Below are positions 1 to 64,000 of a stretch of DNA of 64,000 bases, one piece after another. The stretch's first letter is position 1. The number at the start of each line of letters is the position of its first letter. The stretch lies in the NCBI RefSeq assembly GCF_041381155.1, contig NC_091142.1, forward strand, positions 37,559,604 to 37,623,603, in the 5' to 3' direction. The position numbers and the translations under genes were made by a program. The notes under the pieces are model-generated. The model saw nothing but the letters and a program-made list of their open reading frames with translations, had not been told where the DNA came from and did no database searches. Source of the stretch: Argopecten irradians. Taxonomy: Eukaryota > Mollusca > Bivalvia > Pectinida > Pectinidae.

Positions 1-1700
1 TAGTGTTGTATGACTTAATAACCTTGGACATTGAGAAACTTTTAAATCCATCTATCACCACAGAAGGTCACAGGTGTGATGAGTCATGTGTCAATATAAC
101 CTAGCATTTTCACCTTTTAGACTTTCGAAGATTCTATACCATTATAAAATGCTATAAAGCTATAGCCTTATTTGATTTTCATTATGGTAAATGAGAAACA
201 CTCTAACTTCAATTACACTCTATTAAAAAAGAAAATATAAATTAGAAGATAAAGAAAAGATCTGAAATACATCACATCTGCAGCAGAATGAAGGTTTAAC
301 TAAAACCGCGTTTGAAGACGATAATAATTTAAAATTAAGAACTGTTCATTTTTTCTTTCAGTAATTCCTAATTTAGTCTAGAGTGAACATCTGTTTATCA
401 TGTTTCAGTTGGCAAGTAGTTGTTTTATCTGTCTGTTTAAAAGTTTAACAGAAAAGCAGGCATTGATTTAGCCCCATAAATGTGTAGTCTGTTAACGGTG
501 TGCCCAGACAGGTGCTTTCTGGCTTGGAATAGACTGTCTCGAATTGATTATGATAAAAAGCCATCATCATACTGCTGCAATGCTTCAAAGGTTTCCAATA
601 TCTTATTTATATTTGCATTCCTGCTTCATGCGGTGGTACGTCTTAAACTGTGATGAGAAATATTCTGAAAGCAAAATTATGAACATGACACATGATGCAT
701 TGATGGACATGATTGAATTTGATTTTGATAAAATAATGAAATAATAATATGAACACGCACACAAAATCAAATTTTACTCCAACGAAAATGTTCAGAATTC
801 AGGAAATTGTACATTAACCATAAAGGTTTTTGAAAGAAACATATCTGTTCAGATACTCCAATCATTTCCTGTTCATATTATAACACAAATGCATTCTCAG
901 AACTGCAGCTGTCAATTAATTAACAGAACTGTTATGGAAAGTCATCTTAAAAGTACTAATATATAATTAACGAAAATATTTCAACACATTAAAATAAATT
1001 AATGGTATAAGAAATTCAATAAATGGAAAAAAAGTAATGAAGAACAACTTAAGTGTCTGGTCATGTGAATAAATTTTCATACTAGACACCATTGGTTACC
1101 TTATTAATTCTCTCTCCACCAATACAACAAAATTGATAAATCATTATAAAAAAAGACCATAGTAAAACTATTGACTGATATGTCTGGCATGTTTCTTCAC
1201 ATAAAAATTTCTAAGGCACTACTGAGGTCCTCAAGTACTCAGTATGATTCACCTACAGTAGACTGCAGACAGGACGAAATTAACATAGATGATGCGGTGT
1301 GGAAAAACCGCAAGTGTTAAAACCTACAGAATCGTCTGGAATTTTTTCTCCTGCGCCTGTAAGTCAAACAGTAAACCGTTCAATGAAGAAAGTTATACAA
1401 GGAAAAAATCCTGAAATCACGCTCCGGTTCAGTGAAAATGTTGACCTTTGATCAGCTGAGAGAACTATTCAATAGTCGGCAGACTGGATTATATTTAGCT
1501 CAGCTCCGCCGGGTCAGGGCAAATATTTTAGAGCCGCAGTGTGCTATAAAATAGGACGAATGGTTTTAAGGACATTCCCGACCACGAATTTCGAATGGGT
1601 TGGTAAACGACTTATAAAAAAAGGTCTCGATTTAAGAAAAGCTTAAATTTATCCGTCTATTCAAAACCAATTAAAAATAGTCGAACCGAGTAGTCTGCCG
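1..1700. other. No supported gene; possible intron of the leftmost minus-strand gene
   Basis: AT-rich sequence without a convincing exon. Only short chance ORFs are present. It lies downstream of the minus-strand first exon at 1802-1916, so it may be that gene's first intron, but I could not find a phase-matched acceptor here. Confidence 0.4.
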
Positions 1701-1801
1701 TGTAGTTTATGACGAAGTCGTGTATAGTGTAATGGCCGGTAGAGGGGAAAACTCCCAAAGAAAAAGAAATAACTTTTGACATATAAAACAAAAAGACTCA
1801 C

Positions 1802-1916
1802 CGTTTTCGGGATCGATGTAGAGAGAATGGCATTCTTTCAGGATCTTTTCGTTCACGGATTGAGTCGCGGAGTCCGCCGCATTCGCTGACGTTCTGTGTC
1901 TGACTTTCCCCGACAT
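1802..1916 (-). CDS. First coding exon of an unrecognised gene
   Basis: The exon starts at ATG (1916-1914) and reads 38 codons, beginning MSGKVRHRTSANAADSATQS, polar and without a signal peptide. A good donor (GTGAGT) follows at 1801, leaving one base of a split codon. Past the donor the frame continues as hydrophobic, phenylalanine-rich intron-like sequence, which supports the splice. The rest of the gene would lie to the left, partly or wholly outside the window. It is divergent from the zinc-finger gene and shares a short GC-richer interval with it. I do not recognise the protein family. The protein-like composition and the splice site make it a probable exon. Confidence 0.5.
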
Positions 1917-2443
1917 CCTGATCCAGCTCCTGTCAAAAAGTGAGCAGACAGACCAGTCGAAGGGGTTAAATAATTATGCTAAATTTCTGGGTGCGACATG
2001 ATGTCACGTGTTCGCCATCAGATGATACGTCAGCAAAATAAGTATTTTTTATAACCGTCTTATGTCATATTTACACAACAAATACATGTATTTCGCTCAG
2101 TTTTACCTTAAAAGCCGTTTTCTATCACAGAATTTATTCTCGATTCCGACAAATCCCCTTCGTGTTTAATTTGCGAAGGTATCGCCGTCTACATCCGTCA
2201 GCTGATCGGGGAATGATCGGAATAATGTACAAAATAAAATGTAAAATTAACATAAACAGTTCACAAACAGAGGCCTAAAGCCATTTCTTGAAGAGAAAAT
2301 GTGTTGTCATTATTTTTTTCATTGTAAATATCCACGCATTCATTGATCCGCAATGACGTTATCACTCGGCAACTTCGCCGGTAATATTGACCAATCAAAA
2401 AAAAGTTAGTCTTACCCGCGAACTTGAAAAAACAGGAAGTGGA
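1917..2443. promoter_or_regulatory. Probable bidirectional promoter interval
   Basis: About 530 bp between two divergent start codons (1916 minus, 2444 plus). It is richer in GC and CpG than its surroundings, and no TATA box is obvious. A shared promoter is inferred from the head-to-head layout; transcription starts cannot be seen. Confidence 0.45.
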
Positions 2444-5400
2444 ATGGCGGCCCTGGTAGCAGACTACGGAGATAGTGAAGAAGATTCCGACAATGATTCT
2501 GAAGAAATTAACAACGAAATATCCCCGTGCGTAATTGTATTTGATCACCCAGTTGTAGAGGAATGCACATGAGTAGATGTGAATCACACTGCTATTGTAC
2601 AGTACTTCAGTTGTGATGATGATATTGATGTAGGCCCAGTTACTGTTTTAACTTTTATTGTTGAGCATACTATCGCCCTGTTCTTTCGCCTAAGCTTGTT
2701 CAAATTTTACTGCAATCACATTATGTCATACCCGAAGTATCTGCAGATAATTCAATGGTGCAATTACTATATGCAGTGCACCCATGGTCACTGGCCAGTC
2801 ATGGCTCCAAATTAAATAGAATTTACCTGCATGGTGGAAGGGAGATAATTGTGATGTCACCATCCTAATACTAATTGTGGCAGTGTGGTATGTCTTTCAT
2901 TACTCCAACAATGTTAGAGGTATAGCACGACGAGACGCTTTTGATCATTACATCGTTTTTAACCTCTAACAATCGAGGCAGAATTCAAACGGCTCAGAAA
3001 TACATGTAGGCTCGATATAAATTTAAAATTTCAAGTTGTGTTTACACTAACCTTCCACATCCTGAAAGAATTACCCAAATCATGTTAAATCCAAAATACA
3101 AAACGTCACTATTGCACTTTTATACCAAATTTAGATATTTCTTTACCCCCACTACTTTTTGTAAGTCTACCCGGTCGCCATTTTTACTTGGTAATAAAAA
3201 TTATGGAATGGTGATGGAAAGTAAAGATATCATTATCTACAAAATATCACGCAGTATTTCGACTAAAATGCATTAATTTATTAAGATATTTCCCGAATTA
3301 ATCAGAACTGATAAAAAATTCTTGTTTCTGTGGATATAAACAATCTTGGTTACCACTGTTAATATTATCTTTCCACTTGTAACACTGTGCTACATCTTGA
3401 TAAATCGGAAGCGACAAAAATTTGAATAGGATTTAACCTAGATTATACAGCGCTGCACATAATTGCTAAGGGTCACCTTTAAAATGTATGATTATTCGGT
3501 GGATTTATATTTTGTCATACCCGTTAATATAGCTGGTTGTGTTCATGGATAACTACTGATTTTGCTATACTCTAACTGCATTTACATGTTTTTTTGACTT
3601 TCTGGTAAGTTTTCACTTCCTAATTAAGCGTCAAACTTACGCCCTAGTACGAAGGCGGAACTTGCGGAGACTCATATACGGGTTGGGAATTACAGATCTC
3701 GATATTGCCCATCAGAAGTTTCTCAATATGATTGTTGTCTAATATTATTGGATTAGTCTTTCATGAAGGGCCACTACGTTTTTGACACAAAAATTGATAA
3801 CAATGTAATTTTAGGCAAAGACTATTTGAGAGCACAGCAGTTAATCCATTGTTTTGTTATCCCCCGCTTTCTCCAAAACGGGGGATATTAATTTGGGTTT
3901 GTCCGTCAGTCTGTCTGTCCGTCTGTCTGTAACACTTCCTTTCCATGCAATAACTGTAACAAATGTAAACCAATTTTCTTCAAACTTTGTGACAAGGTTA
4001 AATGCCTTAATGGCTTGGCCAAGTTTGATTGCGACTGTCGATGGACCTTATTTAGTGGAATTATGGCCCTTTGAATTACTAAAAATGTCATTTTGCTGCC
4101 ATTTCCGTGCAATAAATGTAACAAATGTAAACCAATTTTCTTCAAACTTAGTAATGGCCCTTTGATTTAATAAAAAAAAAAGTCATTTTCTGCCATTTCC
4201 CTACAATACCTCTAATAAATATTAACCGATTTTCTTCAGACTTGGTAATAAGGTCAAATGCCTTAAGGGCTTGGCCAAGTGCGATTGCCACGGCATGTTA
4301 ATCAACCAAGGTTAAACCTAATGTTTACCTACAATATGTCCTGAAAGCGGGGGATGGAAATTCCACGAATTTGCTTGTTTATTGTTTTTTATAACTGTTA
4401 CCAATTAGAAATATATAAGTCTTATGAATGCAGTTTAGATGCCATGTAAACAAATAGAAAATTAATGACGACGAAAGAGTTATCTCCCCTCACCCATCAG
4501 GCGATTGAACTCTTATCGATGCCATGTGTTTTGTTATTATTGCTTATTGTGGGCGTTGATTTACTGTACTGCTAGAAACCATTTTAATATTAGAATTATT
4601 CTATAGCCTTGCTGAATTACTTGCCATTGAGTTTATAACAGAAAAACAATATTTGGCATAGAATACTTCTACCTTAACTTTATACAAAAATATGTGACTG
4701 CGTGACTACAAAATATATCAAAGTCATTCTCGGTTGCCAGGTGGAAATTTCCGAAGCAAATGATCACGTAAAACAGCTTTTAAGTTAAGATTTAGGTTAT
4801 AATAAATTGGAAGGTTTATTTTTCACTGATGTTTTATTTTCATTTTTAAGTACAGTATATTGTTTGTAATCACGGGAGAGTGTGACTTTGGATACTGTCT
4901 TGTGCAACGCTGGATCTTGTTGTGATTTCCGTTTCCGGTTTATGAGAAAGTTTTCCAACTCTACATATATGGATGATTTACATAGATTAACGTTACAATC
5001 GCACAAAAATTTTCAGACAATTTTTTGTAGAAATCAGCACGAAAGTATCTCCTACCAGAAGATGACTTTATTGGTGTAAAATTGTGTGAAAATCATGCAA
5101 ATATATATGCGATGGCGGGAATTTTAATAGCTAAGTTATGGAAAACATATATAGTGGGCCTTTAAACATATGCACTGGTATATATATCCTTAATTAAGAT
5201 AAACTATTTGATTTGTAAGTCTGTAATTTCAGTAATAACCAATGAGAAACATAGCCTCTTAATTCAAAATAAAAAGTGTCAATATGCATGGAATAAATGG
5301 CTTCTGTACGTCATCTATATTTTGAAAATTTGAATTTAAACAAACTATCTCATTTTAAGATTCTCAACCATTGTTGTGACATGTATATAGCAATGCACTG

Positions 5401-6443
5401 AAAAAGCTTAACTTTATTCCAGCTGACAGTTTAGATGTTAAAAAATACATAGATTTCATTCCAAAATTTCAGGTTTCAGCTTCAAAATAGTTTCTTGAGA
5501 CAGATTATGAACAAGTTAAGATATGAATATTTATGGTTGTTAGTCTCCTTAGGCAGGTGGTCATTGAATACAGGTCATTTATTATATATAGTAAATATCA
5601 TTGGGAGGAATAATTAAGGTCGCATAAGACAGGAAGTCGCTGAATACAGGGGGTTGTTAAGACAGGTTTGACTGTATATACATGTATACCATTTGACCTG
5701 TACATGTTGGTACATTCTGTTTATGTTAAAATTAAACATACAAGTGTGTATATGTACCTCTCTTTTTTGTTTCCAGATCAGATACAACATCAACATCAGT
5801 GTCAACAGAACCTCCCAAGACAGTGAATTTCTTTCAGGGCGGTGACCTTGAAAGCTCCAGTAGTGATGAAGAGGACAGCAAAGCAAAAGCAAAGACTTTG
5901 TCAAAGGGAGACAACCAAAATAAACTTCCAAATCCTTTAGCAGATAAACTACCAACACCTAGTCTAGTAGATTTGAAAGAAACCCAATCGGTGTTCAGCA
6001 ATAAATATGAACTGGCTGAAAGAGCCAAAAACTCAATTCTTGAACAACATGTAAAAATGACAGAGGCCCGAAAACAGGCCAAGAAAAATGTTTGCTACAA
6101 ATTTCAGAAAGGAAAATGTAAGTTTGGAAAAAATTGTAAATTTTCTCATGACCGTGGAACAGACATAGTTGTTAATTCTACAAAACAGGACGAGGAGAAA
6201 TCTCAAACTGAGGTAGAATTTAAATCTGGCTTCACTGGTCGTGTGAAATATCTCGATCCTAATTCTGGGTTTGGTGATCCACTGCCCCCCTTAAATCAGG
6301 AGGATGATGACAGCTACATGGCTGGGGCAAAACGGAAAAAAAGGGCAGGATTGGCAGAAACGTTAGTCCCATCTAAAAAAGCAATGTCATCACTGGATAG
6401 GCAAAGAGTTCACGAAAGACCTTGGACTATGAACAAGAAATGA
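2444..6443 (+). CDS. CCCH-type zinc-finger protein, two exons, 249 aa
   Basis: Exon 1 is 2444-2526 and exon 2 is 5777-6443. Exon 1 encodes an acidic start (MAALVADYGDSEEDSDNDSE) and ends with two bases of a codon before a GTGCGT donor. Exon 2 follows a strong acceptor (TTTTTTGTTTCCAG) and begins with the one base needed, so the phases match. Residues around 134-152 form one C-x7-C-x5-C-x3-H finger, the class that usually binds RNA. It is flanked by low-complexity acidic and lysine-rich sequence; the C-terminus has a basic stretch (AKRKKRAG) that could be a nuclear signal. The family suggests a nuclear RNA-processing role, but this is inference. An extra small exon inside the 3.25-kb intron cannot be excluded, and the donor is not the consensus. 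Confidence 0.75.
2527..5776 (+). other. Intron of the CCCH zinc-finger gene
   Basis: The interval between the two phase-matched exons. It holds one 497-bp inverted-repeat element (3859-4355). The remaining ORFs in it are short and have no recognisable content. Confidence 0.6.
3859..4355. mobile_element. MITE-like element with 13-bp perfect terminal inverted repeats
   Basis: The ends are ATCCCCCGCTTTC (3859-3871) and its exact reverse complement (4343-4355). Inside, a unit of roughly 150 bp with the core AACAAATGTAAACCAATTTT is repeated about three times with decay. A short TCTG/TCCG-rich run lies near the left end. It has no coding capacity, so it is non-autonomous. I did not find a clean target-site duplication. 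Confidence 0.6.
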
Positions 6444-7340
6444 AAGCAGAATACAGCTATATGTTTTAATGGTATATATCACAAATTTCCTGGATGTAAA
6501 CATTTTTACTCAATTTTTGATGACAATCATTAAGTATGGAAACATCAGCAAGAGTCCAGATACCATGTTAATATTTTTTATCCACTATATATTAACATTG
6601 GTTATTACCAAACAATATTTTCATATTGAATGTATACTTCAAGGAAATCTACCAAATCTTTTTGATTTTACATTTCTGGCATATTTTACAAAATTCTATT
6701 ATTTTTTTAATTGTTAAAAAAGAACATATTGTTCTGATTACCATACTATTTGAAGCAAATTTTACATTTAAACTGGAGACTATATGTATTTCAAAGTACA
6801 TATTATTTTTCGCAGTTTATTAGCATAAAATATTCTGTAAAGTATCTGGCTATATTTGAATAGAAAATTGGAGTTCAGTTGGATTATATTATATATTCCA
6901 CTGGCATTTTATTTTCTGTTAATAGTAGTATATAACAGAAAACACAGATGAATTGAAATGTTGATATAAAAAATGATGTAAAATATTGAGGTAAGCAATT
7001 CATCTCCGAAGCAGTTAACTCTTTGATTTAGCACTACTGGAATTCTGATGCTGGAACAAGGAGAAATTTTTCTACCAGCTTTATCTTGGTAATGTGTCTA
7101 GTGTCTGCTTGTCATCTTTTAATCATGATAGATATGTTGAAAAACATAAGAATTTATCGTTTGATAGATTTAATGTTATTAAAATCCGTTATTAAATTTT
7201 ATACATTGACAAAGGAAATAAATTATTTGAAAAAGATCAAAAGCATGAATGTTATTTTATCATTCTGGAATTTAGAACATTTTAAATTTTGAATTTTAGA
7301 AACTGTCACTTGTCAATAAAAGATTGTTAAATATACTAAG
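6444..7340 (+). other. Probable 3' untranslated region of the CCCH gene
   Basis: AT-rich noncoding sequence that follows the stop codon and leads to an AATAAA signal at 7315-7320. No other gene is visible in it. Confidence 0.5.
7315..7320 (+). terminator. Polyadenylation signal AATAAA
   Basis: A canonical hexamer about 870 bp after the zinc-finger stop codon, just before the tandem repeat array begins. Other weaker variants lie nearer, so the used site is not certain. Confidence 0.45.
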
Positions 7341-7461
7341 AACAACCACAAATCAGACATTCCATGGCATGAGTGAAAGAAAATGGTTTCGTAAAGAAGT
7401 GGTTAAAGTAGATTTTTGAGTAACAATAGACATTTGCATTTCTTCAGCTTACATGTAAGTA

Positions 7462-8517
7462 GGTGTTCATGTTCAAACAAATCACATAATTTCAACAACA
7501 AAGTACGTGTAAGTGTTCCATTGCAAGAAAGACATCATATAACTAAAACAAATATTAGGTGTTCCTGTACAACAAAGATGTCAATTCTATAACAGAAGTA
7601 GGTGTTCATGTACAACACAGATGTCATTTCTATAACAGTATTAGGTGTTTCTGTACAACAAAGATGTCAATTCTACAACAGTAGTAGGTGTTTCTGTACA
7701 ACAAAGATGTCATTTCTACAACAGCAGTAGGTGTTCCTGTACAACAAACATTGTCATTTCTACAACGGGAGTAGGTGTTCCTGTACAACAAAGATGTCAT
7801 TTCTACAACAGTATTAGGTGTTTCTGTACAACAAACATGTCATTTCTACAACAGTATTAGGTGTTTCTGTACAACAAAGATGTCATTTCTACAACAGTAG
7901 TAGGTGTTCCTGTACAACAAACATGTCATTTCTACAACAGCAGTAGGTGTTCCTGTACAACAAACATGTCATTTCTACAACGGGAGTAGGTGTTCCTGCA
8001 CAACAAAGATGACATTTCTACAACAGTATTAGGTGTTCCTGTACAACAAACATGTCATTTCTACAACGGGAGTAGGTGTTCCTGTACAACAAAGATGTCA
8101 TTTCTACAACAGTATTAGGTGTTTCTGTACAACAAACATGTCATTTCTACAACAGCAGTAGGTGTTCCTGTACAACAAACATGTCATTTCTACAACAGTA
8201 GTAGGTGTTCCTGTACAACAAAGATGTCATTTCTACAACAGTATTAGGTGTTTCTGTACAACAAAGATGTCATTTCTACAACAGTAGTAGGTGTTCCTGT
8301 ACAACAAAGATGTCATTTCTACAACAGTATTAGGTGTTCCTGTACAACAAACATGTCATTTCTACAACAATAGTAGGTGTTCCTGTACAACAAACATGTC
8401 ATTTCTACAACAGTAGTAGGTGTTCCTGTACAACAAACATGTCATTTCTACAACAGTATTAGGTGTTTCTGTACAACAAAGATGTCAATTCTATAACAGA
8501 AGTAGGTGTTCATGTTA
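7462..8517. repeat. 43-bp minisatellite, first block
   Basis: Tandem copies of a 43-bp unit with the core CTGTACAACAAAGATGTCAT followed by TTCTACAACAGTAGTAGGTG. The first copies, near 7462-7560, are degenerate. Because 43 is one more than a multiple of three, successive copies are read in all three frames, which explains the periodic ORFs here; I see no reason to think they are translated. Point variants (AAAGATG or AAACATG, GTAGTAGG or GTATTAGG) are shared between non-adjacent copies, as expected from unequal exchange. The block ends at the TIR element. Confidence 0.9.
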
Positions 8518-9802
8518 CTGCCGTTCTATCATAAGATTGCACGATTGTGTTACAGTACTAGTATATCGACTCACTGTAGTAGATTACATCGCTACATGGT
8601 ACAGGTGAAGTGTCTATGTAACACGCATTGTGATTGGCTGAAGTGTGTATATAAATAAACGTTACACAATGCAACCTATTTGTGCAATCGGGACGTTGTA
8701 AGGTACGTCGAAACAATTACAAATGTTCATAGATAAACATCTGAAAAATTAATATTTGTAAAATAGAAGTATTACGCTATAAAAAATAAATAACGCTGAT
8801 ATATAGAATTCGCGCTGTAATATACATGACTGTTGGGTGGTTTTTTCCGTAGTACACCTAGCACATGTGACGAACTTGACCGACAGATTTTCCTGAAATA
8901 GCTGTTGTAAATATATAAATAAGATGATTGAAAAAAAATCAAACATGGAAAGAGATAACACACAATCAGGTTATACTAGCTGTAGAAGAATACATAATAT
9001 TGATTTTAAAACATGATAATACTGGTACCGTTAATGAATAAATATGAAGGTCAAGAAGAAAGTATCTGCTAAAACAACTGTTCAGTTTCATAATTATGGT
9101 AAGGTATATTTAAAATGTCAATTTAACTCTGAATTTGAACTTTATACTGAATAAAAAAGTGTGGAAGTACTAAAAATCGTCGATCGCCAAGCTGCCCAAC
9201 GCGTGCATATTATAAGTTACCGGTAAGATACATGTGTGTTTGCACATGTGTAGGCCTAACGTTACGTTACTATTTTAATCTCTCGCTAAAATTGCGCCAA
9301 AATTAGAAGCGGTTCAACCGATCACAGCCAAAATTAGAAGCAGTCCTCAACCGATCATATGTCGACATGTCAAAGCCACGAACCGATCTAAAAGTACGCG
9401 AAAGGGTAGTGAAAATGTACAATGATGGCATGGGGTGTCCTATGGAAATATATCTAAAGCGGCCGACGTTTGTAAATCCACCTGTCGGAAACATCGCAAA
9501 GTTGTGCGAGGAACAACATGGTTCTCTGCTTCCACGTGTTCGGTCTATCATGACACCAACAAAGGTCAGTGAAGAAGTTGTTAAATTATATCGGAAGAAA
9601 ATGAGACCAAGCATGGCAGGCTAAAAAACCCAGCTTTATGTACTGTGCACACACGTTTTTCTCTTCTATTTTTAGATCAACTCAGCCAATCACAATGCGT
9701 GTTACATAGGCACTTCACCTGTAACATGTAGCGATGTAATCTACTACAGTGAGTCGATACACTAGTACTGTAACACAATCGTGCAATCTTATGATAGAAC
9801 GG
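8518..9802. mobile_element. DNA transposon-like element with 120-bp terminal inverted repeats
   Basis: The left arm (8521-8640) and the right arm (9683-9802) are inverted copies over 120 bp with about three mismatches. CATGTTA lies at 8511-8517 and again at 9803-9809, a possible 7-bp target duplication. The element interrupts the 43-bp array. It contains a short ORF resembling a paired-type HTH (9367-9624) but no catalytic domain, so it is non-autonomous or a remnant. Confidence 0.75.
9367..9624 (+). CDS. Paired-domain-like helix-turn-helix ORF, probably a fragment
   Basis: An 85-codon ORF inside the TIR element. The order of motifs follows a paired domain or transposase HTH: a start rich in R/K with VRERVVKMYNDGMGC (first helices), a VGNI segment where a recognition helix would lie, then GSLLPRVRSI, TPTKVSEEVV and RPSMAG, which parallel the linker and second half of PAX-type paired domains. 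The middle (about residues 25-40) fits poorly, which suggests a frameshifted or decayed recognition helix. No DDE/D catalytic region follows. Paired domains are thought to descend from Tc1-like transposases, so the ORF may be a transposase N-terminus. Assignment is by eye. Confidence 0.5.
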   Translation: MSKPRTDLKVRERVVKMYNDGMGCPMEIYLKRPTFVNPPVGNIAKLCEEQHGSLLPRVRSIMTPTKVSEEVVKLYRKKMRPSMAG

Positions 9803-9807
9803 CATGT

Positions 9808-9896
9808 TAAACAAAGATGTCATTTCTACAATAGAAGTAGCTAAGTGTTCCTGTATAACACAGATGTCATTTCTACAACAGTAGTAGGTGTTTCAA
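9808..9896. repeat. 43-bp minisatellite, short second block
   Basis: Two copies of the same 43-bp unit, isolated between the TIR element and the poly(A)-ended segment. Confidence 0.85.
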
Positions 9897-10558
9897 AGAA
9901 ATGTAATTAATGGAGTAAGAAATGATAATTTACTTTATAAATTATATATAATTATCTCTCACTACTGGAAGAGGAAAGCAATAGGTTAGGTGAGGCACCC
10001 TCGTCAGCCAATATATACATTGTCTGGAATCTAACTGTAGTTGAGAGGTAAAATTGTGTGTCCATATGTGTTTGTTCATATTTAATATTCTACACAACTG
10101 TACAAACAAACATACCAGTATTATGTGCTTCTTAAAACAGGGTTCAAGAAGTCAAGAAAAGGCAATTTAAGTCAGGACATTTCATATTTATACAAACCAT
10201 TTTGAATGATAGTTAGTTCCATTATAGTCCAAAAATTAACATCTGTTTACTTTACCATGAACTCTATCTCAGACCATCTTAAACTTTACAGCTTAAAATG
10301 CCTCAATTAAAAATAGGCCTGAGATTACAAATGCAGTTTTATGAAGTTTCAAGTTTTCTTGCTTTTACTTATTTTTTCTTCTGCTTGAACCCTGCAAATT
10401 TTACAATGTGTCTTTTGAATCTAAATACGTATACAAGTTGCGAGTTGAATGGATCCCCTCCTGTGTGAGGGCAACTTATTGTATCATTTCCCTCTTAAAA
10501 GTAATAAAAATCGTCTTTTTCCTAAAAGAAAAAGAAAAAAAAAAAAAAAAAAAAAAAA
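9897..10558 (+). mobile_element. Segment ending in poly(A), possibly retroposed
   Basis: Non-repetitive sequence that breaks the minisatellite and ends in about 24 A residues (near 10533-10558) right at the point where the array resumes. AAAGA occurs at both edges. Relative to the array consensus, about 8 bp (TGTACAAC) is missing at the left junction, so this is not a clean insertion. No ORF of note. Retroposition is an inference from the A-tail. Confidence 0.4.
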
Positions 10559-11240
10559 GATGTCATTTCTACAACAGTATTAGGTGTTTCTGTACAACAA
10601 AGATGTCAATTCTACAACAGCAGTAGGTGTTCCTGTACAACAAAGATGTCATTTCTACAACAGTAGTAGGTGTTTTCTGTACAACAAAGATGTCAATTCT
10701 ACAACAGTATTAGGTAATCCTGTGCAACAAAGATGTCATTTCTACAACAGCATTATGTGTTCCTATGCAACAAAGACGTCATTTCTACAACAGCATTATG
10801 TGTTCCTGTGCAACAAAGACGTCAATTCTACAACAGTAGTAGGTGTTTCTGTACAACAAAGATGTCATTTCTACAACAGTATTAGGTGTTTCTGTACAAC
10901 AAAGATGTCATTTCTACAACAGTATTAGGTGTTCCTGTACAACAAAGATGTCATTTCTACAACAGTATTAGGTGTTTCTGTATAACACAAACATGTCATT
11001 TCTACAACAGTATTAGGTGTTCCTGTACAACAAAGATGTCATTTCTACAACAGTATTAGGTGTTTCTGTACAACAAAGATGTCAATTCTACAACAGTATT
11101 AGGTGTTCCTGTGCAACAAAGATGTCATTTCTACAACAGCATTATGTGTTTCTGTACAACAAAGATGTCATTTCTACAACAGTATTAGGTGTTTCTGTAC
11201 AACAAAGATGTCATTTCTACAACAGTATTAGGTGTTCCTG
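10556..11240. repeat. 43-bp minisatellite, third block
   Basis: The same 43-bp unit, about 16 copies. Variants such as GCATTATGTG and GACGTCATT cluster near 10740-10830. The block ends at the solo LTR. Confidence 0.9.
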
Positions 11241-11974
11241 TGTAAGCGTATCGCACGTCTTACCACACCTGACCCAGGTTCTGGCAAGGGGTTTCGGGCC
11301 TTATAGGCATAAATACCAGATGCAAGAAACAAAGAACTCACGTGAACGTTTCTATAAGTTTATTTATTATTTATACTGTAGGTGCAAGGTGACATACATA
11401 CATTATACACACACGTGCACGCCGCCCTCTTACCTAGGCCGCCGCTAGGACACATACAAATAGAAAGGGACAGCGCCCGGCTTCTTCCCAACAATGCACG
11501 CACATATTACACACACGACATGACAGTGATACAGTTTAACATGGACTCACCATTGAAGTTCAGTACAACAAGCAACCCTCACACAGAGACTACATACAAC
11601 AACATCCACTGGGCAGCCCCCAGCTCAACGAAGCTACTTTAGACTGCCCAGCGGTCACACGTGCGCCAGTGGTATATTGACCCAGCTGGGCCAATCACCG
11701 GCGCCGACAGATAGACACACCCACCCTCACTTACATCCAATCACACGACATCTAACGCACGACGGAAATACACACGTACAACATGGTAGACATAGTACAC
11801 AACAGACGAGCGATCCCAGCGACGACAACATATAATCATTATATTTACAGGTAAAACATTCTCACTCCTAACTCACAATCGTTCCAATACAGCACACATA
11901 CACACACTAGCTCCATCACATACTCTCGCGCATCCAGTAGGCCCACATCATGCATTCCATAGCGAACTTCCACA
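11241..11974. mobile_element. Solo LTR, 734 bp
   Basis: The interruption begins TGTAAGCG and ends CTTCCACA, the TG...CA termini of a long terminal repeat, and it is flanked by CCTG on both sides (11237-11240, 11975-11978). The minisatellite resumes exactly after the duplication. There is no internal gag-pol sequence, so recombination between two LTRs probably removed the body. The inverted TGGGCAG / CTGCCCA pair near 11610-11655 could form a stem. The ORFs inside show no known domain. The direction of the element cannot be told. Confidence 0.7.
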
Positions 11975-14233
11975 CCTGTACAACAAAGATGTCATTTCTA
12001 CAACAGTATTAGGTGTTTCTGTATAACAAACATGTCATTTCTACAACAGTATTAGGTGTTCCTGTACAACAAAGATGTCATTTCTACAACAGTTTTAGGT
12101 GTTTCTGTACAACAAAGATGTCATTTCTACAACAGTAGTAGGTGTTCCTGTATAACACAGATGTCATTTCTACAACAGCAGTAAGTGTTCCTGTACAACA
12201 AAGATGTCATTTATACAACAGTTGTAGGGGTCGTATACAACAAACATGTCATTTCTACAACAGTAGTAGGTTTTCTGTACAACAAAGATGTCAATTCTAC
12301 AACAGTAGTAGGTGTTCCTGTACAACAAAGATGTCATTTCTACAACAGAATTAGGTGTTTCTGTACAACAAATATGTCATTTCTACAACAGCAGTAGGTG
12401 TTCCTGTACAACAAAGATGTCATTTATACAACAGTTGTAGGGGTCGTATACAACAAACATGTCATTTCCATAACAGTAGTAGGTTTTCTGTACAACAAAG
12501 ATGTCATTTCTACAACAGCAGTAGGTGTTCATGTACAACAAACATGTCAATTCTATAACAGTAGTAGGTGTTCATGTACAACAAAGATGTCAATTCTACA
12601 ACAGTAGTAGGTGTTCCTGTACAACAGAGATGTCATTTCTACAACAGCAGTAAGTGTTCCTGTACAACAAAGATGTCATTTATACAACAGTTGTAGGGGT
12701 AGTATACAACAAACATGTCATTTCTACAACAGTAGTAGGTTTTCTGTACAACAAAGATGTCAATTCTACAACAGTAGTAGGTGTTCCTGTACAACAGAGA
12801 TGTCATTTCTACAACAGCAGTAGGTGTTCCTGTACAACAAAGATGTCATTTATACAACAGTTGTATGGGTAGTATACAACAAACTTGTCATTTCTATAAC
12901 AGTAGTAGGTGTTTCTATACAACAAAGATGTCAATTCTACAACAGTAGTTGGTGTTTCTGTACAACAAAGATGTCATTTCTACAACAGTAGTAGGTGTTC
13001 CTGTACAACAAAGATGTCATTTCTACAACAGTAGTAGGTGTTTCTATACAACAAAGATGTCATTTCTACAACAGTAGTAGGTGTTTCTATACAACAAAGA
13101 TGTCAATTCTACAACAGCAGTAGGTGTTCCTGTACAACAAAGATGTCATTTCTACAAGAGTAGTAGGTGTTTCTGTACAACAAAGATGTCATTTCTATAA
13201 CAGAAGTAGGTGTTCCTGTACAACAAAGATGTCATTTCTACAACAGTATTAGGTGTTTCTGTACAACAAAGATGTCAATTCTACAACAGTAGTAGGTGTT
13301 CCTGTACAACAAAGATGTCATTTATACAACAGTTGTAGGGGTCGTATACAACAAAGATGTCATTTCTACAACAGTAGTAGGTGTTCCTGTACAACAAAGA
13401 TGTCATTTCTACATCAGTAGTAGGTTTTCTGTACAACAAAGATGTCATTTCTACAACGGGAGTAGGTGTTCCTGTACAACAAAGATGTCATTTCTACAAC
13501 AGTAGTAGGTGTTTCTGTACAACAAAGATGTCATTTCTACAACAGTAGTAGGTGTTTCTGTACAACAAAGATGTCATTTCTACAACAGTAGTAGGTGTTT
13601 CTGTACAACAAAGATGTCATTTCTACAACAGTAGTAGGTTTTCTGTACAACAAAGATGTCATTTCTACAACGGGAGTAGGTGTTCCTGTGCAACAAAGAT
13701 GTCATTTCTACAACAGTAGTAGGTGTTTCTGTACAACAAAGATTTCAATTCTACAACAGTAGTAGGTTTTCTGTACAACAAAGATGTCATTTCTACAACG
13801 GGAGTAGGTGTTCCTGTACAACAAAAATGTCATTTCTACAACAGTAGTAGGTGTTCCTCTACAACAAAGATGTCATTTCTACAACAGCAGTAGGCGTTCC
13901 TGTACAACAAAGATGTCATTTCTACAACAGTAGTAGGTGTTTCTGTACAACAAAGGTATCATTTCTACAACAGCAGTAGGCGTTCCTGTACAACAAAGAT
14001 GTCATTTCTACAACATTAGTATGTGTTTCTGTACAACAAAGATGTCATTTCTACAACATTAGTATGTGTTTCTGTACAACAAAGATGTCATTTCTACAAC
14101 ATTAGTATGTGTTTCTGTACAACAAAGATGTCTTTTCTACAACAAAAGTAAATGATCGTGTAGAAAATGGACGTAATTTCTACAGCTGAAGAAGTATGAA
14201 TTTATGTATCAAAAGGATGTCATTTCAGAAGTA
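11975..14233. repeat. 43-bp minisatellite, fourth and longest block
   Basis: About 50 copies. A higher-order pattern is visible: a variant unit with GTTGTAGGGGTCGTATACAAC recurs near 12225, 12433, 12690 and 13334, and a 42-bp variant (GTAGGTTTTCTG) recurs with it, so larger multi-unit blocks were duplicated. The last copies (14080-14233) decay into unique sequence. Confidence 0.9.
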
Positions 14234-14347
14234 TAGGTTTCTGAATCAAAAGCTTATTCACCCGTCTGCAGAGATTTTCTTTGAAGATTAGGAGAGAGTA
14301 ATGCCCAACTTCAAAGCCATGCAGTGTGTAGTAAAGGACCAATCTAC

Positions 14348-15998
14348 CTGCTAATCTGTAGTCGTACATAGTCTTCATTTTGCTGGGGCGGTGTAGGGGT
14401 GGATTTCTGTAAAAAGAAACATAATCTTTATAAAACAAATGTTTGCATATTGATTTAACAACGACATTAATTATATCTCAATAAAAACAAGTGTATGGAT
14501 ATCTGTAAAAAGAAGAAAAGTATTGATTTATAAGAACTAAAGTAGAAAATCATATTATTATTACAATTGTGATTTTATTTTTGTACGTAAAGGATATTGT
14601 TTTTGTAAGACAAAATAAAACGTTTATAACTAACAAATACACATAATTATACTCTTTTGGAACAAAAGTTAAAAACCTTAAATAAATTTAAGCATGCAAT
14701 TCTAATTAGTTACAAAATGGTAGAAACACGATGTGTTATTTGTCAGTTTCCCTCACTTTGTGTATTGGCTATTTCGGATGAATTTCATGCGCAACAACAA
14801 CATCTGATGTTAAACTGGCACCGCCATATGATCTTTTGCAGTTCCTTGTTCATCGGCCGACGAAACGTTATTTTCCAATGTGATAAACATTGTCGGTATA
14901 GACTCCAAACTGTGGAATAAACTGGTATCTACGGTATTATTGTGAACAGGAAACTCACGTTATAGTTAAATTCTTTGATAATCAGAAGGTTAGGTCTCAA
15001 TTTGGCTTTTTGTTTGAACGTTAGAATACAGCAACAACGCGACTGAAATTCCAACACCAGTCAAGGCTTGTTTTGCACTAGACGGCGACGGAGGATAATC
15101 ATCACATTATTAATGTTAAGACCCGCTCGCGCATTTCCGGTTTTTGGATATCTTATAAATATGTCACCACGAATAATCCACGAATAATAATCAATTGTGT
15201 TTGAAATAGGTGCACAGTTTTAATACATCGTCATTATTTGGTTTCTTTATCAAATTAAAAATAGCACAGAGTTATAAGTCTCAGATTTAGGAACGTAATA
15301 GCCACTTGACTTTGTCAGTCACAACTACACTGCTCCGGTCCATGAAGATCACTGTACGTTGCACATCTGGAAAAATATACCAAAATGATGGTCAAACATA
15401 GAGTGCAAGACGAGGAAAAAAAGGGAGGCATAGCATGGTAAGCATAACTAATGGATATTGATTTTTATACAACAAATTTATATTTTCAGAAGGCCATTAA
15501 CATCAATTATACCGTTTAACACGTATTATTTTCTACAGTAACTAAAACAGATTGAAGAGGTTCTATAAAAAACTTAAAAAAAAGCATAGCTTCAGGGAAA
15601 TCAGGAAGGTACAGTAAGGTGAACGTCAGAGGATTAAGAATTTTGTTTGCAAACTGTGTGATTCCTCGCAGCGAATTCTCACAAAAGTTCACATAGAAAT
15701 TTTGTTTACAAATGGTGTGAATCCGCGCAACGGATTCTCACAAAAGTTTGCAAACAAAATTTATTTCATTACTCGATGAAGTTTAAAAAATAGCAACATC
15801 AATGCTTATAATTAATTTTTAGTTTAGTTTAGATTAGTTTTTCCAAATCAATTCGCAACGTCGATGTCTCTAGTGTGACGTCACCATAACGTCATGTTTT
15901 CGCGCCATTCTCGGATTTTGTTTTCATAGAGGTATGAAGGAAAACAACCGGCTCAAAAATCTTACCTGAGTAGAGCCAAATTCTTGCATACATACAAT
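14348..15998 (-). CDS. Partial unrecognised gene, four candidate exons
   Basis: Exons in order of transcription: 15966-15998, 15306-15366, 14822-14909, 14348-14406. Each has an AG acceptor and GT donor and the phases agree across all three introns (599, 396 and 415 nt). The encoded pieces look protein-like: MYARIWLYS at the start (in-frame ATGs in the first exon), then VQRTVIFMDRSSVVVTDKV, then PTMFITLENNVSSADEQGT, then KSTPTPPQQNEDYVRLQIS. The donors after the second and third exons (GTGGCT, GTGCCA) are weak. Without splicing, the second exon would run to a stop at 15287. The gene would continue leftwards through or beyond the minisatellite, where I cannot trace it. I do not recognise the family. 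Confidence 0.4.
15639..15761. repeat. Small dimeric repeat with inverted ends
   Basis: Two copies of a unit of about 60 bp (core GAATTCTCACAAAAGTT / GGATTCTCACAAAAGTT). The outer ends ATTTTGTTTGCAAAC and GTTTGCAAACAAAAT are inverted copies. It lies in the first intron of the candidate minus-strand gene. Confidence 0.55.
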
Positions 15999-16133
15999 CT
16001 TAACAGCATAAACGGTAATTGGTAGGTGTTACTCTCAAACTGATTTGGTCTATGTCTCCTTTATGACAGGATGTCTGTGCTTCTACGCTGTTTATGGCCC
16101 TACCTCAGATACATCGAAGGTTATCAGATGATA

Positions 16134-16209
16134 TTGATCCACAAATACATGTAGTACTAGATACACAAATGTTGATCCACAAATACATGTAGTACTAGAT
16201 ACACAAATG
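16134..16209. repeat. Perfect tandem duplication, 38-bp unit
   Basis: Two identical copies beginning TTGATCCACAAATACATG. No coding meaning is seen. Confidence 0.85.
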
Positions 16210-17203
16210 TTTTGGATTAGTAATCTTCCCAGAGTAGTTGGTTCTGTATAACGTTTTTTCTGAAGTTAACAAAACATGTATTGTGTTAAGGTTCGTTCCT
16301 CTAAAATGTTTTTCTTTTGGGATAAAATAAGGCTCCAATGCTTATATTCATTTTTTTTCTGAAGTTCCTACCCATTTTTCCATTTCCTGAAAATATTTTT
16401 TCCTCAAATTTCTTTAACTTTACCTAAAATTACATTAAATATTCATTTGATAATTTTGATCATGCTTAGAAATTGAAATCTAGGGATTAAAACTGTTTTA
16501 TCTTGTTCGCTTTTGGTCTGGTGTATGTGCCGTTTACAGTTTAATGAACTGACTTTACAATTTAATTTCAATGTGCAACCTTTTGAGATATGTGAAAACA
16601 ATTTCATTGACATGATTACGGCTATTTCATGATCAGTTGACGTTACCAAGCTTCAGGAGGATATGTTTCAGATGAAGTCATCTCCCTTGGCACTGGAAAC
16701 CTCGGCCTGATTATTATCATTTTATCTTTTTTGTTAATTTTATTCATTAACCCACGGGTATCAACTGTTCTTTTTTTACTGATATTTGATTGTAACGTTC
16801 TCCATGTTACACAATGTTCTGGAGTATATTTCAACAAAGACCAAAAGATCCTTGATTTCCTATCGGATCGAATACATGGACTAGTATTCCTTCGGCATCG
16901 TGGAAGTTACATTTACTACATTTTTTCGCAGTGAAATTTAAGGTTTTATGGTGAAAATATAAGCGACTTATAAGTGGCTTTTGACCAATCGGAATGCAGC
17001 ATTGACAGTGAAAATATCATTTTGATTGTTACGTCATTAGCTTGTGCACACAAATGGCGTCATATTTATGTGAAGAAATATGACGTTATGCTTACGTAAT
17101 AATCGCAAGGGCAAATAATTCTGTAATTCTGTGTTCTTTTTGCGGAACTAGTAGTGTTTATCTTCTGTAAATAAAAGCTTGAAAACAAATGTAATAAAAA
17201 GAA
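16210..17203. other. No supported gene
   Basis: AT-rich sequence. ORFs on both strands near 16443-16934 lack domains and splice support. Part of 16940-17200 resembles dispersed repeat sequence. Confidence 0.4.
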
Positions 17204-17360
17204 TATTCCGTGTTTCTTGATGAATACATGAAACAGTTATGTTATCTCGTGAAGTGAAAACTTTGATATTTTCACTCGTGCTTTGCACTCTTGAAAAATA
17301 TCAAAGTTTCCACCCCACTCGATGAGATATAACTGGTATTCATCAAGAAACAAGGAATAC
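17204..17360. repeat. Foldback (palindromic) repeat
   Basis: The arms pair GTGTTTCTTGATGAATAC with GTATTCATCAAGAAACA, and further in ACTTTGATATTTTCAC with a near-complement. The spacer holds CGTGCTTTGCACTC. It is probably a MITE-type dispersed element. Confidence 0.65.
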
Positions 17361-17878
17361 CCTCTATGTACCACAAAATTTTGCCAATGTAAGCTGTGTA
17401 ACTTTTATCTATTGAGCGTACCCATGTAATCTTTTTGAATAGCTCACTTGACCTACACGTATGGCGTTTTCAAAAGTTATGCATTTACACAGTCAATGAC
17501 GTGACATCAAACACAATAGACTGATTTGTTAGACTTTCTAATGTCTGCGAATTTATTGATTTTACACTTGAAAATAAATTAGAATATCAAGACCATAGTC
17601 AAAAGATAATTCTTTATTAAGTTCATGTAATAATATTTGGTAAAAACAGCAAATCCAAGTAAGACATAAGTGTCTATTCAACAAAATAGCAAAAAATTAT
17701 ATTTAACGTATATCTAAAGGCCCACTACATTTCAGAAAAAAATAAAAGTTGCTTAAAATAACAATCACATAAGAAAATTGATATCGATGGCCTAAGATGA
17801 GGTTCCAAACAAATAAGAAAGCAAGATTTCCTGCGTCATCTACATTTTATGTTTTGCCGTCTGGCACAGTGATTTAAC

Positions 17879-18036
17879 AATTAAAGGATTGTTAGATTGC
17901 ATTTATTGGAGATATAAATGCAATCTGGGTGGCAGATAAATAGAATAGCGCCCGCTAGGTAGGGCGATATGAATTTTTATCTGTTCCCAGATTGCATTTA
18001 TATCTCCAATAAATGCTATCTAACAATCCTTTAATT
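17879..18036. mobile_element. 158-bp foldback MITE
   Basis: The arms are about 50-60 bp each, starting AATTAAAGGATTGTTAGAT and ending with the near-perfect inverse. The loop contains a smaller GC-rich hairpin (CGCCCGCTAGGTAGGGCG). No coding capacity. Confidence 0.75.
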
Positions 18037-18190
18037 TTATATTTACATTTGATTTTCTAGTTCAAAGTAAATCATAATTTAAATGCAAGTGAAATTTGAA
18101 TTTCCCGCTTCAGCCATTTAACCTCAACAGCCAAGTTCGACGTGATAAAAAATAGTCCCTATAAAAAATTGAAAAGATAACAAAATTTCA

Positions 18191-18424
18191 ATGTTTTTAA
18201 TAGCTATTCCGTATTTTAAAGATTTTTTTCATAACCAAACTGGTTCATTCAACTACAATGTCAATTTTCCTGCGCCGACTAACATGGTATATGTAGATAT
18301 TATTACACCAAGTTTAGGCTGCATTTATTGGCTCATAATGCAGATCACGATTATCATTACAGTAATGGGAGTCGCTGTGGCAAAATGTAAATATAGACAA
18401 ATAACGGGACAGCGGAAAACATAA
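18191..18424 (+). CDS. Possible terminal exon with a membrane segment
   Basis: A 77-codon ORF on the plus strand. An NQT glycosylation sequon comes before a hydrophobic run (IYWLIMQITIIITVMGVAVA), which is followed by a basic tail (KCKYRQ), the usual layout of a single-pass membrane protein end. An acceptor-like TTTTTAATAG lies at its start. No upstream exon was found, and AT-rich DNA gives hydrophobic ORFs by chance, so this is weak. Confidence 0.25.
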   Translation: MFLIAIPYFKDFFHNQTGSFNYNVNFPAPTNMVYVDIITPSLGCIYWLIMQITIIITVMGVAVAKCKYRQITGQRKT

Positions 18425-18960
18425 GATGGCCAATGGTAGAAAAAGAAACTATTTCAATGATTTTAATTAAATAGTTCAGAATGTGCTAATAAGATTAGTT
18501 TTAACATTAAGCTAATAATATTTGCAACTCTATATAATCATCAACATTGTTTTACATTTTGAATGTACTCTCGTGGTTTATTTAGATACACCCACATTTT
18601 TTGTTTTATCTCCAAAATAAAAATAACCTATTCAAGTTCATCTTTCATGACAAAGTCGTGCGACATACATGAATGATTATGTGATAAATCTTATTGAACA
18701 TAAAATACCAAAATAAATTAAAATCAGTCTTTATACTTTTCAAAAGATTTCAAACGAAAAATAACACAAACATAATTCTTTATGAATTAATGTCAAAACA
18801 CATTTGCATACATTAAAAATACAAACAATCAGGATTAAAACATATATGTATACCAGTATATGGTTTAATATGTTAAAACATTGTGCATCTGTTAAATATC
18901 TAAACGTAAAAAGATAAACAGTGCAAAAAAGTTACTTCGCAAAAAGGGACACCGCCTGAA
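18425..18960. other. No supported gene
   Basis: AT-rich intergenic sequence; nothing recognised. Confidence 0.4.
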
Positions 18961-18971
18961 ACCCTGAAAGA

Positions 18972-19080
18972 TTGGGCAACACTGAAAGCGCTGTTGATAA
19001 CATCGCTCGAAGATGGGGCAACGCTGAAAGCGCTGTCGATAAAATCGCGTGAAGACGGGGCAACGCTGAAAGCGCTTGCG
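18972..19080. repeat. 42-bp tandem repeat, about 2.5 copies
   Basis: The unit begins GGGCAACGCTGAAAGCGCTG and is 42 bp (14 codons) long. It is GC-richer than its surroundings. On the minus strand it keeps an open frame with the repeated peptide SAFSVAPSS. It lies about 0.8 kb past the stop codon of the death-domain gene, in its possible 3' flank. Confidence 0.7.
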
Positions 19081-19893
19081 AAAGAAAAGTGACTATTTTG
19101 CATTGTTGATCTTTCATTGTCCTCTATATATAACAGAACACAAACATGACATGGCAAAAATATACAAAACTTATTGTTGATTCATACTCAGGAACGACCT
19201 GTGCAACTGTTTTGTTCATTTGGCTATTTCAATGAACATTCAGTCATAATATTGAATTAAATTTTCTTACTTTCAAGCTAATACAGCTGTTTGTACCTCG
19301 TGGCTCGTGATAAGGTGTTTGGTGTTAATTTTTGGAGAGGTGGCCAATCAACATGAACAGTATGTATAGACAAATTACATTTATTATAATACAAATGTAT
19401 ATTAGTATATCAATGTAATCACTATCGCTTGTAGCTTCGAAAAGGATAATTTATGTATTCTATGACATTGGGAATAGATTTTACGTATCACAATAATTTC
19501 AAATAGAATAAATATTAGACTGTTAGCTTGACTTGGTACGAACGCTTGCGAGTGGTGGCTGGGGTCAGAAGTTTGAATTTTTAGTTTTAGGATTGAATCT
19601 TTAAAAGTTTACTTCAGCCGTTCCCGATGTTAATAGTTTGAATTTTCGACCAAAATTTTGCCGTGACTTAGCTATAATTTCTTTGTTATTTTATCAAGAT
19701 ATTCCACGGCTTTTATCTAAAGAATTTCTTATTTTATCGGACAATTAATGTTTTCAAAGAAATGCCACAACACAAGCACTGTACATGCTGCTATGATAAT
19801 ATTGCTTAAACCAAAGTGTCATTGGTATATAAACTATTACTACACTATAGGATTGATTAATAAAGGTACATGTATTCACGTTAATGGCACTTC
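19081..19893 (-). other. 3' flank or UTR of the death-domain gene
   Basis: AT-rich sequence downstream of the minus-strand stop. A minus-strand AATAAA (TTTATT on the plus strand) near 19379 could be its polyadenylation signal. Confidence 0.35.
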
Positions 19894-20207
19894 TCAGTTT
19901 TGAAAGTCTTTCTTTTCTAAAGGTCGGTTCTTATTAAACACTTGTTGAACGGTATCAGCTGTTAGCGTTAGTTCAGCTTCTTCTAACGCACTACAAAGCA
20001 GTGATACTTTCTCCCTGTCAGGACATGACTGATTCTCGTGCCAATACATGAGAAGGTTTGTTTTCAGTTTGTTGGGACTATCTTTATAGACCTGTTCAAA
20101 ATCCTTATACTTGGTATCAGGTATTTCTAGGTTGACGGCCACTTCCCACATCTTATTAAGGTCAATCTGTTTAGCAAGACAAAGCATGCTTTTGTCGCCG
20201 AAAAAAT
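19894..20207 (-). CDS. Exon 32: death domain and stop
   Basis: The terminal exon. The acceptor CATTTTTTCAG precedes it, and its first two bases complete the codon left by exon 31. It reads 103 residues to the stop. The segment LNKMWEVAVNLEIP, a lysine/tyrosine-rich middle and the LLMYWHE and VSLLCSALEEAEL segments match the six-helix death fold: hydrophobic spacing, a Trp in the fifth-helix region, and a final L-x2-AL helix. The frame stays open upstream to 20400, but that part matches a decayed copy at 22855-23050 and is better read as intron. Confidence 0.7.
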
Positions 20208-23200
20208 CTGAAAAAATGATTATATAATTTATTAACAATAGGAGGGCATCACTTTGGGCCATTTTACGGCCACTCAGTGGTAAGCAAAACGTTTTGGAAG
20301 ATACATAAGGGTCAGCTGCATATTGTATCTTTATCAGAATATCCAATTTTTCTGCGCTCATGGTAATTTCAGAGGTCAGAGTCAAAGGGTGAACATTCAC
20401 ATTTTCATTGTCCTAATTAATTAAATATTAGAATAGAGATAACATATATTTTGCAGTTTTTGCATTCAAATATTTGGTTTGGGAAGTTCAGTTCAGAAAA
20501 CTGATGAAAAATTCAAAATGTAGGTCACAGTGACCTAGTTAAGTATTTGTTCTATTTTAACATTAAAAACTTTAATATTTCAAGAAGCAACAGGGATTAA
20601 ACGAAAATCAGTGCCCTATCATGCAAAAAGAATTTAAAAAATAACTGATATTACGTAATCATTTGAATAAAAAACGAAAGACTACAAGAAGAAATAACTG
20701 TTAACTTACTTATATTTGCTGCTTGCTGACTGGTTTCGATTGAGGATAAAGAAGACGATGGGGTAAGGGTAGTCCTGGTTCTGCTTGTAGGCCTGTTAAA
20801 TCCGCCATTGGTGTCAGGTGTGATATTCTGTGCAAATGGGCTTCCTACGTCAGAAACGATTGGCTGTGGCTTACATATACTCATATTTCGTGGGTCAAAA
20901 TGAGCTGTATACAGATAATCGTTGCCTTTAGTATTGCGGATATTTCCCTTAGGTTTAGCCATACTGGTGTTTGAAGTCTTTTTTACTGCTTTGCAGTGGA
21001 TAGTTGCCATGTTGTCTTTGTTTATCCTTCTAACAGGAATGGCGACAAAAATGGAGTGTCCGCCCGGGATAACTTCTATAAAGTAACGCCTTTTCCAACA
21101 CAAGGCTAATGGGCCTTTCTGTCCGAGAGTGACCTCGATTTTTTCAACTTCTTTTATGTTCACATTTGGTGATCTGCTTCGTGACAGCTCTATAAGATTC
21201 ATGCCATTACGTCGTTTTGTGATCGTGTCTTTGATGTCTTTTTCATGTGCTACTTCTACATGGAGCCTCCACGTATCTTCTTGATAACCGGTGCCTATGA
21301 AGATCAGAATATTGTACGGACCGTGTCCGTGAAGTTGTTTTATTTCTTTTGAGAATTTTTCCATGTTCTCTTTCACATTTTTGGAATTCGGTACCTTCTT
21401 TTTTGAATATTTTGCATATGCGCCTTTCCTTAAAAATAAAATCATTCCGAAATAATTATATAAGTGTATAAAATAGCAAAGGAAACCTTAAAATCTACGA
21501 CACACAGAATCGATAAATAAACAAATATAGCTGTATTTAAAGGCAAGAAAAACATAAACAAGAAGGATTCATGCTATGTTGATAGCAAACCATTTTTTAA
21601 ACAAAAGCGATAATGCTTGTAAATTTCCGTTACAGATATTAGATTGATATGTACATGAATACAAAAATGTTGGAAAATATATAGATATTTTCTAGTGTCA
21701 TCTATACTTAAGAATAAACTTGAACATATTATTTATATAATTGAGATATAACTATAAAACGGAGTGTACTCTCATCATAAACCGCATATTCAAATTAATC
21801 CTTATAATTCAATTTACTAAAGATAATCCCCTCAAAATTACAAATAAATTTTGGAACTCTCTTTACTATGAATTCATTTCGCCTTTATCTCAGCCAATCA
21901 GAAGCGACGTTACAAACAATACATATTTTAGCAATATTGAATTATTATAAAACAAGTCAAAATATTTGTGATGGTAGACATATACCAGATTTAACTGGAA
22001 TCATGCATAATAAGCAAAATCTTATTTTCAATGTTATGTTTTTTATTTGGTAATATACTTAATAACATACTTGCTGAAGTCGATCGTTTCAAAGCTGCAC
22101 ACATTATCAGACAAAAGAGTTACATGGACATCCTCGTTGATTGTCATTTCATCGCCAATGGTCACACAGTATAGCTCGCATTCTCTAAAATCATCTTCTT
22201 CCATTGATTTCAAAGGAATTTCTATCCGGACTGGTTTCAGGAACTTTTCCTCATGATGAATGCAGATGGTATCAGAAAAGCCTGCAACTTCGGTTAAGAG
22301 GATGGTATTTTCCTTCACGGGTTCAAACTGTAGAAGTATAATATTAACAAGAAAAGACAGGTATCTAAAAATAATATTTGGATAGACGCTAAAATATATA
22401 TATAAAAAAGCAAATCAAAAGTTATTCGCTTGTTATTTGTTCATTCTGTGGTGCTATGAATTAATTTTTTATTATAAACTTTTATTGTCTGCCTATAAAG
22501 CTTTGATATTAATGTTCACATTAACTTTCTACATACGTATGTAATCACAAGTGATGATACCAATAGGACAACGTAAAGTCAACTATATCGGTAGTTGAAA
22601 TTCACACATACTGTACAAGTACTATATTTTAGCGCTCTATGTGCAAGGCATTTTGCGCTGAAATAAGACGGCGCTAACTATAAATACTGTATAAAGTTAG
22701 TAGAGCAATTATTGCGAATACGTGAATACATCCCTGCGTTAAACAGTTCAAAATCAATTTAGCAAAAAGTGATTGCAAAACAAAAATACAATGTATGCGT
22801 TTTATTTGCAAACTTTTGACAACCTATATTTAAAACGTTATTTCACAAAGAAGGGGCATCACTTAGGGCCGTTTTACGGCCACTTAGGGGCATGCAAACT
22901 ATTTTGTATGAAAGTTCCGTAAGGTCAGCTTCATATTGTATGCTATTCAGAAATTCGGATTTTTTTCCGAGCTCATTATAATGTCAGAGGTCAAAGGATA
23001 AAAATTGATGTTTTCATCATTTAAGTCCATATTATTTAGATTTTATAGTAGACATTATTTTTGTTGCAGTTTTTACCTGCAAATCATAGATTTATGAATT
23101 TCAGTTAAGAAAAAGATGAAAAATTCAAGAAGGTCAACTCTTATTTTACAATGATTTGATAGCTTGACCTGCTTAAGATGATTACATCCTAAGGTCACAT

Positions 23201-26200
23201 GGGCTGGGTGACGGAGTTAAATTAGGTCATATTCAATAAATGGTACCTTTTTGCAATAAAAATGAGTGAATTTGGAATATTATATTTTTAATTTGATCAA
23301 AAAGTCTTTAACTAGTTATTTCCGGAATCTGTTTTTTAGAACTTTAATGACTATAGTTGTCATATCCAGAAATCATTATCCTTTCGACTCAGATAATAAT
23401 GATATTCAAACAACTCCTGAAGCATCGTCTTATTATCCGACACAAACACGTATTTTTTTTATTGTTATGTTAAATATTTTTGTTTGCATTGTGGATATGA
23501 GTTTCGCTCCGTAATACACTATTTTACGTTAAAGGGACAATTCACTCAGGCTAATTCTTTTACATAACCAAGAAGCAAAATATGGCATAAATGTATTGTT
23601 CTACATTTCTTATGAAACATTTAACTCAATATATTGACAAATTCCACGTTATTTTTAAGTATTTTAATTGATACCGTTGTAACTACAAATCGTTGATCAA
23701 TACGATTAAGCAGGTACAGTATGTACTCTGTACCCATTCCCGAGCCAAAGTCACGCACGTTAAACATATGAACTACATAACCACTGAGGAGGTAATAAAA
23801 TGATTCTTAGGCAAGACAATTCATCTAATAAGGTAAACCACTACTGTCAGAGCGATTTGAGCAGTTCTAGACAAAAGTTGCATTACTCTACGAGCAAGGG
23901 ACAGGGTTCGGCATACAAGATATTCGACCACAATGTGTAATGGCGGACAGCGAGCGAGTTTGAAAGTTTCACACACATTTCACCACCATGGGCTTTTCGA
24001 GCATATCACGGTAAAACCGACTGATCTAATTTCCATTAGAACCGATTTTTTCCCCGATATATGTTCAAATTTTAATGTTGTCTTAGATTGAATTGTCCCT
24101 TTAAAACTTTGTGTTACCTTTATCAGTGCTTTTTGTGGAGAATCTACGGTACCAGCGGGGAATGTAATTACTCTTTGTTGGTCTTCAGGACAGCGATAGG
24201 TCAGTTCCTCATTCGGATTCAGCTCAACTATAACCTCATGGTTACTGTTCCGAAAGTGACAAGAACAATGTATCTGTATACTGTTGTGTAATGGTTAATG
24301 CTACAGAGCGTGATATATTGTATAGTTGATGATATTCGCGGGTTTTCATTTCGCTAAATTCGCGGGTACATCCAAAATTGCGATATATCATGGTTTCGCC
24401 TATTCAGAATTGGACTTTAAAAGGCTAGACAGATAATTCGCAAAAATAAACCCCGGCGAATGAGTCTACAACAGTAAATCGCGAAATGTAACAATTATAC
24501 AGGAAGATGTAAATTACCTTATTAAACTGGGTATATTTTAGTATGTAAGTGAATGTGTTTTAAGAGTCGAAAAATCGTCATGCAAATCCAGCGACTGAAT
24601 ATTCCACTTTTCCATTTTCCTATTGTAATACTTGAAAAAGACAAATTTAAGGCATGATCAATAATGATATTTTCAATTGTTAACGAAATCAGTTTACTGA
24701 TAATTTTTTTCCGTATAAATCATAATGTATGATAAACTTACATGCTTTGTTCAGGCAATGGTTCTGCCTCCATCCTTTGCAAGGGAAATTCAAATAAAAT
24801 AAACTTTGTGAAGGTTAATACTATTGAGCGACAGTTGTATATACAACAAAACCCCATAATAAATATTGGAGAGAATTACGCATTAAATCCGTGTGTAAAT
24901 CCAAACTATTTTAAACACACGATATACATACATAGTGAACTTGCCGGACATTATTTAGAAACAATTTGCCTTATACAACTATTTTATAATTCTTGTTGGA
25001 ATATTGCTCAATAAAAGAAAGTGAATATATTACGACAGCTACAGTGTACAATTTTCCTTCCAAACAATCTAGTTTTAATTGTTGTTTACATTGTTACGTT
25101 TTACTTACGCTGTCCTTTCATAGATCATTTTAGAGCCGGTCTTCAACCTTAGAAACGGGAAGGGTCTGATGATTAATTCTTTTGTAAATATAACAACAAT
25201 GTGCAACGTAATAAATAACATCACAATTGCCACTTCGTTGCTGGAGTCAATTAATGAAACTTAAAATGAATAGATTTGTTATGTAATGAAACTTAAAATG
25301 AATAGATTTGTTATGTTGTGGATGTATACAAATGTACACAAATCAGAGTGTACTCTTAAACTGCGAAATCCCAATTTATAGGGTCTCTCTTTATGAAATC
25401 ATTGTGCCGTTTTTCAGCCAACCAAAAACGATGTTGCAAACGACGACGCCATTTATAACATATGTTTAAGGCAATAAAAATACCTGTTACAAGCAGAAAT
25501 TGAATTATATCCATAAAGCTATACATGTATCTCTTGCAGATAACTTATTTACAGGTTTTCAGTTTATACTTACTTGGGCAATTCAGGGATTCGTTCATAT
25601 CCTGATTTATTTCTGAAATAATAACAATATACAATCTTCATTCTATTGTCAAATAATGGTACATTTGTATCTTCTCCTTTCATTGAAATTAATGAACTAC
25701 AACAATGTATATCACCTGCGTACTATTGTCCGACTAACTTAACTTAAATAAGACATACATAAAACGTTTACATCTAATCTAAACGAAATACTAAAATCTA
25801 ATCTGGACATATCCTATGGCGTTATATATCTCGCTTGTTGAAGCTGACAATCCAAGTTTAAACAATCGTATCGAGATGATGTTTGCTTTCAAATGGTTTT
25901 CAGATGACACTATGCATATGAGTACCTAATTACCAGTGCTGAGATAGTTGGGCATACAAACAGTGCAGAGTACAATACGCGTCCAGATAATTAAACGCAA
26001 AATAAACAGTGCACTCCCCTGTTTTTGTTTTTATTTATCATCCTAGACACATTAAGGATATAGCTGATTAGTACTGGGGCAACCTTCACAAGAATAACTC
26101 TTTATTCTATAAGTGCCCTTTTTATTTTGAGTTGAGTTATCGGGGCTCTATATACAGGGGATACCAGCAAACTTTCTAAAAGAGAAAAAAAACCCATCTC

Positions 26201-29200
26201 AACACCAGTGTTTTAACTTGCACTGTCATCTTTAACTACTCAGATGGATCCGAGTGCTGATCAATTTTTAAATGTGATATCATATACTTACAGGATATAT
26301 TTCAGGATTCCGTCCATGGCTTCCCTCATCCTTTGAAATATGAAAATAACATCTTGGTAAAATTTTGTATAATGTTTAAATTGGTCAAAAATGTATTATT
26401 CCGACTACAGTGTTATCTAATTGATCTATTTTATATGTTTACGCAGGAGTTCATTCCATCCCGCTTCAAAATACGCAAATTGATTTAAATTGCTTACCAC
26501 TGATATGAATCGCAAAGAAAAGCTTTTAAAACAAAGTAATATTGTTGATGAATAATCGATTAACAAATTAAGTCTTTCAAACACATTTGAATACTCAGCA
26601 ATTGTTATGTTCTTGTACTGAGAATAACATATAAATATAAATAATAATATATCAATCTTACCCTTTCAGGCGATCGACAATTGAATTTGCTTCTCTGAAA
26701 CAGACAATAAGTAGAAATGTACCAAACATATGAAGACTCGATTCGAATTGAAAGGAACTACTTACACAAAGTTTAGCTTATTGATCAATTATTATTTTGA
26801 AATACCACAAGTGCGAGTCATTAACCCCTTAACTCCCAGATACGCCAAACTACGCCAATAGCAGTTCGGTGTAGGAAATACTGACTTATCTCCCTTGTTA
26901 CTGAAGCTATTTTGAAACTAAATACACCTACTTAAACTAGAGGTAATGGTATTTCTTGCTGATTGACCATGGTAGTCTCTGTTTCACATTTTATATTACA
27001 TGTACATGCTTGAGAAAAACTTGACTCTCAACCGGAAAAACACATTATTTAACAATACTGTACAAAACAAGGCAGTCGTATCCATGGCAACAGTTTTTCT
27101 ATTAATTAAATGACATGAATTAGGTGTGCATGAACAGTCCATTCTGTCTATTATAATTTTTGTTGAAAAGTACATAGCAATTACTTTGTGCTTACAATGA
27201 AAAATATGTAAACACAAAGCAAAGTGCATGTGATTTTCATGTTGGAAGATGGTTGCTATGGTAACAGAAAAATGAAGGAAGAAACTTAATTTATACTTGG
27301 AATTTGAAAATGCATTATCCTTTCATGTGTACATGTCGATAAGTGATACAAATACTTATCTTCTTCCAAAAAACACGAGGAAAAACCACTCTGTAAGAAA
27401 ACGAATTTTGGAAACTAACAAAAAACATCGGTTTCTATAGAGTTTCAGTTTCCTTGGAAACGGACCAAACCAGACAAAAGAAGGATAGCTTTAGCATCAA
27501 AGGGATAACCCTCAAGCAAATAAAACAAAAATCTTTATTTTTTTAGCCTTATGAAGACATTTCCTTTGCTCCAAATCCTTTTTAATGGTTAATTTATGTT
27601 TTTTTATAGAAATATGCAAGTTTCGGTTACCATGGCAACTTCATTGAAACACAAAAATCAATTTTTTCAAGAAAATTGAATAGATCGTGTTCTAGTTTCT
27701 AAATATATATGGGTTGCTTACCAAAATTATCAACGGAAAATGGAGAAAAAACGCATTGAAATAAAAGTTGCATTTTTCATCAGACTCCTAAAAAATTCCT
27801 GGATTTTGAAATACCACAAGTGCGAGTCATTAAGTAACAGGTTTAAATTATTTCTGGTTAAATTTTCAAAGATACCTTGGATGAATAATACAATCTACGA
27901 AATCAATTACGTCTTATTCAAAACAATTAAACTCACATGCTATCAAGGATATCGTCAAACCTGTAAAAGAAAAAGAACTTGTACATAAATATTTAGAATT
28001 AGAAATGATTTACATCGAAAATGAAAGGGCAAAATTTCCATAAAATTTTGGCGAAAACTTTAATATGTGAAGCGATCTTTATAAATCTAACAAGCATACT
28101 TTATCTTTGAAAATAGTATTCTTCAATGGATTGTAGGATAATTGCATTATTTTATTGCCAGTAGCAAAAACTACAAAACTATGGCGGCTATTGATGCACT
28201 GTTTTAACCCCGAGATGTAAGAGAACACAGCCTTAAAGTTGATAAGGCTTAGCAACACACGTCCCCTGTCGTCAATTACATTTTCTATAGCAAGTTATTA
28301 TTTCTTAGTTATGCTATCATTGTACGAAGTTTGAACACATTCGTGATGTGTTTTTCAGTTATCGTCCGGAAGCTAAAATTTGAAGAAAAAAAAACAATCT
28401 ATTTTTAGTAACAGTGACCTTTATAGTTGATATATAGGCCCCAAATTCAATCCCACGTTGTGTTCTCCCATGTGTTACCATTGTATGAAGTTTGATCAGA
28501 ATCTGTTGATGTGTTCCAAGTTATCATCCAAAAAACTCTTTGTGAGACAATATATTATTAGTAACATATACTTTGTAGCTGACCATTTGACCTCAAATAC
28601 AATCCCAAGCTCTATGTTCCTATATGCTATAATTGTATTAAGTTTGAACAAATTCCGTCGATATGTTCTCAAACTTCTAAAATGATCTATTTTTAATATC
28701 AGTGATCTGACTTTTTGACCAAAATCCAATCCAAAGCTGTATTTTTTCATATGTTACCATTGTGTGAAGTTTGATCAAAATCCGTTTATGTTTTCTCAAG
28801 TTATGGTCTGGAAATATTTTTTTCTAAACAATCTATTTTTTAGTAACAGTGACCTTATCACAGTTAACATCTGGAAAACAATTCCGGACAGACACACAGA
28901 CGGGAACAAACACTATAGGAGATTTCAGAAAAGATGGCGATGACGTCACACAAAGGTACATCCGGGCGCTCAAAGGTACAACTCTTATATCTGTACACAT
29001 AAACATTGTAGGAACACAGCCGCTTGCGATGTTTGTTTACATTTTATTGTAATAAATAGTACGCCAATCCGAGAACTATTGCGTTATTTACATTTCAAAA
29101 AGTGTAAATAAAAATATTTTATAATAATATATGAATTTAAACTTATAGTATTCATATATTTTACTCTGTTTATACTCCATTTTCGACCGCTACGAGAAAA

Positions 29201-32200
29201 CACGGTCGCCATTACGTATAAACCTTGACAGATATATTGCAAATATCAACTTGATATTACAAATTAAACTCAAAGTCCCTCAAAATATAATTATAAGCAA
29301 TTACTGTTTTCGAAGTGTTTCTTGATAAAACACTTTACGATGTGTGATTAGTGCAAAATTAAACATTTGCTTTCGTAGATTACCCCAAGCCAACGGCAGC
29401 CATTACAGCACAGTCGAGAACCCGAATTTCGTCCATTTTCAGTGTCATTAAATTACGTATTCTGGTTATTTTTTGTCATCAATTTTGGGATTTAGTTTAT
29501 AACATACAAATGAGTCAGTTTGTAGGTTCTTTTTATCATATTTTTAAACAAAACTTTGAGTATTTAGGATTCTCGAAGCCGTGCGCAATGTATCCTGGTC
29601 GGCATTTACAGTACTACGATCTGTAATTTATATCAATTTAAATGAAGTCTACCTAATATGTATTCCAATTATCTAAAAGTAATACCACTTCAGTTTGAGA
29701 CTTAACACAGCCGGCAGTCCATGGCATAAAAGCGGCTGAAAATGAAATATTAAAAATATTATTTTACGAGATCGCCATATTATTTTACGAGATCGTCAGC
29801 CACGTGTACGTGTACGTGTAAAACAGTAGTTTAATTACTATTCGTAATTTTGTTATGATAAAGAGTATTCCATTAAAACAACATGTACATAATAAATAAC
29901 GAATATATATCTTAAACAAGTACTTTTTGAGATAAAAGTGTTGGTAATTATTAATATGATTTATTTCCCCAACAATGCTGTGGCCTTCGGTGATCTACCA
30001 GCGACGAAGCCATACACGAGCGGCCTTGGTCTGGTCAGGTGGTTCACGTTTTGATCATGTATAACAGAAACATTACACATTGAAATAGATCATCTTTTCA
30101 TAAACACTTTTTCACAACCTGAATTTATACGTATGGACAAATTCGGGTAGGCCTACGTGTGATGGCCCGGCAGGATTTGGGATTTGCAAATTATTTAGTC
30201 TAGATGAAATAAATGATTATTCTAATTACTGGTTTATGTAAATAATGAATGCAAGTGCAATATTTGCACCGTTGGACTTTTTTTTATTTTGCTATAATTA
30301 ATATCGATGCTGATTTCGTTTGTGCGATGATATGAGATTAGGAGGTTTTGCCGAGTCATCTAGGTTTTCCCTGTCGACACCAAAGTAAAACTTGTATTGT
30401 AAGACAGTGACCGTGTATTCTGTTTATCCTGCAACTTTTTCATTATACATACAGAAGATGGTATTCAAAACTAAAGCAAATTGCCTGTTTTTTACACGAT
30501 TTCGCTCAAAGCGAAACGCTTCTTTGATGATCAAGAAAAGATGCATTCACTAAACCGAATGAGTGTATACTCCTTTTTACTACCGTGGGAAATATGTAAG
30601 CGACGTCATTCCGATGATTGTGGCGTCACTGTTTGGCGGGACTGACTGCCGTTTGATTCACTCCTACTAAAAATGACGTCACTGGAATGTTCGGAATGAA
30701 GTCATCAAATTTAGAAATTGAAACAAACGAAAGGAATTAAACATTTATTTACTCACACCGTAATATTTTCCTATCGTAACTATTACAGGAAATTTTTATT
30801 ATCCGGTATAGAGTTTTGTACCCGACTAATGTCGATATTGGAGCTGAAAATGCATTGTTTCTTGATATTGTTCCGCTTCTTTTGTTGACTTTAAATTCGT
30901 AAAATGAACTTAACCCGCGAAGGGCGTCAGAACGCTTGTTTTCAACGGGAATAAACACCGTAGTGATAAAGACCTTCCAAGTATGGCAACAGTGAATATT
31001 TGCATCAGGGAAATAGGGACACAAAAAGACGATTTTCTCCAAAAGTAAGATAGTTACACTACATAATTTTGCTGGAACACTTAAAAATCGTTCTGATTTC
31101 AGAACAATTGGAATTATGAAGATATCTCTTACAGTATTTTTATTATTATTATTATATATAATGTAAGTTAATTACAAGCTAACCGATACTTACATTATAT
31201 ATATAATTGGCTTCTTAGGTAAAATATGTTTTTCGTTTAAATATCACATACAGTGTATATAACAATAATGACAATAAAAAAGCCAACCGAATTTTATAAC
31301 ATATATATATATATATAATTCATTTTTCACAAAAAAAATAATACGGGCAGCCACTTGAAACGTCATGATATATACACGTGCAAATGACATACGTATCAAT
31401 TCACTAGTAAACGTTTCTGTCATAATATGCGTGCCTCTGTGTTTTGGCCGAGGTGACCAAATTTTCATTTTATGGTCTCGGAATAGCAGTTGAGACTGCT
31501 TGTTTTACACATGTTCATAGAAATTTAACTGTCGAAAACAGATATATCTAGATTTAATATCCCATGAAAAGTTACATAATATAAGACCACGATCGAGAGC
31601 ATCGTGGGTAGCGATAGGCCAAGGACGTCTCCTTGCAGGCGGTGTATGGGATTTGCAAATGATCTAGTCTAGATGAAATAAATGATTATTCTAATTACTG
31701 GTTTATGTAAATAATGAATGTACTTGCAATATTTCCAACGTTGGACATTTTTATTTTGCTATAATTAATATCGATGCTGCTATCGTTTGTGCGATGAGAT
31801 GAGATGAGGAGGTTTTGCCGAGTCATCTCGGTTTTCCCTGTGGACACCAAAATAAAACTTGTATTGTAAGATAGTGACCGGGTATTCTGTTTATCCTGCA
31901 ACTTTTTCATTATACATACAGAAGATGGTATTCAAAACGAAAGCAAATTGCCTGTTATTTACACGATTTCGCTCAAAGCGAAACACTTCTTTGATGATCA
32001 AGAAAAGATGCATTCACTAAACCGAATGAGTGTGTACTCCTTACTACCGTGGGAAATATGTAAGCGACGTCATTCCGGTGATTGTGACGTCACTGTTTGG
32101 CGGCACTGACTGCCGTTTCATTCACTCCTACTTAAAGTGACGTCACTGGAATGTTGGGGATCAAGTCAACAAATTTAGAAATTGAATCAAACGAAAGAAA

Positions 32201-35200
32201 TTAAACATTTATTTACTGACATCGTAATATTTTCCTATTACAACTATTACAGGAAATTCATATTATCCGATATCGAGTTTTGTGCCCGACTAATGTCGAT
32301 GTTAACGCTGAAAATGCATTGTTTCTTGGTATTATTCCGCTTCTTTTGTTGACTTTAAATTCGTAAAATGAACTTAACCCGCGAAGGGCGTCAGAACGCT
32401 TGTTTTCAACGGGAATAAACACTGTAGTGATAAAGACCTTCCAAGTGAATATTTGCATCAGGGAAATAGGGACACAAAAAGACGATTTTCTCCAAAAGTA
32501 AGTAAGTTACAATTCATTAATTTTGCTGGAACACTTAAAAAATCGTTCTGATTTCAGAACAATTGGAATTATGAAGATATCTATAACAGTATTTTTATTA
32601 TTATTATTATATATAATGTAAGTTTATTATTTTGATAATTATTTTCCCAGAAATAAATTTCTTCTAAGCCCATAGGTACAAATGTATAAGTTTAACACTG
32701 TGTCTACCGATTGGTTTAAAGGATCACATACCCATTAAATTTAGATTTTCTATTCATTCCATAAATACTTGTTTAACATCATTCTTTCATTTCACGTACC
32801 TCTCCATCAGCAACTCGACTTCATGCTCTCTATAAAAGAAATAAAATGAAATAATAATTAAATAGACGTATACATTAACTTAATGGGTTATTTATGGTTA
32901 AGATTAAAATTTCAATCCTTAACTACCCAAGCCAAGGTAATGTTTATCAGACAATAACTGCCATCCAACAAAGTGACCATTATGACAACACTAATATTGA
33001 CATGAAAGACTCAACTGATCACTGTGAAAATGGCTGATCAATCTTATGGATTAAATCATCGTTGATAACCTCAATAATTTTACACTGCAGATCTGAACTA
33101 TGAGTAAATGATGTAAATACATGTACAAGCAAAACACTTTCTATTTATTGTGAAATCTAGTGCGTCGTATTAAGATTGTCTGCAAAGTGTTGGCATCTAT
33201 ATATACCATATACTCCATAAAAAGATAGTTTAATGCTTAAATATACTTACATGCATCCAAGTAATCTTGACATGGTTTCTGGCCATCTGTAAACACACAA
33301 ACTCACATATATAGATATGTATCGTCTGTAAATTACTGTGCTTGATAGGGATCAAAATAATAGTGCGAGTGGCTTGACCAATGAAATAAAGTATCAGTTT
33401 TGCCAAAATCCGAAAGAGTACGTTAAATATGGATTTTACGGAGACGTTTGAATAAAAATATCTTACTGAAAAGTATTATGTAATCATAAACAAACAAAGG
33501 TAAATATTGTACTAATAGATACTGTTCACCGATGAAATTAAATATTAGAAGAAGGGTATGCTGTGCCTTTAATTTTAATGGGATTAATGTTATTGATATG
33601 TATCAGGCATGCCGATTAGTGGTGTTCAGTTTCATTAATACTCCAAATGTGATGGCACTTTCATGGGCAAATCCAACTGAATGATCAATATACTGTGGAG
33701 TGATTTATTTCTATCTGGTTCTCCCAGAATTCTTATAATCATATATATATATACAGAGATATTCTACATTTTCCACGAGTCATTCCATATCAACGACACC
33801 AAGAAGATTTACAATTAAATATAATCTTCAGATATGTCTCTCAGACCAAGCGAAATAGGAGCCTGATTTTGTAAATCAATTACTACTAATTGAGTATTTT
33901 GGATTTAAGATTATATTGGTTAAGTTTTCATTTTAACGGATTTTATTGACATATGATGGTACATTCTGTTGGATCGAATAACAAGTTAAGTCCATTCACA
34001 TTCACTCCTTGAATTAGCAAAGGTTTGTGGATAAATTTACGTATCTTTACAAATAAACACGTAAGGGTCATTGTAAGTAAAGGGAAGTAATTCGTATACA
34101 CTTGCACGCTTCAAATGCACACTATTTATAATAATGTGTTAACACTGACATCTACAGATATTGGTATAATAGATCGAAATGCCATGCTCAGTGATATTAA
34201 TGCACAGGTCATTGCTATCAACTCTCTTTAAAAAGATATATTTTAATAATGGTACTTTTTACAGATGCAATGCTGTTTTAACTATATTTATATTAGCACA
34301 TTCCATTGAATAAAATCGAGATGTCTTCAGTCATCTCAAGAATGATTAACTTTCTGATTTAACCATGCTATGTTATAGTTGTATCTTTCTTACAGATCAC
34401 CATGACTTTATTAATACTATATTGTTTGTAGCTATAAGGGGTATAAATAAAACCAATGGGTTTTACCAATATAGTTATGTACATTTGTACATCTTTCAAT
34501 ATTTATCTATTAGTAAGTCCATAACACACAGGGCATCATTGGAATAATATATCAATAGTGATATGATTAAGCCTTCCATAGGGGGTTTAAAAAGAATATT
34601 CTTGTATATAAAGTCAGTCCAGAAAATAATGAGCTACGTTATAATTAAAAGTTTGGAAGGAAAGGATGATGTTGCGATGTCTAATATGCAATTATATGAT
34701 AAATCGTTTTCGAAATCGTTTGACATATATATATATAATAATAATTTATCAAAACGTTTATATCAGTTAAGATGTTACACAAATGTAACAGCATGAAAAT
34801 TTGATGTATTCCCAAAACACTGATCTTACACAAACAGAACTTCTAGTGCGCATGGAGATATGGCCGTAACCAAATTACTAGTTGTGATACACTTACCAAC
34901 CAATTTGTTTGTTTGTTTGTTTGAGTTTTACGGCCCATCGACAGCTAAGGTCATTTAGGGCCAAACTACAATTCAGGCATTAATATCAGGATAAAAGATC
35001 AGGGTAAGAAAAGGCAAGTAAGGATTAAAACACAGATTGTAAACGTTTATTTGATAAAAAAGGTTTGCATGGGATAAAATAGTTTTGGCTAAAACACACG
35101 AGAAAACTCATGCAAAATGTTGATGTAACGATGAAATGTTGAGCTGGTACGATGATATAATGAGAAAAACGTTCATATTTTATCTAAAATACCGATTTCT

Positions 35201-38200
35201 TTGAGATAATTAAAAATACGATTATGTCTCACGGCATGAAACAAAGTGTACATGTCGGAGACATCGTAGTGCTTATCTCGTATTTGCTTAAAATCAATAC
35301 AGTGCACTAAAATATGTTCCACTGTGAGAGGAGAATCACATGCATGGCATGTAGGAGGATCCTCCCCTCTCAATAGATAGGAATGTGTAAAATATGTGTG
35401 TCCAGTTCGGAGCCGAGAGAGAACAACTTCCTCTCTGCGGTCTCTCCGACTGGACAGTTTAGGATTAAGTGTAGGTTGAATTTTAAACAGTTTATTGTTT
35501 GTTTCGGTAGACCACCTTTGTTGCCAATGGTGTTTGATGGCTGACTGAATTGAAGGTTTGATGTCGGTGTATGGTAGTTTCAAATCTGTTTGTGCTAGGC
35601 GAAGAGCAGTCTTAGCTGCTTTATCAGCCTGTTCATTCCCCTTTATACCCACGTGACTGGGAATCCAGAGATAAGTAATTTGAGTTTTAGAAGATAATCG
35701 AAATGTTCGGATTAAAAGATTTTGGATTAGAGTATTTCTAGGGCTTCTTGATTTCAAAGCCTGAAGAACCGAAAGAGAGTCTGAACAGATGATTGCCTTT
35801 TCGATGCGGTGTTCTTCGATGTAGTCAAGCGCCAGACCGATAGCACATGCTTCCGCAGAGAAAATGGAGGCAACATCTGGAAGTCGGATAGAGGAGCAGT
35901 GATTAGACGTACAGCATGCTGCCGCAACATTATCACCATCTTTTGATCCGTCAGTGTAGATCTGAACATGGTCAGGGAAAGCCCTAATGCACTCCCGAAA
36001 GGAGGATTTGTGTTCTTCGGGTAATGCACTGGACTTTGCCTCTCTCATGCAAAGATAAATTGATATCAGGTGTTTGAATGAGCCATGGTGGTACATCCGA
36101 TATGGTGTACTCGTCAATGGCGTCGAAATTTATATTTAGTTCCTGCAAAAAATTTGAAATTCTGATGCCAAATGTTGGTATGAGCTTTTGATTTTGTCTG
36201 AATATGTCCTGGTGTTGTGGATTAAATACAAGATCGAATGCGGGGTTTTTGGGATTGGATTTCAGTTGGGCAGCATACTGTAAGGATAATTTCTTTCGTC
36301 GATCGTCTAGAGATGGCTCATTAGCTTCCACATGGAGACTCTTCACAGGTGTTGTTCGAAAAGCTCCAAGTGCCAGACGCAGTCCCTGATTCTGGATAGG
36401 GTCAAGCATCTGTAGATAGGAGCTGCGAGCCGATCCATAGACAATAGAGCCGTAGTCAAGTTTTGATCTAATAAGTGCCCGGTAGATACGCAGAAGCATT
36501 TCACGGTCTGCACCCCAATCAGAATGGGACAGAACACGTAGAATGTTCAACGCCTTCGAGCACTTATCCTTCAGATGTTTGATATGTGGAACAAAGGACA
36601 GTTTCGAATCAAATATTAGTCCAAGAAATTTAGTTTGTTCAACTACTGGAATTTTAATTCCATTGAGTGTGAGGTCAGGATCATTGTGTGGTTTTCGTTT
36701 TTGACAGAAGTGCATACAGACAGTTTTTGATCTTGAAAATCTAAAGCCATTTTCGTCAGCCCAATTTTGTAATTTGCCTAAACATTGTTGTAGTTGTCGT
36801 TCTATAGTGTGCATGTTTTTTGATCTGTAACAGATCAAGAAATCATCCACAAATAGAGACCCTTCCGTAGATTGGCCAAGACATTTAGTTATGCTGTAAT
36901 TTTTAGTCCAAAAAGTGTGACGGACAGGATACCACCCTGAGGGACGCCCATCTCCTGTGTTTCTGTTTCTGAATAAGTTGAACCCGTTCGAACTTTGAAA
37001 TGCCTGTCAGATATAAAATTTGATATAAACTTTGGCAAATTACCACGTATACCGATGTCATGGAGATCGTTCATGATTCCATATTGCCAAGTTGTGTCGT
37101 ATGCCTTTTCAAGGTCAAAGAATACGGCCACAAGATGTTCTTTCTTGGCAAATGCTTCTCGTATAAATGTTTCTAGTCTAACTAAGTGGTCTACCGTTCC
37201 CCTGCGGTTTCTAAAGCCGCTTTGCAAAGGACTTAAAATATTGTTTGATTCCAGGAACCAAACTAATCTGGTATTTATCATACGTTCTAGAGTTTTACAA
37301 ATACAACTCGTCAATGAAATAGGACGATAGTTATTGGCATCAGTAGCATCTTTCCCGGGCTTCGGAAGGGGTATAATAGTAGATTCCTTCCAAGACTCAG
37401 GAATTTTGCCAGAAGAGTAAACTTGATTAAATATAGTTAAAAGACATTTTAGTGAAGAGTCTGGTAATTGTTTTAAAAACATATATGGAATTTCGTCTGG
37501 TCCAGCTGCCGAGTCCTTTGATTTCTCAAGGGACTCGAGCAATTCTGGTATCTCGAAAGGCCTATTGTAACTTTCACTATTGGAGGATTTAAAATTAAGA
37601 CGTCTCTTTTCCTTTTCCTTTTTAAATTTTTGAAATTTTTTGGAATGATTTTTGATGGATGAATTTTTAGCAAAATTTTTGGCAAAGGCGTCAGCTATTT
37701 CGGATTTTGAAGAAAATATTTTATTGTTGTTAATGAGGTGGGAGGATGGTGTTGCTTTTCTTTTCCCACTGATTTTTCCAATCATTTCCCAAACTTTCTT
37801 CGAAGATGTATTGGAATTAATTTTTGAGACGTACTCTTTCCAAGTACTTTTCTTGTCGGATTTGATAGACCTTCGAGCTTTTGCTCTCCAAATTTTAAAA
37901 TTGTTATAGTTTGAGACGGTTGGCGAAGCCAAGTACCGCCTCAGAGCGGAATTTCTACCAGATCTATTGATAAATGAATCATTTGAGAGACGAAACTTTG
38001 TAGGTTTTGGCACGGATTTTGGTATGGTTTTTGTAGCGATAGAAGTGAGCGCTTCTGTGAAAATTTTAATGGGGTCATCGAGGTTCAAAAATTTATCCTC
38101 AATAAGCTCCTCTGCGCACAAATTTTTAAATTGAACCCAGTCCGCCTTATGTAGATTCCAACGAGGAATAGGCTCCTCAAGTTTTGGTGACCCTATGTTT

Positions 38201-41200
38201 TTAAGTATAATTGGAAAGTGATCGCTCCCACAGAGATCACCGTTGACCATCCAATCATAATCCAGAAGAATTGATGGATGGCACAACGATAAATCAATGT
38301 GGGTAAGCGAGCCAGAGGCAGGGTGTAAATATGTTGGGGCATTGGTGTTATAAAGACATAAGCTGTTTTTATTAATAAAATCTTCGATACGTCTACCTCT
38401 ATCGTCAGTGCCTGGGGAGCCCCAGAGGCTATTATGACCGTTAAAGTCACCCATGATAATATATGGCACTGGTAGTTGTGATACGATGTTACTAAGTTCA
38501 TCACAACTAAATGGAGTATTTGGAGGTAAATATATAGAACAGACTGTTATTTTTCGGTGAAGAGTTGCGCTGATAGCAACAGCTTGTAAGGTGGTATTTA
38601 GCTGAATGTGTCTGTGAGGAACGTTTTTATGCACCGCCACCGCCACACCACCTGATGCGCGGCCACCTGTTGTTGGGAGTTTTTGTGTATAGTGTAAATT
38701 GTCTGAGATTGATGGTGTCTTTCAGCATTATTTCTTGAAGGCAGAATATGGATGGGTTTTTTGTTTGTATAAGATGTTTTAATTCTTCTATGTTCGCTTT
38801 AAATCCGCGTATGTTCCATTGTATGATAGTGTTTGTCTCTATGTTGGTCCCTGAGGATAGTTTGTCGGACCGACAGGACTACTTGAAGTAGGTTGTTTGG
38901 TGGCGATAAATGTGTTGTCACCAAACTCGCTGTCGTCCGATAGAACATCATAGATGTTCCGTCCAAGGATAGGGTCATCTGATCCCTTACTGGGTTTGTT
39001 GTTTATTGCAGGGAGCCTCGCCAGCTTTACCTTGGTGGTTTTTGTCTGGCGTTGCTCCTGCGGTGGTGTATTTGCTGGTCGCTTGGCTTTCTCAGGGAGT
39101 TTTTTTACGTCAATAGACGGTGAAGATGTAGCACGTCTATGACGAGCGGCGGTAACTTTTTTTCTAATGTTCGGTGTTTGGTGTTGTGTAAGTTCTGGAG
39201 ACGCCGGTGGGATTGGCGTTTTAGCTCCAGGTGGTTTTTGTTGTGGTTTGTGTTGGGGCTTATATGGACCAGACTTGAACCTGTTCGGGTCCCCCATGAT
39301 TATTTTGCAGGTCTTAGCATCAGCCATATCTGGGACATCATTGTCCCAGTTAGGCTTGTCAACCAAGGCCTGGACCGACGCATGTTTGACGGTGACACTG
39401 TCAACAGGCGTCTTTGCGCGGGTGATCTGAGCATAGGTTGCCACATTCAGGTCTGAACGCTCGACTATCCTCCTAGCCTCGGGGAAAGAGACACCTTGGG
39501 TATATTTGACCCGTAATATCTCCCTCTCCCGAGTCCAGGCGGGACAGGTGCGAGCAGACGCAGCATGGTCACCCCCGCAATTGACGCAGTGACGGTTGAC
39601 AATGTCACATTCGTCTTTTTCGTCGTGACCTTCACGGCCACAGTACTGACATACCATTTTCCGTCTACAATTGTTCTCATGATGGCCGTACCTCTGGCAG
39701 TTACGGCACCTCAATGGATTAGGGATGTAGACAGTGACATTGTAACGTTGGTATCCAACAGTTTACGCTCTGTGGTAATGTTGGTGTAGCGAATGTTAAG
39801 ATAAAAGTGTGTGTTGGGACCAAGCTCCCACTTTTTCTCGTCATGATGCGTTTAACATGAGAGACCGGAATGTTCTCCTCTTGGAAGTATGACAGTATGT
39901 CAGCCTCATTGTCATTGCGCAAGGCTGGGCACCTGATTACCCCCTTGCTGCAATTTAATGATGAGTGTGGTTTTACACACACACTGAGGCCGGCAAAACT
40001 GTTGGTTCCAAGGAGGTTCTCCGCTTGTTGCTTGCGGAAAACCTCTATTAGGAGATCACCCGATCCCAAAGGCTTGACAGATTTGACATCTCCAGCAATG
40101 CCTTTGATGCCCTTTCGCAATATTAAGGGTGATAAACCTGCAGTGGTCTTGCCACTCTGTGTAGAGGACATGACCAGAAACTGTGGGAATGTGTTTGTTG
40201 TACCGATTTTTGTTTGTTGATTTGTGGTTGATTCCTTTTGGGGAAATTTTGGTTGTAGTTCATTTTGTTTGTTTTTGGAAGCCATCTTTTAGAGTTAATT
40301 ACAATTCGCTAGCTGTGCCCCCACCCACCTCGGAGCCCAACAGGGGGACACTCATGATGACATGGATATCCAATGTCAAAGTGTCAGGGTTACACAGATA
40401 GTATACTCGGAAGAATATTTCGAACAAACATAATTCAAATCAAGCTTGCGACAGCACGCTCGCAAGATTGTACACCTGCAAGATCGATCAGAATCAAGAC
40501 AATCCAAATTAAACTCACGATTGACCCTAAGCCATCGCCTTCTTGGAGATCTACGAACCAAGGGCTCGGCATGACCAGCCGATTGATAATACAGGGCCCA
40601 TATTACCTCTCGTCTAACCGGAGTCTGAAGCCAAAGTAGTGTGTAGCAGTAAAAAAAGGAAGAAAAAAGAGCAAAACCTATTCAACCACCAGGACCTTCT
40701 TCCCCCGGATACGAGATGCAACCCACGGCAAACAGGTTGGCTCAAATTGGAGCTACTGTGAAAGCCTTCAGCTACACTGATATCAAGCAGACGCACACCA
40801 CACCCCCAAAAGTGGTGCGCATCCGCAAGAGACCAGTGCACCCAGTCTCGGGACGTGGACCCAGCTTTCATGGAGACCAGTTGTGATACACTTACCAACC
40901 AAGAAGTTCTTTTATTTCCTGTGGCCTGAAAATATATTACTAATTAGTACATCAATTGGAAATTTCGACATTTTACCGAAATTAAGCTAGCGATTTTTTA
41001 CTTCAACCTTATGATTTCACTGTCATCGATTATCTATTAACAAAAATTAAACCATTAATGGTAATTTTTCAATTTTTTAATAATTATTCCAATTGTCTAT
41101 GATATTATGATTAACAAAAATTAACTTACATGTCCGAGATCTTGTACGTACTGAAATAATAATTTTTAATATTACGTTATCATCATAGATAAATTTCTCG

Positions 41201-44200
41201 ACATGTTCGTTATAGTTTGTTTGTTTTTTTGAATAATTAACGCCTTGTTAATAGCCAGGGTCATGTAAGGACGGCCTCCCGTGTATGCGGTTTGCAGTAT
41301 ATGTATGTAGTGTGTGGTGCGTGTTTTTGGAGACTGTTGTATATTCGTGTTGTGCCTTCTTGTATATTGGAACCCTTTTTATAGACTTTGGTGTATCTTG
41401 CCCAGGGTACAGAAACCAGAGTCTATCTCACAGGGGCAAGCGTTCAACAGAAGGTTAAAAGTTAGGCGGTGTCAAGGGAGTTATTTTGAAGGGGAGAAAA
41501 GGTAATATGCTAAATATAGTCACCTTTTACGATCATGCAATAGGGGACGCAGGTACAATTCCAACGCCCTACCTGCACGACTGATGTTCGTAATACATTT
41601 CGTGAGGCAATTTTGATAGTGTCAATATTAATATTGAAATAATTTGTAAAACTTAATAAACCTACCTTTCTGACACCCTCCTTTTACTGAAAAAGATTAA
41701 GTGAGATGTAACTCTTATGAAAAGGGAATGTAATGAACACGTAACCAGAAAAATACCTTTTATACAATCGAAACTATTCAACAAATGAAATAGCTATACG
41801 TTATTGAGAAACCTGTTACTTGTTTAAGGGAAGGAACTCTTCAAAGTGATCAACATTTAAGATGTGATTCCCTTCTTTTGCAAGTTACCTCCCCTTGTTT
41901 CACCATCTCGATTAATGAAAAAGGCTAGTTTTGATTCCTTGCTTTAAAGTTGCATGTGTATTGATTATATGTTGTTTGTTTTTGGCCATCTTAGAGGTCG
42001 CACATACTGAACTGAGACAAGAATATTTTGAAGGTGTGATTGGCAATGTGGTAATTCAATTTTGTTAATTAACAATGTTTGAGTCAACGAGGCGAAAGGC
42101 AGTTATATATAGCTTTACGTTATTACATAACCCGTTACCTGATATCTAGTGATTTCGAACGTGTACAATCTTGTATATGTCACTATTGTAATATGAACTG
42201 GAACGACGATTTTTATTGACTAGAAATTCATTGTGACGTCATGCTATATCATTTGAAATGGAGCTGATATTGATACATATGTAGTCATCAGCCCCTAGTT
42301 ATCATAATTTTTGACTAATTTTGAATAACATTTAGAAATACATGTCGCCAAGTAGATTCTTACAAGCATAGCCTTTTTAGCATGATAAAACGGTATTGAT
42401 AATACGTTAAATCTATCTTTTTATAAAAGGTGTTTTCTATCGTTAATTCGTATCAAAGATCATTAAAATATTTGCAATAAAACAAACCTAAAGAATTCAC
42501 CATCAAACAATTAACAGAATGCTTACCTGGCTGATGGATTCTCTAAACTGAAATAGAAATATAAATCGTATAAATATAAGTTCATACAATAGAAAATATT
42601 ACTTAATCATACTTTGCTTATCATTGGAGGGTGAAAGCAAATTTACAACATCGCTCATTAAATTCCCCGATTACCATAAGATGCTTATTTAAACAAACAC
42701 AACCATAAATCAGCCTGCCAATATTTCAATAATAACAATTAATTAAAAAAGTAATAAATAGTAAATAAATAGTGTGAGGTACGAGTTGTCTCAAACAATA
42801 ACATACCCTTAGTCGATTGTCAAACTTTTCGACCGCAATTTCGATTGCCACCTCGAAAAGCTGATATATCCGACGTTTCGACCGTGCATGTGATTGCATA
42901 TAATATCCCCTTTTGATACGTCAGTGTTATGTTTATGGCTACATGAGTCTATCTGATAAAGTATCTTGTGCTTATAACCATTGTTTAAACACTGGGGTTG
43001 ATTTAGTGCACATAGCATGTTGGGTCGAAATAATCCGCCATATACATCAAACGGGCCGAGACATTTCGTACCTGCGCACTATAGATGTAAACAAACATGC
43101 AGACGAACATGTTGTGTTAGTGTTATTTAGGCCATGGGCTAGGAGGGTCCCACATGCATCCCCCCCAAACCTCCGAACCAATATTTTTCTGAACCCTTAT
43201 GACCCACTGATCACAAATCAAAATGTTAACATTGCGTAACTTGGGATGAACTTCCGGTTATGACGTCATAAAGATGGCCGCCATCTCGAAATTGACTGAA
43301 AATTGAAAAATAGTCATAACATTGACATTTTTCAACCGAAGTAGACAAATGAGGTATCAAAATGACCACAATTGGACACAAATACATATCAGGACCAAAA
43401 AATTCAATATATGTAGTGATTTCTACGTAGGAAATGAAAAATATCTGATATTAAGCTCAAACATGGTGATTTTTCAGCAAATTTTTCATATTTGGCTTGA
43501 CGCAGCAAAAATGTTTCTCAACAGCAAACTTTTATTTCTAATAAGTTTTTTGACCATTAATCAATCAGTTTAAGCAACAAAAACAACAAAAACCAATGTT
43601 AACATCGTTTAAGTTCCGGTTATGACGTCATCAAGATGGCCACCATCTCGAATTTCACTGAAAAATTAAAAATAGTCATTACATTAACATTTTTCAACTG
43701 AACTAGACAAATGAGGTATAAAAATGACCACAATAGAAAAACAAATACATGTCAGGACCAAATAATCCAATATATGTAGTGATTTGAAAGCAGGAAATTA
43801 AAAAATACGATTTTAAGCTAAAAAATGGTAATTTTTCAGCATTTTTTTCATATTTGGCTTGACGCAGCAAAATTGTTTCCCAACAACAAATTATTATTCG
43901 TAATCAGTTATTTGACCTCTTATCAATCAGTTAAAACAACAACGACAACAAAAACAACAACAAAAATATATAGAAATGCAAAAGAGAATTGTTGTTATAC
44001 CATTATTTGGTTTACAAAACATCACCGGATGCGGCATATGATTGTTATTTTTTTCCAAACCACTGACACTACAGTTTCCTGGTGTCTTGGAATTTCCTGA
44101 ATATAACATTAGCTAGTGACGATTTATATCTAACAAATTTGAATTTAAAGTTGGCTGAATATCTAAGTACGACTTCATAATAATCCATTTTCATGTTCGA

Positions 44201-47200
44201 AATATTGTAGACTAGTAGCCTCTCAAACTGAATTATTACAGCAAAACGCCAACTAATAGCTAAAGGGTATCAAATTACATTTCTGTAAATACCATGACAC
44301 TTTTCGAAACGTGTTGTGTCTTTTAGAATGAGCACATCCATTGTTCATTTCCTGTGTATAACGTAAGGAAATATAAGATGGTTACTACAGTGTCACATAT
44401 TTATTTCACTAGTTCTTAATGATAATCATTTTCATTGTGCGTGCTTTCTCGCAAGAGTGTCGTCTTCGACTTCGATGACCTGATGTGACATTACATAACC
44501 GGGTTACCATCGTGGTTCTAGCTTGTCAACCGTCCATGATTTAACATCAGAAACATCGAATTCAGGGATGTTGGAGTTCTTCCTGTTTCCAACCTAGTTT
44601 CACCTAGATTTACATATCGTATATGATGTTTCCAGACTTTCCCCCGGCATTATGGAAAAGACACCAGATGCACATTTTGCGGAGGGTAGGGTTGGTTCTC
44701 CTTAATTCGTATGAAGCACAATTCCTCATTCTTGTGAACCTCAGTGACCATAGGTGGCACAGGTGGATTCTTTGAGGTCATCGATGAGGTCTGCAGTGAA
44801 GTTTCACTCTTTGCCAACCAAGTCTGGAAAGCACTGTAGAGAACTTTTTACTGGATAGTCTTCAATGGTCTCTTTACGCATACACCAGATGTGACACAAC
44901 CAGCACCTTCAAGGGAGTGGGAAAAGTCAGACCAATGAATATCATTTAACATTAATGGCCTCATTAGTGACCTCGATGATATCACCTGTGCCATTTATAG
45001 TTGCACGAGGGTCCACAAGATTGATGAATAGTACTTCATACAAATTATGGAGCTATGCGCTAAGGAGAACCAATTCCACCATTGGAAGAATGTGGATCTG
45101 GTGTTATTTCCATTTTGCCGGAGAAGTCTGGAACAGCATATACGTACGATATGTTAGAATCTGAAAGAGATCCCACATCCCTGAACCTGTTGTTCCTGAT
45201 ATGAACTCTGGCCATGGATGGGTCATAAAAGATGACAGGTTAGAACAACACTGGCAATATGGTGTCACTTCAGCTCATCGACATCGAAGACGACGCTCTG
45301 ACTTTCAACGAATTGGATACTGATATCTTGATTACTCTGATTCTGACTGCATGTGCCAGCTACCAGATATGTCGAGTCTCTTCAGTGGAAAGTGCAGTGA
45401 GACGAGAAAGCACGCACAATAATAATTGTTATCATTGAGAACCAGTGAAAGACATATGTGACACTGTAGTAACCATCCGACATTTTGCTTATGCTATGCA
45501 TAGGAAATAAACAATGAATCTGCTCATTTTCAAAGACACAAACGTTTTGGAAACTGTTAATGATATTAACGGAAACACAAGGTTAGCTTAGGTTACATTT
45601 GTTACGCTATCAGTAGGCGTTGTGCTGTGATAATTATTTTTGAGACGCTGCTAATCTACACAATTGAGGGTATAACAATAATTCTTTTTTACATTTTCTA
45701 TATATTTTTGTTGTTGTTGTTGATGTTTTTACTGATTGATAGGAGTTTATATAGCTGATTACGAGTAATATTTTGTTGTGGGAAACTTTTTTGCTGCGTC
45801 AAGCCAAGTATGAAAAATTTGCTGAAAAATCACCATTTTTGAGCTTGAAATCTTATTTTTTTCATTTCTTGCGTACAAATCACTACATATATTGGTATAT
45901 TTGGTCCTGATATCTATTGTGGTCATTTTGATACCTCATTTGTCTACTTCAGTTGAAAAATATCAGTGTTATGACTATTTTGCATTTTTTCAGTGAAATT
46001 TGAGATGGTGGCCATCTTGATGACGTCATAACCGGAACTTATATGATGTTAACATTGGTTTTTGTTGTTTTCGTTGTTTAAACTGATTGATAAGTGGTCA
46101 AAAAACTTATTTGAAATAATAGTTTGCTGCTGGGAAACATTTTTGCTGCATCAAGCCAAATATGAAAAATTTGCTGAAAAATCACCATTTTTGAGCTTTT
46201 TGAGATTTTTTCATTCCTGCGTAATAAATCACTACATATATTGGATTTTTTGGTCCTGATATGTTTTTGTTGTCCTATTGTGGTCATTTTGATACCTCAT
46301 TTGTCTACTTCGGTTGAAGAATGTCAGTGTTATGACTATTTTTCAATTTTCAGTCAAATTCGAAATGTCGGCCATCTTGATGACGTCATAACCGGAAGTT
46401 CATTCCAAGTTATGCAATGTTAACATTTTGATTTGTGATCAGTGGGTCATAAGGGTTCAGAAAAATATTGGTTCGGAGGTTTGGGGGGATGCATGTGGGA
46501 CCCTTCTAGCCCATGGCCTAATCTCGGACTGACGAAGGCCCTATAGTGGCTGAATATATATTCCATAGACATGATTTTGATTTTACTTTGAATTTATTTT
46601 GGCCTTTATTTCGGATAATTAATATACTAGCTTTTACCGTTTTTACCTCATTATGAAAAAAGTACCTAACACCAGGCAAAAATAATAACTTAATGACAAT
46701 TAAATAAAATAAGTACATGATGACCTTATAAAAATTCAAAATATTTAGATCTTGACTTAAAGGACATCATAGAGATAAAATGTTGCTGGACTTGTGACGT
46801 ATTAATAAGGAGAGGATATGTTTTAGGGAGATTTTCCCCTTCCTGAGGACAACACTTGTTTACAATAATAAACATTATCATGATTAGGGTTGTGATAGCG
46901 GTTTCCTAAGTTATTTTAATTTACCTACCTCTGTAATATATTCTCTAGTTCTGTTTCAGATCTAAGTTTGTGATTATGATTTATTAGATAATTTTACTTA
47001 CCTCTGTAATATATTCTCTAGTTTTGGTTTAGATCTAAGTTTGTGATAATGATATATTACGTATTTCACTTACCTCTGTAATATATTCTCTAGTTCCTTT
47101 TCAGATCTGTTATAGAAACCAAAGTAAAACATGTGAATGGATAGATCATGAAAAGTGAAAAATGCTTAAAGAAAATCTATCATTTTTGTCTTTAAACTTA

Positions 47201-50200
47201 ATTAATCACTAAAAACTGTATTTTTAGGTGACAAGTGATATCGTTTGAAAATAACCACAATAAAACATCAACGTTGTAAAGATTGGTGTTTATAAAGTAT
47301 TCCCATTTATGTATAGTATCCATATCGAGCATACCTGCGGCCGATCTGGAAAGTCATGTTTATTTTTCTGTTCAGAATTAAATTAAATGCTACACTAAGA
47401 TACTGTTATAATTGGACCCCTGTATTTGGGATCTTATACATGCTATTTATCGATTGCTGATTTTGATAATACGGCAATTAGTGCCACAGCTAGTAAACGT
47501 TATTGTCTTATTTGTAGGAATTTCAGACATTGTATTAAACACATTTTTTTAAAAAGTAATTCGTCAACATTGTTTGAATGTGACAATCATAAACGATAAT
47601 TCACTAGTACATTCTACTTACTTGTTCTGACTTGATTTCCAGGTGTTCAAGCTAAAACAGAAAATTACACATTGAAACGTTAATGTAACATTTGATTTTA
47701 AACTTCAAATGTCTTACATTGTAATCATTTTATCATACTAATACACTGTACAGTGAATGAAGATGTAACCTACATTCATTTTGATGCTGATTAGATACTT
47801 ACCACGAGGACCAATCTTTTAGGCATTTAATTCTGAAAGAAAAAAGTTTTATGCTGCAATTTAACATTATAAACTAATATATCATTTTACTTTGTGTTTT
47901 TGCAATATACCTAGAATATAGAATTTTGTAATCATATTTAGGATTTCAAAAAGGAAACTAATCTCGAAATGCAGAATTAGGTCAACAAGATTAGATTTTC
48001 AATTTCGACAATATTTCTTTGTTATTATATACATCAAAATGATTGGACATCAGGCAACAGCAGTCCTTACATGAGAGTTCATTTCATATACGATTTTTTG
48101 AACCGATTCTAAATTTTTTTTATTTTTGATAGCCTTGGCGCGCAAAAAATCAACCATGGAGAAGAGTTAAAAAGACATCACACGATGGACATCATAAGAC
48201 AGCATAAAACAAACTTGGTATCGGTATAAATAACAATATATCTTATTTCCCATTGTAATAACAATAAAGACTTTGATACGTAACCAATTAAATACCTACC
48301 AAAACCCTTTAAGTTACTAGTAGGAAATGAGAGACAGGCTGATACACACCTTTCATAATAAAGGATTTACACACACACACTTCAGCAAAATGTAAATGGT
48401 AACACCATACAGCGGATACAACGGTATCATACTCACATGCCTAAAGCTTGTCTGAAAGACAGAAAGCAAAATCAAATCTACGATACATTTACTCATATGG
48501 ATCTGTTTCCATAATGTGCACATTATATTCCGGAAAAAAAACCGCAAGCACTTTGTAATAAAAAGTAGACACTTACCTTGACCTTTGGACATGCAACTCA
48601 AGTAAATGTTCCTTAAGTCTATAAAACAGAAAGTTATAAATATGCAAATTGTTATCATGAAATTATTAATTGTATTAATATTAAATGTAATTGTAAATAT
48701 GTAATAGTTCGTGTCTAAAATTGTATTAACGATTCAATTCCATAATTCGAATATATCTATTTTATGTAATTTTCGGGTAAATTTCTATGATATGCTATAT
48801 TCGAACCTACTAGCTTTATATGTTATAGGTTATACGAATTCATACCAGTTAATGTGTACGTACTGGGTTTAGTTTTAATCTGCTATTATACATTGTACAT
48901 ATCAAATAACTGACATTTCATTTAAAGTTTACTTATTTTATATCCATAAATTTGAATACACAGGTACTCTATATGCTCCCGAGTATTTGTAAGCAGTATA
49001 TTTATATATACAATGTAACACTTACATATATCTATAAGCATTTGTTACAAACTATAGTACCGTATTCATCAATTGTATTCTATTATTCTCACCTTTTAAG
49101 TCCTTCTTTAATATTCGGAGACGCAGTAACATTTCTGAAACCACAAAAAAGAAACTCCAACCAAATGTTCCTTCACTACCATTTTAATCCTTAATACGAA
49201 TTTAAATGGATTGGTTTGTTATAAAAAAAAACATTGTCTTACATGCAATTTATTGGACTAAAAGCATTTTTTTCTAAGCCAACACCCGCTATATATTTAT
49301 TTTGACAAGAAAGCTATTGAATTTGAATAACATTTTCCTAGCCCTTGACCAAGGTATCATATCTGATATCTAATCAATTACAGTTGTTGGTTTCTCTTGC
49401 CATCCTACCTCTATACGGACTTCATATATCTATATATGGTTAAACGTTGTCTTTATACTTACTGATCACGAGATTTGTTGTCAATTCTGTGAAATTATCA
49501 AGAATAAAATTAAAAGACATGTTTGTTTGAAATGGTATATTTAGTTCCGAAAGGTTACAGTTTAAATACAGTCACTCGTGTAGTTACAAATTAATTAAAT
49601 AATAGATGTGATGATAAATAGGTATGAATATTCATCAACACAATAAGTAGAACTTACAAATCTACGTTTCAATAAAAATAAATCAAGCCTGTCTAAAAAC
49701 AATCAATGGAACAGTATAGGCCTATATAGCCAAGTGCTCCTCTTACACTGGACAAGTTTTGTTGTAATTGATCATTTGGGACACTTATTAAGCGGTCTAT
49801 CTACAGAGGTGGTCGCTAAGAAGAGTACCTAAGAAAACTAACTTTATATATCGTTATAGAAAGGAAATAGTCGTGAAAGATTAAAACATAAAAGATACTC
49901 ACTCATTGATCAAACTGCATGCGAGCTGGTACCTGAAAGTCAAAAGACCATCTTTTATCATGAAACAGTTTATCTTAGTCTTGATCTCTTCGCAAACAGA
50001 TCAAACAAAAAGTAATTTTGATCTTAGAAACACCATATAGCACATAATTTAGATGTCGTGTTCTAATTATAAGATTAAAACACAATTAAAATATCTTGAT
50101 TTAAGCACAGCTGTAGCATATTTTTCATTGAAATAAATCTATATTTCCCCTAATTTCAAAAGAATTTTCAGAACATGGTTTCCGAAACATTGGAAAATTC

Positions 50201-53200
50201 CACTTTTATATCTAATTTCCTTTTATATTAGATTCAAAATTTGATAAAGATGATATAGTATACTAACGAATAGTCGACGTCTTCGGAGAATGACCTGCAA
50301 GAAATTAATATCATTCATATCAGCAAGGTTACTTCATTCACGTTAAAAGAGCTTGTATGTTGATGAGCGCCATCACAACCTTAGATATCACATTCATACA
50401 CACACAAATTGACTGTAAGTTAAAAGATACATAATGTAAGTATTAACAATAACAAATGGATAAAAAGACAGGGTCACCTGCCCGATCACGTGGGTTTTCT
50501 CCGGGCACTCCGGTTTCTTTCCACACTAAGACCCCTCACTCGCTTACATCCGGGCCATCTACAGTGATTTGCATAAGTTGTATAACTTGTTTCGTAATCG
50601 ATGTAAAATAAATAAAGTTTATATATTTTTATATGAAAAGACTTACCCATCTTCAAGCATTCTGTTAAAAATGAAGAAAAAACACTTGTAAGACCAATTA
50701 TTAAAATGTGAAATAAAATCCAGTTAAACTCATGTATCAGGCAATTATTTGCACGCTGGATAATTTGAAAAATAATAACGGTGCGATTGAGCACTTATAT
50801 TTACATATCTATCTAGGAGCTATGAATAAAATAGCTTTGAATAAGTTATCAACAAACGTTTGAAAATAGTTAAAAAAAACACTTTCTACTTCAAGTAAAG
50901 TTCGGAACGAAGTCGACTTATGAATGAACATTTACATTAAACTGTTACTATAATAAACCATTGTTATGGATATGTCTATACGTATTATTTACAGATAAAA
51001 TTAATGACACTTCCAATAATAAATATACTGATTCATAGACTGTAAGGATTTTATATAAAACAGCCATACATACTTCTGAAGACATCCGTGCTGGTCCTTC
51101 AATCTGAAAAATGATGGATTACGGTTGTTCCAATTACATATGTATTGTCATTGTCAACATATTATTTTCCTACCTAACTTACTTTATAAACAAGTGATAG
51201 TTTTATGTACGAGAACATGTCTTTATATTTACATTATTTACATTCTAAATTGCCTATGTCATACCAATGTTGATAGCTACAGTTTCTCAATTGTCAAGAT
51301 TGTTTCTATTGAAACTTTCCAAAAATGTCAGGTAGGTTCGCCAGCTGTTATATCGTTCATGCTTATTTGTAGACAAAAGGTGGCCTATTAATTGTGTTAT
51401 ACTTTTAAAAGGTCTGGAACGTTTAGTATAGGAAACAAAACTAAAATTAAACACAGAAAAAATATATTTAAATGCACACTTTAATTGTAGTCATTATAAA
51501 GTAATAAGTATATTACTATGCAAAACCACTTAAATTTATAAAGCTTATAAGAAATTATTAATTCAATTTCATTTTAGTAAATATATAAAAAAAATACTTC
51601 AGAGACTTTCTGCATACATTTTAATCGTTTAACAAATGATTACAAAAATTATAGCACAATACACAGAGCACCGTGGTCTAGTTTATGCACGCAAAGACGA
51701 CAAAATCACAATCGAAACCTACGTTTTCGGCAAGGTCTTTTCAATACTGTTTTAATAAAAATACAAATTAACAAGCTTCGTTTAAAATGTAAGACAATAA
51801 CTACGCATGTTTGTTCTCATGGAATTCATCATTGGAAGCAAAATTAATAATAAGTTTTGGACATAGGAAATGTAAATCAACTTGGCGAGTCAACTAATCA
51901 CCAACATTTTTGAAAATATTGTCATCTTGCTGGTACCAAACCGTTCAATTAATTGGCTTTAAAATTATCGGTTCATAACGTACAAAATGACGCCGCCGTA
52001 TATTACGTCGCATTTTTTTCAGAGAGAAAAAAGTCCACCATTAAAAGTGGAATTACACGTAAAATGGCTTATCTAATAGTATTAACTTTAACTTTAATAG
52101 GTTTTTGTTATGGAGATATAACATAAAATATCTGAGTGTAGTTTCATTATAAACAGATTCGGTTTATTTAGAGTACACTTAGAATTTGTGTTATATCTCT
52201 ATAACAAAGAATATATTCAAATAAAGATAAAATATTATTACAGAATCAGAAACAATGCCAAATTCCACTAATATACACAGAATATTCAGTAACCACTTCC
52301 ACTTTTATACCTAGTGGAGCTGTAATATTGGTAAGCTTTTACCTATCTTTTAAAACATTAAATTACAGCTGTTCATATATGGATAGTTTCTGTCAGTTAA
52401 TATGTCTATCTCAGTTTAATAACAATATCACTCATTAAGACACAGCAACAACCAATAGACACTTACTCTGCGAGGAACCCATCCCTAGATAAAAAAAATT
52501 ACATCCATAAACAGTAACACGACAACCTGTTTTCCCCTTCCTTTTCCCTTTCTCTCTATTTTCTTTTACTTTGGTGTTTTCCCGACTCCTCTATCGTGTG
52601 AACACAAAAGTTCATTCAACACATTCTTTAAAATATCAATTATTACGTTCCAAATAATTATCTGGTAATTTGAATACCCCGTCATTAATTACGTCTAAAT
52701 AGGAAGTCTTATAAAAATGAATTATCCAAGCTTTAATAGCTGGATGTAAGAATCCATGATATCAGTATAGTGTTGAATAACGTACAATTATTGGAAGACA
52801 TGTCACAATTATGACGGAATATGGCCAATTATAGTACTTTCAGTGGTATTGTGTTGATGTTTCATAGCTTAAGATTTGATATACTTTCTTGTTGAGGAAG
52901 ACTTTTTCTTTCAAATGGTTTGCAGATGTCCCCTGTGATATCGGCCATTGTTTCTAAGGAAGTATATTATTTGCCAATAGAAATAGTCATAAACAACACG
53001 TGGAATTATTGTATGTGGATATTACGTCGTGAAAGTTGATTTTTTTTGCTTTTTTTTCTTCTTGGACATACGCATATATTTATATGCTGACAATTTGCAC
53101 GTCTATAACATGTTGTCATGTGCGTGCATTGTTTTGCATTGGGCTTGTAGTACAAGGTTGCGCATTAAGTCAAGTGTTGAAATGAAATCGGATTAGATAA

Positions 53201-55193
53201 TTAGCGCGCCCTTTTTTACCCACCAATTCTAACCTTGGTAACAACATGTTTTTAAAACAAAGGAGAGACCGATCGCACAGGGGAATTTGAACCATTTGAA
53301 AGATTATGTATTTATTTCATTACGAAAGTGTTTTAAGTCTATCACTGTCACACTCAAAAGTGAAGTTATTACAATGTAATTTGATAAGGCTTCCAATAAC
53401 TATTTCTTTAAATACAGCTCACGTTTTTCATTCATACCATATTTTGGTTTCCGATGGAATCTTCGCTATTCTGTAATAGAAGCACATACATGTGTTACTG
53501 ATAGATAGGCAATACGTATTTTCAAATAATAAAAATAAAAAACAATCAAATAAACAAACAAACAAACAAACAAAAAACAACAGAACAACCCGCCCCCCTT
53601 TCAAATACGAAAATCGTCCATCACCTACTACCCAATGTTTTTACCCAATGTTTTGTAACTCGATTAAGTGTTCGGATGGGTGCATTCGTTAGTAAAGCAT
53701 TATAAGCTTCAGTGAAGTGGTAAAATAGAACAGGCATGTAGATATACTGCTGCTAAACATTGGCTAAACAATTGGCCCCTACATAACGTTCACAAAGACA
53801 GTAGTATTTTAATACCATTAGCTCATTATGATATTTCTATCATATGTCGTTTCGTTTTAATCAAATAACTATAATGTAGTATCTACCACAATAGAAATTT
53901 ATGAGTTGGTGTCAGAATGCCAAACTGTTATAATAGCTTACCTGGAACTCCAGTCTTTCAGCTGATTAATTCTGAAATATTCAAAGCAATATCTATATAT
54001 AAATACCAGTCATGCTTATTAACCCTTATTATCATTTTTGTAACTCGATCTGGACTTATATACCGACACAATTTTAAATGTTAGTATGCAGTCCATTGCA
54101 GGTATAAACATTAGTTTTGTTATATATCCGTCCTTTACTCAATGACTACACATATATATATTTAGATACCTACAAGCATATGGCTGTAGAAATATCCATG
54201 TTCCTTGTCTGCTATACTTTACTGACTGTACTGAGTAATACATATATTTAAGTATATTTCTATGTGATACCTGTGATTAAAGTTTTGGTTAGATAAATAA
54301 ACATGTAAATAATGTGGAAGAATAGATAACATATTTACAATGTACTTTTGAATTTAAAAGCAACGTATCAACGAAGGATATCGTATATAAAGTTAAAGAT
54401 ACTCCACCGCTGACAAATGGTATTTTTTCACTATCAAAAACAGGAGCAGACGATTTAGTACTTTTCTTCAGCTACAAAAGCTACTTACTTTACACAATTA
54501 CCAACATTGAAAAGTTTGAGCTTCTAATTTTACTTCAAGTTAAAATATGAAAAATAATTAATTGCATCCCGAAAAAATTCCGTGGCACTATATCCTATAT
54601 GGAATGAAGTACTGATTGCGCATGCACTAAAGGCAAAATGAATTATTTTATATTAGTTTTTGTGTTGATTAGACAGATATATACACGATTACACGCCAAT
54701 TACTGTTCAAATGATGAATATTATTTATGCTCTGTCTGCGGTGGAGCATCTTTAAATGAAAATATTCATTCATTTGACTAATTTTACACAATGATATTAA
54801 TATCAATTCTGAAACATTTATTTTATGATCTTCGAAACATGTAAAACGAGAGATATTTACATTTTTGCTGCATCAGGTTCGCTTCCTCTGTCGCCCCTAG
54901 AATATAAAAAGTATACGAACGTACATTATCACATCAAATCTGTTAGACGTGTGATATGGCTGTTGTCCTATCCTTAATATATACTTTTTATTGCGCAAAC
55001 AGTTTTTTTTAGAGAATTGATATCTACTAATATCTACACCATTTATAGTAACAACAGTTTTCATTAATAGTTTATGATTATTAAATTTCTATTATTTTGT
55101 ATTATATGCATATAGTTGTACGATAAACAAAATATTGTTTAAACTAAAGATGAATTTACCTTGGTGCTTCGGCCATTCTTGATATCCTTTCCC
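19894..55193 (-). CDS. ZU5-UPA-death domain protein with 27 microexons (whole gene)
   Basis: The model has 32 coding exons on the minus strand, 2229 nt, about 742 codons. ATG is at 55176. Exon 1 (coding 17 nt) and microexons 2-28 (15-42 nt each) give residues 1-271. Exons 29-32 give ZU5 (about 285-398), a UPA-like region (about 400-560), a Ser/Thr-rich linker and a death domain (about 645-735). All 27 microexons are multiples of 3 and share one phase. No transmembrane segment or signal peptide is seen, so a cytoplasmic adaptor role is likely. ZU5-UPA-death modules occur in UNC5 receptors, PIDD and ankyrins and act in cell-death or signalling assemblies. One junction (exon 21 to 22) would create UGA as drawn. 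Exon skipping or a missed microexon could resolve it. Not matched to a named orthologue. Confidence 0.75.
20208..20709 (-). other. Intron holding one copy of a duplicated segment
   Basis: The sequence at about 20231-20420 recurs at 22855-23050 with many changes (core ATCACTTTGGGCCATTTTACGGCCAC). The copy here keeps an open frame joined to the death-domain exon; the other has stops. It could be an optional exon extension or a dispersed repeat. Confidence 0.45.
20710..21428 (-). CDS. Exon 31: UPA-like region and linker
   Basis: 719 nt. The first base completes a lysine codon with exon 30, and the exon ends with one base before GTAAGT. The early segment (KGAYAKYSKKK, GPYNILIFIGTGYQEDTWRL, VEKIEVTLGQKGPLAL) fits the beta-rich UPA domain that follows ZU5 in UNC5 and PIDD. 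The later part is rich in Ser, Thr, Pro and Asn and is probably a flexible linker to the death domain. The UPA call rests on position and pattern, not on an alignment. Confidence 0.6.
22071..22327 (-). CDS. Exon 30: second half of ZU5 domain
   Basis: 257 nt, starting in phase 0 after CTTCTACAG and ending two bases into a codon before GTATGT. It contains a FLKPVRIEIPL strand, matching the F-x-KPV-x-x-x-P motif typical of ZU5 domains, preceded by a run of alternating hydrophobic residues. Confidence 0.7.
22855..23050. repeat. Decayed copy of the segment at 20231-20420
   Basis: The same order of blocks as the copy next to the death-domain exon (TTAGGGCCGTTTTACGGCCAC, GGTCAGCTTCATATTGTAT, GTCAGAGGTCAAAGG) but with stop codons. 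Both copies lie in introns of the same gene and in the same orientation. Confidence 0.6.
23529..24104. mobile_element. MITE with 16-bp inverted ends, in intron 29
   Basis: The ends are TTAAAGGGACAATTCA and TGAATTGTCCCTTTAA, perfect inverses. The outermost TTAA could be a target duplication. About 576 bp, non-coding. Its right end is only 13 bp from the edge of exon 29. Confidence 0.7.
24118..24244 (-). CDS. Exon 29: first half of ZU5 domain
   Basis: 127 nt: one base completing the codon of exon 28, then 42 codons, ending in phase 0 at AAG before GTAACA. The segment VITFPAGTVDSPQKALI matches the conserved ZU5 core (hydrophobic strand, then P-x-G-x-x). The acceptor TTGTTCTTGTCACTTTCGGA-ACAG is pyrimidine-rich. 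This exon makes the phase change from the microexon pattern (split codons) to phase 0. Confidence 0.65.
24742..27960 (-). CDS. Microexons 28, 27, 26, 25 and 24
   Basis: Positions: 24 at 27937-27960 (24 nt, FDDILDS), 25 at 26662-26694 (33 nt, EANSIVDRLK), 26 at 26292-26330 (39 nt, MREAMDGILKYI), 27 at 25574-25612 (39 nt, NKSGYERIPELP), 28 at 24742-24774 (33 nt, MEAEPLPEQS). Each has a consensus donor (GTAAGT, GTAAGA or GTGAGT) and a pyrimidine-rich acceptor. Each starts with one base of a split codon and ends with two. Exons 24-26 look helical. Confidence 0.65.
27990..30177. other. Intron 23 (part): dispersed repeat and plain AT-rich sequence
   Basis: 28283-28920 contains about four decayed copies of a unit of roughly 150 bp, with the recurring words TGAAGTTTGATCA, TCAAGTTAT and ACAGTGACCTTA, a type of dispersed repeat. 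Nothing coding is seen in the rest. Confidence 0.5.
30178..31170. repeat. Segmental duplication, copy A
   Basis: About 990 bp that recurs in the same orientation at 31647-32624 with only scattered differences. It includes CRE-like GACGTCA words and a minus-strand ORF of about 97 codons. Confidence 0.8.
31647..32624. repeat. Segmental duplication, copy B
   Basis: A direct copy of 30178-31170. Both start TGGGATTTGCAAAT and end near ATATATAATGTAAGTT. About 480 bp of unrelated sequence separates them. The long ORF of copy A is shortened here by small changes, which argues against a conserved protein. Confidence 0.8.
32800..33286 (-). CDS. Microexons 23 and 22
   Basis: Exon 22 is 33251-33286 (36 nt, WPETMSRLLGC) and exon 23 is 32800-32829 (30 nt, EHEVELLME). 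Both have the standard phase. Exon 22 starts with A, which after the TG end of exon 21 would give a UGA stop. Joined to exon 20 instead, it gives ATA and stays open. Confidence 0.6.
33287..34879. other. Intron 21 (part), no confident exon
   Basis: AT-rich. The only phase-compatible candidate I found is a 12-nt segment at 34394-34405, whose acceptor is weak. It would remove the UGA between exons 21 and 22. Confidence 0.4.
34880..34903. repeat. Target-site duplication of the LINE, left copy
   Basis: 24 bp starting AGTTGTGATACAC and ending CCAACCAA, identical to 40879-40902. It is a second copy of the exon 21 splice donor region, without the exon body. Confidence 0.9.
35173..36117 (-). pseudogene. 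LINE ORF2, RNase H domain
   Basis: This frame carries the RNase H catalytic signature in order: IYTDGSKDG (Asp), FSAEACAIGLAL (Glu), AIICSDSLSVL (Asp) and WIPSHVGIKGNEQADKAAK (His and Asp). A C-terminal CHACDSPLTVEHILVHC segment is the zinc-binding tail common in such elements. It joins the reverse transcriptase frame through a frameshift near 36030-36060. Confidence 0.85.
35984..38830 (-). pseudogene. LINE ORF2, endonuclease and reverse transcriptase
   Basis: Endonuclease of the APE type: a start like IQWNIRGFKANIEEL near 38820, then IIMGDFNGHNSLWGS and GSLTHIDL and SDHFPIIL. Reverse transcriptase: WKESTIIPLPKPGK, NNYRPISLTSC, QSGFRNRRGT, VFFDLEKAYD, GVPQGGILS and the catalytic VDDFLI. Frameshifts lie near 38690 (within endonuclease) and between 36889 and 36850 (just before the DD motif). 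Confidence 0.9.
38839..40285 (-). pseudogene. LINE ORF1, Gag-like with three CCHC knuckles
   Basis: The N-terminal frame (39719-40285) starts MASKNKQNELQPKF and contains an RRM-like region. The second frame (38839-39714) has CRNCQRYGHHENNC, CQYCGREGHDEKDEC and CVNCGGDHAASARTC, three zinc knuckles of the retrotransposon nucleocapsid type. The two frames join through a frameshift near 39740-39790. The tail is Pro/Lys-rich. Confidence 0.85.
40896..42547 (-). CDS. Microexons 21, 20, 19 and 18
   Basis: 18 at 42527-42547 (21 nt, LENPSA), 19 at 41666-41686 (21 nt, KRRVSE), 20 at 41130-41150 (21 nt, TYKISD), 21 at 40896-40925 (30 nt, PQEIKELLG). All four have strong acceptors ending TTTCAG and GTAAG or GTAGG donors. 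The donor of exon 21 lies inside the LINE target-site duplication (40879-40902). Exon 21 ends in TG, so the base that follows decides whether the message stays open. Confidence 0.65.
41214..41590. repeat. Dispersed SINE-like repeat in intron 19
   Basis: A GC-richer stretch between microexons 19 and 20 with words that look like a short dispersed mollusc repeat (CCAGGGTCATGTAAGGACGG at the left, ACGATCATGCAATAGGGGAC towards the right). No ORF and no clear target duplication. Confidence 0.4.
43127..46521. mobile_element. 3.4-kb giant foldback element in intron 17
   Basis: The whole stretch is a near-continuous inverted repeat centred close to 44825. Left end TTAGGCCATGGGCTAGGAGG pairs with right end CTTCTAGCCCATGGCCTAA. 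The match goes on inward through GGTTCTCCTTA and GACACCAGATGCACATT, which have inverse partners near 45065-45110. Each arm contains a tandem duplication of about 430 bp (GGTTATGACGTCAT twice per arm). TA flanks both sides if GGCC is taken as the end. No transposase ORF. It was most likely mobilised in trans or arose by inverted duplication. Confidence 0.75.
46929..47106 (-). CDS. Microexons 17, 16 and 15, a tandem triplet
   Basis: 15 at 47074-47106, 16 at 47002-47034, 17 at 46929-46961, each 33 nt. The peptides are SEKELENILQ, SKPKLENILQ and SETELENILQ, so only the first few codons differ. The repeat unit (exon plus acceptor and intron) is 72-73 bp. The introns between them are 39 nt (47035-47073) and 40 nt (46962-47001), probably too short for normal splicing to join two of them. 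Confidence 0.7.
47622..48618 (-). CDS. Microexons 14, 13, 12 and 11
   Basis: 11 at 48577-48618 (42 nt, LKEHLLELHVQRS), 12 at 48437-48451 (15 nt, QALG), 13 at 47803-47832 (30 nt, IKCLKDWSS), 14 at 47622-47651 (30 nt, LNTWKSSQN). Exon 13 resembles exon 3 (INQLKDWSS), an older duplication. All donors are GTAAG or GTGAGT type. Confidence 0.65.
49093..50661 (-). CDS. Microexons 10, 9, 8, 7 and 6
   Basis: 6 at 50647-50661 (15 nt, MLED), 7 at 50268-50294 (27 nt, SFSEDVDY, donor GTTAGT), 8 at 49903-49932 (30 nt, YQLACSLIN), 9 at 49463-49486 (24 nt, IDNKSRD), 10 at 49093-49134 (42 nt, NVTASPNIKEGLK). All follow the one-base/two-base phase. A further 15-nt candidate at 49243-49257 fits the phase but has a weaker acceptor. 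Confidence 0.65.
50473..50560. repeat. Short dispersed repeat fragment
   Basis: A GC-rich fragment (GTGGGTTTTCTCCGGGCACT and on to CATCCGGGCC) unlike the AT-rich intron around it; it looks like a piece of a dispersed mollusc repeat. Confidence 0.4.
51074..54896 (-). CDS. Microexons 5, 4, 3 and 2
   Basis: 2 at 54861-54896 (36 nt, GDRGSEPDAAK, donor GTAAAT), 3 at 53942-53971 (30 nt, INQLKDWSS), 4 at 52467-52484 (18 nt, DGFLA), 5 at 51074-51103 (30 nt, LKDQHGCLQ, donor GTATGT). Exon 2 starts with the G needed to complete the AG left by exon 1. Confidence 0.65.
54393..54755. mobile_element. MITE, copy 1 of an inverted pair
   Basis: The ends are TTAAAGATACTCCACCGCTG and the inverse of TTAAAGATGCTCCACCGC. 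A related copy in the opposite orientation lies at 56864-57227. The interior is AT-rich and non-coding. Confidence 0.7.
55160..55193 (-). CDS. Exon 1 with start codon of the microexon gene
   Basis: 34 nt: 17 nt of leader, then ATG at 55176 and MAEAP plus two bases, followed by donor GTAAAT. An alternative acceptor seven bases earlier (ending at 55201) would only lengthen the leader. The context AAGAATGGCC has the A at -3 favoured for initiation. No earlier in-frame ATG is found in the exon. Confidence 0.6.
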
Positions 55194-55709
55194 CTAAAAA
55201 CTGAAATTTCAAATCAACAAGATTAATATATTGCACAAAACAATCAATTATATTACTCTGGATGCTCAATCTGTGTAAAGGCAGTTTCTAGGCAACCCCA
55301 TCAATGACAAAGAAAAGATTTTAAAAAATGACACTGAAGCTTGTTTGGTTTTCAATCCAGTATTATTACAATGCACTGCTGATTATTAAAGCAAAATGTT
55401 ACATAAAGTATTTGGGAACGCCTAGTCTACTCACGAGTTAAGTGCAGTGCGGATAGATTCAGAAAATTAATATTGACTCGATATTTAGATATTTTGTGCT
55501 GAAATACATTTATATGTGATATCAAAATTATTTGGTTTGTTGGTTTACGTCCTTTAAAGCTGTGGTCTGTGTCTCCTGGTATTAGTGGTGCTTTTGTACT
55601 TTTTATAGTGTTATCATGAAACTTTGTAAACAAGGTAAACATTACATTGAATATAATTATAAACATATCTGATGCTAAGTTACTATTAGATGTTTACATC
55701 ATTACTTAC

Positions 55710-55800
55710 CTTTTAGTGTAATTTATTCCTCTCTCAAACACATAGCGTCCTCTTAGATATCACCTCACCGCCATTTTGTCTGTCATTACTTTACAACTAA
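55710..55800 (-). promoter_or_regulatory. Probable 5' untranslated exon of the microexon gene
   Basis: A strong donor (AAAAG then GTAAGT) lies at 55710/55709, preceded on the minus strand by sequence with a short upstream ATG ORF (ATGGCGGTGAGGTGA). The true 5' edge is unknown; about 55800 is a guess. Confidence 0.4.
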
Positions 55801-56510
55801 ACAGGAAGTAATAGAACAAATGTAAGAAGATAATTAACCCCAAACAAATGTCTCAAACCATTCCACACCAGTGAAGGTAGTCAATTTGATAAACACTATA
55901 ACGTTGGTTCATATAGGTCTCACAGCTACCTAGCCATACTATTAATATATCAGGCGTTTTTAGTTATTTTCTTTTCATATTATCAATGTGTGTCTCCTAC
56001 ACCGAGTAAAAAAAACCCACCTATTGGCAACTTCATACACTAGCTCATAACTTTTTTTGTATATTTGAATACTATAAGACTGCAAAAAACAATGTGTATT
56101 GTTTTCGATGATAAAAAAACAATTAACCTCAATGGATGCTTGCCTTTTGTCTGTAAATTGAAGGAGATAACAGTAATATCATTATAATAATATCAACATA
56201 CATGACACTGATACCTTTCCGTCTCTAAAGCTAACAGTGCTTTATATAAAGTGTTATGTGTATTGTGGATCAATGTTACGTCAACTGCTATTGTGAAAAA
56301 TGGCGCCAAAGTCTGGTTATCATATATTTGCTAAATTATCATATATTAAACTTGTGTGGTTTATCTCCTTTTGGACACACTTTCAGTATGTAAGATATGG
56401 TAACATCCTACCAATAAAATTGCCAATTTATGTGTTAATTACATGTTACATTTCGTCCCTGTAAGTCCTGCCATTTAAAACAACATGCATTATAACGTTT
56501 AACAAATTAG
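55801..56510. other. No supported gene; probable upstream region
   Basis: AT-rich sequence upstream of the minus-strand gene. A short GC-richer spot (AAAATGGCGCCAAAG near 56297) is present. No exon seen. Confidence 0.35.
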
Positions 56511-56511
56511 T

Positions 56512-56690
56512 ATTAACAAACAACAAATCAAAACATTTCAGATTGATCATTGATCTGTATTGCTGCCAGTACACTGTACGTTATGTTAAGGTTTTAGACT
56601 GTTTTAAAACTAGCGGTATTGTGTATACCTGTGTATCAGTTCTTAGGTGTACTTTAACATGACTTAGTTGATGAAAATGGTTGAGGGTTT
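56512..56690. repeat. Direct repeat, copy 1
   Basis: The sequence around ATTGATCTGTATTGCTGCCA through CTTAGGTGTACTTTAACAT recurs at 57998-58200 in the same orientation with several differences. Confidence 0.65.
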
Positions 56691-56863
56691 AGGGTTAGGT
56701 ATATATTTCTTTCACTTAATAACCATGCTATTATGTCACATTGAAAACAACATGCATGACTAAAGTGTCCTCGTATGTAAAACAATTATTTGAATTAATT
56801 TTGTCATGCATCACGCATATATTATGACGTTGCATTGGGTATAAACCAGAATTAATGGTACAT

Positions 56864-57227
56864 TTAAAGATGCTCCACCACCGACAGAGCATAAATGATA
56901 TTCATCATTTGAACAGAAATTGGTGTTAAATCGTGTATATATCTGCCTAATTAACACAAAAAATTATATAAAATAATTTGTTTCGCCTTCGATGCATGCA
57001 CAATCACTACTTCATTTCATATAGAATATAGTGCCACAGAATTTTTTCGGGATGCAATTAATTATTTTTCATATTTTTAACTTGAAGTAAAATTAGAAGC
57101 TCAAACTTTTCAATGGTGATAATGGTATAAAGTAAGTAACTTTTGTAACTGAAGAACAATACTAAATTATCTGCTCCTGTTTTTGATAATGAAAAAATAC
57201 CATTTGTCAGCGGTAGAGCATCTTTAA
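56864..57227. mobile_element. MITE, copy 2 of an inverted pair
   Basis: Ends TTAAAGATGCTCCACC and AGAGCATCTTTAA. Inverted relative to 54393-54755; the pair flanks the 5' exons of the microexon gene. Confidence 0.7.
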
Positions 57228-57805
57228 TAGGCAGTGTAAAATAACAATGGCTCCAGATTTAAATCATGTGTAAAGGTGCTGATTGGCTGCCAGGAGGCTG
57301 GAAACATATTTTTTCTCATATCAAAATGGAGAAATATCTTGATTGTAAAATTATCTGGTTAAAGATATTAAATAAAATCCATTGGGTGAGTGCAAATTCA
57401 TGTTCTATTTCTCATATTTTATGGTAATTACCGCTGGTGCGTAATTCGCGAAGAAAACCATGAAATCCTTCACAATCATAGATCTGAAATAAGTAAAAGG
57501 CTCAAATAATGTCGCTTTCATGTACATTGCATTATCAAATAAACCATTCCTATCGTTTTGATACCGGTGAAGCGGAAACAAAACTTAGCTTTAAAAAGTA
57601 AAATTTCCAGTAAAATTTCCACTAGGTCTTCCCTCTATATATAGGTTTACAGCATATATACTTTAACCTTATAAATTGTGGTTTCCACCAACGAAAATAC
57701 CTCCAGAATTGTTTTTGCGGAAAACCCAGGAAAGTGTAATGTATGAAGATGTATGAAGCGCGCGATTTTTGCTTGGAAAACCTGGTCAGCTGGACTACAT
57801 GTCAT

Positions 57806-57813
57806 TATAAAAA
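57806..57813 (+). promoter_or_regulatory. TATA box of the cysteine-rich peptide gene
   Basis: TATAAAAA, 54 bp before the start codon, which leaves room for a short 5' leader beginning near 57835. Confidence 0.6.
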
Positions 57814-57859
57814 GGTAGGTGTAATAAGGTAGGTTGTGTTTAAGTTATTCTATACAAGC

Positions 57860-60800
57860 ATGAAGACTGCCATATTCCTGGTCGGTCTGTTTCTGAACAT
57901 CGGTAAGTGGGTTCTTTTAAGATTTAAAAGTAAACATTGTCAATTTGCAAATTATATTTTCCAATATTAATATAAAAATATATCCAGAGATTATACAGAT
58001 TAACAAACCAGTATTAATACAATTACAACTATTAACAAATCAAAACATTTCAGTTTGATCATTGATCTGCATTGATGCAAGTACACTGAGCGTAACGTTA
58101 AGGTTAGACTGTTTTAAAACTAGTGATATTGTGTATACCTATATATCTGTTCTTAGGTGTAGTTAACTTTACATAACATAACTTAGTTGATAAAAAGTAT
58201 CTATGCATCGGGCCTAACCTTAAGTATAACTATTGAGTCTTAGATTTTTGTTGTTGTTGCCATTATGTTTATGTGTGTCTATAGCATGTACATGAAGCAA
58301 TTGTTTGACCGTATTCGACTTTACCAAAGCTTACACGTCAAGTTATATTTGATATTGTCATGCAAATGGCGGTTATAGATTATAGCATGTAATAGCATAC
58401 ATTCCAACATATACCAATGTGGATATAGGCCTATATATTCAATGTTATAATGATATCTCAACATAGTGGGAATACTGATATTTAAGGGGGAAAAGTTAAA
58501 TTTGGGAGTTAAAAAGCATTTCCAGAAGTATATGATTGTTTTGCCCAAAATATAATGGTTGAACATTTTGTCTCAAAACTAACTATAGTCTTTGTTTCAA
58601 GTTCAGTATTCCTAAAAGTATATAATTGGAGTGTTTGTAATTATTGAAATGCCTTCCTATATCCCATGTTTGCATGATACAAGGTCAAAAAGGACTCGGT
58701 GTGTATGCTTTGTCGAATCCTGTCAAACCAGCGCTACTTGTACATGCTAAATACACTAGTAAGCATAATGGTATTGTTATTTGTTGGCAGAAATAGGTAC
58801 CGAACCCCGTGGAATTACTAAACTGTAATCAATCCTCGAATAAATTCTTTATTTCTAAAAACATTACGGTTTATCAGAAAAGGATTATTTACAGTGCAAT
58901 GTTCAACAAAACCTATTTTAAGATATAATGATTATATAACACACACACATTCGTTCAACACGTACCATACCTTAAGGCTCTGTAAGCGACAATGGATGAA
59001 ACAGGTAATTTGGTCCTTTGATATACAACAAAAAAGTCAAATAACTGCACACTCTGGTCGACTGTGTGGCTTTGAAGTTGGGCGTCGCTTTCTGTAATCT
59101 TCAAGGGAGACTACATGTATGTAGGCATGTGATTGGTCAGTTCTTTTCTTTTGAAATGCCTTCAGGGTTACGATGACATATCTTTATATGGATACAACGT
59201 CAATGATATAGCCATCCCTAGTTAACGAAGCTAAATGACACTTTCAACATAATGAATATTTCAAGATACCTGTATCAAATTCTCTTTACGTATCGTAACT
59301 TCCATTAAAATGTCTTGGTAATAAAGCATGAATACTTGTTTTATTTCGTATAACAATAATAAGAAGAAAGGTAATATTTCAGTTATCGGCATATATAAGT
59401 TTAGTTAAAGAAACTATTTGTAAGAACACAATTATATATATTTTACAGCGTTTTTGTCAATAAAATGCGCTCAAGCGGAGCCAAAAACGTGCAATGACCT
59501 TGATCCTTGCCATTGTTTGAATGGTGAAACTGGAATTTGCCTAAATCAACAATGTGAACCGTGCAAGTCGGGATCGGAAACGATCCGTTCGTAAGTAGCT
59601 TTGTTTTGAGATTTAGTAAAGCGTGCCTGCATGTGTTTTATCAGTTCTAGAGTTACCTCTCTTTGTTCCAAACTAAAAATGTTAGATTTCTTTTATAAGC
59701 TTGCAACAACAAAGCACATTTCCTTTACAGATAAGGTAAGATATGCTATGATAATTTTATTATTAGAGTGTCACACATTTTAAATTTAAACATACATCAT
59801 CACACACATATATAACACATATTAAAATGCCCAGCTTTGTTGCATTAAACTTTCCTGAAATTTTATCAGAAAAGATAGTTTGACCAATAATTGCGCTGAA
59901 GTTAACAATTACAGGTTTGCTGAATTAAAAAAGCTCCATTTCATATTTCCCTTGATGTATTTGTTGTCGTATCTTTACTATATATCAGTATATAAACTAT
60001 CCGCTGCTTATTTTATATCCATAGTAGTGAAAATGTACCACTATTGCAGACTCAAAACAATTCATTGTAACAAACGCTTTACTTTAGTCAGTTTTGTCAT
60101 TGAAAATATAAATTACAGCCGACAAACGGATGAATGATGAGTTGTTTAAGTGGTTGCAGTGTTCCGTCTTTGTGTATTACACATGTATTTGCCTTTGCGG
60201 GCAGGCATTGTGACGTTTTCTGAGTGAAAATTTTGTCTTTTTTTATTAAGAATGTGACATCACGTTCAAATTATATGACGCAAAATAAATACCTTCCCAC
60301 AAAGCCAGAAAATGTAATACGGGTTATGGAGTAGTATTATAATGAAGCAATTTGTATGCAATTACTGTGATCATCTTAATTGGATAACCATGAAATATTC
60401 TACCTTCAAAATCAATTGAAATCCCAACACCATATGAAAAAGAGAATCTGTGACTGTCCTATGCTAGATCTCTATAGACGATTGACATGTTCACAATTCT
60501 TTTGTTCTTTTTGACAGAAAGAGAACACCTTTTCCTTTCAGACGACGGAAATACTGTACCAGAAAAGGGCACTGTGGGTCTAAGTGCCATTGCAGGTTCA
60601 GACGATGTTGCTGTCCCTGGCATGTACGTACCAACAAAGAGATATTAACAAAAATGCATCGCAGTTCATATTTCAGTGACCATGTATGTTTGGTGGAATT
60701 ACTAAACTAGCTACTTACCATTGAATCACATTATATACGGACGTTTTTGTCCGTCTACATAACCATTCTCAATACAAATGTACTAACGTATAAGTCTTGT

Positions 60801-60955
60801 TTAATCAATAAAGAGCACCACACATCAAGTTTGCTGATGGTGCTTCTAAGGATGTATACAATGAATTATGCAAAGAAATTAAAATTGAAACATCAAAATA
60901 TTTTATAAATAACACATCATACTCACTCTCACTGTATTTTTTTCAGAACTGTTAA
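57860..60955 (+). CDS. Secreted cysteine-rich peptide, four exons, about 91 aa
   Basis: Exons: 57860-57902, 59449-59590, 60542-60623, 60947-60955. All phases agree. The N-terminus (MKTAIFLVGLFLNI then AFLSIKCAQA) is a typical signal peptide with likely cleavage after about residue 24. The mature part of about 67 residues has 14 cysteines. Spacing: C-x5-C-x-C-x7-C-x4-C-x2-C, a linker, then C-x5-C-x3-C-x-C-x4-CCC-x4-C. The first half is acidic to neutral, the second strongly basic (RRKYCTRKGHCGSKC). Such peptides in molluscs include antimicrobial and other defence peptides, but I cannot match this spacing to a named family. The final exon is only three codons (Asn, Cys, stop). A TATA box lies upstream and AATAAA downstream. 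Confidence 0.75.
57998..58200. repeat. Direct repeat, copy 2
   Basis: A copy of 56512-56690, here in the first intron of the cysteine-rich peptide gene. Confidence 0.65.
58201..59448 (+). other. Intron 1 of the cysteine-rich peptide gene
   Basis: AT-rich; no exon or named repeat seen. Confidence 0.5.
60518..60541 (+). CDS. Optional 24-nt extension of exon 3 (alternative acceptor)
   Basis: An earlier acceptor with a very strong pyrimidine tract (TTTTGTTCTTTTTGACAG) lies exactly 24 nt before the other. Using it adds eight residues (KRTPFPFR) in frame between the two cysteine modules, in a region rich in Lys/Arg that a protease could cut. Confidence 0.45.
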
Positions 60956-61005
60956 AGTACATGGCCAGCCTTTTCACATTCCTTGCTGTCGACGTCACTC
61001 AAACC

Positions 61006-61011
61006 AATAAA
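61006..61011 (+). terminator. Polyadenylation signal AATAAA
   Basis: A canonical hexamer 51 bp after the stop codon of the cysteine-rich peptide gene. Confidence 0.65.
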
Positions 61012-61029
61012 ACGTTTACGATACTTACG

Positions 61030-62170
61030 TATGATTTTTTTCGTTCATTGCCCCGATTGTGACAGGCTTGGTATACATGTAGGTTACTTCACGAATGACA
61101 TCATGATTAAATTAGAGTTAAGGATGTGTTCTTCTGAGGTTTTGGTCCCGTTGAATTCTCGTTTCGACAAAGATAAAAGAAGTTATAAGATTTTCAAATG
61201 CAATTTATTAATATCTGTAGCAAGTTGCCAAATGCAAATTACATTTTTAGTGGATTTTTTAACCGAGAATTTTAAGAAATGGTCCATTTGGCGGCCATTT
61301 TGAAATTGTCTTTTTTACGCTTTGAGTAGAGTATAACACGCGAGAAATATTGCGTTTGTATATGTATTGAACAGATAACTATCAAAGTTTGAAAATCACA
61401 GCATAACAATTTATCATAAATCATTTTCATATTCCTAAAGAGATTAAAGTTGTAGAACAGGAATGATAGTAATGAGTGTCACGGGTCTGACACATTGATG
61501 GCATCTGAAATACTTACAATCAGGCTGTTACTTAGTTCTCATCCCATAGCTGGATAAAACTGCTTCAATTAGAAATAGGTCTTTAAGTGTTCCGCGCCTC
61601 CTGGGTTAAATCCTGAAGAACTCGTGAACTATACATGGTGTCATCATGCGTGTATATGCACACAGCCAGCAGTGCTGTATAGATTATAAACAGAACATTA
61701 AACTTCTGTGGTTTTTAGCAAGAATCTTTTTATTTGCTTTTAATTTGTAGATTTGCAATCTGCTTACTTTAAAAAATACATATTATAAAGCAAACGTAAC
61801 ACTGTAAAAATAATACGAAATACATGTATGTTAAACCACAATGAGTCCCTCTTGTTAGGTTGATATAATTATAAGAATACATAAATAAAACGGCAGTTCC
61901 CGTGATTGTTTACATGGATGTCGACCCTCCTGTTTAAATCGAACGCTTGTTATCCACTGTAAATGTCTTTTCTTCGCCTTATACACGTTTAGATGGAAAT
62001 GAACCTTCATTAATTACTGTACAATTACTAACTAATTAATAACACTGTAAACATGTGAAATGAAATTGTAGACCACACCTTGGCTTCATGGTTTGCCTAT
62101 ATATACTCCTTTCACTGCACTGTATATGTATTGACATTCTAAAATGTTGATAACTTAGGTGGTGAATACA
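61030..62170. other. No supported gene
   Basis: AT-rich intergenic sequence; the ORFs are short and featureless. Confidence 0.4.
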
Positions 62171-62179
62171 ATAGTAAAC

Positions 62180-62440
62180 ACTCGATTTGTAAGTATGAAT
62201 ATTACGGTAACTAAACAAGTCTAAGTATAATAAAAACTCTTTGTATGTAATATTACGGCACATATAACTTAAACAAGTCTAAGGTATATATAAACAAACT
62301 CGATTTGTAAGTATGAATATTACGGCACATATAACTTAAACAAGTCTAGGTATATATAAACAAACTCGATTTGTAAGTATGAATATTACGGCACATATAA
62401 ATTAAACAAGTCTAAGGTATATATAAACAAACTCGATTGC
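62180..62440. repeat. Tandem repeat, unit about 67 bp
   Basis: About four copies of a unit starting ACTCGATTTGTAAGTATGAA; the last three are nearly identical at 66-67 bp spacing and the second is shortened. Confidence 0.8.
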
Positions 62441-64000
62441 TGCGATAATGGTGTAATACCCGTACAGATCGGAATAGATCGGAACAGTTCGGAGACCATA
62501 CATTGTATAGTCTATAATACATATATCTTCCTGCCACATTGCGCTTCTGACATTTATGAAGTTATTGTGTTGATTAGAATATAGGATCGTCAAAATGTGT
62601 TTGATTCCGGACTAAAATTAAGACATCAACATAACATTTGTGAAGATCATCCTTGAAACAAATTCATATCACTACATACATATTTGTGTTTGAGTTCTCA
62701 TATCACACAACATATCTTGTACAGTTAATTGTTTTTATGTGATATTTATTTCAAAATTTCATTTGATGAAAATTTTCAAAAATTGAAGATGAAGAAAAAA
62801 ACAAGAAAGAGAAACGTATGAGAATGCAGGCTCATCATACTACTACCTGTTTTAAGGCACATCTCTCAACTTTTTTTAGACAAAATATAAGGAAACTTTT
62901 TTTCACTTCGATTTCGAAAATTCCACATGAAAAAAATCACGTCAATTTCACTTGTTCAGATTATTTCGTTGACCTCATTGTGAACAGATTTACATAGTGT
63001 ATAATGGTTCGTTTTACGCGAAATTCACACTTCTTGATACAAACTTGTCATCCATCATTTTAGAAGAGAGTGTTTTGTAATGATAACAGTGTTTTCGGTA
63101 ACGCTGTAAGAGGTACCGGATATTACAAGAGGAGATACTTAAACATGGCGGTGGAGGTCTCAATGTTTACTCAAGTGTCAAAATTACTTAACCCAGAGTC
63201 GTAACGATCAGACAGGTCAGGAACGACGCCCAGGCTCGGTCTGCACTCGTCATCACATTACATCATTTTTACAATATTTCATGTAAAATGATAGTTATAC
63301 ATTTGTATATGTATGCTTCAGAGGTAAAAGTATAAACCAAGCAGTGGGTTATTGTTTATGTTTACGAACACCGGTGTGTAATTACCTACAGTGTCTCTCA
63401 TTAGTTGTCATCATCCTCTCTTGATTGCGATTGGTTACCTATGACGTATGACTTAGGACTTCTTTTGATCACACATTTTCGTATAAATTGTATTTATTAC
63501 AAGTAGTTTGTAATAGGAATACACAACAATATAGCGGATCTCACTATTTAAACACTATATATTTTGGCAGTATGGTTTGGTAAGCTTCCATGAACGTATA
63601 GCACTGATCACAACGGTAAAATGCATCTGATAGATAGAAGTTCCCTAACAAGTCACTGTTATTTATCATGTTTATTTCTAAACTCTCATTAGTTAATTTT
63701 CAAATTTTGAAAATACGCTCAAGTTTGCTAAACATTATTAACAACAGTCACTTGCTACGAAATCACCAGTTATCACATAACTTTACACCAATATATCAAC
63801 TTACATTTCGAAATATTTTAAAGACAAATGTGCACCAAAACATAAAGCTAATTAAGCCATTTTGTCCTTTTGGCATTACGTCATTGTTTCCTGATGTCAC
63901 GCCATTGGTTGCATCTTCCTCGGTATTTGCATTTTACAAAGTTTTCTACCCTTACGGGTAAGTATTTGATTGCTGCGTCATTATTCTGTGAGCGACATAT
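62441..64000. other. No supported gene
   Basis: AT-rich sequence. The open frame at 63668-63961 shows no domain. Just past it, CTTACGG followed by GTAAGT (63953-63964) could be a donor, but there is no partner exon inside the window. Confidence 0.35.

Follow-up and report, generated by a model that had tools for sequence, protein, structure and literature searches.

A long single-phase microexon array preceding a predicted death domain in a gene of the scallop Argopecten irradians

The window, a stretch of 64,000 nucleotides from the Argopecten irradians genome (846 Mb; C9:37559604-37623603), carries on its minus strand a gene in which an ATG exon is followed by 28 supported microexons (together 55176 to 24742) and then by four ordinary exons. 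The microexon array is genuine and of an unusual kind. Based on the comparison with a second locus and with two predicted proteins, we consider it probable that the gene is one of two copies in which 26-28 phase-2 microexons, normally all included, precede a ZU5-like region, a conserved family domain and a death domain.

Results

Gene structure

The microexons are 15, 18, 21, 24, 27, 30, 33, 36, 39 or 42 nt long. Each begins with the third position of a codon and ends with positions 1 and 2 of the next one, and all introns that bound microexons are of phase 2, while the three that separate the ordinary exons from one another are, as read from the in-frame joins, of phase 0, 2 and 1. Array introns span 125-7609 nt, measured on an exon list that still included the rejected candidate 47335-47367. 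Twenty-five of the 28 microexons are paired with a paralogue, represented by the database protein P0002; the source for the other three, microexons 26-28, is solely P0001, the database protein of the window gene itself. The ATG exon is backed by the P0002 protein only, its paralogue DNA lying outside the stretch compared. Across the two copies, the 26-28 microexons encode an N-terminal region of roughly 240-280 residues. The features are as follows:

55160..55176, minus strand: ATG exon, coding part, MAEAP plus 2 nt, ending in phase 2; aligns with MADAA of P0002
54861..54896, minus: microexon 1, 36 nt, GDRGSEPDAAK; paired with paralogue (36169778)
53942..53971, minus: microexon 2, 30 nt, INQLKDWSS; paralogue DNA identical; resembles microexon 14
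53438..53470, minus: microexon 3, 33 nt, IAKIPSETKI, TG at end; paired with paralogue
52467..52484, minus: microexon 4, 18 nt, DGFLA; paired with paralogue
51723..51746, minus: microexon 5, 24 nt, IEKTLPK; paired with paralogue
51074..51103, minus: microexon 6, 30 nt, LKDQHGCLQ; paired with paralogue
50647..50661, minus: microexon 7, 15 nt, MLED; paired with paralogue
50268..50294, minus: microexon 8, 27 nt, SFSEDVDY; weak donor gttagt (gtcagt in paralogue); paired
49903..49932, minus: microexon 9, 30 nt, YQLACSLIN; paired with paralogue
49463..49486, minus: microexon 10, 24 nt, IDNKSRD; paired with paralogue
49093..49134, minus: microexon 11, 42 nt, NVTASPNIKEGLK; paired with paralogue
48577..48618, minus: microexon 12, 42 nt, LKEHLLELHVQRS; paired with paralogue
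48437..48451, minus: microexon 13, 15 nt, QALG; paired with paralogue
47803..47832, minus: microexon 14, 30 nt, IKCLKDWSS, TG at end; paired with paralogue
47622..47651, minus: microexon 15, 30 nt, LNTWKSSQN; paired with paralogue; TGA if skipped singly
47074..47106, minus: microexon 16, 33 nt, SEKELENILQ; paired with paralogue
46929..47034, minus: two extra copies of microexon 16 (47002-47034, 46929-46961) in a 73-nt tandem repeat; frame open, donors good, acceptors weak
42527..42547, minus: microexon 17, 21 nt, LENPSA; paralogue DNA identical
41666..41686, minus: microexon 18, 21 nt, KRRVSE; paired with paralogue
41130..41150, minus: microexon 19, 21 nt, TYKISD; paired with paralogue
40896..40925, minus: microexon 20, 30 nt, PQEIKELLG, TG at end; paired; TGA on joining the next exon
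34904..40878, minus: non-LTR retrotransposon in the intron 3' of microexon 20, flanked by a 24-bp target-site duplication
33466..33467, minus: point of a 20-bp alignment gap (give or take a few bases), at the site of a 15-nt microexon of the paralogue (PEQK)
33251..33286, minus: microexon 21, 36 nt, WPETMSRLLGC; paired; start ATG of P0001 inside
32800..32829, minus: microexon 22, 30 nt, EHEVELLME; P0001 and paralogue
27937..27960, minus: microexon 23, 24 nt, FDDILDS; P0001 and paralogue
26662..26694, minus: microexon 24, 33 nt, EANSIVDRLK; P0001 and paralogue
26292..26330, minus: microexon 25, 39 nt, MREAMDGILKYI; P0001 and paralogue
25574..25612, minus: microexon 26, 39 nt, NKSGYERIPELP; P0001, absent from P0002
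25109..25147, minus: microexon 27, 39 nt, LKTGSKMIYERT; P0001, absent from P0002
24742..24774, minus: microexon 28, 33 nt, MEAEPLPEQS; P0001, absent from P0002
24118..24244, minus: exon A, start of the ZU5-like region; P0001
22071..22327, minus: exon B, remainder of the ZU5-like region; P0001
20710..21428, minus: exon C, conserved family domain; P0001; UPA without profile support
19894..20207, minus: exon D, predicted death domain and stop; P0001

Frame-blind splice-site scan

All 29 microexons of an initial list, which included 47335-47367, are open in the predicted phase, as compared with 13 and 14 in the other two phases; phase had, however, helped to choose the weaker members of this list, and the fair test is a scan that is blind to frame. 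Pairs of AG and GT 9-60 nt apart were therefore judged by splice-site score only, the best of any overlapping candidates being kept, with generic metazoan matrices that were written by us and not trained on scallops. On the minus strand of 24742-55193, 17 candidates reached a score of at least 15; 16 of them are divisible by three, and the predicted phase is open in all 16, compared with 5/16 and 7/16 for the other phases. With the threshold lowered to at least 14, there were 21 candidates, 19 of them divisible by three and 18 open in phase, while order-1 Markov shuffles (n=30, same threshold) gave a mean of 1.4 and a maximum of 4 symmetric open exons. For the plus strand across this region, the scan yielded five candidates at 15 or above and eight at 14 or above, two being divisible by three in each case, and four stretches beyond the region yielded 5-8 candidates each, with one or two divisible by three. 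The sequence-only reading of this DNA had proposed such scoring of the minus strand as a check, and its claim that the exons are multiples of 3 sharing one phase is borne out. It had counted 27 microexons; the array and its ten exon lengths stand, and the number now supported is 28.

Two predicted proteins and a paralogous array

When the joined ordinary exons were used as query, the sole protein found was P0001, a predicted model of 558 aa named 'uncharacterized protein [Argopecten irradians]', with 99% identity over these exons. The exon joins had been made before P0001 was known. Its start, MSRLLGC, lies inside microexon 33251-33286 and is followed by seven more microexons and then by exons A-D, in the predicted order; P0001 covers 8/28 microexons (the first from its ATG), every one within its span.

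The predicted N-terminal chain, used as query in turn, retrieved P0002, a predicted Argopecten irradians model of 449 aa. Its gene lies on the plus strand of C9 near 36.17-36.21 Mb, about 1.4 Mb from the window. Residues 1-248 follow the predicted chain microexon by microexon, with 174 of 259 aligned columns identical, and the layout differs solely at 47335-47367 and by a short insertion at the junction of 40896 with 33251, which in the paralogue DNA is seen to be an extra 15-nt microexon together with the 36-nt one. P0002 contains the full set of microexons of its array, with a single copy of microexon 16. The candidate at 47335-47367 (KINMTFQIGR) was rejected, being absent from P0002 and having a donor that is not kept in the paralogue.

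In the paralogue DNA (25 kb), each of the 26 microexons that follow the ATG exon is bordered by AG and GT where expected. The frame-blind scan of this DNA at a score of at least 14 gave 37 candidates, of which 26 are divisible by three and 24 open in phase, the latter comprising 21 of the 26 array exons and three non-array candidates; the opposite strand gave 11, with four divisible by three. Length, phase and order are common to both copies in 25/25 paired microexons. Since the lengths of the paralogue exons were obtained by dividing P0002 at the exon borders of the window gene, this equality of length is partly built in, but the AG and GT at the borders and the blind scan (21/26) are independent of the border transfer. 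Cumulatively, the notion that the microexons are a chance set picked by eye has next to no chance of being right: generic splice scores give some candidates anywhere, but chance is jointly excluded by the frame-blind scan, P0001, P0002, the borders in the paralogue DNA and the conservation of the pairs.

Our count of two copies is based on microexons 2 and 17, at up to three mismatches, and on a scan of the 100-kb flanks. Microexon 2 has three places in the genome (the window, the paralogue and a fragment about 24 kb upstream), microexon 17 has two, and no second array was detected within 100 kb on either side. The family of P0001 is larger, with 52 matching genome stretches at E<=10, 40 of them on C9, and 34 at E<=0.001, four of these being the window gene itself. 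In the roughly 1.2 kb before exon A of family members, no microexon candidate was seen in L042 and one weak candidate in L036. A word-based protein search, a method that cannot show absence, found no relatives in other species, and the N-terminus of the paralogue retrieved itself alone.

Divergence and selection

The 25 paired microexons (714 nt) differ at 108 positions without any indel (identity 85%), and the differences fall on codon positions 1/2/3 as 30/27/51. With stop codons left out, dN/dS is 0.48 in frame versus 1.17 and 1.16 for the two alternative frames. Protein-level selection on the microexons is thus evident from these codon comparisons, the value of 0.48 being moderate, pairwise and averaged over both copies. 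The 60-nt flanks are 46-48% identical when aligned without gaps, a procedure that overstates the contrast with the exons; when gaps are allowed, the blocks around and including the exons are about 61-85% identical. The first 20 exons (dS 0.25, dN/dS 0.51) and the last five (dS 0.50, dN/dS 0.41) are not equally diverged, and the 5' part of the array may have a younger shared history, by conversion or by separate duplication.

A 15-nt microexon missing from the window copy

The 15-nt microexon of the paralogue (GCCTGAACAAAAGAG, PEQK) is without counterpart in the window copy, where a 20-bp alignment gap spans the whole exon together with portions of its splice sites. Its best matches anywhere in the window, at three mismatches, fall within microexon 28 or within tandem repeats of the plus strand. 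Because TG precedes and A follows this exon in both copies, the ancestral frame would have needed it, and its loss from the window copy is more likely than its gain in the paralogue. As a result of the loss, 40896-40925 joined to the next exon reads TGA: with all 28 microexons included, the stop is codon 190, after 189 residues, at the 40896-40925/33251-33286 junction, while without exon 40896-40925 the frame is open for 742 residues. The earlier statement that the microexons join in frame to an ATG exon and four domain exons therefore holds for the ATG exon and for 24118-24244, 22071-22327, 20710-21428 and 19894-20207, but not for the whole set taken in order. Judged from the predicted exon joins, the frame of the window copy survives only if 40896-40925 is skipped or if translation begins at the downstream ATG, which is the P0001 start and the first ATG past the TGA. 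The same intron contains the retrotransposon of 5975 bp, with matches to reverse transcriptase, endonuclease and RNase H; the copies of its 24-bp target-site duplication lie at 40879-40902 and 34880-34903, and the donor site is repeated by this duplication.

These observations are compatible with a window copy that is decaying or split, in which the 15-nt loss and the retrotransposon would have severed the fused gene, leaving the 3' part, represented by P0001, as the only one to make protein, the full-length role being served by the intact paralogue. The TGA at the 40896/33251 junction, the 20-bp loss, the retrotransposon in the same intron and the start of P0001 at the first ATG beyond the TGA all speak for a split. 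Against it, 20/20 upstream microexons and the ATG exon are still open with AG/GT borders kept, the 5' 20 exons show a dN/dS of 0.51 rather than one close to 1, though averaged over both copies, and exon 40896 could simply be skipped. We regard a split as a tenable but less probable account of the window copy, one that would sit well with our preferred explanation of the array as such; given the 15-nt loss, the upstream half of the window copy may be decaying.

Domains of the predicted protein

The sequence-only reading had described the ordinary exons as a ZU5-UPA-death domain protein. The death domain is supported by profiles: PF00531 matches 3/3 family members, with a best E of 2e-07 in a relative, and a three-member profile searched against PDB reached FADD at E 1.3e-05 and PIDD at about 4e-04. 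The death-domain exon of the window itself scores E 0.001 (19.6 bits, below the curated Pfam cut-off of 22.6), and the whole protein E 0.02. ZU5 is only suggested. A four-member profile of exons A+B found ankyrin-1 (E 0.018) as its best PDB match, along with ankyrin-3 (E 0.16), and hhalign of exons A+B against five scallop ZU5 stretches gave a weak match (probability 6%, E 0.006); Pfam ZU5 (PF00791) matched 0/4 family members, and the gene is absent from its seven genome hits. The UPA part of the claim gained no support, as Pfam shows no UPA in exon C of seven members (the strays were DUF5472 at 0.021, kinase at 0.04-0.058 and GvpO at 0.14) and PDB nothing under E 0.38.

In the N-terminal part, Pfam gave no LRR, Ig/TSP or ankyrin-repeat match. 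A match of the N-terminal chain to the FAM186A/B N-terminus (E 3.3e-4) was set aside, its 20.6 bits being below the cut-off of 27; it is absent with P0002. By hydropathy only, there is no signal-peptide-like or membrane-like stretch, the best 19-residue Kyte-Doolittle mean being 1.09 and the highest 12-residue value among the first 40 residues -0.3. AlphaFold models had a mean pLDDT of 34.7 (P0001 alone) and 35.7 (P0002 with P0001), too poor for use, and for that reason the term 'helical' is weak where we apply it below.

Consequences of exon skipping

With 40896 left out, the window copy stays open after 26/27 single skips, 326/351 double skips and 1574/2000 random half-skips. Skipping is nevertheless not free, because an exon ending in TG joined to one starting with A gives TGA, as happens in 21/435 possible joins of the window copy and 6/325 of the paralogue, where the sole single skip to stop the frame is that of its 15-nt exon. 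The free skipping suggested earlier from symmetry thus applies to most exons and not to all, and some skips may act as off-switches.

Neural (UGC-dependent) microexons carry a UGC motif close upstream of the acceptor. In the present array the motif is not enriched there, with 6/28 microexons in the window copy and 2/26 in the paralogue, against backgrounds of 21% and 24%.

The same evidence bears on the idea that the array is a device for splicing diversity, in which varied subsets of microexons would yield many N-terminal variants before a fixed death-domain module, in the style of the flatworm micro-exon genes. The uniform phase 2 of the microexon introns and the tolerance of most skips would allow it, donors are weak in both copies at microexon 8 (-0.4, 0.6) and microexon 1 (3.1, 3.1), and the window copy keeps its fused frame only by skipping a microexon. 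On the other hand, P0002 has all the microexons of its array and P0001 all eight in its span, in a fixed order in both; length is kept in 25/25 pairs; the UGC motif is not enriched; and no further isoforms appeared in protein searches, the database being clustered at 90% identity and predicted models being liable to omit isoforms. The earlier proposal of many N-terminal variants has so far gained no support, and we consider such a device unlikely.

Traces of the origin of the array

Tandem duplication of symmetric exons is favoured over scattered intron gain, because one intron phase runs throughout the array. Microexons 2 and 14 (INQLKDWSS, IKCLKDWSS) are alike with a score of 35, reached by 0/1000 shuffles. 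For every other pair of microexons, similarity stays within chance (p 0.20 for the next best), and the mean score of the ten best pairs, 2/14 included, was reached by 2/1000 shuffles. The 73-nt tandem unit with microexon 16 has two extra copies in the window and at least five in the paralogue; at both loci these extra copies are all open, with strong donors and weak acceptors. Direct traces of duplication seem limited to the 2/14 pair and the microexon 16 repeat, and most of the history appears to be gone.

Discussion

The most likely reading of these sequence data is a fixed N-terminal region built from microexons, with a defect in the window copy; combinatorial splicing is a possible alternative. 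The array would have grown by tandem duplication of symmetric microexons with one phase kept. Normally all included, the microexons would build one soluble, mainly helical region, which could serve as the input part, oligomerising or partner-binding, of a cytosolic death-domain signalling protein. A later 20-bp loss in the window copy would have removed one 15-nt microexon, producing the TGA after 189 residues, so that this copy would now give either a 742-residue fused protein, by skipping 40896-40925, or a shorter death-domain protein from the ATG in 33251-33286.

PIDD, UNC5 and ankyrin represent the class of ZU5-UPA-death-domain proteins. The scallop protein shares with them a C-terminal death domain, as judged from the FADD and PIDD profile matches, and, as far as the ankyrin-1 and ankyrin-3 matches suggest, a ZU5-like region before it; it differs in an N-terminus without LRR, Ig/TSP or ankyrin repeats, in a UPA that is not recognisable and in a ZU5 match that does not reach the Pfam level. 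Elastin and troponin T have long runs of symmetric exons of the same phase, in which skipping keeps the frame. One intron phase along a long run is common to these genes and the scallop gene, whereas the scallop exons are shorter, show no visible single-motif repeat and are placed before a signalling module.

The sequence-only reading had also likened the array to schistosome micro-exon genes. A structural rule takes such a gene to have seven or more exons, of which no fewer than half are shorter than 70 nt and a multiple of three, with a run of four or more (PMC7653826); in the scallop gene, 28/33 coding exons are of this kind, in a single run. What it has in common with the genes of Schistosoma, Hymenolepis and Echinococcus is a long uninterrupted series of exons that are shorter than 70 nt and multiples of three. 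In the flatworm genes about 80% of the coding region lies in symmetric exons of 6-36 bp (PMC5825161), as compared with 825/2259 nt (36.5%) in the scallop gene. The flatworm class has a signal peptide, a secreted or exposed product and protein variants made by differential splicing (PMC10526429, PMC5825161), while the N-terminus of the scallop gene is not signal-peptide-like by hydropathy and its microexons are fused to a death-domain module. The likeness is thus structural, drawn from exon layout alone, and does not extend to a gene of the secretion type. That these are intracellular micro-exon genes of molluscs, independent of those of flatworms, in which about 27 interchangeable microexons tune or diversify the input to the death module and a TG plus A join is an off-switch, fixed here, is a speculative proposal that we think improbable.

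Long microexon runs have been described mainly for secreted proteins of flatworms, and we found no report of a mollusc gene of such kind among the matches listed in open-licence literature, by titles and abstract openings. A strictly one-phase run as long as this in a mollusc death-domain family whose N-terminus is not of the secretion type, present in two copies that agree in exon lengths, suggests that genes of this type are not confined to parasites. With one copy intact and the other short of a single 15-nt microexon, the pair forms a natural system for testing how a spliceosome deals with 26-28 consecutive microexons, and it bears also on whether their use is constant or varies. In the database model of the window copy, eight of the 28 are present.

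Duplicated pieces of the array and the wider family

Microexon 16 (33 nt) of the window gene has been multiplied locally, its copies lying entire and with an open frame inside the units of a tandem repeat, and the paralogue, the second copy of the array on the same contig (C9, NC_091142.1), holds at least five additional copies of the 73-nt unit with this microexon (C9:36179480-36179878). A copy of microexon 2 (INQLKDWSS), matched exactly and with splice sites present, was found about 24 kb upstream of the window gene, with paralogue-like pieces close by; this stray piece is the leftover of a further duplication.

46911-47128: tandem repeat, 73-nt unit, units bearing microexon 16 copies
Window +79255 to +79353 (C9:37638913-37638949), minus: isolated piece with microexon 2 copy

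Paralogues of exon B, exon C and the death-domain exons form a large family, which has a cluster at C9:36.07-36.29 Mb and further stretches at C9:18.29-21.77 and 33.25-33.29 Mb, at C16:29.66 Mb and on C14, C7 and C577. Because two weak matches to such exons both lie downstream of the gene for P0002, the 449-aa database protein of the paralogue, the sequence suggests that this model may end too early at its C-terminus.

C9:36203719-36203916, plus: weak exon C-like stretch (E 0.016)
C9:36210806-36211087, plus: weak death-domain-like stretch (E 0.007)

A retrotransposon and other features of the window

The reading frames of a non-LTR retrotransposon beside microexon 40896-40925 are broken up, and its 24-bp target-site duplication duplicates the donor site of that microexon.

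34880-40902, including flanking duplications: non-LTR retrotransposon, 5975 bp
43127-46521: inverted repeats and internal direct repeats
7556-14144: 43-bp tandem repeat, three arrays
5736-6440, plus: open frame with CCCH zinc finger

The structure at 43127-46521, with inverted-repeat arms of up to 220 nt and up to 96% complementarity and direct repeats of 362 nt, is probably a mobile element. The zinc finger frame is probably an exon from an adjoining gene, and the 43-bp arrays (about 22, 16 and 51 copies) are satellite-like.
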